Assembly: GCA_948144175.1 (NCBI GenBank)
Contig: CANXME010002052.1
Span: 1 to 64,000, forward strand
From: Closterium sp. NIES-65
Lineage: Eukaryota; Streptophyta; Zygnematophyceae; Desmidiales; Closteriaceae
Length of the DNA stretch: 64,000 nt
Reading direction: 5' to 3'
A model generated the notes under the pieces. The model did no database searches. It had not been told where the DNA came from and saw only the letters and a list, made by a program, of their open reading frames with translations. The position numbers were made by a program, and so were the translations under genes. Below, piece after piece: positions 1-64,000 of the stretch (its first letter is position 1; every line of letters begins with the position of its first letter).

Positions 1-3000
1 GGCCCGACAGCGACGAGTGTGTGGAGATGGCGGAGGGAGCTGGATATCGTGCTGGCCCCAGTGATAGGGTACCAAGACGTGGTTGGCTGGTTCTCTGCTA
101 ACTCGGAGATCCTGTGTCTTATCAGGTGCGTTCAATGGCATGCTGTGACACTCTCTCAACGGCAACGCGGTGGTGTATTTCATCGGGCCGGACAGCGATG
201 AGTGTGTGGAGATGGCGAGGGAGCTGGATATCGTTTTGGGACCCTGTCATCGGGTATCAAGATGTCGTTGGCTGGTTCTTTCTCGGCCAGTCTGGGTGAC
301 CCTGTGTCCTGGTATCAGATCAGGTAGGCTTTACAGGTGCCTGAACCCGCAGATCAGGGTTCACCCTGTCTGTCCCGTTGTGTCTCCCATCTCCCCTTCT
401 CCCCCCAACCCCTCAGGTGCGCTGGTTCATCCAAAGGCCTTCATGGAGCGCCATGCCTTCTGTCTTCTCCCCTCATCTCCGCTTACCCTCATGTATCTCA
501 TGTCAACTCCCTCTTTCGCTCCCTTCCCTTCCTCTCCCCCCCTTTCCCCCCCAACTCCCTCAGGTGCGCTGGTTCATCCTGAAGGCCTTCATGGAGCGCC
601 ATGCCTTTCCGCGCATCTTCTTCCTCGACTCGGATGTCATTCTCTTTGCCAACGTCACTGAGCTCGCCACCATGCTGTTTTCAAGGGTGCACCTCGTGGT
701 GTCGCAGCGCTGGCCCAGGTACGAACGCATGTGCTTGCCTAGGTGTGCAGGTATTCAGGCGTGTGGGCTACCCGTATGCGTGTGGGGCAATGTGGCTGCA
801 TGGTGGGCTACACGTGGGTGCATCTTCTTCCTCGACTTGGACGTCATCCTCTTTGCCAACATCACTGAGCTCGCCACCATGCTGTTTTCAAGAGTCCGCC
901 TCGTGGTGTCGCAGCGCTGGCGCAGGTACGAGTGGGTGCGTAGGCATGGGTGCATAGGTATGGTGCGTAAGTATGGGTGCGTAGGTATGGGTGCGTAGGT
1001 ATGGGTGCGTAGGTATGGGTGCGTAGGTATGGGTGCGTAGGTTATGGGTGCGTAGGTGTGGGTGCGTAGGTGGTGGGTGCGTAGGTGTGGGTGCGTAGGT
1101 ATGGGTGCGTAGGTATGGTTGCGTAGGTATGGGTGCGTAGGTGTGGGTGCGTAAAGTATGGGTGCCTAGGTATGGGTGCGTAGGTATGGGTGCGTAGGTA
1201 TGGGTGCGTAGGTATGGGTGCGTAGGTATGGGTGCGTAGGTATGGGTGCGTAGTGTGGGTGCGTAGGTGTGGGTGCGTAGGTATGGGTGCGTAGGTATGG
1301 GTGCGTAGGTATGGGTGCGTAGGTATGGGTGCGTAGGTGTGGGTGCGTAGGTATGGGTGCATAGGTATGGGTGCGTAGGTATGGGTGCGTAGGTGTGGGT
1401 GCGTAGGTCTGGGTGCGTAGGTGTGGGTGCGTAGGTATGGTTGCGTAGGTATGGTGTGTAGGTATGGGTGCGTAGGTATGGGTGCGTAGGTATGGGTGCG
1501 TAGGTATGGGTGCGTAGGTATGGGTGCGTAGGTGTGGGTGCGTAGGTGTGGGTGCGTAGGTATGGGTGCGTAGGTATGGGTGCGTAGGTGTGGGTGCGTA
1601 GGTATGGTTGCGTAGGTATGGGTGCGTAGGTATGGGTGCGTAGGTTTGTAGGTGTTCGGGGTGGTGGTTATGGTGCGGGGTGTATAGCCATCTTTTTACT
1701 CGACTCGGACGTCATCCTCTTCGCCAATGTCACAGAGGTCGCCACCAGGCTGTTCTCGAGAGTTCACCTGGTGGTGTCGCAGCGCTGGCCCAGGTATGGT
1801 TGGGTGTTCAGTTGTGGGGGGGTATGCATGTGGGGTATAGGGGCGTCTTTTTCCTCGACTCGGACGTCATCCTCTTCGCCAACGTCACAGATCTCGCCAC
1901 CAGGCTCTTCTCGAGAGTCCACTTGATCGTGTCCCAGCGCTGGCCCAGGTACACTGCTGTGCATGGGTATGGAGGGTGCCAGTATGGGCGTGGATGTGTC
2001 GGTGCCTCGTCGCCAACATCACAGATCTCGCCACCAGGCTCTTCTCGAGAGTTCATCTGGTGGTGTCGCAGCGCTGGCCCAGGTACGAGTGGGATCGGTG
2101 CAGCGACTCCTTAGGTAATGGCGGCATGGGTTATACGTATGGGAGGCATGGGCACAGGTGTGTGGATGCCTATTTGCCAACGTCACTGCACTCGCCACCA
2201 TGCTGTTTTCCCGCATGCACCTGGTGGGTGTCCCAGCGCTGCCTACTTTTGAGGCGCCTCAAAAGTCGTCGCCATTCTCCTTTCCTGCATGTATCTGGTG
2301 GCTGTCCCAGCGCTGGCCCAGGTATGGGTGGGGTGGGATACAGCGTGTCTCACGCTTCGCACTATACCCCCTGGTACCCCTCATGCCAACGTCGAGGGTG
2401 CACACGTCACGTGCTCGTCACTTGTGCTCTGAGTGCCCCGCACTATTGGAGCCCCGCACTATCGGAGCCCCGGGCCCCAGCCAGCCAAAACTAGTTACCG
2501 CAATTATTCCTTTACACAAGGTTTTCAAAGCAAGTTTGAACACACACTAAACAAACAGTTTGCTAAAAGCTGCTGCTGCCACGCAAAGACCATGACTCCT
2601 GTTTGGGGTTCGATTGCGCGTGCTCCTCACTTGTGCTCTGAGTGCCCCGCACCATCGGAGCCCCGCACTATCAGAGCCCCGGGCCCCAGCCAGCCACAAC
2701 TAGTTACCGCAATTATTCCTTTACACAAGGTTTTCAAAGCAAGTTTTAACACACACTAAACAAACAGTTTGCTAAAAGCTGCTGCTGCCACACAAAGACC
2801 ATGACTCCTGTTTGGGGCTTGATTGCACGTGCTCCTCACTTGTGCTCTGAGTGCCCCGCACCATCGGAGCCCCGCACTATCGCAGCCCCGCTCTATCGGA
2901 GCCCCGGGCCCCAGCCAGTACGCATCTGTGTCTCGCGTCCTTTTAAATTTCAGGTTGCCTGTACGTGTGATGTTCTCGCGTCCTTTTAAATTTCAGGTTG

Positions 3001-5691
3001 CCTGTACGTGTGATGTTCTCGCGTCCTTTTAAATTTTAGGTTGCCTGTACGTGTGATGTTCTCACGTTCTCTGGATGTCCTCTCCTCCTTCCCACTCCCC
3101 TCGCCATCCCTTCATCCTCCCTTTTGCCCCGTTTTCTATCTGCCCCCGCTCCCTACCAGTCTCCGAGCGCCAGGTCCCAACCAGTATGCATCCACGCTAG
3201 TGAGCGGTCACGTGTCCCTCTGGACGTACGATGCCCTCTCTGACTGTTCCCTCCCCTTCCTTCCCTCCTTCCCTCACCCATTCCTTAACAGTCTTCGTGC
3301 CCCAGGCCCCAGCCAGTATGCGTCCACAGCAGTGAGTGGGCACGTGTCCCTCTGGACGTACGATGCTCTCTCTGACTTCCTCGACTTCTTCCAGCTGTTT
3401 GTTCAGGTATGCGCTCAGGTGTTGGTCAGGTGCTGCTCTGTTGGTGTTCAGATGCTGCTCTGTTGGTCCTCAGGTGCTGCTCTGTTGGTGAGCATGCTCA
3501 TAGCGACATGGTGGCTGGCTGTTGCTTGTTTCCCCATTTCTTTCTTTCGTCTCACCTAAGGAAGCACTTCTGTACGGCCAACCAGGCCTTTGAAGCTCCT
3601 AATAAAGCTCCCATAGCCATTCCCCTACTCTCCCGCTCCGCATTCCTTCTTCCTCTCATCCAGGAAGCAACGCTGCATTGAGGTGGTTTTTGAGGCGCCT
3701 CAAAAACCACCTCGCTCCACATTCCTTCTTCCTCTCATCCAGGAAGCAACGCTGTACGGGCAGCCTGGTGATGCGCGGCTTGTAGCGGAGCGTGCTTATA
3801 ACAGCAATGTAACTACTACTATCACATTGCCCCCCTCTCTCGTTGTCCTCTCTAGGAAGCAACCCTGTACGGGCAACCTGGCGATGCACGGCTTGTAGCG
3901 GAGCGTGCTTATAACGACATGGTGGTGCTGGGCTGGTACACGCACAGGATCTGCTGGATGAAAAACCCTCAGAACCTGCACCCCCAGGTATGATGAGTAG
4001 ATATGCAGCATGCTTGGGCCCCGGCATCCCCATGTGTGCTTATAACGACATGGTGGTGCTGGGCTGGTACACGCGCAGGATCTGCTGGATGAAAAACCCA
4101 CAGAACCTGCACCCCCAGGTAAATTTGAAACCCTACACCCTGGTTGATCAGAGCCCAGAACCTGCATGTATGAGTAATATGTATACATTGGGTGCTGGGA
4201 TGGTACACTCACAGGGTGTGCCGGATGAAGAACGCCCAGAAACCTGCACCCACAGGTGTGGCTGAGTCTACATCCACAGGCATGAATAGGTACGCCGCAT
4301 GCGTGTGCCCCTACATCTCTATTTGTGCTTATAACGACAGGGTGGTGCTGGGATGGTACACGCACACGGGGTGCTGGATGAAGAACCTTCAGAAACCTGC
4401 ACCCACAGGTACTATTCTTACATCCAGAAGTATGGTTAATCGTCTCCCTTGATGCTTGACTTTGTTACAGTATTTCCTGGATGAGGAACCCCCACAACTT
4501 GGTCCCACAGGTGTGGTTAATTATAGTGCAACACCTGCAGGTATTAGTAATGAATCCAACTTTTCGTTTCTATCTCCCACCCTCCTTCCCTGTTTCCCCG
4601 TTTTAACTCCCACCCCCTTCCCTGTTTTTCCGTTTTGACTCCCACCCGCGCACTCCCCCGCCCATCAGTGCATCTGTGACAAGGAAAGTGGGGTCACTCC
4701 CGAGCGGTCAGTGCGCATACGAGGGCAGTTCACACCCAAGTTCCGGGTCGACTGGTTTGCAACGCCCCTGTGGTAGCTGGTGCCATGCCTCCCTTTCATC
4801 CTCCCCTTCCTGCCTCTCTTCCCTCCCCTCTGTCCCTTCCCACCCTGCCCCTCCCATCAGTGCATCTGTGACAAGGAGAGTGGGGTCACTCCCGAGCGGT
4901 CAGCGCGCATACGGGGGAAGTTCACACCCAAGTTCCGGGTCGACTCGTTTGCAACGCCCCGCTGGTGCAACGCCACAGACTGGTGGGACGAGGGGTGGTG
5001 CGTCTTTGATAACAACTTCTCCATCCAGGTGAGAACTTGACTTCTCGACAGAGCATAGCAGGTTTCCTGTATGGAAAATGACTGGTTTCTCTTACTGGTG
5101 GGACAAGGGGTGGTGTGTCTTCAATAGCTACTTATTTATTCAGGTAAGAACAGAGCCGCATCAGCTGTTGACAATGTTTTAGGGGCTGAAAAGCCTTTGA
5201 TAACATAGCATATGCACACACTTGAGTGACAGGGCCAAGGACTGCGAGAAGCAGAGGTCGCCGGTTCAATTCCTGCGACTGCGTTCTCCCCTGCAGTCAC
5301 CCACTCAGTTCTTTAAGTAACCGGCCTCAGGACGGCATGAAGTGCCCATCGCCGATGTACTACACTCACTTTGACGACTGGACCAAGGAGGGCAAGAAGT
5401 AGACTTCGCGAGTTCAATTCCTGCTGCTGCACCTTCCTGTTCTTCTCACTGCTCCCCTCCCCCCCCCCCCTTCCCCTGCAGACGCCCACTCAATTCTTTA
5501 AGTATCGTCCTCAGGACGGCATGAAGTGCCCCTCTTCTATGCACTACACTCATTTTGACGACTGGGCCAAGGAAGGGGAGAAGCAGACGTCGCCGGTTCA
5601 ATTCCTGGGAGTGCACTTTCAGGCGCACAGAAAGGGGTACCTCACAAGGGGGGATGATCCAGCAGCCACATGGGGTTCGAGCCCTGACTGA
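1..5691 (+). CDS. GT-A-type glycosyltransferase, 5' end cut by window
   Basis: Putative nucleotide-sugar-dependent glycosyltransferase, probably acting in the secretory pathway. Exon pieces that read well are: about 150-232 (VYFIGPDSDECVEMARELD); 566-719, with the DxD-type metal/sugar-nucleotide motif FLDSDVILFANVTE; 3304-3406 (SGHVSLWTYDALSDFLDFFQ); 3855-3987 (AYNDMVVLGWYT); 4860-5027, cysteine- and tryptophan-rich, ending in WCVFDNNFSIQ; and 5480-5691 (YRPQDGMKC, GVHFQ), with a stop at 5689-5691. The order DxD, then an SGxxSLWT segment, then a late FDNN and HFQ motif fits GT-A enzymes that modify glycans, but I cannot name the CAZy family. The N terminus, including any signal anchor, lies left of the window. 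Bases 1-60 hold a frameshifted copy of the first exon (one extra base in the MARELD stretch). Every exon has decayed tandem copies, so the real splice chain needs RNA data. Family assignment is inference. Confidence 0.55.
930..1655 (+). repeat. 14-bp minisatellite starting at a 5' splice site
   Basis: About 50 copies of a unit close to GGGTGCGTAGGTAT. The array begins a few bases after the CAG|GTACGAG donor of the second DxD exon copy and each unit contains donor-like GGTAT or GTAGGT strings. It lies in the intron of the glycosyltransferase gene. Open frames across it are a by-product of a stop-free unit. Confidence 0.9.
2247..2264. repeat. 18-bp palindrome, GCGC centre
   Basis: Perfect TTTTGAGGCGCCTCAAAA. 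It lies between two tandem copies of the SQRWPR exon end (2201-2241 and 2285-2316). Confidence 0.85.
2411..2935 (+). repeat. 209-bp tandem repeat
   Basis: Starts of the unit (GTGCTCNTCACTTGTGCTCTG) are at 2411, 2620 and 2829, giving a period of exactly 209 bp with two full copies and a partial third. Within it, a shorter GAGCCCCGCACTATC-type motif is repeated two to four times. It lies in an intron of the glycosyltransferase gene. Confidence 0.85.
2933..3061 (+). repeat. 43-bp tandem repeat carrying an acceptor-like site
   Basis: Three units begin at 2933, 2976 and 3019. Each contains TTTTAAATTTCAGG (TTTTAG in the third), that is, a 3' splice-site-like string, followed by TTGCCTGTACGTGTGATG. 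It directly follows the 209-bp repeat. Confidence 0.85.
3680..3713. repeat. 34-bp perfect palindrome with the 18-bp core
   Basis: The core TTTTGAGGCGCCTCAAAA is at 3688-3705; the symmetry extends eight bases further on each side (GAGGTGGT / ACCACCTC). It separates two copies of a roughly 45-bp segment (CATTCCTTCTTCCTCTCATC and beyond) at 3639-3676 and 3719-3758. Confidence 0.9.
3855..4510 (+). repeat. Tandem copies of the VVLGWYT exon
   Basis: Copies encoding AYNDMVVLGWYT and WMKNPQNLHPQ, or decayed forms of these, are at about 3855-3987, 4030-4117, 4190-4255, 4327-4411 and 4470-4511. A copy of the upstream half alone (EATLYGQPGDARLVAERAYN) is at 3740-3803. The first full copy keeps the longest frame and both splice sites. 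Confidence 0.75.
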
Positions 5692-7010
5692 TAATGTGAT
5701 GTGAAGTAACTGGCTATGAATGTTACCTGATTATGTTGCCTGCAAAGCTTTCTCACAATGTCTGAAGTGATCAATGTATCTGCTTGCAGTCACATCCATA
5801 TGTAAATGGCATTTCAGCTTTAGACAGTACCTCTGTTATATGAATTGTGCATTCCGTTTTTTTAACGTGAAACGGAGCAACTTTATCGAGTACAAGTAAT
5901 CTTAGGCTGTAGCAAGCCGGTGCCTCGGTGTCATCTCTTGAGGAACCTGGGAACTCGCATACTTTGACCTGGTATGGTTCGGTAATCCATGGTTGAACGC
6001 TTTAGATGTTCACGAACCATTCTCAAACGCTCTGAAACGCATTGGACCGCGGTGTTGCGTTGCGTCACATTCTGGGAATGCAGCAGATGTCCACCATCTC
6101 TTGCTCACATTGACTCGTGACATATTTCCATCGCTGCTAGGTTCTCAGGGCGCTTCACCTCTCAGTTCGAACAGGACGGTTGTTCGAACAGGCGAAATGT
6201 TACATTTTCGCCACTCCTCGTATGGGTGTTCGTGACGTCGCTAGTCGGAAATTTCGCGAATTTGAACAGAGTTGTCACACGGGGCACGAAGCTCTCCATT
6301 CCGCACGTTCGAACAGAGTTGTTCGAACAAAGTTGGGTTTGGTGACAGGAATTCCGCATGGACGACTGATTTTATTGGTTAGCAGGCTTCGGGTCGCACT
6401 CGAATGTTTGCGACCATTGCAAATGTCGCCATGCAGGAGAAAGTTCATCAAAAAGGACATTGTTGTTGGGAAACAACAAGGTGAGCAGTAGTAGAAGAGC
6501 ACGAAGAGACTGTTTGACTGGATGGGCGAAAAATGAGTCAAACTTGAATGGCAGACGACAGAATTATTTTTTTGCGACGTTTCGCGAAGTCGTCCAGCAC
6601 TTGGCGACGTCGTATGTTTGAACAGGCTGTCACCTCTAGTCACGAGCTGTCACATTCACCAAGGTGTTCAAATTTGTGTTCGGATCTCGTCGGGAAACTG
6701 TTCGTACAGTGAATTCGTTACGTATGTTCGGATTTGGGCCTTCCAGCCCCGAGGTGATGCGCCCTCACTTCCAGTTTTCGTTGTGCCATGGCGTTTCTGA
6801 GTGAAGCGAGTATGATCTACTAGGTTTTGAGAAATAAAAGTAGTGTCTTTCTTCTCTAATCAGATGTTTCCTTTCGGACACAGTATTGCTAGGACGTCTT
6901 GAAAAGAACGACTTTTCTTAGATTCCATTCTCGTTTTCACAAGATTTTCTTTCGAACGCTGGTTCCGTAAGTTTCGTCACGCTAGTCCCTGCCTCTTGAC
7001 AGCTACAAAA
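5692..7010. promoter_or_regulatory. Intergenic and upstream region of the CTL gene
   Basis: No convincing gene is seen here. The right half contains four TTCGAA palindromes, at about 6167, 6183, 6308 and 6322, most within GTTCGAACA. Two closely spaced pairs suggest a binding-site cluster, or a short dispersed repeat. A heat-shock element would need GAA/TTC spacing that is not clearly met. A pyrimidine-rich stretch before the ATG at 7011 is a plausible 5' untranslated leader. Confidence 0.35.
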
Positions 7011-10000
7011 ATGTCTGGTCTACCCGACGATGTCGCTGCTTCGAGCAGCAGCACTAAACCGGCGAAAGCTCCAGTTCCAGGAGAATTGAGCAGCACTGGT
7101 AACATCAGCATCGCCGACACCGAAGCAGATTCAGACTCCATGACCAAGCCGCTCGTCTCTCGCCGGGACGACGTCGAAGACGACGACGAAAACGGTGATA
7201 ACGACGAAGAGACTGGCGGATTGACAGGAGCGAAGACAGGACGATCAGCCATGGCCAAATTCTCCGAGGAAACCGGCGAAAGCGGGGAAAGCGGTCGTTT
7301 TGGCGCCGGCGGTCATCTGAATCTGGACGCTTCCGCGTCTGTGTTCAACGCATCTGAGCGTCCCATTCGCGAGCCGGTCTGGGCCGGAGCTTTCATAATC
7401 TGCGCGGCGGTTTTCGTTCTGCGGGAGTTCTCCTGGTTCATCCGACCGTTGCTGTCCCTTAACTCCTTCGCGTCGCGTTTCTTCTCTCTCGAAGCGCTCT
7501 CCGCGCTTGCCATCGCCTTGGTGTCGATCTTCCCGACCATGTTCGTTTTCCTTGTCTGCGTTAGAAGGATGTCCGTTAAGCTCGTCAAGTGGTGCCTCAG
7601 AGTTACTGTAGCTTTCTTCGTTATTCACAGCCTCATGGCGCTTCACACGCCGCCTCCGCCGCCGCCGGGATCCCCGGCGGCTCCTGCGGCGCCTGACGCG
7701 CCCCCACAGTCCGCGATTTCCGGGGTTCCCTTATCCACATCCACGTCAGCAGCCGCGCATGGGGGTATCGGCGGCCAATCAGCGGCGAGCATTTTGGAGT
7801 CCGCGGCTCCGTTCTCCATGTCACGTTTCCTACGTGACACGTCAGCAGACGGGCCTCACATCCACGTCATCACTGCCACGGCTGCCAATCACCTCGCTGC
7901 TTATCTCAACAGGCGAAAGCTCCAGGAAGCTGCAGAACCAGTGCCAGCACAAAATCCGAACCAGCCCGTACCCCCACCTCCTGGACCTGACCCCAACGCA
8001 AACTACGTTCTCAGTCTTGAAATGTTCCTAACAGATTTACTTAACGGATTGGCCGTTCTCGCAGTGCTACTGGTCTGCAGGGACTACCACCCTCTTTCCT
8101 CCACTGTGATTGGTCGAGCCTCCCAGGCTGTGATGACCCGAGCCCGGGGCCTCATAGTGGGGGTGGCGATCTTTTCCTTCCTCTGCATCGTCCTGTTTGT
8201 ACCCGTTATAGCCAGCCTCGTTGAGCTGGTTTTCTCCTGCAGGTTCTTAATGCAACAGGACCCGCTGTTCGGATCGCCTGATTCGCCGTTTCATGCCCAG
8301 GAGGAGAGATGTGTCTTATGGGGTGACACTATAGCGGTTCAGCACTGGCTGTCACCACTCGCTGTAATCTTCCTCTTTATAGGCATCTGGATGGCGTATC
8401 AAATCGGCGTGACTCTCCAGTTCATCGCCGCAGCTACAGTAGCGCAGGTCTACAGTAACGGCGACTCCAACGAATCACACAACACCACCAGCAGCAGCAG
8501 GGTGGGGAGCTTGCAAGACGAAGCCGGAGGGTGGTTTGATCGAGACGCCCTGGTGGATCGATGGAATGTAGTGGCTTGGGCAGTCAAGCTAGCTTACTCC
8601 TCGTCTATGGGTACCATCTGCCTAGTCAGCTTTATCCTGACGCTGGCAACGGTGGTGTCTGTGCTGCTGAACGTGCTTGTGATTTGGCTGTTCGGGATGT
8701 CGGCGATTGTCATGGTGCCACGTGTCGCGATCGCATTCGCTCTCTTCATCTTCACGTATTTCTTCACCTGGTGAGTCTAGCTGCGTGAAACTTCATTTCA
8801 GATTGTCCCTTGTGCCCTCATGCCCTCATAACCCTGATGCCCTCATTTGTCCCTTGTGCTTCTCTCCTCCTCTTCTGCCACTCTCTGTGCTTTCTCAAAG
8901 CTTGCTGCACATCTGCTGGTCTCCTTCCCGACTCCTTCCTCACGACTCGCTCCCCACTTTCCACGCGTCATCGTTCCACGTGTCATCATTCCACGTGTCA
9001 TCATTCCACGCGTCATCATTCCACGCGTCATCATTCCACGCGTCATCATTCCACACGTCATCATTCCACGTGTCTGCCACTCCCCTGTTCCCCACCCCAC
9101 CTCCCCCTCCTCCTCCTCCGCTCCTGCTCCTTCCTTCCATCATCGCACGTGCATCTGCCCTCACCCTCCGCAATTCCTCCTCCCCACCAGGTTTGTGGTG
9201 GTGGTAGCAGCGATATCAGGCCACGGCTCATGCCGCTTGCTCGCGCTCTCCACTTTGCTGCGCAACCACTTCAAGTGCCTTTCCTTATTCCCTCCGCATC
9301 TCACCCCTCCCCAATCCCCTTTTTCTTCCGCAGGTTCGTGGTGGTGGTGGCGGCCATTTCAGGCCACGGTTCGCGCCGCTCGCTCGCGCTCTCCACTTCT
9401 CTGCTGCGCAACCACTTCAAATCTGCCGTTGCTGTCAACCTCACCGCCAAGTGCATCCTCGCAGTCATCTCCACCGTCGTCACCCTTCTTCTCCTGCTTT
9501 TCCTGGTAAGAACTGCCTTTCCGCCTGCGGTCCCACCTGCCTGCCTGCCCAACTGACCTCGTCTAAACCACCTCAAGTCCGCCGTCGCTGTCAACCTCAC
9601 CGCCAAGTGCATCCTCGGAGTCATCTCAACCGTCGTTACCCTTCTCCTTCTCCTCTTCCTGGTAAGAATTCGTCACTCACTATAAGCTGTTTTCACCCAA
9701 GATACTTACTAGCTGTCAACCTCACCACCAAGTGCATCCTCAGAGTCATCTCCACTGTCGTTACCCTTCTCCTTCTCCTCTTCCTGGTAAGAATTCGTCA
9801 CTCACTATAAGCTGTTCCCACACGAGTTACTTGCTCTTGCTGTCAACCTCACCGCCAAGTGCATCCTCGGAGTCATCTCAACCGTCGTCACCCTTCTCCT
9901 CTTCCTGGTAAGAATTGTCTCTCACTATAAGCTGTTCCCACCCAAGTTACTTACTAGCTGTCAACCTCACCACCAAGTGCATCCTTGGTGTCATCTCAAC

Positions 10001-11134
10001 CGTCGTCACCCTTCTTCTCCTCTTCCCAGTAAGAAGTGTCCGCCGGCGTGTCTGGATGTCCCTGTTTAAGCTACTCTCACCTCAAGTCCGCGCTAGCTGT
10101 CAACCTCACCACCAAGTGCATCCTGGGAGTCATTTCCACCATCGTCACCTTGATCCTTCTCCTCTTCCTTTGAAAGCCGTTCTTGTCTGCTTGACTTTTG
10201 AGTCGACTCAAAGTCAGCTCGTTCTTGTCTGCTTGCCTGCCTGCTTTCTTCCTGCCTTCCTGCCTGCCCGTCTGCCTGCCTGTATGCCTGCCTCCATGTC
10301 CCTGTTATAAGCTGTTCTCACCCGCACCGCGGCTTGTCAGCTTCGTTTCTACAATTCCCTCTGGTCTCTCCCCCTCACCCTCTCGATCCTCTCACCATCT
10401 CCCGCCACTCCACCTCTCCCGTATCAGTCCATCCTCGTGCTGCCTCTGTTGGGTCATCTCCTCAGGGCCGACACCATCCAAGCTCTCTTCATTGGCATCT
10501 CATTCGTTGTGCCCTGTGCTCCCTTACCCCTGCCCGTTCTGCTCTGCCCTGGCCATTTTTCCCCCTATTTCCCCTCTTCTCCCAGTCAATCCGCATGCTA
10601 CCTCTCTTTGGCCATCTTCTCAAATCTGACACCATCCAAGCCCTCTTCGTCTTCCTCCCGATCGCTCTCGCCGTTGGCATCACAGTTTTCTCCTTCAAGC
10701 TCGTATTCGTGCCCGGCGTCGCCACCCGATCACATCCTCCCTGCTTTCTATTTGCTAATCTCCATTGCTCTCCCCCTTTCCCCCCTTTCATGTCTGCCCT
10801 TCCCTCTCTCCATTCCCGCCCATCTCTCCCTGCTCTTCTCCCTCTCACACTACAGTCTATTCTCATGCTCCCGCTGTTCGGCCATCTCCTCAAGACAGAC
10901 ACCATCCAAGCGCTCTTCGTCTTCCTCCCCATCGCTCTCGCCGTCGGCATCACAGTATTCTCCTTCAAGCTCGTGTTCGTGCCTGTCGTCGCCACCATGT
11001 TTGTGTGCTTCGTGTGGGACAACCGCATTGAGGTGGATTCTGCTGGAGGTGCCACAGGGGGTGCTGCTGCTCCGTTAGCCACCTCACACACTGAGGAGCT
11101 GGCAGCTACAGTGGTGCCCAGGTCACACGCATAA
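7011..11134 (+). CDS. Choline-transporter-like (CTL/SLC44) membrane protein
   Basis: Predicted 736-residue polytopic membrane protein from three exons whose phases close exactly: 7011-8770, 9334-9505 and 10856-11134. The first ATG is 7011; the in-frame TTG at 6996 is not needed. Residues 1-115 are acidic and Ser/Thr/Gly-rich and probably cytosolic. Hydrophobic segments follow, with a Pro/Ala-rich extracytoplasmic loop after the third or fourth. The last third, AISGHGSRRSLALSTSLL followed by two membrane spans and ending VATMFVCFVWDNRIEVD, resembles the C-terminal hallmark of CTL proteins (a Ser/Arg-rich loop, then FLCFLED-like), which move choline or related solutes. The assignment rests on this recalled pattern. 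Exons two and three have many tandem copies, so alternative C termini are possible. The gene converges with the small gene at 11954-12660. Confidence 0.65.
8965..9070 (+). repeat. 15-bp minisatellite in CTL intron 1
   Basis: Seven or so copies of CGTCATCATTCCACG with C/T variation at one site, about 200 bases downstream of the first donor. Confidence 0.85.
9190..10170 (+). repeat. Tandem copies of CTL exon 2
   Basis: The exon head FVVVVAAISGHG occurs at 9191-9273 and 9334-9420. The exon tail, encoding AVNLTAKCILAVISTVVTLL, recurs six times: in the intact exon and at about 9572-9661, 9712-9783, 9838-9907, 9956-10029 and 10087-10171. Most copies end in a CTG|GTAAGA donor. Only 9334-9505 has head and tail together. 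Confidence 0.85.
10196..10213. repeat. 18-bp palindrome, TCGA centre, one mismatch
   Basis: TTTTGAGTCGACTCAAAG. It is flanked by two copies of CGTTCTTGTCTGCTTG, at 10178-10193 and 10220-10235. Confidence 0.8.
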
Positions 11135-11512
11135 TGATGTGTCTGACAAGTCTGACAGGCGTCGTTGCCACCACGCTTGTGTGCTTCGCGTGGGACAGCC
11201 GCATTGAAGTGGATTCTGCTGGGGGTGCCACTGGCGGTGCTGCTGCTCCCTTAGCCACCACACACACTGTCGTGGCCACAGTGGTGCCTAGATCAAATGG
11301 TTAGTTGGGGGCGTGAGTGAATGGTCTGGACAGTATTCGTGCCCGTCGTCGCCACCATGTTTGTGTGCTTCGCGTGGGACAACAGTGGTGATGGGGACCG
11401 CATTGAGGTGGACTCTGGTGGAGGGGGGGCTTGCTGCTGCTCCCTTAACGACCACGCACACCAAAGAGCTGGAGGCAACAGTGATGATGCCCTGCCCATA
11501 GCAACTGCTTAG
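10427..11512 (+). repeat. Tandem copies of the CTL terminal exon
   Basis: LPLFGHLL-type exon starts lie at about 10428, 10588 and 10856. The exon end (VATMFVCFVWDNRIEVDSAGG) recurs at 10985-11134, 11160-11303 and 11330-11512, each with its own stop (shown in the frames ending VVPRSHA, VVPRSNG and LPIATA). The third copy carries a small insertion after the WDN triplet. Confidence 0.8.
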
Positions 11513-11953
11513 ACCTGTGCTTGCTTGACTCAGATGTTCACGTCCTGGTGCTTACAGAAACAATGCCCCAAGTATAGCCGAATATTTTGACTTCCTCTTC
11601 AGATGAAGCCATGTTTCCATGCCATCCCATGTGTATGCAAAACAACTCAATCCCTTCCCCTCTCCACTCCAGGCAATCTCTTCTGCTCGATCTGTTTGAT
11701 GGGCATTAGCATGCGCACAGGCATGCGCATGGGTGTAGGCACTAGTCAGGAGGGGCAGAGAAGGGAATCCAAGTTCCAACCCAGCCCAACCCAGCCCCGC
11801 CCAGCTCAGCGCAACCCAGCCCCGCCCAGCTCAGCCCAACCCAACCCTACCCAACCCATCGCAGTTGGCCGCATCCTCTATATTCAAAACCAAGTTGGGC
11901 AACATTGGAAATATATGTTATTACACTGACGTCTTTCGCATTTACGGAGCACA
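11513..11953. other. Convergent spacer between CTL and small gene
   Basis: No gene is seen. The stretch 11775-11860 is a low-complexity run of CCCAACCCAGCCCCGCCCAGCTCAG-like elements. Polyadenylation signals for the two converging genes are not obvious. Confidence 0.5.
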
Positions 11954-12660
11954 CTACTTGGCGGGTTGCTGAATGGTGGTGGAATCGGGCTTGGGCGTGT
12001 CTTTCAGTGACGCCTCCTTCAGAGCCGCTGACACTGCTGCCGCCGCTGCATCGTCGGACGCCGTCTTCCTGCTTCGAAGCACGTATTGCGGACGGAAAAT
12101 GGGACGAAAGAAGGCAAACGGGAGGGAAAAAAGAGGGGAAATTGAATGGAATCAAAAGAGCATTTGAGACTGGCTGCAGCTGCTGCGGCTGATGCATCGT
12201 CGGACGCTGCCTTCCTGCTCCCACGCACGCATTGCGGACGAACGTGGGGGGGGGGAGAAAGAGGGGGAAACGAAGGGAGAAGGAGGGAGAAAGGAGGAAT
12301 CAGAAGCAGGGAAAGGAGGAAACTGGAGGATGACCAGAACCTTCCATGTGGCACCTCAACATTCGTCGAACGCCGTCTTCCTGCTCCCACGCACGCATTG
12401 CGGACGAACGAGGGGGGAAGGCGGAGGCAAAAGGGAGGAATAAGGAGGGAAAATTAATGGAACAAGAAGAGCATAATGACACCAAAACAATCGTCGGACG
12501 TTGCCTCTATGTTCAACCCGCAGGGTGCGGAAACTATGAGGTAAAGAACGAGGTTAACGGGTACGTTTAAGAAGCAAAGGAGAGCTTACTTCTTGTCGAC
12601 GACTGCGCCCTTGGTGCTCAGAAACGACCGGAAGAGCGCCGAGTTGACGTCGTAAATCAT
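11954..12660 (-). CDS. Two-exon gene for a 61-residue protein
   Basis: Exon 1 runs 12660 to 12590 and encodes MIYDVNSALFRSFLSTKG plus VVDK; it ends at a perfect GTAAGC donor. Exon 2 runs 12068 to 11954 after an AAGCAG acceptor and encodes a Lys/Ala/Asp-rich tail ending TIQQPAK, stop. The phases match (2 then 1) and give 61 residues. From memory, very short uncharacterised plant proteins begin almost identically (MIYDVNSPLFRSFLSQKG), so I believe the gene is real, but I know of no function. The intron holds three decayed copies of the start of exon 2, at about 12185-12222, 12355-12395 and 12490-12510. It faces SRT2 across a shared upstream region. Confidence 0.6.
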
Positions 12661-13518
12661 CTTGCGTGGCTAACTGACGGGTGACAGCTAACGGCTGACG
12701 GCAGTTGACTAACGACTGACGGCGACTACTAACGGCTGCCGACTAACTATGTGTGAGTTAGACAAAGGCGTAACAGGCGTACAGCACCGCGAATCACGCG
12801 AGATTCGGGAAGAAACTGGAAGCTTGTGAGCGCCAGCAAGATGGTGAGGAAGAGATGAGGCGGAAAATATCTAATATCTTCAAGAATCCCGCTTTGTGTG
12901 ACCTAATGACGGCCAGATTCAGGTTATCTAGTGCGGTGCAATCTGGTACTACCTATCAAGCCGGCGTTATAGAGCTCTAGGGAGTGGTGCCGAATTGAGT
13001 GAGAATGATGACAGGCTGCCTAAAACCCTCGTGCCGGTGGGAGACATCGGGTGATACGAATTTACGAAAAGCGACACGTTATGTCTTTTTCCGTGCGATG
13101 AAGTTGAATTTATCTTGGCAAAAGAAAAGCAGCCACTATCGGTATACCTCTGTAACGAGCTACTTAAAAACGCAGATTTCCTTCCCATCCCTTCCAGTCA
13201 CATTTGCCTTGAGACTGACGACCCACTGGAGAATTAACATAAGGCGGAATACACTCGATACCTTTCTGAACCGGTTCATAACGTAAAGCATCACAATCAA
13301 CCAAAGTTTGCTTCACTTGATGCCACCCTCATTTGTCATGCCTGTGGCTTTCTGGAGCTCCAGAAGCCTCCGAAGGATGATGACGTCGTCAGTTCGCGAA
13401 CGTTAGTACCCTCTCCATCAGTTCGCTGTTACCGTCAGTTTGAGCGAGTTCCCTCGCTTTCACTTTCAGTTGTTGATCTCTCTGGAAGGAAAATTCGTCG
13501 TTTTCTCTCGGGTGATCA
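12661..13518. promoter_or_regulatory. Divergent promoter region, small gene and SRT2
   Basis: This 858-bp gap separates two outward-facing start codons. The small-gene side (12670-12745) has five or six degenerate TAACGGCTGACGG-like repeats. No TATA box stands out. Confidence 0.4.
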
Positions 13519-16500
13519 ATGGCGAGATTGCTAGCTAACATGGTCCATGGCTCGCACTTGACGGAGTGGGCCTGGCGACTAAGTCCTGCGAAATTCAGTA
13601 TTAGAGGTATTGATTATAGAAGATTTAGCTATAGACCACGGGGGATTGGTTCTGGGAGGGTGTTCTTGTCGCCTAACGAGAGCATGCTTCAATCGCGGAT
13701 CCATTCGACTTATGGAATCAAGAACAGTAGTATCAGTCGCAGTGGTAGTGGTAGCAACACTAGCCGATCGTATCACTCATTTTCCGGCAGTGCGAGTAGC
13801 ACGACTAGCCATGTCGCCTCTGGCATTCGAACCGCGTGTGGGAGTGGTAAAGAGGATATTAATCTAGCATCCAGATTGAACTTGAAAGAGCCGTTCAATC
13901 GAAAACATCACGCAGCGTCTGTCCGTAGTCGCCATTCGTCAGCAGGTACCCAGTTCTCTCGCAGTCTAGCAACGTCCATAATCCCTGACGCTCCGCCAAT
14001 CACGGACGGACAGCTAGAGCAGCTGCACGATTTCGTGGCTGGCAGCCGGCGGCTGCTGGTGCTGACTGGCGCTGGGGTGAGCACGGAGAGTGGCATTCCG
14101 GATTACAGAAGGTCAGTCTATAACGGGGATAAACAGAGATATATTCAAAGCGGTAGCTGCTGGTGCTGACTGGCGCTGGAGTGAGCACGCAGAGTGGCAT
14201 TTCGGATTATAGAAGGGAATGTTTTTCAATGGACCGGTGGTGGTGCTAACAGTCGCTGTGATCAGCACGCCAGAGAGTTCCTGAAACTTTCTTGACGGGA
14301 TTTTTGTTTTTTTTTTTGGTTTCTGATTCACTAATTCGATTTTTTTCTGGTTGCATGGTTTTGCACGACTGCATGGATCTTGCGTTTTGATAAACGTGCA
14401 GCCCAGGCGGAGCATACAGTAAGGGGTACAAGCCAATGATCCATCAGGCAGGTACTTGAGAGGGAGAGTCACTTTTTAAAGTTTTCATGCATTTGAAGAT
14501 ATGGCTGGTAAGGAAGCATTCAGTAAAGGGTACACTGCAAGATCCACCCAACAATTCAGTTCCCTTTTTAATCCTCTTACTCCAATCGCAGGTTTTGGGG
14601 AATGGTGTCAGGAGAGTGTTTTGAGGCGCCTCAGTGCCCTTCTTATTGCTGCTATTCTCCTTCTTCACGCCAGGACTTTGTTCGTTCTCTGTCTGCCCGG
14701 AGACGCTACTGGGCTCGCAGCTTCATTGGCTGGCGGAGATTTTCAGCTGCCCGACCAGGAACCGCACACAGAGCATTGGCGCGGCTGCATGCAAGGGGGA
14801 GGCTGGAGGGCGGCATTATCACTCAGAACGTTGACAGGTGTGTTTCACACGCTGCAACTTGCAAGGCATGTAGCAAGGGGGCTAGACTGTCTTGCTTGAG
14901 AGGCACGGCGAACAGGGCAATAACGCGGCTGCATGCGAGGGGGAGACAGGAGGACGGCATTATCACTCAGAACGCTGGCAGGTGCGTTTCAGATGCTGTA
15001 AGGCGTGTGGCGAAGAGACTTAGCCAAGTGTGTTTGGGAGGCGTGGTGGAGGCGTGGTGGAGGCGTGATTGGGGAGGTCACTGAGGGCATTGGTGCGCAG
15101 GGCACTGGCACGGCTGCACGAGAGGGGGAGACGGGAGGGTGGCATTATCACGCAGAACGCTGGCAGGTGCGTTTCAGACGCTGTTGTGTCGCACATGCTT
15201 CCAGGTGACTCACCTATGTCCCCCCCTCGACTGCACCGCATTGCGGGAAGCCAGTCCTTGAACTCCACAGCACTCCAGCGAACCACCCTTTGTGATCCCC
15301 CTCCCCCTCCCCCCTCCCTCTCCCCCTCCCCCTCCACCTCCCCCTCCCCCTCCCCCTCCCCCTCCCCCTCCCCCTCCCCCTCCCCCTCCCCCTCCTCCCC
15401 TGCCATTCCACACGCCCATTGTTTTTCCACCCAGACTACACCACATCGCGGGAAGCCCAGCCCTTGAACTCCACGGCACTACCCATGAGGTAAAAAAAGG
15501 AAATAGGTTTTCAAGGGCGTGAGTTGAGCTGGGTAGCGAGAGTAAGGCTTCCTTGCTCCATCCACCATGCAAAACAGAACACTTCGTCCATGTTCAACAT
15601 CTTCCAACATCTTCCAACGTGCCTGTGCCCTTCGTCCGTGTTGCTCCATAAGAAAGAGATGCCCTCTTTTTTGTGTTTAATATTGTAAGCGGTCTTGTGC
15701 TACTAGTGGTTAAACACTCGTGTGACGTCTAAGTGATGTCATGACTTTTTTCGGTCCCTGTCATGTGTTGTTCTCATTGCATCGCCAGGTGGTCTGCATG
15801 GAATGTGGCGACATCTCATGTCGAAGAATCTTCCAGGAAAGGATCAAAGGAGCCAACCCAGAGGTCTGTTCTTCTCCTTTTTCTGAGCCTGGCCCTCTAG
15901 TACCTTTGCACCCCAGAAAAAAAAAAAAGATATATATATATATATGTATATACATTTATATATTCTGAAGAAAAGAAGAAGGAAAAAACTACAAATTGTT
16001 GTGGGGTGGAATAGCTTCATTCTTGCCAAGGAAATATTCATGAAAGCTGCATTTGTTTGCGTACGCTTTTTTCTCCCCACCCAACCGGCATCCTTGAATG
16101 CTCTGCTGCTTCTTTCCGGCCCAACCACAGAGGTGACTTTTGAGTCGACTCGAGAGTCACCTTGCTGCTTCTTTCCCGGCCAACCACTGGACCACACCAC
16201 AGCATTCCAGCACTCAAATTAGACTTCTCAAACCAGCACCCTCTTTCCTCCATCTCCTCCCGCCTTTCCCCTGCTTCAAACTCGTGCCAGTGTGCAGTAG
16301 CATTGGAGCATTTGGCGGAGGGCAGGCTGGCAGGGTCGGATGATTCAGATGGGGGCAGCCAGATGGGGGATATTGAGATCAGCGTAGAGGAGTGGGAGAG
16401 GCACGTGATGTTTCTCCGCCCCACCCTCTTCCCCCCTTCTCCTCCCCTCTCCCCCCTGCTTCCTCTTCATGCAGTGGGCAGCAGCGGTGGAGCACTTGGA

Positions 16501-17778
16501 GGAGGGCAAACCAGCAGGGTCAGACGAGTCATTCGGCATGAGGAGGCGGCAGCAGAGGATTGTAGAGTCTGGGAGTGCTGATTCTGGAATGTCTGAACGA
16601 GAGTTGATGGGCATGAGGAGGCGGCCCGATGGGGATATAGAGATCAGCGAGGAGGAGTGGGAGAGACATGGCGAGTTTGTTGTGCCGAGCTGTGGTGCAT
16701 GTGGCGGCGTGCTGAAGCCCAATGTGAGTAGGCCGTTTACTGTGTCTTGATATATCCATGCTACAGATTATATTTTTTATTTCCCATGCTATTCGAGCTC
16801 TTTTTCTTGTGGTAATTTTCATGACCTCGGGCAGGTTGTACTTTTTGGCGACAACCTTCCACCTGCCCGCAATCAAGAAGCTGCCCGGATGATGTCATCT
16901 GCCGAGTCGCTATTGGTCGTTGGCTCCTCGCTGATGGTGCTCTCAGCTTTTAGGATCGCAAGGTGGGAAATAGATAGGAAAGAAAATAACGGGATAATCA
17001 ATGTTCGCCCCCCACGCCACCTCCCCCATCTCCCTCTTTCCTTTCTTCTTCAATTTGAGAAATTTCCCACACGACAATTCCTTTTACGTGTATCCACTAC
17101 GGCGTCTCCCTACTCACCCTCTTCCCTTTGCCTATGTCCAGTCAATGCATGCATGAAGGCACGTCGCTAGCACCGCTAGCTGTGGGGCCAAGCCGTGCTG
17201 ATAAAATTCCGTGCTGCCCCTGCCACTACCCATTCCGCCACCCGCTTCATTCCCCCACCCTCCTCTCCCCTTCCAGCCAATGTGTGCATGAAGGCAAGCC
17301 GTTAGCACTGCTAGCTGTGGGCCCAAACCGTGCTGATGGCATTGCTCAGATCAAGATAGAGGCGCGATGTGGGGAGGTGAGATGCGGGGAGGTGAGATGC
17401 GGGGAGGTGTGATGCGGGGACGTGGGATGCGGGGAGGTGGGATGTGGGGGGAGGTGGGATGTGGGGAGGTGGGATGCGGGGAGGTGGGATGTGGGGAGGT
17501 GAGATGTGGGGAGGTGGGATGTGGGGAGGTGGGATGCGGGGAGGTGGGATGCGGAGAGGTGGGGTGCAGGGAGGTGAGATGAGAAAAAGTGCAGGAGCTT
17601 TCCTGTCTCGTAGCAGTGGGGTCACATGATTGTTCCTGCTTGTGTCGGGATAGAAATTCTCCCATCAAAAGGATGTCATGATTTGTTGCTTCCTTTGCTG
17701 CCCTGCCCTTGCGATTGCTTGCAGGTGCTATCACGGCTCGTAGCTTCAGGGTCACTTGACGTCCCTGCTGCGATTTAG
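13519..17778 (+). CDS. SRT2: Class II (SRT2/SIRT4-type) sirtuin
   Basis: NAD-dependent protein deacylase, likely mitochondrial. Nine exons close in phase: 13519-14111, 14402-14447, 14674-14837, 15435-15489, 15789-15863, 16475-16723, 16835-16962, 17277-17376 and 17725-17778, giving 487 residues. Seen: an Arg/Ser-rich N terminus of about 160 residues (targeting-like); GAGVSTESGIPDYR, binding NAD; GGAYSKGYKPMIHQ; RRYWARSFIGW; TQNVDRLHHIAGS with the catalytic His in LHHIAG; zinc ligands CMEC and CGAC; FGDNLP; VVGSSLMVLSAFR; and GPNRADGIAQIKI. This order is that of SIRT4 and plant SRT2. Exon 6 carries a Ser/Glu/Arg-rich insertion between the zinc pairs, longer than I expect for the family. The exon 2 donor appears to be CAG|GC rather than GT. 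Exons 2, 3, 4, 6, 8 and 9 have decayed tandem copies nearby. Confidence 0.9.
14619..14633. repeat. Palindrome, GCGC centre, right arm truncated
   Basis: TTTTGAGGCGCCTCA, with the last three As missing. It lies in SRT2 intron 2, between decayed and intact exon copies; no clean flanking direct repeat was found. Confidence 0.6.
15296..15398 (+). repeat. CCCCCT-type simple repeat in SRT2 intron
   Basis: Roughly 17 runs of C5T or C4TCC. It is intronic, between a decayed (15222-15280) and the intact (15435-15489) copy of the catalytic-His exon. Confidence 0.9.
16138..16155. repeat. Palindrome, TCGA centre, within a 32-bp imperfect inverted repeat
   Basis: Core TTTTGAGTCGACTCGAGA. The symmetry extends over 16131-16162 with two mismatches. 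It is flanked by two copies of a TGCTGCTTCTTTCCCGGCC-like segment at about 16105-16128 and 16163-16186. Confidence 0.8.
17378..17582 (+). repeat. 14-15-bp minisatellite starting at the SRT2 exon 8 donor
   Basis: Around 14 copies of GTGGGATGYGGGGAG-like units. The array starts on the GAG|GTGAGATGC donor at 17377, so each unit repeats a donor-like GAG|GTGGGA or GAG|GTGAGA. A decayed copy of exon 9 follows at 17592-17628. Confidence 0.9.
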
Positions 17779-18002
17779 TGGTCTGATTCGATATGATGAT
17801 CTGATGTGTTTCGACATAGTATGACAATTCCTATCGGTATTGGTTCAAGATGTTGATTCATTACTGGAATTTGTGAGCTCTTGTTGTCCTTTGTTGTACA
17901 CTTAAGTGGGAGACTATGGTAAGAGCATCTTCATGCAAGCCACATCATTTTTGAGTTGTCTCAAAAGCCACACCATGAAATTCCAATGATTCCACTTGAG
18001 AG
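17779..18002. terminator. Short convergent gap between SRT2 and SDR
   Basis: Only 224 bp separate the two stop codons, so both 3' untranslated regions must lie here or overlap. No clear AATAAA is present on either strand. The 17949-17966 palindrome sits inside. Confidence 0.4.
17949..17966. repeat. 18-bp palindrome flanked by 10-bp direct repeats
   Basis: TTTTGAGTTGTCTCAAAA, one mismatch from symmetric. It abuts GCCACATCAT (17939-17948) and GCCACACCAT (17967-17976) exactly, which looks like a target-site duplication. Confidence 0.8.
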
Positions 18003-20410
18003 TCACAGTTTTGGATTTAACCTAGCTCGCATCAAGTGGTGTCCCCCGTCCACGGCAATGCACTGCCCTGTGATGTAGGCAGATGCGTCAGAAGCGAGGA
18101 GCAGGAGCAGCGATGTGAGGTCAGGATGAATGGAACCCCACCTGGGAGAGAAGTGGAAAGGAGGGAAAGGCAGGAAACAGTTGGAGATTATCTAAAAATA
18201 ATGTCAGAACGAGCAGCAGCGATATGAGGTCAAACGTATTACGTGTACCACCCTATATACACCACCCTAAACCCGAAACCCCTGATCTCGTACTTTCCTT
18301 TACACCCATACCCCTCTCGACAACCTCTGAACCCCTTCAAACCTATCCAAACCTCGTCGTACCTCTGGGTTGGCACCACCACCTGTGCGTTCCTTTCCAT
18401 CCATGGCTTGCCCTTCTCCCTCAATCCTCAGTATACCCTTTGAACCCATCCAAACCTTGTCATACCTCTGCATTGGCACCACCACCTGTGCGTTCCTCTC
18501 CATCCATGGCTTGTCCAAGAGCTTCTGAACACATGCACAACCGCATGAGAGAGAGGAGGGAGGAGAAGAGCAGAGTGAGCATCTGAGCACAAGAGTGTAA
18601 GAGGCAGAGAGAGAGAGAGGGAAGGAGGGAGGAGAGCCGAGAGAAAAGGTGTGTATTCCTATCCAATCAAGGCATTCCCAAGAGAGTCTGAAACCATGCA
18701 CGCACAGCAGCTCCTGGCGTTCCAATGCCACCAATCCCCCCTCCACCCCTCCCCCTTCATGCCTCGGTGATTTCGGAACGGAATATCCCCGGGGCGATGC
18801 AGTTGCAGCGAATGCCATGCTCCCCCAACCCAACTCCACTCCCCTGTTCTTCCTTCCTCCCCTTCTTACCCCCCCCACCCACCCCCCAACCCACCACCAC
18901 CCCTTCCCCCGGCCATTCTTGCCTCGGTGATCTCGGAACGGAATATCCCCGGGGCGATGCAGTTGCAGCGGATGCCATGCTCCCCCAACTCCACCGCCAT
19001 AGCCTGGTGTGAAGGGAAGGAGAGGAATCGCAAGAACACAAGGTCTTCCACTCCTTGAAATTGTTCTTTGCAAGGAGTGAAAGCAGGAAGAAAGAATGGA
19101 AACTACGGCCTTACAGATGCCTCAAGCCACGAATGCCATGTTCCCACCCTACTCCACTGCCACTCTCCTCGCTCCTCTCTATCCCTCCCACCCATAACCC
19201 ATCCCCTCTCCCCCTCAGACAACGCGCGCACGCACCACAGTGAGGCGCATGAGAGCAGCCTTGGAGGACGAGTTGGCAGCACCGTTGGGGAGAATGGTAC
19301 CATAAATACTCGTCACCCTGCCTCCCAGCTCCATTTCCCCCAGCCTTTCCTCCATTCAGCGAGTTAACCATTCCCTCCCAATGTACGCACCACGGTGAGG
19401 CGCATGAGAGCAGATTTCGAGGAGGAGTAGGCAGCACCGCCGGGGAGAATGGCACCAGGAATGCCGGCTGTAGATGCGATGTTGATTACACTCAAAACCG
19501 TGCGGGTGCTTCCGTTACTACCCCCTTCAAGTGCCCTTTCATTCTTACCCTCCGTTCCTTTGCCCCCCTTCCCCATCTCCCTCCCCTCCCGTCGCGCCCC
19601 CTCGCTGGTCCTTCCCCCCGCTCGCGCCCCCCCGCCTGTCCGCCCCAGCACGCGCCGAACCACAGCTTTGGAAACAAGCCAAGCGCCTCGGACGTTGGTG
19701 TGGAATGACGTGTCGAACTCTGATTGGCTGATGTCGATCGCGTCCACCTTTTTCCCTGCAATCTTGGAAACACGTGGCGTTCACGTCAGCACAGGGTAGT
19801 GGAATCACGCCTTGGTGGTAACGTCAACGCGAGTCAACGGGAGTCAACGCGCCTCACCTCGGAACCCCGCGTTGTTCACCAGCACGTCGATCCGCCCGAA
19901 CGCGTCCCACGCCGCCTGCACCGCCGCATCTACCGCCACCTCGTCCGCCGCGACGTCCATCGCGACAGCCCTCATGCGCCCCGGCATCTCGTTTCCAACA
20001 ATGAAATGCGATCCTGGCCGTCCAGAATCTCTGACTGATGATTCCCGAGTCACGTCACCATTTCCCACGGCCCGCCGTTCCCGCCCTCCAGCGTCAACCG
20101 GGTTTGATAAGTCAGAGCTTCTCCCGTTGCGTGGATCATCCCCCTCTCCGCACATGCCCTCCGCCTCTCCGCGCATCCCTTCCCCCTCTCGGCGCAATTC
20201 TTCCGCTTCTCGGCGCATTGCTTCCGCCTCCGCGCACAGCTGATCCAGGCGGTCCACGCGCCGAGCTGCGGCGACCACGTGGCATCCACGTGCCACGAGG
20301 AACAGCGCGAGATCGTGGCCGATTCCCGACGAGGCGCCCGTTACAAGAGCTACCTTGCCACGGACTGATAGTTGATCGAGCCCCCATCGGCGCGCACCGC
20401 TCGCTGCCAT
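18003..20410 (-). CDS. Short-chain dehydrogenase/reductase (classical SDR)
   Basis: NAD(P)-dependent oxidoreductase resembling plant FabG-like SDRs. Five exons close in phase: 20410-19858, 19755-19391, 19003-18923, 18524-18466 and 18141-18003, giving 398 residues. The ATG at 20410 is chosen; an in-frame TTG lies further upstream. Seen: GKVALVTGASSGIG (cofactor fold), NNAG, SVINIAS (catalytic Ser region), AAYSSSKSAL (YxxxK), CNCIAPGIFRSEIT and SAYITGQCIAVDGG. The usual length is 250-280, and the excess comes from two inserts: about 75 residues, Glu/Arg/Met-rich, after AARRVDRLDQL; and about 50 residues, Gly/Arg/Lys-rich, after VVRRVLG. The exon 3 donor appears to be GAG|GCAAGA, a GC-AG intron. 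Decayed copies of exons occur at 19305-19225 (YSSSK became NSSSK), 18841-18765 and 18413-18355. The substrate is unknown. Confidence 0.85.
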
Positions 20411-21568
20411 AGCTTCGCGTCGCGTATATAGCACCAGCAGCGGCGACTTTTCTGGGTTTCGTTGCTCAGCTACTAACAAACAGCTAAACTAATTTGCTGA
20501 CACAACCCAAGAGCAAGTCAGCAAGTCAGGTTCATAACTGATTTGCTTACATTTGGTGACATGTGATGAAGCTTGTCGGATTTATGATTCTCACCTTTGT
20601 GGCGAGCAAGTCGCGAAATCCCTACATGTTTCGCTGTTTGCGCACGTCGCATAGATGTCGCTGAAGGCTGCGTTTCAGTGGCGATCGCATCGCCAGGCTC
20701 CTGAATATTTTCGCAGAAACGCGAAGCATGCTTTCGTCAGCATCTGTTGCACGACGAACGAAGTTTCGTCGATAGCCGAAACCTCGCCAGGCCAGCTGTC
20801 ACTCGATTCGCAGCTGCCTCTGGTGGGTGCTGTGCTGGACTCGAACGGCGCCACGTCGTTTGTGGTCCAATTCACTGTAACGAAGACAAAAGTCTTCAAT
20901 GGCAATCATATACAGTTTAATCTTGCGGTATAACAGGCATATAATCCGATTTTTGAAGCATCCCTAGAACATACACGTAGAAACTAATCCCCATGGTAAT
21001 GCCGCCCAGTGACCATCGAATCTTCTAAAGGGGGTACCTGTCTCGCACAAACTGGTTACTTCTCTCTGCCGAAACGACGCTCGATCGCAATACCCTTCGC
21101 AACCAATCCCAACCTGCACCACTGTCACCAGCAAGTGCCTCTCTCTACGCACCACCACACCTTCCGACAGTTCGATGAAATCCTTCGAGCTAACCACCAT
21201 CCTTTGCAGCTGGCTTTGTGTTGCCTCCGTTGCGGCTCCTCATAACTCGTCCGAGAGTTTCTCTTGTTCCGAGTACAGTGCGAGCCAACCGAGGCACTCC
21301 TAGGCCAGTGGAGAAACACTAACCACGATCTGTTCAACATTCAGCGACTTGGTACCACACAGTCGGGTAACAACGAAGTTGCGAATAGCGGGAACGAGCT
21401 CGCGACCGTAGTCTTCAAGTCGAAGTCGTCAAGAAGGTCCTCGACATTGTCGTCGTCGTCGTCGAAGTCGCCGGGAGTGACCTTTTCATTGTCGTTCGCG
21501 GTCGCTCGCGGTCGTTCGCGGTTGTTCGTGGTCGTTCGTGATTTTTCGCGGTCGTCGCGGTGGTCACG
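20411..21568. promoter_or_regulatory. Divergent promoter region, SDR and ArfGAP
   Basis: An 1158-bp gap between two outward start codons. Nothing coding is convincing here. Bases 21485-21565, just before the ArfGAP ATG, are a run of GGTCGTTCGCGG-like 12-bp repeats that probably forms part of the leader. Confidence 0.4.
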
Positions 21569-24500
21569 ATGAGGGAGGACGAGAAGCACGAGAAGATCAT
21601 TCGCGCACTGATGAAGCTCCCGGAAAACCGGAAGTGCTTCAATTGCAACAGTCTGGTACCTGCTTCATGCCCTGCTGCACCATACCATACAGTACCGGAC
21701 GGTGCCTTGCCGTCCTTCACATTCCGTGGCTTCTGTTGACTTCGAACATTGTAGCAACATGCGAGATGCAAGGCCGAAAATGCCAATGTCGTGTCAATGT
21801 CATGTTGATGGGTTTCGATTGTCGTGCCAGTGCCTTCTCATTGTCACAGCAACGACTAGCGAAACGTATGACAATGTAGTGTCGCGTCAATGTCGTGTCA
21901 GTGTCATGTTGCCTACACTAACTGTCATATCAATGTGATGCCATCGCCATGTCAGTGTTTTGTAGAATTCATGTCAACATGATACCATTGCCATGTCCGT
22001 CTTATGTAAATGTCCTGTAAATGTCAGATCATGTCAAAAACCTACTCGCATTCGTTAACACCAACTGTCTTCCAATTTTGAGTCTCCTCCTGTTTCTCGC
22101 CAACGCTGCACAGTGCACACCACCACCCCAGGGGACTCAGTACGTACGTGTGCACCAACTCTGTCATCCTCGTCTGCCTTTCATGAGAAGACGTATCCAA
22201 GGACGCATGCGTCATCCCATCCCACGCACGCCTTTCATTCTTGAGGCGCCTAAGAAATCATGGAAATACGTATCCAAGGACGCATGCGTCATCTCATCCC
22301 ATCCCATCGCACGACTTTCATCATTCTCTGTCTCCCCTCTTCGCCTACACACACTGCACACTCCCTCAGGGCCCTCAGTACGTGTGCACCAACTATGCCA
22401 TCTTCGTCTGCCCTTCATGCAGCGGTGTCCAGTTGAGTGTCCTGTCCTCTCTGCTCCACCTTAATTGCCTGTTCTGCTCTATTGTAATAGCTTTCCTCGT
22501 GTCCCCTCATTCTCCTCTCAGTACGTGTGTGTGCACCAACTATGCCATCTTCATCTGCCCTTCATGCAGCGGGGTCCAGTCAAGTGCCCTCTCTCTCTGC
22601 TCCACCTTAATTGCCTGCTCTGCTCTATTGTAATAGCTTTCCTTGTGTCCCCTCAACGCCACGGTAGTTCATTCTTCTCTCAGTACGTGTGTGTGGACCA
22701 ACTATGCCATCTTCATCTGCCCTTCATGCAGCAGGGTCCAGTCAAGTGCCCTCTCTCTCTGCTCCACCTTGGCTGTCCGCGCTTTGTGCCGTCAATTCAA
22801 TGTTTCTCATCTTCCCTTAAGAGCATGGGGATCCATTCTTCTCCCTCTATCAGGTGTTTTTTTTTTTTTTTTTAGTAAACGCCTTTCGTACAATGCTTCT
22901 TCTGTGCTATGTTTTTTTTTTGCATGGTGCTGTTTGCAGTCGGGAGTTCAATCATCGTGTCAAGTCTGTATCAATGGCCAAGTTCACGCCTGAAGAGGTG
23001 GCGGCACTACAGCAGGGAGCGAACCAGGTGAGAGGCGGGCAGTGAAGGGGTAAGAACCATCGTGTCAAGTCGGTGTCAATGGCCAAGTTTACACCAGACG
23101 AGGTGGCAGCGCTGCAGCAGGGAGCCAACCAGGTGAGAGCTGGTAACCTGGTGACCAGTCGAGGGGTAAGCAGCTTCGTGAAGTTGCCTCCACTCCAGGC
23201 ACTCTACCCTATCCTTCTCTCTTTGCTCTCAGACAAGTTGTTGTGTTTGTAGAAGCTGCAAAGCATTGCAGTGTACTCTCTCCTGTGCTTCTTCCATCTT
23301 TGCACCCGCGCGTCCTCGTACTCCCTCCCCTTCTCCCCCTTCTTCTTCTCCCCCCCTTTTCCTTTCTTGCAGCGGGCACGAGAGTACTTTCTCCCAGGGG
23401 GCGGCCGAGCCCCTCCCAACAGCAAGTGAGTCACTGAGTAGTGCATGCCTGCCTGCCTGCCTGCCTGCCTGCCCTATAATTATACTGTGCCGCTCGGCTT
23501 GAGGGTCAGCTGAGCCCCTGCAATGGCAAGTGAGTCACTAAGTTGTTGTGCTGCTGCTGCTTCTGGCTGCCCTATTTATTCATTGTGCTGCTCGGCTTGA
23601 GGATCAGCCGTGGCTTGGCCCATTCAACCGCAAGAAAGTTTCTTCGAGTGGTCTTTCTGGGAATGGAATGTGATGGGCACAGTTTATGAAAACGCTCTGT
23701 CATTCCTTACCTCCTCCCCTACCCTCCTCCCCTACCCTCCTTCCCTGCCCCCTCCCCGTCGCTCCTCCTCTTGCCAACGCCCCTCCAGTGACCCCCAGCC
23801 TGTGAGGGAGTTCATTCGAGCTGTCTTTATGGAAATGAAAGGCGATGTGACGCGCACCCTTCTCCCTTTCCACATCCGCTTACTTCCCCCTCTCCTCTTG
23901 CCAACGCCCCTCCAGTGACCCCCAGCCCGTGAGGGAGTTCATTCGAGCTGTCTTGAGGGAGTCCAGTGACCCCCAGCCAACGCCCCTCCTGTACTTGGGA
24001 TGCACAACCACAGGTGGACGAAAAGCCCTGCTTTTGAGTCGATTTTTTAGTCGACGCAAAAATCGACTCATCACACGTGGAGAGGCGATACATGGGATGC
24101 AGGCAGGCAGGACCACAGGTGGACGAAAAGCCCTCATGGCTCCTCCTCCTCGCTGTGTGTTCTTTCCCTTCTGCCCTTTTTCTTCCACCCATCAGCGACC
24201 CCCAGTCTGTGAGGGAGTTCATTCGAGCTGTCTTCTTGGAGAGGCGATATGTCGGGCGGAACTCACGAGAGGTATGTGGTGATGATACTGGCAATGGTGA
24301 ACATGACCCACGACGAGAGGTATGTGATGTGGTGATGTTGCTCGTGGTGATGGTGATGGGTATAGTGGTGATGGTGATGGGTATAGTGGTGATGGTGATG
24401 GGTATAGTGGTGATGGTGATGGGTATAGTGGTGATGGTGATGGGTATAGTGGTGATGGTGATGGGTATTGGTGATGGTGATGGTGATGGGTATAGTGGTG

Positions 24501-25089
24501 ATGGTGATGGGTATAGTGGTGATGGTGAACACGAGCAGCGATATGACATGGCTAAGCGTCTGTTTTTTGAGGCGCTTTTAACATGAGAGGTATGTGATGC
24601 TAACGATAATGGTGAACATGAGCAGTGGCATGACATATGACTCTTTGCAATCCTTTCCTCCTTTATGCACAAATCGCCTCTTTCCTTCTCTCACTTGCGC
24701 CCTTCTCCCCCCCCCCCCCCCCCCTCTTCCCCCCCCTTCACTCAGAGCTCTCCCTCGGGTCGAACTCATTCTATGGATGGCTCTCCCTCCGCCTGCTTCC
24801 CCCAGCCATCCGACCTCCAACGCAGCAGCAGCGCCCGCACCTCTCTCTCCCTTTGCCTGCACATCTTGTCTTCTCCCTTCTCTCACCCTCACCGTTTTAC
24901 ACCCCTCCCTCCCCCATTTGTTTCCTTTCAGAGCTCTCCCTCGGGTCGAACCCACTCCATGGATGGCTCTCCCTCTGCCTCCTTCCCCCAGCCCTCCGAC
25001 CTCCAACGCAGCAGCAGCGCCCGGGCCTCTCTCTCCTTCTCCCCCACTCTCCCTCCTTCCCACAACCACAAGCAGCCGCAGCAGCAGCC

Positions 25090-25123
<34 letters not shown>

Positions 25124-28100
25124 GCTCTACCACCACGCAAATCCCCTTCTCTTTCTGCCAACAGCAACACCAGCGCCAGCACCAGCACTGGTGCGAGATT
25201 CCCTGGCAGCAGCAGCACGAGTAGCACTAGATTCTCCAACGCCCCAAGCAGCAGTGGTGATGGGGTGGATGCACCTATTCGCCCTGTGGCTGATCTACTA
25301 GGGGATGAGATTGAGCTGAGGGTGTATCACAGCGAGCCAGGGCGGGGGAACACACATGTGTATCAAGCTGCCTCCTCTCCTTCAGCCCTACCTGGTTCTC
25401 CCACTTCTGCCCCCTCTGCCCCCTCTGCTCCCTCTGCTCCTTCTGCGGTTGCCTCTCTTCCTGCCTCTCCACCTGCTGCTGCCCATGCTCCTGCCTCTCA
25501 AATCCCTTCATCAGCACCAGCCGGCCCTGTGCCGGCACCTGCAGCAGCTGCATCAGCAACTGCAGCAGGAGCAGCAGCAGCATCAACGGCAGCACCAGCA
25601 TCAGCACCACTGGCTCCTCTAGGTTACCTGATTGACTTCTCAGATGAAGGGGATGGAGATAGCCTCACTCTGCCTCCTGCTGCCCCCGTGCCTGCACCCA
25701 AGCAGTGGCAGCTTCAGGAGCAGACGGAGGGTGCAGCAGGGGGAGCGGAGCAGCATCAGCCCACGGTGCTGCAGGGGCAAACGCAAGTGCCAGCGCAAGC
25801 AGACACAGCAGCAGCAGCAGCCGCAGCAGCAGCAGCCACAGAAGGAGCAGTGGCGGCGGCGGCAGCAGGAACAGCAGCAGCAGCAGCAGCAGTGGAAAAA
25901 GAGAGCAGCAGCAGCAGCAGTGGCGACAGCAGCAGCATTGCCAATGGTTTTTCCTCCTGGGCGCATTTTGATAGCAGCCCCATGCCACCTGTACCTGCAC
26001 CAGCTGTACCTGCACCAGCTGCAACTGCACCTGCTATGCCAGCTATGCCAGCTATGCAATTGATCTCTGGAAACGCCCCTTCTCTTGGCACAGAATATGG
26101 ATCCATGGGCTATGGGCAAGCTCAGTTATCAGCAGCACCACTAGAGTACGAGGCCTATGGGATGCAGGCACAGGGGCAGGGGCAGTTTCAGCCAGTAACC
26201 CAGGCCGGGCAGGGGCAGTTTCAGCCAGTAACCCAGGCCGGGCAGGGGCAGTTTCAAGTAACCCAGGCACAGGGACAAGGGCAGGGGCAGACTGAATTAT
26301 TCATTCAGACGCAAAGACAGGGACAGTTTCACTTATCGACTCAGGCTCAGGGACAGGAACAGGGATATGGGCAAGGGCAGTGGCAGGGACAGGGCTATGG
26401 GCAAGGGCAGGGGCAGGGGCAGGGCTATGGATTACAAGCTAATGGGGGTTATGCACAGGCGTTCTCTCCAGTACAGTCCCCTCCGATACAGTCACATCCC
26501 TTCCCTCCCTCACAATCACACTCGTTCCAATCCCCTCCCACACAGTCCCACCCATACCAGTCCCCGCCCTTACAATCACACCCATACCCTCAGGGCGGGG
26601 TTATGGGGAGCCCTGGGGGAGTGATGGGGAGTGCAGGAGGAGTGATGGGAAGTCCAGTAGGGGGTATGGGGATGGCAAGCGGGTTGATGGGGGGAGGGGT
26701 TATGGGGAGCCCTGGGGGAGTGATGGGGAGTGCAGGAGGAGTGACGGGAAGTCCAGTAGGGGGTATGGGGAGCGCTGGGGGAGGTATGGGGAGTCCAGGA
26801 GGGGTTATGGGAAGTGCAGCTGGGTTGATGGGGGGAGGGGTTATGGGGAGCCCAGGGGGGGTAATGGGGAGCCCAGGGGGGATTATGGGGAGTCCAGGGG
26901 GGGTTATGGGAAGTCCTAGAGGGGTGATGGGGAGCTCAGGCGGGGTTATGGGGGGCACAGGGGGAATGATGGGAAGTCCAGGAGGAACAATGGGCAGCCC
27001 AGGAGGGGTGATGGGGGGCGCAGGGGTGGTTATGGGAAGCCCAGGGGGAGCGATGGGGAGCCCAGGTGGGGTTCTGGGAAGCGCAGGGGGCCCAATGGGG
27101 AGCCCAGGGGGAGCCATGGGGAGCCCAGGGGGAGCCATGGGGAGCCCAGGGGGAGGAGCAATGGGTAGCGGAAGAGCTGCAATGTGGAGCCCTGCAGGCG
27201 TCATGGGAAGCCCTGGGATGAGGTCATCACCGTTGGGGTCTCCCGGATTGGTATGTTCCCACACACAGTGCTATTTAATTTATTCATTTACATTTCGTTC
27301 ACAGTATTTTTTCTTTAGTGCCTGCCTTCTTATTTCTCTTTCTTTTCTTCCTTCTTTCTTTCCTCCTTTCTTTTTCATAACAATGTTTTGCTAGTACGGC
27401 CGGCCAGTTCCCTGCCCAGCCTTTTTCATTCTTTTTTTTTTTTCTCCAGAATTCCAAAGACCACCCTGCAGAATGAATGAAGGGCTGTTAGTTCCCTCCT
27501 AGTCCTTCCATTCCCACTACTAGTTCTCATTAGGTCTCTCTCCTTCCTCACACTGCCCCCTGTTTCCCAGTCCCCATCCCCGCAGACACCTTTCCTCAAC
27601 ATGGAATCGCTGTGAGCTGCTCTCGCTGCCACACAACCACCCACAGGACCTAACACAAAACCACAGGAAGCTCCCCCTCTGTCCCTTCTCACGCCATCTC
27701 TTCCCCCATCCCACCCTTTCCTCACCTCTCCCAGTCCCCATCCCCACAGGCACCTTTCCCCAACATGGCATCCCTGGGAGCTGCCCTCACCGCAACACAA
27801 CCACACGCACAACCACACGCAGTAGCAGCATCACCAGCAGCACCACTCCCATCAGCAGGAGGTTATGCTTTCGAGGGATATTCTCAAGCGCCGATGCAGC
27901 AAGGATCAGGGCAACAAGGTTACACCCAGTTAGGAACGATGCAGCAAGGGTTAGGGCAACAGGGCTATACCCCATTAGGGCCGATGCAGCACATGCAGCA
28001 AAAATCGTTCCCACAGCAGCAACAGCTTAACTACCAGCAGCAGCCAGTTAACTACCAGCACAACACATTTCAACAGCAACAGGTAAGCTACCAACAGCAA

Positions 28101-28196
28101 CAGATGTCAACGTTTCACCACCAGCCATGGCAGCAGCAGCAACAGCAGCAGCAGCAACAGCAGCAGCAACAATGGCAGCAGCGGCAGCAGCAGTAG
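21569..28196 (+). CDS. AGD14: ArfGAP of the plant AGD14/15 type
   Basis: GTPase-activating protein for ARF small GTPases, acting on vesicle coats at Golgi or endosomal membranes. Exon 1 (21569-21655) starts MREDEKHEKIIRALMKLPEN and ends CFNCNSL. An exon near 22380 gives GPQYVCTNYAIFVCPSC, completing a CX2CX16CX2C zinc finger. About 22938-23029 gives REFNHRVKSVSMAKFT. Then come about 23370-23428, and DPQSVREFIRAVFLERRYVG near 24193-24270. A long exon (24932-27250) and a final exon (27750-28196) join in phase 0. The tail is extremely long for the family: Ser/Pro, poly-Gln and poly-Ala, GQGQ repeats, a GVMGSPG array and a Gln-rich end, all predicted disordered. The expected ArfGAP arginine finger (CSGxHR) position reads CSG-[G/V]-REF, so the join of exons 2 and 3 needs transcript support. 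Four copies of exon 2 and two or three of the later domain exons are present. Confidence 0.85.
21780..22035 (+). repeat. Degenerate ATGTCRTGTCA repeats in ArfGAP intron 1
   Basis: About fifteen loosely spaced copies of an 11-12-bp motif such as ATGTCATGTCAA, GTGTCATGTTG and ATGTCGTGTC. Noncoding. Confidence 0.6.
22137..22750 (+). repeat. Four tandem copies of the ArfGAP zinc-finger exon
   Basis: Copies start at about 22137 (frameshifted, reads YVRVHQL), 22380 (intact, YVCTNYAIFVCPSC), 22520 (YVCVHQL frame; the CTNYAIF frame is shifted) and 22681. The roughly 145-bp period includes intron. The copies differ by GT insertions in a GTGTGT run inside the exon, which changes the frame. Confidence 0.8.
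22232..22256. repeat. Decayed palindrome, GCGC centre
   Basis: TTCTTGAGGCGCCTAAGAA near 22239-22257 keeps eight central symmetric bases plus imperfect arms. It lies between two copies of ACGTATCCAAGGACGCATGC (22191-22210 and 22266-22285). Confidence 0.7.
24032..24070. repeat. Compound palindrome, TCGA centres
   Basis: A left arm TTTTGAGTCGA, a short middle with a second TAGTCGACG symmetric core, and a right arm CAAAAATCGACTCA. The outer arms pair. It is flanked by copies of ACAGGTGGACGAAAAGCCCT at 24010-24029 and 24114-24133. Confidence 0.75.
24340..24530 (+). repeat. 18-bp minisatellite in ArfGAP intron
   Basis: About ten copies of GTGATGGTGATGGGTATA. The all-open frames in both strands (poly-His/Thr/Tyr on the minus strand) are simple-repeat artefacts. 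Confidence 0.9.
24565..24579. repeat. Half palindrome, GCGC centre
   Basis: TTTTGAGGCGCTTTTA keeps the left arm and core; the right arm has lost its CTC. It is flanked by GAACACGAGCAGCGATATGA (24526-24545) and a diverged copy at 24612-24631. Confidence 0.6.
26596..27180 (+). repeat. Coding Gly-Val-Met-Gly-Ser-Pro-Gly array in ArfGAP
   Basis: About 30 copies of a 7-8-residue unit (GVMGSPGG, with I, T, A and S variants), encoded by 21-24-bp units near GTTATGGGGAGCCCAGGGGG. The frame is kept over the whole array, so it is probably translated. It is preceded by GQGQFQPVTQAG repeats at 26165-26300. Confidence 0.8.
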
Positions 28197-28802
28197 CAAC
28201 AGCAGCGCCAGTCATCGGCAGTGACAACAGCAAGTACCATTATCATCATAAGTCAGTCAGTACCTTACTTGGCTTCTTTTCTTATGTACACTCATATTTT
28301 ATGCTAGGTTATTGCCCAGAAAAGCATATAAACCTGGCATGCCCGGTGCAGTGGGTTCTTGCAAACACAGGTACCGTAACACATTGTTGTTAAGATTACA
28401 CATTTTTGTTAAGATGACACAATTGTTGCGGAGCATGAACAAGATGAATGTTCAAGATCCATTCCATATGCCGAAGCAACTGTTCGAATCAAATAAAATA
28501 AATTAAATGGAAACAAATGAACATATAATACAATTGTGCATCGCCCTGATGTCAATGTTGCTGCGGCTGCTGTTTCAAACCTGCCGATGTTTTTTTTTTT
28601 GTTTTTGTTTTTTTTCAAGAGAGAATACCATACAGGTACCATTTCCGCCGGTCCTGTTACAATGAACAAACAGTGCTGCTGCTGGGTTGCTGTAGGTGTT
28701 GGGGTTAGGAGGACTGATGGTTATCGTTGCATTTCCTGCTACTCCTGCTGCTGCTGTTCCTGCTTTTCCCAATAGTGCACCTGCCCTTGCTCTGCTACCA
28801 CC

Positions 28803-28821
28803 TTTGAGGCGCCTCACAAAA
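28803..28821. repeat. Palindrome, GCGC centre, one inserted base
   Basis: TTTGAGGCGCCTCACAAAA. It lies inside the unit of the local tandem repeat, so it has been copied along with it. Confidence 0.7.
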
Positions 28822-28942
28822 CACCCGTCCCTGCTCCAGTTGCTCCCCCCACCACACCTCCCCTGGTCCCTGCCTCCAATACCTGCCCTTCCCCTGTCAC
28901 ACCCCCACAGCCCACTAGCCCTCTGCTTGTGCTGCTACCGCC

Positions 28943-28961
28943 TTTGAGGCGCCTCACAAAA
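28943..28961. repeat. Palindrome copy, identical to 28803-28821
   Basis: The same sequence with the same inserted C, 140 bp downstream, followed by the same ACACCCGTCCCTGCTCCAG. The later units (near 29100) have lost the palindrome. Confidence 0.7.
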
Positions 28962-29332
28962 CACCCGTCCCTGCTCCAGTTGCTCCCCCCACCACACCCT
29001 CTTTGGTCCCTGCCCCCAACGCCTGGCCCCTTGTTACACCCCCACTAGTTCCGCTTGTGCTACTACGGCCGGCTTTCACCCTTTGACTGGCAAGGATTGG
29101 AGCCTCACGAAGCACCCGTCCCTGCTCCAGTTGCTCCTCCCACCACACCCTCTTTGGTCCCTGCCCCCAACGACTGTCCACCAGACACACCCCCTATAGC
29201 CCTGCTTGCGCCGCTACGACCAGCTTTCAGCTTTTGACTGGCAAGCATAGGAGGCAAAAAAAAAACCAGAGTTAAGGGGAGGCAGTGGGAGAGAAGGGAA
29301 AGCAAGAAGAATGAGTCGAGGGAAACGTAACA

Positions 29333-29350
29333 TTTTGAGGCGCCTCAAAA
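29333..29350. repeat. 18-bp palindrome, GCGC centre
   Basis: Perfect TTTTGAGGCGCCTCAAAA, extended by CA/TG on each side. No flanking direct repeat was found. Confidence 0.8.
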
Positions 29351-29557
29351 TGCACCTCACTACACAAGGAAAATGGAGCGCGGGAGGAGAGATGGAAAGG
29401 GAAGGCGTAATAAGGAAAGCACGAGAATGAGAGAAAACAAGAAGAGATCAGAGAGCAGACGGAGCGAAGAGAAAGGGAGAGGACGAGGGAGACAAACGAG
29501 GAGTGAAAGAGAACAAGAATGGGAGAAGGAGAAAATAAAAAGGGTAAGAACGCAAGC

Positions 29558-40157
<10,600 letters not shown>

Positions 40158-40229
40158 GGAAAAAACGTCTCCTTGGGAAGCTAGCGCCTTATTTTTTCGA
40201 CTAGATGATTAGCATTGTCAGTCTCCTCC

Positions 40230-40426
40230 TCCAAAACGACGGATTCATGGGGGAAACGACCCCTCTAGAAACTAACGAAATTGTTTAGCGAACTGAAAGA
40301 ATGATCGCAATCTCCTCCTCCAACATGACGGAATCCATGGGGGGCCAACTCCTCGAGAAATAAAATAATATATTCTAAATCGACTCAATAATGCTTAGCG
40401 TCAATCTCTTCCTCCACGAATTCCAT
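40230..40426 (-). repeat. Three further copies of the CEP164-like start exon
   Basis: Besides the chosen exon at 40157-40100, ATG-bearing copies start at 40248 (one base lost, frame broken), 40338 (reads MDSVMLEEEI) and 40426 (reads MEFVEEEIDA). All keep the GGAGGAGGAGNTTGA core. They may act as alternative first exons or upstream ORFs. Confidence 0.8.
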
Positions 40427-41795
40427 GGAAGAATGACTCCCGTTAATAACGAAACAATGGATTCAGTGACTAAACTGTTGGGGTCATGAAGCCTTAAAAT
40501 TACTAATCTAAGTCAACCTACAATTGCGAGTCGTCATTCTTTACTTTCTCTGTACCTTTATTTCTTTCCGCATGCTAAGCGAAATCAGGAACAGACGCTT
40601 CATTTTCATGACCATCAACAGCGCGCGTGAGAGGCCAAGTCCCATGGCTAGCTGATAGGACTACAAGTGATGCCCAGCCCCTGCACGCGAAATTGCCTTG
40701 TACATTCCAGAAACCTTGCACCCGTGGGTTTCCTGCCGCGAAGTTGCACCTACGTTACAGGCACGTCGACCAATAGGAAAGCCAGAAACGGAAGTCTGAC
40801 TGATGTGACTGCAGTCAAAAAGTCAACGGGTGAGTTACAAAACTTTTCTATAAGCTTTTTTTGATTAATGCGAAAATCTTCACGAAATGCAAGAATCACT
40901 TATACGCTCATAGGGTATGCCAAGGTTGGGAGACTCAACCAGGCATCGCGTGTACTACGAGATTTGCTCACTCATGAAAAGCTGGAGGCGAAGCTCTAGA
41001 AATCTAGGTTCGGTAATGTCAGGTGCATCTTGTTAGTAACGGACGAACGGGAAGGACGAATGGGAAGCAAGCGTATGCCATATGTATCGAATGGACGGGC
41101 TGCAGCAAAGCAGCGCAGAAAGAGGGCACACGGAAACCCAAGGCTCGGAAGAGCTGTGGATTTCGCTTCGGAAACTTGTTGTGGTCGAGTTTCCGGTTCG
41201 GCTTCACATGGTTGTTGGCTGAACGGGTACATTTCAGGAGAAACCCTAGGTTAGAGCTGCGCGTTCAGCAGAACTCGACAACCTCGAAGGTCGTTCTCGC
41301 CGCCGCTTCAAGTGAATTGACCCGGTCCGGTGGGGTTCCAGTCTGGTTCGGAAGTGCAGAATACGGCCTGGGAGGAGAATGTGTGTGTACACAGCAAGGC
41401 AATGATTTGTAGTGTTGATGCCGAATTCGTGTAGCAGCTTTGGCAGGCGCTGGACGACACAGAATCGGCGTGACGAATCAGGTAACCAGTTCGGGAACGA
41501 AGTGTGGGCCATCGGATCTTGAAAACTGTTTCTGATTGGTGTTATTGACTGTGGTGACATGGCAATTCGCGTTATGAAGTTCCCCCGTTCAAACGAGCCT
41601 CAAAACAACTGCAACTCTGTATCAGAACACTTATGCTAAATGGCACCATATACGCCATCCGAACGCACATGCGACTGCCTTCCCTCCATCACCTGCTAAT
41701 CAAAGCCTGGTGTTCCAAATCTCACCAGTATACGGATAGCGGGCCGCTGTAGGTGTACGGCTGGCTTTTGACACTAGCAAATAACTACAGACGCC
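40427..41795. promoter_or_regulatory. Divergent promoter region, CEP164-like and ABC-F genes
   Basis: A 1.37-kb gap between outward-facing starts. The plus-strand frame at 41023-41412 is short and resembles nothing I know. No repeats of note. Confidence 0.35.
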
Positions 41796-44700
41796 ATGCC
41801 TCTCTACACCCAGCTGTCGCTATTATCTCACTGCCATAATTGCTCAATATCGCCACCGTCCCTCTGCATTCGCTCGGACCGTCAGCCTGGTCTACCCATT
41901 TCTCGATCCTCCGCACAATCCAGCATTTCTAATAGTAGCCTCATGTCGAGTCGTAGCCTCGTCTTAGCGCCATTGCCGCTGCCGCTGCTTATGCCGCGGC
42001 GAAATGGTCCCTGGGATTCTGGAAACCGGCGGTCCTGCTCTAGCAGGATTGTAACCGCCGCGACGCCAGGCGCAGCCGGGGGAATGCGCGCACCCCCCGC
42101 TTCCCCTTTCGCTTCCCCCAGTTCCACCTCCCCGCGCTCCGCTATCCCCGGCTCCGCGTCCCCCCATTCCGCTCTGCGCACCCTCCAAACTCGTAGGCAA
42201 TCCCGCTCTAGCCGCATCACAACCGCTGCAGCGTCAAATGCCCCGGGTGGAGCTTCCGCCTCCCCCGCATCCGCGCCCGCTGCGCCTAGGCCCGGCGCGA
42301 GCGGAGGCGGGGAGGCGCTTATATCGGGGGAAGGGCTGGCGAAGAGCTTCGGAATGGACGTTCTTTTCGAGGGGCTGGATGTGACTATAAGCAGAGGGCA
42401 GAAGCTGGGGCTGCTGGGGCGGAACGGATGCGGTAAAAGCACATTGCTGAGGATACTAGCGGGGATGGACGCACCTGATAAGGGCAAGGTGCAGCGCCGG
42501 CGGCACCTGAACCTGGCGTTTCTCGCTCAGGTGAATTCAACAATAACTACACGGCCAGTCCGACCCTAGCTGCTCTTATCTTTAGGCACATAAGGTTGTT
42601 GAGTAAACCAGGGGCCGGACCTGCCCGCCGGGATCCAGACCTGCCCGCCGGGATCCAGACCTGCCCGCCGGGATCCAGACCTGCCCGCTTATTTCTGTGC
42701 ACATAAGGTTGTCAACACTTTTCCATGCCCTCCTTTATCCCTAACCCCCAACCCCAACTCTCGAACCCCAAACCCCAAACCCCGAACCCCGAACCCTGAA
42801 CAGGACCCCGATTTACCCGCGTCTCTGTCTCTTCTAGACGCAGTACTATCTGCAGACAATGCCGCCATGCGTGCTGTGAGGGAGTACTCACTGCATTTCA
42901 TAACCCCGAAACCCACTACCCTAAAATCACCAGGATCCGGACCTACCCGCGTCTCTGTCACTTCTAGACGCGGTGTTGTCAGCGGACAATGCGGCCATGC
43001 GTGCTGTGAGGGAGTACGAGCGAGCAGCACAGAGGATGAAGGGCCGAGGTGCGTGTGTGAATACGGTTTGTGGTTGTGGAGCAACTTGTAAAGGGGATGA
43101 GAGCAGGGGTGAGGGGAAGGGGCATTGGTTGGCAGGGCTATCATCGGACAATGCCGCCATGCGTGCTGTGAGGGAGTACAAGCGAGCAGCTCAGAGGATG
43201 AAAGGCCGAGGTGTGTGTTGTGGGGCGGCTTATATAGGGGATGGAAGCAGGGGTGAGGGGAGAGGGAGGGCTATCAGCAGACAATGCTGCCATGTGCGCT
43301 GCGAGGGAGTCCGAGCGAGCAGCGCAGAGGATGAAGGGCGGCGGTGTGTGTTGTGGGGCGGCTTATAAAGGGGATGAAAGCAGGGGTAAGCGCAGTATGC
43401 GTGTGGTAGTGAAGTGGATGGGTTGGAGGCCATTGGGGCATGGAATGTGGTGGCAGAGGCGGAGCAGCTCACATCTACTTTTTAGAATTCTCAAAAGTAG
43501 CTCACATCTACCTCCCTACACCCTAAACCCCCCTTGAACCCCTTCACCCACCCCCTCCTCCCGCCCCCCCCCCCCCGGTGCTTCCACCAGACCCCACCCC
43601 TCTTCAGAGGCAGCAGCGCTGCAGCGAGCCATGGATGGGGTGGAGGCGATGGGGGCATGGGACGTGGTGGCAGAGGCGGGGAAGAGGGTTGCTCATTATT
43701 CAACCCCCCTCCCCTACGCTCTCAACCCTACCCCTCAAAACCCCAAACCCCAAACCACCAGACCCCACCCCCTCGGAGGCAGCAGCGCTGCAGCGGGCCA
43801 TGGATGGGGTGGAGGCGATGGGGGCATGGGACGTGGTGGCAGAAGCAGAGAAGCTGCTGGAGATCCTCGGGCTGGGGGACGCTGCTCTCACCAACGGTGG
43901 TGGCGGTGGTGGCGGGGGGATTATGGAGCGGCAAGTTTCGTCGCTTAGTGGCGGGCAGAAGAAGAGAGTGGCCCTGGCTGCGACGCTGCTGGCAAAGCCA
44001 GAGCTGATCATTCTCGATGTGAGTGGCTTTGTGCGTGATGCGAGTCAGGGAAGAGAGGGATTGAGGGAAAGGGAGAGATAGGAAGAGAAAGGAGGGAGAG
44101 GAGGAGTGGAAGAGGGCGGGTGGCCCCCTGGCTGCGACGCTGCTGGTGAAACCAGAGCTGATCATTCTCGATGTGAGTGGGCTTTGCCGATGTGAGTGGC
44201 TGTGTCAGTGTGAGTGCATTTGTTGATGTGCGTTACGAGGAGAAAAAATGAGGGAGGGAGAGGAGGATAAGGAGAGGGTGGCCCCCTGGCTGCGACGCTG
44301 CTGGCGAAACCAGAGCTCATCATTCTCGATGTGAGTGGCTTTGTCAAAGTGAGTGTGGAAGAGAAGGATTGAGGGAGAGGTGGACAGCTAAGACCTCAAA
44401 GAAACCAGAGCTCATCATTCTCGATGTGAGTCGATCTGCCTGCCTCTCCGCCTCTGCCTCTCCGCCTCTGCCTCTCCGCCTCTGCCTCTCCGCCTCTGCC
44501 TCTCCGCCTCTGCCTCTCCGCCTCTGCCTCTCCGCCTCTGCCTCTCCGCCTCTTCCTCTCCGCCTCTGCCTCTCCGCCTCTTCCCGCCTGAACAAGGGCA
44601 AGATTCAAAGAATTCTGCATTCACCACTCCCCCTTACCCAGATCCCCCACTCCTTTTCCTCTCCCTCTATCTCCATTACTCCTTGAATCCCCTCCTGCCA

Positions 44701-47700
44701 CCCCATTGCTCTTTGCCACTCCTCACCATTAGGAGCCCACCAACCACATGGACGGGACAGTCATTGATTGAATGTCGCCCTGCCCCCTCCCACTGTCCAT
44801 CACGTTTTCAATCCCCCACCCACCACTCTACCCACTGACCGCAGGAGCCCACCAACCACATGGACGTGGCGGTCATTGATTGGATGCAATCCGCCCTCTC
44901 CGACCCCTCTCTCACCGTCGTCCTCGTCTCTCACGACCGTTACTTTCTCGATGCCGTTGCACGCAAATGCTCGAGATGACACCCTTGGTGGCTTCTCACC
45001 CACACGCCCACTCATATTCCTCGCCTCAACCCTACCCCTGAACCTGAAAGAACCTAATTCCGTCTCCTCCTCCACCCACCCTCCCCCTCACCAGGAGCCC
45101 ACCAACCACATGGACGTGGCAGTCATTGATTGGATGCAATCCGCCCTCTCCGACCCCTCTCTCACCGTCGTCCTCGTCTCCCACGACCGTTACTTTCTCG
45201 ACGCCGTCTGCACTCAAATGCTCGAGATCGACCGGGGGACCTCCTTCCGCCACTCGGGCAACTACACAAACTTTTTGGCTGCCCGGGCGAAGAGGGCGGT
45301 CGAAGAAGCCGCCGCGATTGGCCGGGCAGCAAACACGCTGCGGCGGGAGGGGGAGTGGATGCGGCGAATGCCGAAAGCTAGATCGACTAAGTCCCGGTCG
45401 AGAATCGACCGGTTTTTGGCGCTTACTAAAGCAACGGCGGAGAAAAGGCAGCGGCAGCAGCAGGCGGCGGTGGGGAGTGTGGTGGAGATGGGTATGGGGG
45501 AGGCACGACTGGGTGGGAAGGTGTTGGAGTTGAGAGATGCTACGGCAATGCGAGGAGAGAGCACCGTGTTTGAAGGGTTTACGTGAGTGCGGTGGGGGAG
45601 GGTTGGGAGGGATGGGAAGGGATGGGAATGTGATTGTTTGGTGGACTGTGGCTCTTGGTATCACGGCTGTGTGCTGTGTGTGGGATGGGAAGGTGCAGGA
45701 GTTGAGAGATGCGACGGCCATGAGGGGAGTGAGCACTGTGTTTGAAGGGTTCACGTGAGTGTGGGGAGGCGGATGGGGGAGGATGGGGGTGTGATTACTT
45801 GGTGGGCTGTGGCTGTTGGTTGTACGGCTGAGGGAGCTGTGTGTGGGATGGGAAGGTGTTGGATGGAGCTGAGAGATGCGACGGCAACGCGAGGAGAGAC
45901 CCCTGCGTTTGAAGGGTTCACATGAGTGTTGGGGAAGGGGTTGTGGTGGGGAAGGATGGGGGTGTGGGTTATGGGCATGTATTTTGAGAATTCTCAGAAT
46001 ACATATGCAGCATCAAATCTCAGAATACATATGCAGCATCAAATCTCAGAATACATATGCAGCATCAAATCTCTCTCCCAGGGTGTTAGTTACGGCCAGT
46101 TACGGTGCCTCATCTCAGTTTTCTATGCGCGTCAAAACTGAGATGAGGCACCGTGTTTACCCATGTCCTCTACCTTAGCCCCCTTGTCACATGTCCCTGA
46201 GATGTTTGCACAACTCTTCCATGTCCATACGGGAGCTTGCAGAGTGTGATAAGTCGAGTTTTGAGTTTTGAGACGTCTCAAAAGTCCATGTCCATACGGG
46301 AGCTTGCAGAGTGTGATAAGTCGAGTTTTGAGTCGACTCCGATGAGCTTGCAAAACTCGGCTTATCACGCTCTGCCTTGGCCTCCTTCTCCCCAGTTTGC
46401 ACAACTCTTCCATGTCCCCAGCACGCACAAATACCTCCCGTATTCCGCATGCCCTCCATCCCTCCATCCCCTCATGCCCTGTCTTGGCCTCCTTCTCCCC
46501 AGTTTGCACAACTCTTCCATGTCCATACGGGAGCTTGCACGCATAAATACCTCCCGTATCCCCCATGGCCCCCATCCCTACATCCCCTCATGCCCTGTCT
46601 TGGCCCCCTTGTCCCCCATCCTCTTGCATGCTCTCCCCGCGGCATACCGTCAGGTATGAGTTTGGTCGCGGGGATCGGCTGGGAGTGGTGGGCCGAAACG
46701 GAGCAGGGAAGACCACTGTAAGCACCTTACCTTAACTAGCCACAATTTTCGAGTTTTGAGTCGACTCAAAACTCGACTCATTACACCCACTGTAAGCACC
46801 TTACCTCAACTAGCCACAAATTTCTTCTTCTTCTTCATGGATCGGCTTAACTTAACCCAATTTTCTGGGGTCATCGGTATTCTTCTCTTTTCTCCTTCTC
46901 TCTCTCGCCCCTTCTTCCCTCCCGCTCTCCTCACTCCTTTCCACTTTCCTCCCTCGTCTTTTGTCCCTCTTCCTCTTACAAGATTGTCTCTTTCCCCTCT
47001 GCCCCCCACCCCTTCCCTCCCTTCAGTTCCTAGATGCATTGGCAGGGCTGCTGCCTCTCCCATCGGGTACCAGAGATGTGGGGGAGACGGTGGTGATGGG
47101 CTATTACACACAGCACATGCCCCCCGTGCCGGACAACATGCTCGACTTTGTTCAGAACTTCCCCTTTCCCTTCTTCTCCCTCTCCCCTTCCTCTCCATCT
47201 CCCCTCTTCTCAGTTCCTAGACGCGTTAGCAGGCCTCCTGCCTCTCCCTTCCGGTACCAGAGATGTGGGGGAGACGGTGGTGATGGGCTATTACACACAG
47301 CACATGCCCCCCGTGCCGGACAACATGAGAGTTCTCGACTTTGTTCAAAACTTCAACCCGACAGCTGCTGTCCTCGGCTCCTGGGGCTCCATCCCTGCTG
47401 CAGCTGCCGCTGCTGCTGCTGGTGATGGTTCTGCCTCTAGTTCTTCTCCCGTTGCTGCTGGTTCGGGTGGGGCTTCTATGTCTGGAGGGAGTGGTTCGGA
47501 CGAGCCTGTTTCCGCTTCGGAGCTTCTGGAGCGGTTTGGATTTCCCCGGGCGAAGCAGTACGCCTGGTGAGACCCTGCTTTCCCATTGTTGGCACTCAAT
47601 ATGTCAGTGGGCCTAATACATTCGGTTCACCTTAGTAGGCTCCCTCCGCTCCTTGAATATGTTCTTCCTCCGTTTCCCTCACGTTCCTCCCTCCTACGTG

Positions 47701-49102
47701 TCCATTTGTGTCTCCATTGTACTGACCTGTCCCTTCATTGTATCACTGTTGCACCCCAGCCATGCCCACACATCCGGGCGTCGAAGCTGAGTGGAGGGGA
47801 GAAACGGCGGCTGCTGCTGGCAGCAGTGTCGGCGCAGCGGCCAAACTTCCTCATGCCTCCTCACTGCGCCGCCCTGCCTCTTCTTTCGTTCTACTCATCT
47901 CCCCGTCCCCCGCTTTCCTGCACATCAGGGCGTCAAAGCTGAGTGGAGGGGAGAAACGGCGGCTGTTACTGGCAGCAGTGTTGGCGCAGCGCCCAAACTT
48001 CCTCATGCTGGATGAGCCCACCAACGACCTCGACTTACAAACCATCGAGGTATGCACTCTAGGCACTTCTGCCTAGCAGTCTTCTGCACAGCAGTCTTGG
48101 CGCAGCAACCCAACTTCCTCATGCTGGATGAACCCACCAACGACCTCGACTTGCAGACCATAGAGGTGAGCCTTGTAGGCACAAGTGTGTGTCTCTGTGT
48201 TTGAGACAGCAGTGTTGGCGCAGAGACCCAACTGCCTGATGCTGGACGAGCCCACCAACGATCTTGACCTGCAGACCATTGAGGTGAGCCTTGTAGGCAC
48301 TGACACCGCAGCTGCTTGTTCTAGGTATGTTGGTGAAGAGCAAGGGTGTGCCTGTGTTTGAGACAGCAGTGTTGGTGCAGCGGCCCAACTTCCTCATGCT
48401 TGATGAACCCACCAACGACCTGGGCTGACAAACCATCGAGGTACCTTCTAGCCACTGCAGCTGCTTGCTTGCTGAGGCACGTGGGGATGGCACGGTTGTT
48501 CTCGGTATGCTGGTGAACATCATTGTGTGCGTGTGCTCAACACCCCTGCTTCTGTCCTTCCCCAGGCTCTGGAGTCATTCCTCTCAGCGTACGAGGGCTG
48601 TCTGCTAGTGGCCTCCCACGACCGGGCATTCATGGATGCGGTGGTTGACCGCCAGTTCGTGCTGCAAGGGGACGGACAGGTGTTGCTTTACGACGGGCTG
48701 TTCTCGGAATATCTCGCTGACGCGCAGGAGCAAAAAGCGGAGATGGAAAAAGAGGAGAAGGAGAGGGTTGCGGAGGAGGAGAGGAGGAAGGAGGCTGAAG
48801 CAAAGAGTGTGGCTGAGGAGCGGAGGAAGGGGGAGGAGGGAGCAGGTTCAGGTGGGATTAAGGTGAAAGGGAAGTCGGCTCGGAAGATGTCGTATATGGA
48901 GAGGAAGGAGTGGGAGCGGTTGGAAAAGGAGATTGAGAAGTTGGAGAAGAAAAAGGTGGCGGTTGAGGCACAGCTGGAGGAGAAGAGCAAGGCGGGAGAT
49001 TTTGCGATGCTCCAAGGGTTGTCCGATGAGCTTGCTGCGCTGGGACAGGCTATAGAGGCGAAATCAGATAGGTGGCTCGAGCTGGCAGAGCTAGCTGAGT
49101 AG
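41796..49102 (+). CDS. Uup-type ABC-F ATPase, probably plastid-targeted
   Basis: Soluble twin-ATPase ABC-F protein; relatives act on ribosomes. Exon 1 (41796-42530) has a Ser/Arg/Pro-rich 170-residue leader (transit-peptide-like), then [12 protein letters not shown] (Walker A1). Exon 2 is best at 42934-43048 ([19 protein letters not shown]). Exon 3, ending at 44019, has [14 protein letters not shown] (signature 1) and LIILD. Exon 4 (45095-45582) has EPTNHMD and [11 protein letters not shown]. Exon 5 (46654-46717) has [11 protein letters not shown]. Then 47214-47566; 47929-48049, with [13 protein letters not shown] and LDEPTNDLD; and 48566-49102, with [10 protein letters not shown] and a C-terminal coiled coil ([20 protein letters not shown]) as in Uup. 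Phases close from exon 3 on; the exon 2-3 join is unresolved. No membrane segment is present, as expected. Nearly every exon has two to five tandem copies, one with a stop inside LDEPTND. Confidence 0.88.
42613..42688 (+). repeat. 20-bp minisatellite derived from ABC-F exon 2
   Basis: Four units of CCTGCCCGCCGGGATCCAGA. The unit matches the start of exon 2 at 42934 (GATCCGGACCTACCCGC, encoding DPDLPA), so a coding exon edge seems to have seeded the array. Confidence 0.8.
42802..43345 (+). repeat. Tandem copies of ABC-F exon 2
   Basis: Copies encoding [20 protein letters not shown] are at about 42802-42890, 42934-43048, 43136-43210 and 43265-43345. The first lacks the end; the third and fourth lack the [11 protein letters not shown] start. 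Confidence 0.85.
43479..43496. repeat. 18-bp palindrome, AATT centre, with 13-bp direct repeats
   Basis: TTTTTAGAATTCTCAAAA, one mismatch. AGCTCACATCTAC occurs at 43466-43478 and again at 43499-43511, two bases after the element, resembling a target-site duplication. Confidence 0.8.
43976..44427 (+). repeat. Tandem copies of the [15 protein letters not shown] exon end
   Basis: The intact exon ends at 44019; partial copies with GAT|GTGAGT donors end at about 44172, 44331 and 44427, carrying an intron segment rich in GAGGGA. Confidence 0.8.
44436..44588 (+). repeat. CCTCTCCGCCTCTG minisatellite
   Basis: Eleven 14-bp (or 12-bp variant) units directly after a donor-bearing exon copy at 44428. 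Intronic. Confidence 0.9.
44733..45200 (+). repeat. Tandem copies of the EPTNHMD exon
   Basis: Acceptor plus EPTNHMD at about 44733 (short, reads [12 protein letters not shown]), 44845 (to [13 protein letters not shown], then broken) and 45095 (complete, 488 bp). Confidence 0.85.
45979..46002. repeat. 24-bp palindrome, AATT centre, one mismatch
   Basis: Core TTTTGAGAATTCTCAGAA at 45982-45999. Its right arm is the start of a short tandem repeat, TCTCAGAATACATATGCAGC, present three times up to 46072. Confidence 0.8.
46102..46154. repeat. Foldback with 21-bp perfect arms
   Basis: Arms 46102-46122 (ACGGTGCCTCATCTCAGTTT plus T) and 46134-46154, with an 11-base loop. It is intronic in the ABC-F gene, and of a different sequence from the 18-bp family apart from a TTTT/AAAA inner edge. 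Confidence 0.85.
46220..46375. repeat. Nested duplication and foldback with ACGT and TCGA palindromes
   Basis: TTTTGAGACGTCTCAAAA (46266-46283, perfect) lies between two copies of a roughly 45-bp segment (GTCCATACGGGAGCTTGCAG and on) at 46223-46265 and 46290-46332. A partial TTTTGAGTCGACTC follows at 46326-46339. The segment 46307-46331 then recurs inverted at 46350-46374 with two mismatches. Confidence 0.85.
46750..46775. repeat. 26-bp perfect palindrome, TCGA centre
   Basis: Core TTTTGAGTCGACTCAAAA at 46754-46771, arms extended by CGAG/CTCG. It sits between copies of CACTGTAAGCACCTTACCTT (from 46713) and CACTGTAAGCACCTTACCTC (from 46788). The duplicated piece includes the exon 5 donor. Confidence 0.9.
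47024..48440 (+). repeat. Tandem copies of ABC-F second-cassette exons
   Basis: [20 protein letters not shown] starts at 47024 and 47214. [14 protein letters not shown] starts at 47775 and 47929. LDEPTNDLD...QTIE ends occur at 48049, 48164, 48283 and 48440; the last reads LDEPTNDLG then a stop codon (TGA). Confidence 0.85.
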
Positions 49103-49188
49103 TTCTACATGGATGCCGATGACTTTTATTTGTTCACTTACCTGTTTTCCTTTTTTTGGGTTGCGTAGCAACCCTTTATATTTGGTTT
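49103..49188 (+). terminator. ABC-F 3' untranslated region
   Basis: T-rich, with a small inverted repeat GGGTTGCGTAGCAACCC at 49158-49174. No AATAAA signal was recognised. Confidence 0.35.
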
Positions 49189-49326
49189 CACATTTTGGGG
49201 ATATCATTCAAAGAGTGTTATTTACGCACTTTTTGGAGCACTCGTTTGAATGTTTTGAAACTGTGTTCAAACGGATGCCTCAAAGAGTGGATAAAAAACA
49301 CTCTTGAATGAGATCCCCAAAACATG
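49189..49326. mobile_element. MITE-like foldback hairpin
   Basis: Two arms of about 60 bp (49191-49250 and 49266-49325), inverted and roughly 80% identical, start with CATTTTGGGGATATCATTCA and its counterpart. The loop is about 15 bases. The size and structure fit a foldback or miniature inverted-repeat element in the ABC-F 3' flank. No clear target-site duplication is visible. Confidence 0.7.
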
Positions 49327-50259
49327 TAAGCACGTACGTATCATGTTGAAACCATGAACTTGCTCGACCGTCACAACCTCGTCGATAAATACGGCGGATT
49401 GTACGGCCGGACATAACATTCTGGCATCGACATGAACGAATGCAATTGTACAAATGAACAACAAGGTATGAGGTGGAGTGAATGCTTCAAAATGAATGTT
49501 AAAATGCATCATGCAACAACAGAGGTTGATGGGGTCGTTGAAACAGCGAAAACACGCTGCCCCAAAGACGATTAACAACCTCTAATTGCATACATAACAC
49601 ATACTAACACCACACTTTGAAACACACATCCCACAAACACGAATGCAAACGCGCGTAAAACCCCAGTGAAACAAACACAATGACAACACATAAACACACA
49701 CACGCACAAACACACCCGCACCGCACACACATACATACACAAATAGGTTTGGGAGCAGACAAGCATAACAAAGAGTTGCAATAAGTTAATTATGTATCAA
49801 TCACTGCTACCTTGTCCCCCCCCCTTACTCCCCCTTTCTACCTTCCTTCCTCTCCCTCTACCATCGAAATCTCCTCCCACCCATTTCCACATTGTCTTCT
49901 CTCTCGATCCCTCCCTGCTCCCCACAACGCGTCTCGCACACCTTGCAAAACAAACAGGTCAAGCAGAAAATGAATTGTAGTCGGAAAACGGAGTGAACTA
50001 TTCAATGACGAACACGCACTTGATTGTGAAATGGAACTTGAAAGAAATATGATAAGTACAAAAGATAACCGAATTCGACGACTCACAAGCGTGGTTTGAA
50101 GCAAAGATCCCCTGGGGTCACGCACACCACGCTGGTGTGCAGCAAGGCTCCAGCGAGCAAGGTGCCTTGGTGCAACGAGCTGGGCATCGCCATGCTACAA
50201 GGTGCCAGAGAGTTGCAGCAAGGCACTGGCAGAGGAGCAAGCGGGCTGCCGTAACAAGG
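49327..50259. other. Intergenic, no gene recognised
   Basis: A moderately AT-rich stretch with an ACACACA-rich part at 49600-49745 and a CT-rich part at 49810-49880. Short frames here look accidental. Confidence 0.5.
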
Positions 50260-51210
50260 CATGAGCTCACTGCAGCAAGGCATGAGCTCACTGCAGCAAG
50301 GCGTGAGCTCACTGCAGCAAGGCATGAGCTCACTGCAGCAAGGCATGAGCTCACTGCAGCAAGGCGTAAGCTCACTGCAGCAAGGCATGAGCTCACTGCA
50401 GCAAGGCGTGAGCTCACTGCAGCAAGGCGTGAGCTCACTGCAGCAAGGCGTGAGCTCACTGCAGCAAGGCGTGAGCTCACTGCAGCAACGCGTGAGCTCA
50501 CTGCAGCAACGCGTGAGCTCACTGCAGCAAGGCGTGAGCTCACTGCAGCAAGGCGTGAGCTCACTGCAGCAACGCGTGAGCTCACTGCAGCAAGGCGTGA
50601 GCTCACTGCAGCAACGCGTGAGCACACTGCAGCAACGCGTGAGCTCACTGCAGCAAGGCGTGAGCTCACTGCAGCAAGGCGTGAGCTCACTGCAGCAAGG
50701 CGTGAGCTCACTCCAGCAAGGCGTGAGCTCACTGCAGCAAGGCGTGAGCTCACTGCAGCAACGCGTGAGCACACTGCAGCAACGCGTGAGCACACTGCAG
50801 CAAGGCGTGAGCTCACTGCAGCAACGCGTGAGCTCACTGGAGCAAGGCGTGAGCTCACTGCAGCAAGGCGTGAGCTCACTGCAGCAAGGCGTGAGCTCAC
50901 TGCAGCAACGCGTGAGCTCACTGCAGCAAGGCGTGAGCTCACTGCAGCAAGGCGTGAGCTCACTGCAGCAAGGCGTGAGCTCACTGCAGCAAGGCGTGAG
51001 CTCACTGCAGCAAGGCGTGAGCTCACTGCAGCAAGGCGTGAGCTCACTGCAGCAACGCGTGAGCTCACTGCAGCAACGCGTGAGCTCACTGGAGCAAGGC
51101 GTGAGCTCACTGCAGCAACGCGTGAGCTCACTGTAGCAACGCGTGAGCTCACTGGAGCAAGGCGTGAGCTCACTGGAGCAAGGCGTGAGCTCACTGGAGC
51201 AAGGCGTGCG
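50260..51210 (+). repeat. 21-bp minisatellite, about 45 units
   Basis: Unit GTGAGCTCACTGCAGCAAGGC, with variants CAACGC, GGAGCA and GAGCACA. Each unit contains the palindromes TGAGCTCA and CTGCAG. Because 21 is a multiple of three and the unit has no stop, several frames on both strands stay open; the plus frame at 50261 reads VSSLQQG heptads. A single C-to-T change makes a TAG at 51134-51136. Coding status is uncertain. Confidence 0.9.
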
Positions 51211-51309
51211 CAATAATTTGCCAGCGCGCAGCGCTGCAAGGCCGCTGCAGGAATTCGCCAGCGCACTGCCGCAACAAGCAGCGCACAAGCCACCAGCGCG
51301 CGGCACGCT

Positions 51310-51593
51310 GCAAGGTGCCAGCGAGCTAATCGCCAGCGCATTAGGCGCCAGCGCGCTAGGCGCCAGCGCCTTAGAAGCCAGCGCGCTAGGCGCCAGCGCG
51401 ATAGGCGCCAGCGCGCTAGGCGCCAGCGCGCTAGGCGCCAGCGCGTTACACGCCAGCGCGCTAGGCGCCAGTGCGATAGGCGCCAGCGCGCTAGGCGCCA
51501 GCGCCATACGCGCCAGCGCGCTAGGCGCCAGCGCCTTAGGCGCCAGCGCACTAGGCGCCAGCGCCTTAGGCGCCAGCCGCTAGGCGCCAGCGC
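51310..51593 (+). repeat. 15-bp minisatellite, left part
   Basis: About 19 copies of GGCGCCAGCGCGCTA with A/T/C variants at two or three positions. Reads ASALG (plus) or ALAPS (minus). The copia element interrupts it at 51593/51594. Confidence 0.9.
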
Positions 51594-51726
51594 TGTCAAA
51601 CATTATATATGTTATGCTTGTGTAGGCTACAGTGGGTTAGCCTATAGGGGGTACACAGTTCTAGGGTTTACTACTTGTACTCATTTTCACTTCTAGTTCA
51701 TTCATTCCTGTTCGCTTATTCTCACA
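51594..51726 (+). repeat. 5' LTR of the copia element
   Basis: 133 bp, beginning TGTCAAACATTATATATG and ending CTCACA; TG...CA termini. Very short for a copia LTR, with the promoter presumably in the ATTATATATG region. Confidence 0.95.
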
Positions 51727-51742
51727 TGGTATAGAGCGGGTC
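51727..51742 (+). promoter_or_regulatory. Primer-binding site, initiator-Met tRNA type
   Basis: TGGTATAGAGCGGGTC directly follows the LTR. It matches the usual TGGTATCAGAGC complement of initiator tRNA-Met except for one missing C. Confidence 0.7.
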
Positions 51743-52947
51743 CTTCTACGGACCGTTTTTTTTTTTGGGCCCACCGAAGCGCCCCCCGAGGCGCGATCTT
51801 TTTTTAGCGACCCCTCGGGTCGCCATTTCCCCTGCGGCCCCGCCGCCTTCACTGTCGCGGCCCCGCCGCCCTCTTTGACGGGGCCCCGCCGCCGGCCCTT
51901 ACGCGGCCCCGTCGCCGGCTCTCACGCGGCCCCGCAGCAGGCTCTGTCGCGGCCCCGCCCCGGCCTTTACGCGGCCCCGCCGCCTGCTCTCACGCGGCCC
52001 CGCCCCGGCTCCTTCGCGGCCCCGCCGCCTGCTCTCGAGCGGCCCCGCCCCGGCTTCTACGCGGCCCCGCCCCGGCTTTCACGCGGCCCCGCCGACGGCT
52101 TTGTCGCGGCCCCGCCCAGGCCCTTACGCGGCCCCGCCGCCTGCTCTCACGCGGCCCCGCCCCGGCTCCTTCGCGGCCCCGCCGCCTGCTCTCGCGCGGC
52201 CCCGCCCCGGCTTCTACGCGGCCCCGCCCCGGCTTTCACGCGGCCCCGCCGACGGCTCTGTCGCGGCCCCGCCCAGGCCCTTACGCGGCCCCGCCGCCTG
52301 CCTTCGTCGCGGCCCCGCCCCATCCCGGCCCAGCCGCCCCTTCGCGGCCCGGTCGCCTCCTGACGGCCCCGCCGTCCCTTCGTGACGGCCCCGCCGTCCC
52401 TTCCTGACGGCCCCGCCGTCCCCTCCTGACGGCTCCTGCCGTCCCCTCCTGACGGCTCCTGCCGTCCCCTTCTACCGGCCCCGCAACTGCACCTGCTGGC
52501 CCCGCCGCTGCACCTACCGGCCCCCCACCACCCACCCCCCCTTTTCCCGTCGCCCGTCGCGGCTCCTTCGGGGGCCGCGCCAGCAGAGGGGTGTCAGGTG
52601 TGTGGCCTCCCCTGCTTCTCCTCCTCCTTCATCTCCCACTGCAGCAGCCGAGCCGCTCACCTGCAGCAGCCGAGCCGCCCCACCGCCGAGCCGCCGAGTC
52701 ACCGAGCTGCTGAGCTGCAGTTGCTGCCGAGCCGCCTTACCGCCGAGCCGCCCGAGTCGCCCGAGCCGCCGAGCCGCCGAGCTGCCGAGCCGCTGAGTCG
52801 CCGAGCCTACTCTTCCCACCACTGGTGAGCTCTTGCCCTGCTAGCACGCTGCGCGTCGCCTGCTTGCCTGCCTGCCTGCCTTTTGGCTTGCCTGGCTGCC
52901 TGCCTCCCTGCTGCTAGTCCTGCTCCTACTTCTAATTGCGGAGCCAA
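51743..52947 (+). repeat. GC-rich repetitive leader of the copia element
   Basis: Bases 51840-52350 are tandem CGCGGCCCCGCCCCGGCT-like units of 24-27 bp, including a longer block repeated at about 51950-52120 and 52125-52290. Bases 52365-52480 repeat CTGACGGCCCCGCCGTCCC. Bases 52660-52805 repeat GCCGAGCCGCCGAG. A plus frame at 51875-52363 (Arg/Pro/Ala-rich) is open but compositionally trivial. No capsid-like gene is seen. Confidence 0.75.
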
Positions 52948-55900
52948 ATGCAGCCCCAGCGACGCCGGCGTGAGTCCCTCACGCCCCAGCAGCTGCGTGA
53001 GTGGTACGCTGGTTGGGGCTGTAGGGGTGGCGACGCTACTCCTACTACCACTCCTGCTGCTTCTACTCGTGGTGGCGGCCAGATGCAGCTCCCGCGACCC
53101 TCTCGCGTGTCTCTCACGCCTTGCCAGCTTCGTGAGTGGTACGCTCAGAGTGGAGGGTCTCTCAGTGCTGTTCGCTGCTCTTACGTGATTCGCACTGGTA
53201 CTCGGACTGGTCAGCCTTGTGGGACACATAGTCATACACCGTCCCGCTGCTTCGCCCGTCTGAGCGACGCCTGGCGTACCGTGTTTGGCGACGAGGCTGA
53301 GCTTCCCGACTGGGTGGAGTTGCTTAGGCAGAGGGTAGATATATATGCTCTTGACTATGATGCTATTCTCACTGCCATGTATGCATTGCCTACTAGTGCT
53401 GACCGTGCCGGTCACCTGTGCGTCCCGCCTGACCCAGGTATAGGACCTGCTGCTCTAGCTACTGGTGAGGCTGCTGCTCTGGGTGCTAGTGACTCTCCTG
53501 CTCCAGGTACAGGTGCGGCTGCTGCTCTAGGTGCTAGTGAGTCTGCTTCCTCAGGTGCGGGTGAGGCTGCGCTCTCAGGTACCGCGTTGGCTTCGGCCTC
53601 CCTCACCTTTACACTTGACTCTGGGGCTTCTCGCTCTTTCTTTCGGGACCGCACCACACTCACGCCGCTTGGTCGGCCGGTTGCGGTCTCCCTGGCTGAC
53701 CCCTCTGGGGGTCCTGTCCTCGCTCACTTCTCCACTGTCCTCCCGTGTCCGGCTGCCCCCTCGGGCACCCTGTCTGGCCTGTACCTCCCCTCGTTCTCGA
53801 CGAACTTGGTGAGTGGTGCAGACCTACAGGATGCGGGGGTTCACCAGTTCACTCCTGCGAGTCAGCGGGTGACCCACTGCACGGACGCACGCACAGGCCG
53901 GCACCTGGCCACGTTCTCGCGTCGGCCGGGGTCGAGCCTCTACACCCTGACCACTGAGTCTCCTCCTGTCCCCGCGTCCGGTCAGGTAGCAGCGTCGGGT
54001 CAGGTGTTTGCTGCTGCGTCCAGGTCTGGTCCTGAGTCTGCCCCCTGTTCGTGTCGCCTCCTGTCTCACGAGACTCTTCTGTGGCACCACCGTCTAGGCC
54101 ACCCCTCCTTGCCCCGTCTTCGGGGCATGGCTTCCCGTGTCCTTGTCTCTGGTCTTCCCCAGTCTCTCCCTCCCCTTCCTTCGGGACCAGGACCTTCCTG
54201 TGTCCCCTGTGTCGAGGGGCGCCTCAGGGCTGCTCCTCACTCCTCCCAGTTTCCCCCGACAGAGGCTCCTCTGCAGACGCTTCACATGGACGTGTGGGGC
54301 CCGGCCCCCGTCCGTGGGCAGGGTCACGAGCGCTACTTCCTGTTGGTGGTTGACGACTACTCGCGTTACACCTCAGTCTTCCCCTTGCGCAGCAAGGGTG
54401 CTGTCACTGAGGTGCTGATCGACTGGATCCGCGAGGCTCGTCTCCAGCTCAGGAGGAGCTTCGGCTCGGACTTTCCTGTTCTGCGTCTGCACTCTGACCG
54501 AGGTGGGGAGTTCTCCTCTCGCCTTCTGCGAGACTACTGTCGTGCACAGGGGATCCGCCAGACCTTTACGCTTCCGGACTCTCCACAGCAAAATGGGATT
54601 GCTGAGCGCCGCATTGGCATGGTCATGGATGTCGCTCGTACGTCCATGATGCATGCGGCTGCCCCCCATTTTCTGTGGCCGTTTGCGGTTCGGTACGCGG
54701 CGCATCAGCTCAACCTTCACCCCAGGGTCTCTCGGCCCGCGATGTCCCCAGTGTTACTGTGGACGGGGAAGGTCGGCGATGCGTCTGCGTTCCGTGTCTG
54801 GGGATCTCGGGCGTTTGTCCGTGACTTGTCTGCGGACAAGCTGTCCCCCCGTGCTGCTCCCTGTGTCTTCCTTGGCTTCCCCCCTGACGCTCCAGGGTGG
54901 CAGTTCTACCACCCCTCCTCTCGTCGTGTTCTGTCCTCCCAGGACGTCACGTTCGACGAGTCAGTCCCCTTCTACCGCCTCTTCCCCTACCGTACTCCTT
55001 CCCTTCCCCCCCCACCGGACTTCCTGGTACCAGTTCCCCCCCCGGTAGACCCCCTCCCCCCTCAGGTTCCTGCCCCTTCAGGTGTGTCCCAGGTAGACAC
55101 GGTCGAGCCAGTCGAGGTTGCTGCTGAGTCTGGTCCTGGCGCGGGTGCTGAGCCTGGGGGTGCTGCTGCTGGGGGTGCTGAGCGTGGGGGTGCTGAGCCT
55201 GGGGGTGCAAGGCCGGGGGGTGCTGAGTCTGGGGGTGCTGAGCCGGGGGGTGCTGAGCCGGAGGGTGCTACGTCAGGAGCTGCTGAGCCTGGGGGTGCTG
55301 GGCCTGGAGGTGCGGAGCCTGCGCCTGCTGGACCTGGGGGCTCTCCGGTTCTTCCGTCTCGGCGGGAGCCGCTCTCTCCACAGGAGCTGCGCGAGTGGTT
55401 TGCTCGCCGCTGGAGGCGTGCTGCTGGAGCTGGAGCTTCTTCGCCTGCTGAGGGTTCTGCCGGTCCCGGAGCTGCTGGACCTGCGGGTCCTACTGGAGCT
55501 GGAGCTACTGAGTCTGGGGGTGCTGAGTCTGGAGCTGCTGAGCCTGGAGGTGCTGAGTCTGGAGCGGCTGTGCCTGGGGGTGCTGAGTCTGGAGCTGCTG
55601 AGCCTGGGGTTTCTCCTGCTGCTGCGTCTCGCCAGGAGCCCCTCTCTCCACAGGAGCTGCGTGAGTGGTTTGCTCGCCGCTGGAGGAGTGCTGCTGGAGC
55701 TGGAGCTTCGTCGACCGTCGAGGGTGCTGGTGCTGCCGGTCCCGGAGCTGCTGGGCCTGCGGGTCCTACTGGAGCTGGAGCTGCTGAGGGTGTTGGTGCT
55801 GAGACTACTGCTGTCTGTCCTGGCGGTGGTTCTGCTGCTGGTGCTGCTGGAGGTCCTGCCACTGGAGGTGTTGGTGGCGCTGGTGCTGTCGCTGAGGGTG

Positions 55901-58158
55901 CTGGTGCTGTCCCTGCTGAGTCTGGAGCTGCCGCGCGGCCTCGGCAGTACTTCGTTCCGCTCCTACAGCAGGTTCTTGGTCTTTCTCCTTCGGTAGAGTG
56001 TCCACAGCCTGTCCAGTCGCAGTCACTGTTGGAGCCTTCCTCTCCTCTGCCTGCTCCCTCTCCTTACACTGGTCCTACTGGAGGTCTTGCTGAGCGTCGT
56101 GAGCCTGCGTCTCGTCCCGCGTCGCCTGTTCGTGCTGCTCGCGCTAGTGGTCGCGGTTTGCGTCAGCGTCCTCCTCCTGTCCCTGGCACGCACCGGATGT
56201 CTCTGCGTCCGTCCACTGCTCCTCTGCGTGCCCCTTTGCCTTCTCCTCCTGAGTCCTCTCTTCCTGCGCTTGCCGACCCTGAGTCGGACTCTCTTCGCGC
56301 TGCCAGTCCTACTGTCACGCGTCTGCTTGCTACTGTCGTCACTGACCCCTCTTTTGAGTCCACTGCTGCGTCTGCTCTAGTCGCTGAGCTCGTTGACTTT
56401 GCTGCTCGCTGTCGTCTCGACTACGCTGCTGGTCTTGTTGCTGAGTCTGCGTCTGTCTGTCCTCCGTCCGTCGGGGGTGAGTGTGCTCTTGGCACGGACG
56501 TCCTAGAGGACAGACAGGAGGAGTTACAGTGTCTAGCGGCTGCTTCACCTCATCTCGCGTCTGTACTGCTTGCCCCTGAGGGAGACCCGGATGCACTAGA
56601 CATCCCGACTCCGCGTTCTTACGCGGAGGCCGTAGAGGGTCCCTACTCCTCTCAGTGGCAGGCAGCTATGGATGCAGAGATGGCTTCCTGGAAGTCCACA
56701 GGCACCTACGTTGACGCGGTTCCCCCTCCTGGGGCGAACATCGTCAGTGGCATGTGGATCTTCAGGGTGAAGCGGCCGCCGGGCTCTCCACCTGTCTTCA
56801 AGGCGCGGTACGTTGCTCGTGGCTTCAGTCAGCGGCAGGGAGTTGACTACTTTCAGACCTTCTCTCCCACCCCGAAGATGACCACTCTTCGGGTGCTGCT
56901 GCACATAGCCGCTCAGCGCGACTACGAGCTTCACTCTCTCGACTTCAGCACTGCGTTCCTGCAGGGTAGCCTGCACGAGGAGATCTGGCTGCGCCGTCCA
57001 CCTGGCTTCACTGGGACTTTCCCTCCTGGCACCCAGTGGAGCCTCCGACGGCCAGTCTACGGTCTCCGCCAGGCACCGCGTGAGTGGCACGACACACTGA
57101 GGACTACGCTTGCGGCTCTTGGGTTTGCTCCTTCTACTGCCGACCCGTCACTGCCGCCGTTCTACATCCTCGTGTACGTCGACGACTTGGTCTTTGCCAC
57201 AGCGGACACTGCTGGACTCGCCTACGTGAAGTCCGAACTGCTGAAGAGACACACGTGCACAGACCTAAGTGAACTGCGCAGCTACCTTGGCTTGCAGATC
57301 ACTCGGGACAGAGCACGCCGCACCATTACCTTGACTCAGTCACACATGGTGCAGCAGGTCCTTCAGCGCTTCGGCTTCACGTACTCCTCGCCTCAGGCCA
57401 CTCCTCTGCCTACTCGCCACTCACTCTCAGCTCTGCCTTCGGATGAGTCCGTAGAGTCGAGTGGTCCGTATGCAGAGCTTGTTGGCTGCCTCATGTACCT
57501 GATGACCTGCACACGACCTGACCTTGCATACCCTCTGAGCATTCTTGCACGCTATGTTGCTCCTGGGAGACACAGACCAGAGCACATGGCTGCAGCGAAG
57601 AGGGTATTGCGCTACCTGTGCAGTACGTCGGGCATGGGGCTTGTGCTTGGAGGGCGGAGTCCAGTGGTCCTTACCGGCCACGCGGACGCTTCTTGGGCTG
57701 ACGACCAGGCTACGCAGCGGTCGTCACAGGGTTACACCTTCAGCCTTGGTTCCGGCTCTGTCTCGTGGCGGTCTACTCGCTCGTCTTCGGTTCTCGGCTC
57801 CAGTTGTGAGGCTGAGATCTACGCCGGGGCCATGGCTGCACAGGAGCTTCGCTGGCTCACCTACCTGCTGACTGACCTTGGAGAGCCGCCTCGTTCTCCT
57901 CCAGTGCTGTACGTAGACAACAAGGCCATGCTGGCCTTGTGTCGAGAGCAGCGCTTGGAGCACAGAACGAAGCACATTGCTCTCCGCTACTTCCTTGCTC
58001 GTGAGCTGCAGCAGCGTGGTCAGTTGCGACTTGCGTACGTGGCCTCTGAGGCCAACACTGCTGATGTGTTCACCAAGGCACTCGCGCCTTGTGATCATCA
58101 GCGCTTTTGCACCCAGCTGGGTCTTGTGTCTGTCTTGCCTCACTTGCTCTCCTCTTGA
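52948..58158 (+). CDS. Copia polyprotein (PR-IN-RT-RH)
   Basis: 1736 residues from the first ATG after a TAA at 52933-52935; the TTG at 52936 is not needed. Residues 1-115 hold two LREWY motifs and a cysteine-histidine cluster C77-C91-H96-C101. Aspartic protease: DSGAS at 224-228. Integrase: zinc motif H381/H385 and C418/C421, catalytic D448, D517, E553 (DD35E), and a WGSRAF-type C-terminal part. About 700-1200 is a Gly/Ala/Glu/Pro-rich linker with two LREWF motifs (W817, W907). Reverse transcriptase follows (DFSTAFLQG, YVDD at 1410-1413), then RNase H (D1580, E1621, D1657) and the copia-typical NTADVFTKAL end. All catalytic residues are present, so it is probably active. The classic copia capsid region is missing. 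Confidence 0.95.
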   Translation: MQPQRRRRESLTPQQLREWYAGWGCRGGDATPTTTPAASTRGGGQMQLPRPSRVSLTPCQLREWYAQSGGSLSAVRCSYVIRTGTRTGQPCGTHSHTPSRCFARLSDAWRTVFGDEAELPDWVELLRQRVDIYALDYDAILTAMYALPTSADRAGHLCVPPDPGIGPAALATGEAAALGASDSPAPGTGAAAALGASESASSGAGEAALSGTALASASLTFTLDSGASRSFFRDRTTLTPLGRPVAVSLADPSGGPVLAHFSTVLPCPAAPSGTLSGLYLPSFSTNLVSGADLQDAGVHQFTPASQRVTHCTDARTGRHLATFSRRPGSSLYTLTTESPPVPASGQVAASGQVFAAASRSGPESAPCSCRLLSHETLLWHHRLGHPSLPRLRGMASRVLVSGLPQSLPPLPSGPGPSCVPCVEGRLRAAPHSSQFPPTEAPLQTLHMDVWGPAPVRGQGHERYFLLVVDDYSRYTSVFPLRSKGAVTEVLIDWIREARLQLRRSFGSDFPVLRLHSDRGGEFSSRLLRDYCRAQGIRQTFTLPDSPQQNGIAERRIGMVMDVARTSMMHAAAPHFLWPFAVRYAAHQLNLHPRVSRPAMSPVLLWTGKVGDASAFRVWGSRAFVRDLSADKLSPRAAPCVFLGFPPDAPGWQFYHPSSRRVLSSQDVTFDESVPFYRLFPYRTPSLPPPPDFLVPVPPPVDPLPPQVPAPSGVSQVDTVEPVEVAAESGPGAGAEPGGAAAGGAERGGAEPGGARPGGAESGGAEPGGAEPEGATSGAAEPGGAGPGGAEPAPAGPGGSPVLPSRREPLSPQELREWFARRWRRAAGAGASSPAEGSAGPGAAGPAGPTGAGATESGGAESGAAEPGGAESGAAVPGGAESGAAEPGVSPAAASRQEPLSPQELREWFARRWRSAAGAGASSTVEGAGAAGPGAAGPAGPTGAGAAEGVGAETTAVCPGGGSAAGAAGGPATGGVGGAGAVAEGAGAVPAESGAAARPRQYFVPLLQQVLGLSPSVECPQPVQSQSLLEPSSPLPAPSPYTGPTGGLAERREPASRPASPVRAARASGRGLRQRPPPVPGTHRMSLRPSTAPLRAPLPSPPESSLPALADPESDSLRAASPTVTRLLATVVTDPSFESTAASALVAELVDFAARCRLDYAAGLVAESASVCPPSVGGECALGTDVLEDRQEELQCLAAASPHLASVLLAPEGDPDALDIPTPRSYAEAVEGPYSSQWQAAMDAEMASWKSTGTYVDAVPPPGANIVSGMWIFRVKRPPGSPPVFKARYVARGFSQRQGVDYFQTFSPTPKMTTLRVLLHIAAQRDYELHSLDFSTAFLQGSLHEEIWLRRPPGFTGTFPPGTQWSLRRPVYGLRQAPREWHDTLRTTLAALGFAPSTADPSLPPFYILVYVDDLVFATADTAGLAYVKSELLKRHTCTDLSELRSYLGLQITRDRARRTITLTQSHMVQQVLQRFGFTYSSPQATPLPTRHSLSALPSDESVESSGPYAELVGCLMYLMTCTRPDLAYPLSILARYVAPGRHRPEHMAAAKRVLRYLCSTSGMGLVLGGRSPVVLTGHADASWADDQATQRSSQGYTFSLGSGSVSWRSTRSSSVLGSSCEAEIYAGAMAAQELRWLTYLLTDLGEPPRSPPVLYVDNKAMLALCREQRLEHRTKHIALRYFLARELQQRGQLRLAYVASEANTADVFTKALAPCDHQRFCTQLGLVSVLPHLLSS

Positions 58159-58355
58159 CTTTACTTGTACTGTGACATATATATATACCTGCTCTTGCTT
58201 GTCTAGTTTTATATATATGTCTGTACTCCTGCATGTGAACTGGCCTCTGGCCCTGCTCTTGTGCTCGGACTGTGTGGTGACTTTGTGATCCACCCTGAGC
58301 TTGCTTTGCTTTGCTTGACTGGTCTTGTGACCCCTTGTTCTTCCCCACTTTGCCT

Positions 58356-58364
58356 ATGGGGGTG
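58356..58364 (+). promoter_or_regulatory. Polypurine tract of the copia element
   Basis: ATGGGGGTG immediately before the 3' LTR; a short G-rich tract in the expected place. Confidence 0.6.
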
Positions 58365-58497
58365 TGTCAAACATTATATATGTTATGCTTGTGTAGGCTA
58401 CAGTGGGTTAGCCTATAGGGGGTACACAGTTCTAGGGTTTACTACTTGTACTCATTTTCACTTCTAGTTCATTCATTCCTGTTCGCTTATTCTCACA
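58365..58497 (+). repeat. 3' LTR of the copia element
   Basis: 133 bp, base-for-base identical to 51594-51726 on reading both through. Confidence 0.95.
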
Positions 58498-59045
58498 AGC
58501 GCGCTAGGCGCTAGCGCGCTAGGCGCCAGCGCGCTAGACGCCAGAGCACAAGGCGCCAGCGCCTTAGGCGCCAGCGCTTTAGGCGCCAGCGCGCTAGGCG
58601 CCAGCGCGTTACACGCCAGCGCGCTAGGCGCCAGCGCGATAGGCGCCAGCGCGCTAGGCGCCAGCGCCATACGCGCCAGCGCGCCAGGCGCCAGCGCGTT
58701 AGGCGCCAGCCGCTAGGCGCCAGCGCGCTAGGCGCCAGCGCGCTAGACGCCAGAGCACAAGGCGCCAGCGCCTTAGGCGCAGGCGCTAGGCGCCAGCGCC
58801 TTAGGCGCCAGGCGCTAGGCGCCAGCGCGCTAGGCGCCAGCGCGTTAGACGCCAGCGCGCTAGGCGCCAGCGCGCTAGGCGCCAGCGCGCTAGGCGCCAG
58901 CGCCTTAGGCGCCAGGGCCTTAGGCGCCAGCGCGCTAGGCGCCAGCGCGTTAGACGCCAGCACGCTAGGCGCCAGCGCGCTAGGCGCCAGCGCGCTAGGC
59001 GCCAGCGCGTTAGGCACCAGCGCGCTAGGCGCCAGAGCATTAGGC
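58498..59045 (+). repeat. 15-bp minisatellite, right part
   Basis: About 36 copies of the same GGCGCCAGCGCGCTA unit, continuing the array broken by the retrotransposon. It includes an internal duplication: the block with AGACGCCAGAGCACAAGGCG appears near 58530 and 58745. Confidence 0.9.
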
Positions 59046-60462
59046 GACCAAAGAGGAGAGCAATGGGAGTGTAATGCTAAGAAATCTTGGCATAGAGAAC
59101 TCACGAAGAAAGTAGAAAACCTAAGCAAAGGAGGGAGGTAAAAAGGTCCGAGAAACGTCTACGCACCTGAGACAACGGTGAAAACAACGCGAGGTCGTTC
59201 AGCAACACGCGCTCACGCTCGTGCACCCACCAGAGGCGACGACGGGAAGGGAGGGAGAGGCAACGGCGAGGAGGAAGGGAGCGGCTATGACGGGGCGGGA
59301 GGGAGAGGCCATGGCGGGATGGGAGGGAGAGGCGACGGCGGTTGGGAGGAGGGAGAGGCGCTGGCGGGATGGGAGGGAGAGGATACTGGGATTGGAGAAA
59401 ACGGGATAGCTATGTAGTCATAAGAACCAAGAACCAAGAACTCACCAAGAACCAAAATCAAGAACCAAGAACCAAGAACCAAGAAGAGAGGAGCGTCAAA
59501 TTGGAGTTGAAGTGTGAAAGGAAAAAATACAGTTGTTTCTCGTTAGAATAGTGTGTAATGTATGGGGCAGATTCGATTCACATTGTTAAGGTGATTGTAT
59601 TGTTAGGGCAGAATAAACTTGGCATGGACAATAATTCATTTAGGTGTATATGTAGAAACATGAGCAAGATACTAATTTGAAAGATGTGTCACGTAAAACA
59701 CACGCATAACTACGTTATCAAACTACAGCTGAAAACAACGAACCCACTATAGTAATTGGATGGTGCAATATAGTAAGATGGAGCTAAAACAAAATGTTTA
59801 TTATAATAAAAAATATCATCACTGTCCAAATCGTTGCCTTTTAATACTAGACAAGCGTACAAACATGTACTTAATTATACTTTTCTCTAATATGTCTTCT
59901 CCATTAGTATAATAAATAATGTTCTTTCATATGTTTCTTATACCACTAGAAACAACTCTACGCAACCCTTACGACGTTCATCGTCGAGCCTTGTTTTTTT
60001 TTTTTTTTTTTGGTAGGTGAAATATGCACTATACACGTACAATGCAAAAACACCACGGTCGTAACCGGTGCTAGAGGGCATAGGTAGTGTATACTACCGT
60101 ACCCTCCCTGATCTCTACGGAGGCTTATAGACCAAACGCCTAAACATTTCAGCTTGCCCGCCACAAAAACCTATTGTGCCGTTGTCACACTTCAGTACTT
60201 GCAGAAGCATCTCGATACATTCCTCATGTTGGTTTTGTCGCTTTAGCTTTGGTGGCTTGGCTCCTCCGAACCTGCCTTCCCTGGTCTGGTGAGGTTGGTT
60301 TGCGACAGAAGCAGCTCTGGGTCGCCGCTGCTGAACAAGGCCTTGGTGACGAATGTGACGCTTCAGCCTTGGTCGATTGGCTCTGACCTTGCCTTGCTGA
60401 GATTGGTGGAGTTGGGTTACAGGAGAAATTGCCCTGCTTAGAAGTTGATGCCTGACAGGGCC
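59046..60462. other. Intergenic, AT-rich, no gene recognised
   Basis: Bases 59225-59400 repeat GGGAGGGAGAGGCNATGGCGG units; 59425-59490 repeat AAGAACCAAGAACC; 59990-60012 is a T tract. A roughly 70-bp segment (CTTGGTNGNTTGGCTC and on) recurs at about 60245 and 60368. Confidence 0.5.
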
Positions 60463-61185
60463 TTAGGGACGACGAATGTTTCCAGTCACACTTGCAGTCG
60501 TTCGAGCTTGTGTGAGCGGTGTGATAGGAGCAGCTGAGAGCAAAACACCTTCAGAGGGAAAAACACCTCGAGTAGCTTGCCTTGATTCATGGCGCCGAAA
60601 CACTCTGACGGCGTCATCTATTTCCTCCAAATGAAAATATGCTTCTTGTAACGTAGGGAAAATTCCAGAATCGACTTCTGTCTTCCTGTTCTTCAGAATC
60701 TTAAAGTCGGAATAACCTTCTTCACACATTCCAGTAGGAAAATAGTCAACGTCTTGAAATACTCTAGGAGCCGTGCCAAAATTTCGTGAAACGTCCCGTT
60801 CCGCCGACGTCATAAATTCAATCTGATGGAAAATTGGCTCTGGTCCATCCTTGATCGTTCCTGCTAGTGATTGAGGTGGTCTCTGCACTTGACTATGAGC
60901 TTCCTCTCTCTTTGGTAGACGATGAATCGCAGCAAAGGCAGATAAACGAAATATGTTCCGTTGTCCAGCCTCCTTGTACTTGCACTTTCCGCTTCTTTGT
61001 CTTGAACCTGTCTTGTTTTCACGGTGCCATCTTAAGCGACGGTTTGACCCGACCATTTTAACTTCCTTAGAGTAACTTGAATGTCTTGAGCTTAAAAACA
61101 GTTGCTTAACCTGAAAAACAGAGATCTTCATAGAAGCAGTTACGACTAACCGATGTTCGCTCTGTGAACACAATGTTGGCGTCAT
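60463..61185 (-). CDS. Unrecognised ORF, 240 residues
   Basis: The first ATG is at 61185 (a TTG lies six bases upstream). The product has a basic, Arg/Lys-rich N-terminal third and an acidic, more structured-looking part with DVDYFPTGMCEEGYSDFKIL and LQEAYFHLEEIDDAVRVFRR. No membrane segment or signal peptide is clear. I do not recognise the family. It is a single frame in a gene-poor, AT-richer area and could be accidental or one exon of a larger gene. Confidence 0.3.
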   Translation of the reverse strand: MTPTLCSQSEHRLVVTASMKISVFQVKQLFLSSRHSSYSKEVKMVGSNRRLRWHRENKTGSRQRSGKCKYKEAGQRNIFRLSAFAAIHRLPKREEAHSQVQRPPQSLAGTIKDGPEPIFHQIEFMTSAERDVSRNFGTAPRVFQDVDYFPTGMCEEGYSDFKILKNRKTEVDSGIFPTLQEAYFHLEEIDDAVRVFRRHESRQATRGVFPSEGVLLSAAPITPLTQARTTASVTGNIRRP

Positions 61186-62417
61186 AAACAAGCTCTTGAT
61201 GAGTAGATCCCGGATCTGTATTCAGATGGTCGAACTGATAGAGCTAAGCATGACATTGAGTAAGTTGAAGTTCTCAGAAGGAGCCATGGCGGAGAGCCAT
61301 TCATCGAACGGTTGAATCAAGGGAAGATCGGTAGTGCAATTCTCGTTCACTTACCTGTTTTCCAGTTTCATTCAGAAACTCATGTAGCGCAATGAAGTGA
61401 GAACAATGTGTACAGAACCGAAGTAGCTCGAATGGTGAATGCCACCTTGTTGTGGGCTCGTGCAGGCCTGGGCGCTTCGCACGAGGTTCCGACCAAACCC
61501 ACAGCCAGCGACGTGGCGTGCTCCTCTTTGGCGTGGGAGTGCACGACAGACCAAGTTCCTTCGCGAATCGGTTGCGACGAATCCTCGCAGGACATTTTGG
61601 CATGACCGACAAATGCGAGCACAGAAGACATTCGCGAATACTCCATACGACGACAGAGTAACCACTTCTCATCCCTCGCCTGCAACAACTGCCCGCAGAC
61701 CTGTTGCGGCTGCGTTCAGCAGTCAATCGTGGGCTCCTGCCCTGGTAACAAATTCGCTACATCACCTCTCAACGAATCAGAAGCAGCCTAGCGAACCTTT
61801 GCAGCTTTGGCGCCTCTTTTCAAGCCTGATTTCCAGGTTTGGAACATTTTGTGGGAGTCTCTAGGTTCCGCTGAACCTTTCAGTTTCAGGTCTTGGGAAC
61901 TCCAGAACAGCGCAACATTGCGAGCAGCACCAGTGACTGCTGCTGTTGCTCTTCCTCCTGAGCAGTACTCACGTCAGGGAGATGGCTCGTCATTTTTGAG
62001 CAAGGTGATTCTGAAGGCTGATTTCTGTGGGTGATTCCAAGGTGTCAGTTTCAGAAGCACTACGTAGGAGCATCAAAAGTTCCCAGCTGCTTTCTTGAAC
62101 TTCTAGTGCAGCCTGGGAGTCTTAGTCCTGTAGCATTTCACGCTAACGTTACTGCGTAAGCGGTGCGTCAACCGCTTATAGTTCAGCCTAACTTACTATA
62201 TTCATATCATCTTCCGACTTGGGAAGTACTTGTCTAACGTCGCTAACTACTGAACCTGAAATAGGTCTACTCGTCTAACGTCGCTAACTACTGAACCTGG
62301 GATAGGTCTGCTTCTACTTCGTTCACAATAATGCAACCAACTTCAAGACTCCACTGCTCTTCGTAGTATTTTACCTCTTAACTTAACCTGAAGCCCTTCT
62401 GTTGAGCTTACTTAACA
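61186..62417. other. Intergenic, with a 43-bp duplication
   Basis: No gene is convincing. GTCTAACGTCGCTAACTACT and flanks are duplicated at 62232-62270 and 62275-62313, in the presumed promoter of the gene starting at 62418. Confidence 0.45.
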
Positions 62418-64000
62418 ATGACTACAGTACCACTTACTAGCGATGTTACTGACACTTCGTCGCGACGTCACGAAAGCGCGTCCTTTCGACGGTCGTCGCA
62501 GGAGCGCAAAGAAGACGTCGCAGCATCAGATAAACACCTGCCTCGGCACGTGTCCAAGACGACCTTTGCGTCTCTTATACGACAGCTTGTTAACGTCCAA
62601 AAGTAAGTGGCTTGATCTCATTTTCGTTAGAGCTCGCTTCCTTCCATCTACTTACCGATTAAGTGTTTCTGTTTATTCAAAGGTTTTCTGACATTGATTA
62701 CTCACCTCCTTAATTTCTCCCCACTATATCCCCACCTCCTTCCCTCTTGGATAATTGTCAATACCCACTGTAATTGTCGCCTCGGCGAACCAACAGCAAG
62801 ACCCACCCCTCTCCGTCCCACGACTCTTCGCCTTGCCTGCCGAACCTGGGCAAACTCCGAAGCTCGCTGTCCGCCGAGCCTCCGTCCGTTCCTCTCACTC
62901 TTCGTCTAGTCCCTCCTGGCTCGGGGATCATTTGGTGTTCCCAACTGCAAGCCCAGGACTCGTACGGTCACTACGCGCCGAGCTACCTCCAATCTAGAAG
63001 AGTTTGTCACCAATGGGAGCCGCCTCACATGTAAGACACCTGAATACGTCCTACCTATTGATGTACACCACATTCTACATCCTACATTCATAAAGACGGG
63101 AAGAGAAACGCCCACCCCGTCTCCTCCGTCCCCACCATTCGTCACGTGTGTTTCTTCCCTCACATTTTCTCCCCCCCCCCTTTCCCCCCGCGCATCCTGT
63201 GTCCGTTTATGTGTTTCATTCCTCGACGTCCACAGCAGCCCATCTCAGAGCGTCTTTTGAGGTTCTTGCGGCGCAGGCGCTGACAATGGCTTGCTTTTGA
63301 GACGTCTCAAAAGTGTCCCCCCTCACCTCCCTTCTTCCCCCCCGCATTCCCCGACTTCCACAGCAGCCCATCTCAGAGCGTCTTCGAGGTACTTGCGGCG
63401 CAGGCGCTGACAATGGCTTGCGCGCAGGAGGGGCGGCAATCAGCAGCGGAAGGGCAGCAAATACCGCGGAAACGGACACACGGAAGCGAACACAGAGGGG
63501 TGTATAGAGAGGTGTATGGACAGAAGCATAGCGCACATAGGGTCGCTGATTCGGGGATGTTGGTGAAGCAAGCAGAGCAAGCCACGGCTAGGGGAGAGGT
63601 ATCAGCTGGGGCAGAGGCACGGGCAGGAACAGAAGCAGCAGCACGGACAGAAGCAGAAGCAGGAGAGAAGGAGGTTCGTGGAGTCCTACTAGCTAAAAGC
63701 TGCGGTTCAAATCCCAACGACCCGTCTAACCCCCAGCTGGCTCGGGGTGCTGGTCTATTTGCTCAGGATAGTGAACCCCGCGTGTCTCAATCTCAGCCGT
63801 CCGATAGTGAAGGGATTTATCTGATGGGGATAGATGCGCTGGAAGCTGCGCTGGCACTGAAAAGACGGGAGGAGGAAGGGGTGGAGGAGAGGGAGGGGAT
63901 TGAAATAGAAGAAGAGGAAAAGGAAGAGGAAAAGGGAGAGGAGAGGGAAGAGGGGGTGGTGTGTATAAAACGGATAGAGGGGACTTTTGGAGGAAGTGAT
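62418..64000 (+). CDS. Unrecognised gene, 3' end beyond window
   Basis: Exon 1 (62418-62602) starts MTTVPLTSDVTDTSSRRHES, ends LIRQLVNVQ, and meets a perfect GTAAGT donor with two bases over. Exon 2 from 63364 supplies the third base after CCACAG and stays open to the window end: SPSQSVFEVLAAQALTMACA, then an Ala/Glu/Arg-rich stretch, then GIYLMGIDALEAALALKRRE and a long Glu run. An earlier copy of exon 2 at 63236 meets TTT TGA after ten codons, so the second copy is the usable one. The protein looks largely disordered and charged. Function unknown. Confidence 0.5.
63295..63312. repeat. 18-bp palindrome, ACGT centre
   Basis: Perfect TTTTGAGACGTCTCAAAA. It separates two copies of a roughly 60-bp exon segment ending GGCGCTGACAATGGCTTGC (63276-63294 and 63403-63421). 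Confidence 0.9.

Follow-up and report, generated by a model that had tools for sequence, protein, structure and literature searches.

Short palindromes with long flanking duplications in the Closterium sp. NIES-65 genome: a candidate SINE-like element of very small size

The 64-kb stretch of Closterium sp. NIES-65 DNA analysed here (the window) carries repeated copies of an 18-bp palindrome, TTTTGAG-NNNN-CTCAAAA, and raises the question of what these copies are and how they spread.

Abundance, subfamilies and location

The initial annotation had named genome-wide counts no higher than expected as the outcome that would undo the family; in the 874-Mb assembly, the exact motif was found at 30,327 sites, as against 4 for a reversed-pattern control, and the family is thus real and genome-wide. 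Enrichment over shuffled sequence was also seen in the window, where 23 matches with at most three mismatches were counted; the shuffles held 2.7 on average and 7 at most, and 0 of 100 reached 23. Four self-complementary centres, TCGA (13,080 exact sites), GCGC (5,851), ACGT (5,047) and AATT (2,601), together accounted for 26,579 of the exact cores genome-wide; the centres of the remaining 3,748 sites were counted as a lump rather than one by one, and some minor centres in sampled loci (TCAA, TTGA, ACAT and GTGC) lie one step off a main centre.

All seven copies annotated as perfect (2247, 3688, 29333, 31128, 46266, 46754 and 63295) proved exact. The claim that the centre is self-complementary in every intact copy held for seven of the eight window copies with exact arms and failed at 17949, since the centre there, TTGT, is not self-complementary. 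Near-perfect copies placed at 28803 and 28943 are present, with starts at 28802 and 28942, and the halves or decayed copies at 14619, 22239, 24032/24044, 24565, 38348 and 46326 were all recovered. Symmetry beyond the core, likewise annotated, was perfect over 22-34 bp at five window sites, namely 2245-2266 (22 bp), 3680-3713 (34 bp, the copy at 3688), 29331-29352 (22 bp), 31124-31149 (26 bp) and 46749-46776 (28 bp).

Longer palindromes are built around this 18-bp core. In its full ACGT form the palindrome is perfect, measures 54 bp and consists of two 27-nt head-to-head arms, CACGTG-N12-TTTTGAG-NN; CACGTG lay exactly 12 bp from the core in 6 exact cases and at any other spacing in at most 1. 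Genome-wide, 1,175 CACGTG-N12-TTTTGAG arms (597 + 578) were counted, as against about 15 expected and 0 in the control. These roughly 1,175 arms, among 30,327 sites, are the only ones with an exact CACGTG, and they belong mostly to ACGT copies and seldom to TCGA, GCGC or AATT copies. The commonest TCGA form seen is about 32 bp, AGGTGAC-core-GTCACCT, with 321 exact copies of the intact form genome-wide. Outer arms were common to unrelated loci within a subfamily and unlike between subfamilies; this agrees with the annotated view of a small element that can form hairpins and comes in several subfamilies, with fixed arms and self-complementary centres, and argues, as had been proposed, against decay of a single ancestor.

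The copies appear to lie in nuclear DNA. Green-type rbcL was represented in the assembly by 20 full-length and 4 partial matches (best solved chain 9chz). Two 3.9-kb rbcL loci contained no core or half core, and among the matches listed no CACGTG-arm or half-arm site fell on the rbcL contigs C40, C75, C97 and C162. A viral origin was considered and rejected: in a viral contig collection the exact TCGA core occurred in 0 stretches and the GCGC core in 1, and this single site, in sequence unrelated to the palindrome family, was judged a chance match.

Copies in the window and their flanking duplications

Window copies, given here without strand, were compared with their flanks. Direct flank duplications do not figure in the initial annotation, nor do the 54-bp form with CACGTG ends and truncation at one end. 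Among GCGC copies, the insert at 2242..2265 (core 2247-2264) lies between direct duplications at 2192-2241 and 2266-2315, the insert at 3676..3712, an arm of which also occurs in the unrelated locus L066, between 3634-3675 and 3713-3754, and a decayed insert at 22225..22257 between 22181-22224 and 22258-22301. No duplication was found at the exact copy 29333..29350 or at the decayed copy 14619..14636 (three mismatches); the decayed copy 28802..28819 lies within a local tandem repeat and had no duplication of its own at threshold, and a second decayed copy, 28942..28959, lies in the same repeat. Among TCGA copies, duplications flank the inserts at 31119..31154 (31078-31118 and 31155-31196), 46751..46786 (46713-46750 and 46787-46824), which has one arm extending to CTCATTACAC, and 10194..10215 (10175-10193 and 10216-10235; one mismatch), as well as the copy of the 32-bp AGGTGAC-core-GTCACCT subfamily at 16129..16162 (16104-16128 and 16163-16187; two mismatches). 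The TCGA copy at 24030..24101 (core 24044-24061; two mismatches) has weak duplications at 23997-24029 and 24102-24134 (score 12.2), and one of its arms extends to CACGTG (on the reverse strand, CACGTG-TGATGAGTCGAT-TTTTG); at the half-decayed copy 38348..38365 the duplication was under threshold. The AATT copies each carry one mismatch; 43479..43498 has short duplications at 43466-43478 and 43499-43511 (score 12.6), and 45982..45999 adjoins a 26-bp tandem array and had no duplication at threshold. No duplication was found at 17949..17966, the copy with exact arms and the centre TTGT. The ACGT copies at 46266..46284 (46218-46265 and 46285-46332) and 63295..63344 (core 63295-63312; 63217-63294 and 63345-63421) are both flanked. 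Both duplications of the former contain part of a TCGA copy, which reads to us as if the ACGT copy had been inserted into it; the TCGA copy at 46326..46343 would thereby have been split and partly duplicated.

Of 123 exact sites sampled, 57 lie in arrays; at the 66 non-array sites, direct flank duplications were found in 50 cases, with lengths of 16-97 bp and a median of 46 bp. In a first control, a score of at least 20 was reached at 172 of 500 random positions (median 10), as against 35 of 45 palindromes, but microsatellites and tandem arrays had raised the control values, and gap-penalised and two-copy tests therefore took the place of this control. Background remained high even then (20-48%), with comparable flank duplications at 59, 145 and 67 of 300 random positions. 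Duplications present in two copies only were found at 15 of 31 palindromes, as against 24 of 400 controls, and duplication was missing at 6 of 31 copies examined. Tandem duplications abound in this genome. Many of the flank duplications gave the impression of crossing 5' splice sites at first. The density of donor-like motifs was 4.4 per kb in the duplications, as against 3.1 in the window, 2.2 in L005-L023 and 3.5 in the outer flanks (14 of 63 sites), and a link to splice sites was dropped.

Sites related to the flanks, with no insert, were also compared. Two of the four comparisons were clean: exon-like repeats near 642, 848, 1720 and 1890 run through the position of the 2247 copy with neither a palindrome nor a second flank copy, and two insert-free repeats of L005:9299 likewise carry a single flank copy. 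At the paralog of L009:2611, sequence beyond the insert and a single duplication is missing as well, and the comparison for L010:9264 was uninformative. Insertion is well supported, the flanking repeats having the look of target-site duplications that are long and variable. If the palindrome were instead not mobile, a protein-binding or structural sequence that seeds local tandem duplication, the duplications would follow the palindrome rather than an insertion; the share of copies in arrays (57 of 123) and the abundance of tandem duplications in this genome would suit such an account, but single flank copies at palindrome-free paralogous sites and identical long arms at unrelated loci make it very improbable. 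An assembly or library artefact, in the form of linker or adapter palindromes, is hardly credible. Taken together with the G and C on either side, the centres happen to form restriction sites; however, graded decay of the core and of the flank duplications, subfamilies and CACGTG-linked variation would all be unexpected in such material.

Arm symmetry, junctions and routes of insertion

The N12 segment is highly variable, and its complement is present in the second arm wherever that arm is long. Across copies the two arms change together with almost no G-U intermediates: in 20 rows, picked for long complementary arms, 90 cells were changed on both sides, as against 30.2 after shuffling, and the covariation score was 0.425 as against 0.114, a level reached in 0 of 500 shuffles; two of five measures (pairs with double change and pair types) were no higher than in shuffles. 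Joint change of this kind fits copying of one arm from the other, as a palindrome-building mechanism of the sort raised in the initial annotation might bring about, and selection for a perfect palindrome predicts the same pattern. Tentatively, the unit may be a single variable arm, from which the second is rebuilt in each round of movement, for example by joining of, or template switching between, two strands through the self-complementary centre. A mutation in one arm would then pass to both arms of the offspring, and such a self-palindromising element would explain an N12 that is hypervariable yet complementary, the almost complete lack of G-U pairs and the differing self-complementary centres.

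Copies with an intact CACGTG on one side end at varying points on the other; among 65 copies selected for that intact end, the opposite arm reaches at least 11 nt past the core in 20 and at most 4 nt in 26. On visual inspection, about 11 of 20 ACGT loci that were not selected for arms likewise showed one constant end with variable truncation. With exact CACGTG found mostly in ACGT copies, the picture of anchoring at one end rests on this one subfamily. At the CACGTG junction, CA or CAC is common to host and element at 15 of 42 sites, as against 9.4% expected, and at 17 of 42 nothing is shared or up to 6 extra bases are present; at the truncated junction, at least two matching bases were found in 13 of 30 cases, as against 14.7% expected. 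A 46-site general sample showed no target motif at the duplication ends, save a weak G at -2. CACGTG-12-spacer-core resembles the heptamer-12-nonamer layout of RAG signals, but a RAG-like reading was rejected because the duplications are far too long.

We lean, with modest confidence, towards a very small, non-autonomous, SINE-like palindromic element, with its CACGTG end as the starting point for copying into staggered nicks. Both the chemistry of copying and the enzyme are what we infer: insertion would proceed by target-primed copying, the route by which LINE enzymes insert SINEs. First, a nick would expose a 3' end of host DNA, for instance ...CA, able to pair with the terminal UG/TG of a self-complementary template, an RNA or single-stranded DNA ending in CACGTG; synthesis would run from that end through the centre, often halting early, and a second nick 16-97 bp away, with fill-in, would duplicate the host stretch. 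Later recombination at the duplications may have turned some insertions into arrays. Against target-primed copying, a perfect hairpin is a poor template.

Capture during break repair would need no LINE-type copying enzyme: microhomology-mediated end joining would ligate short palindromic pieces of double-stranded DNA into staggered breaks, and fill-in of the overhangs would duplicate host DNA. We consider this less likely: it accords with the microhomology at both junctions, the extra bases at some, the lack of a target motif in the general sample and the many interrupted local duplications free of palindromes that are common in this genome, but it leaves unexplained why so many inserts come from a single short family, why CA or CAC is preferred at the CACGTG end, and why full-length and one-end-truncated copies share an intact end, for which these copies were selected. 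A MITE, here a transposase-driven DNA transposon derivative of which nothing is left but two terminal inverted repeats that abut, is unlikely. Perfect inverted repeats, high copy number and the fixed CACGTG end of one subfamily would be expected of it, but the duplications vary from 16 to 97 bp, there is no fixed target sequence (the CA/CAC excess is confined to CACGTG ends), truncation is one-ended in the CACGTG copies, and half-arms with no exact opposite core, at 17 loci examined, were decayed or truncated copies and not ends of a longer element.

On the SINE-like reading, the family would be a nuclear mobile element present in tens of thousands of copies, and its 32-54 bp would fall well short of the sizes usually given for SINEs and MITEs. 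Its long duplications would give rise to new tandem repeats and reshuffle gene sequence, and such an element would be a simple test case for the minimum of sequence that insertion machinery requires. Co-variation of the arms opens to testing a long-standing question, namely whether selection keeps palindromic elements symmetric or each round of copying restores the symmetry.

Comparison with known systems

SINEs, mobilised through target-primed reverse transcription by LINEs, show variable target duplications, truncation from one end and short pairing between the host 3' end and the element end. The palindromes resemble them in the variable duplications, which were tested against random controls; one-ended truncation, seen in ACGT copies, and the inferred pairing may be further likenesses. 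They differ in being at most 54 bp long, palindromic and with no tail noticed. No poly(A) or simple-repeat tail was seen by eye in the junctions inspected; the 64-kb window gave no Rfam match at gathering scores and no tRNA gene, no Pol III-type promoter or small-RNA-derived head being recognised by these two scans, and we know of no partner LINE for these palindromes. MITEs are short, non-autonomous elements with inverted repeats and very many copies, as here; unlike MITEs, the present family has no internal region, target motif or fixed-length target duplication (16-97 bp, median 46 bp), and shows truncation at one end in its ACGT copies. A description of the TTTTGAG-NNNN-CTCAAAA family was not found in the literature searched by subject, and absence from print is not claimed.

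Organelles also carry palindromic or hairpin repeats. The Lobosphaera incisa LIMP repeats, as described in the available text (PMC4524435), are likewise palindromic repeats of a green alga with an invariant centre, but number 19 mitochondrial copies and consist of pentanucleotide repeats round a 7-nt loop. In Volvox carteri, organelle DNA is described as carrying selfish-looking short palindromes of about 50 nt on average, in several families often inserted into one another, and some nuclear copies are regarded by the authors as inert transfers (PMC2670323). Shortness and division into several families are shared; the Volvox repeats are organellar with 3-5-nt loops (TAAA/TTTA), whereas the present copies appear to be nuclear and have a self-complementary centre in 26,579 of 30,327 exact cores in place of an unpaired loop. 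Flank duplications are not mentioned in the available text of that account (the stem 'duplicat' has 0 occurrences), whereas long ones flank most copies examined here. Sponge mitochondria carry repetitive hairpin-forming elements, cited alongside those of Allomyces, yeast and Neurospora (PMC2800124); these too are tiny hairpins thought to be mobile but, unlike the present copies, they are mitochondrial. According to the same source, it was the lack of flanking duplications in Allomyces that prompted the suggestion of an RNA route for its elements, whereas in Closterium sp. NIES-65 such duplications are long and frequent.

Abundance and anatomy of the palindromes

The 18-bp core TTTTGAG-NNNN-CTCAAAA was matched 23 times in the window at three mismatches or fewer (shuffled sequence: mean 2.7, maximum 7), and a search of the whole assembly (874 Mb, 2,400 contigs) returned 30,327 exact cores and four matches to a backwards-read control pattern. 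The centres TCGA (13,080), GCGC (5,851), ACGT (5,047) and AATT (2,601) accounted for 26,579 of the 30,327 exact cores, and most of the 79 places listed by a palindrome scan over 265 kb of fetched sequence belonged to the same family. Outer arms were common to unrelated loci and set the subfamilies; a 32-bp TCGA-centred form, AGGTGAC-core-GTCACCT, was present in 321 exact copies.

Loci were sampled non-randomly, from the first listed contigs of a single genome, as stretches fetched around listed sites and others picked irrespective of sites; L001, L002, L024 and L025 were left out because they overlap other loci. In this sample, six CACGTG motifs stood on the outer side of the core at a distance of exactly 12 bp, and no other spacing was seen more than once; allowing one mismatch raised the count at 12 bp to 21 (next-best spacing, 8). 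Genome-wide, CACGTG-N12-TTTTGAGNNNNCTCAAA, where N12 is the variable 12-nt stretch, gave 597 + 578 matches, mostly of the ACGT group, and a control gave 0; by our arithmetic (2 x 30,327 / 4,096), about 15 arms would carry CACGTG at this spacing by chance. Because CACGTG stands at a fixed 12-bp distance from the core, the full form of the ACGT-group element is 54 bp. Among the matches listed, 59 distinct CACGTG arms were taken, and in the 53 with an ACGT or near-ACGT centre N12 position 6 was always A (53/53), position 7 was G in 48, and C was scarce (22 of 636 letters).

Insertion with host duplication

Sixty-six of the 123 exact cores in the sample lay outside arrays, and 50 of these 66 were flanked by a direct duplication of 16-97 bp (median 46) at a score of 12 or more, with boundaries drawn by our own alignment script. 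The same threshold was passed by 59 of 300 random window positions, 67 of 300 in dense loci and 145 of 300 in the tandem-repeat-rich loci L013-L023; in the window, 13 of the 23 core-like sites passed, including 6 of the 8 exact-arm sites. A stricter test, which told two-copy duplications apart from arrays, was applied to 31 palindromes in long loci: 15 were flanked by a pair, 10 lay in arrays and 6 had no duplication. Of 400 random positions in those loci, 24 scored as pairs and 102 as arrays, leaving 274 with neither; the corresponding figures for 400 positions in the window alone were 45, 71 and 284.

Empty sites were found among paralogs. The palindrome at 2247 splits an exon-like unit whose repeats near 642, 848, 1720 and 1890 are all uninterrupted, lacking both the palindrome and the second flank copy, and the same held for two paralogs of the copy at L005:9299. 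In a third paralog comparison more than the insert was missing from the empty site, and a fourth was uninformative. Within the limits of what one genome can reveal, these data show that the palindromes were inserted with duplication of host DNA.

Arrays whose units measure 37, 42 and 53 bp look as if an insert and its duplication had subsequently been amplified together. Separately, GCGC half-elements occur in dense tandem arrays at L076 and L006:5150-5480 (spacing ~19-24 bp). The genome seems prone to interrupted local duplications in general: 124 were counted over 174 kb, 11 of them with a core-like spacer, and palindrome-free cases occur at window positions 1691-2000, 3905-3990, 9410-9901, 44306-44336, 47769-48301 and elsewhere, many bearing coding-looking sequence with GT(A/G) at the end.

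Junctions, arm pairing and mechanism

CA or CAC was common to host and element at 15 of 42 informative CACGTG junctions, a match that the duplicated host sequence predicts at 9.4% (binomial p ~3e-6). One or more bases were shared at 25 of the 42, and at 17 nothing was shared or extra bases were present. At the truncated junction, two or more bases were shared in 13 of 30 cases versus 14.7% in swapped controls. Duplication ends in the general sample (46 sites) showed no motif, and the CA preference is therefore shown solely for CACGTG ends.

Seventy-one copies with an intact CACGTG arm were found, 65 of them distinct. Outside the core, the opposite arm of these 65 matched at 11 or more positions in 20 copies, at 5-9 in 19 and at 4 or fewer in 26. 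In 20 ACGT loci unselected for arms, a full N12 arm was seen by eye on one side in about 11. Seventeen further loci with a CACGTG half-arm and no exact opposite core were fetched: six were almost complete but for mutations in the core (L141, L143, L144, L146, L147, L149), at least three ended a few bases from the centre (L140, L150, L151), and the remainder were rearranged, tandem or partly decayed.

Target-primed copying, as in LINE and SINE movement, leaves an intact end, a staggered stop opposite, short base-pairing and variable duplications. For the palindromes, short base-pairing with the host would take place at the CACGTG end, and a staggered stop would follow at the opposite end, with host duplication of variable length. 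The main rival explanation is that fragments were captured into staggered breaks by microhomology; the combination of intact end, staggered stop, base-pairing and variable duplications favours target-primed copying, which we consider, with moderate confidence, the most likely insertion mechanism.

The covariation alignment comprised the 20 copies whose opposite arm matched at 11 or more positions; they were thus picked for long complementary arms, so that pairing itself is expected and the differences among copies are the informative part. Ten of 12 N12 pairs varied on both sides (90 cells versus 30.2 shuffled), and the N12 covariation score was 0.425 versus 0.114 shuffled, a value reached in 0 of 500 shuffles and by no slid alignment (0.145 or lower); two of five covariation measures were no higher than shuffles in these copies. 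Only 10 of 240 N12 cells were unpaired and 3 of 240 were U-G. Joint arm changes with almost no wobble intermediates fit a process in which one arm serves as template for the other; selection is a possible alternative source of these changes. The CACGTG copies at L142 and L154 have scrambled centres, as if the template had been switched within the hairpin during synthesis.

Other window features and known elements

Also in the window, a 1,740-aa reading frame (52936-58158) encodes a Copia-type polyprotein (RVT_2, rve, gag_pre-integrs), and arrays of one common 15-bp unit on either side of it (51313-51593 and 58498-59046) are perhaps within the element's long terminal repeats. Positions 32496-34248 form a 1.75-kb array that consists almost purely of AC dinucleotides. 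ABC transporter gene pieces, with exon-like segments repeated in tandem, span about 41800-49100, and five palindrome-family members (43479-46754) fall within this span.

Across the assembly (G000), rbcL gave 20 full-length matches with identical scores (contigs C40, C75, C97, C162, C265, C824, C1848, C1961 and C2174), with several to a contig and both strands represented, which suggests multiple or rearranged plastid copies. Two of this genome's plastid rbcL loci, each of 3.9 kb, contained no core, and among the matches listed no family member fell on the rbcL contigs C40, C75, C97 or C162.

We place the family with short mobile palindromes and SINE-like elements, and do not class it as a SINE or a MITE. 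Short palindromic repeats of Volvox carteri organelles have nuclear copies that the authors who described them hold to be inert (PMC2670323). These repeats resemble the Closterium family in size and hairpin potential; they differ from it in their unpaired loop and organelle location.
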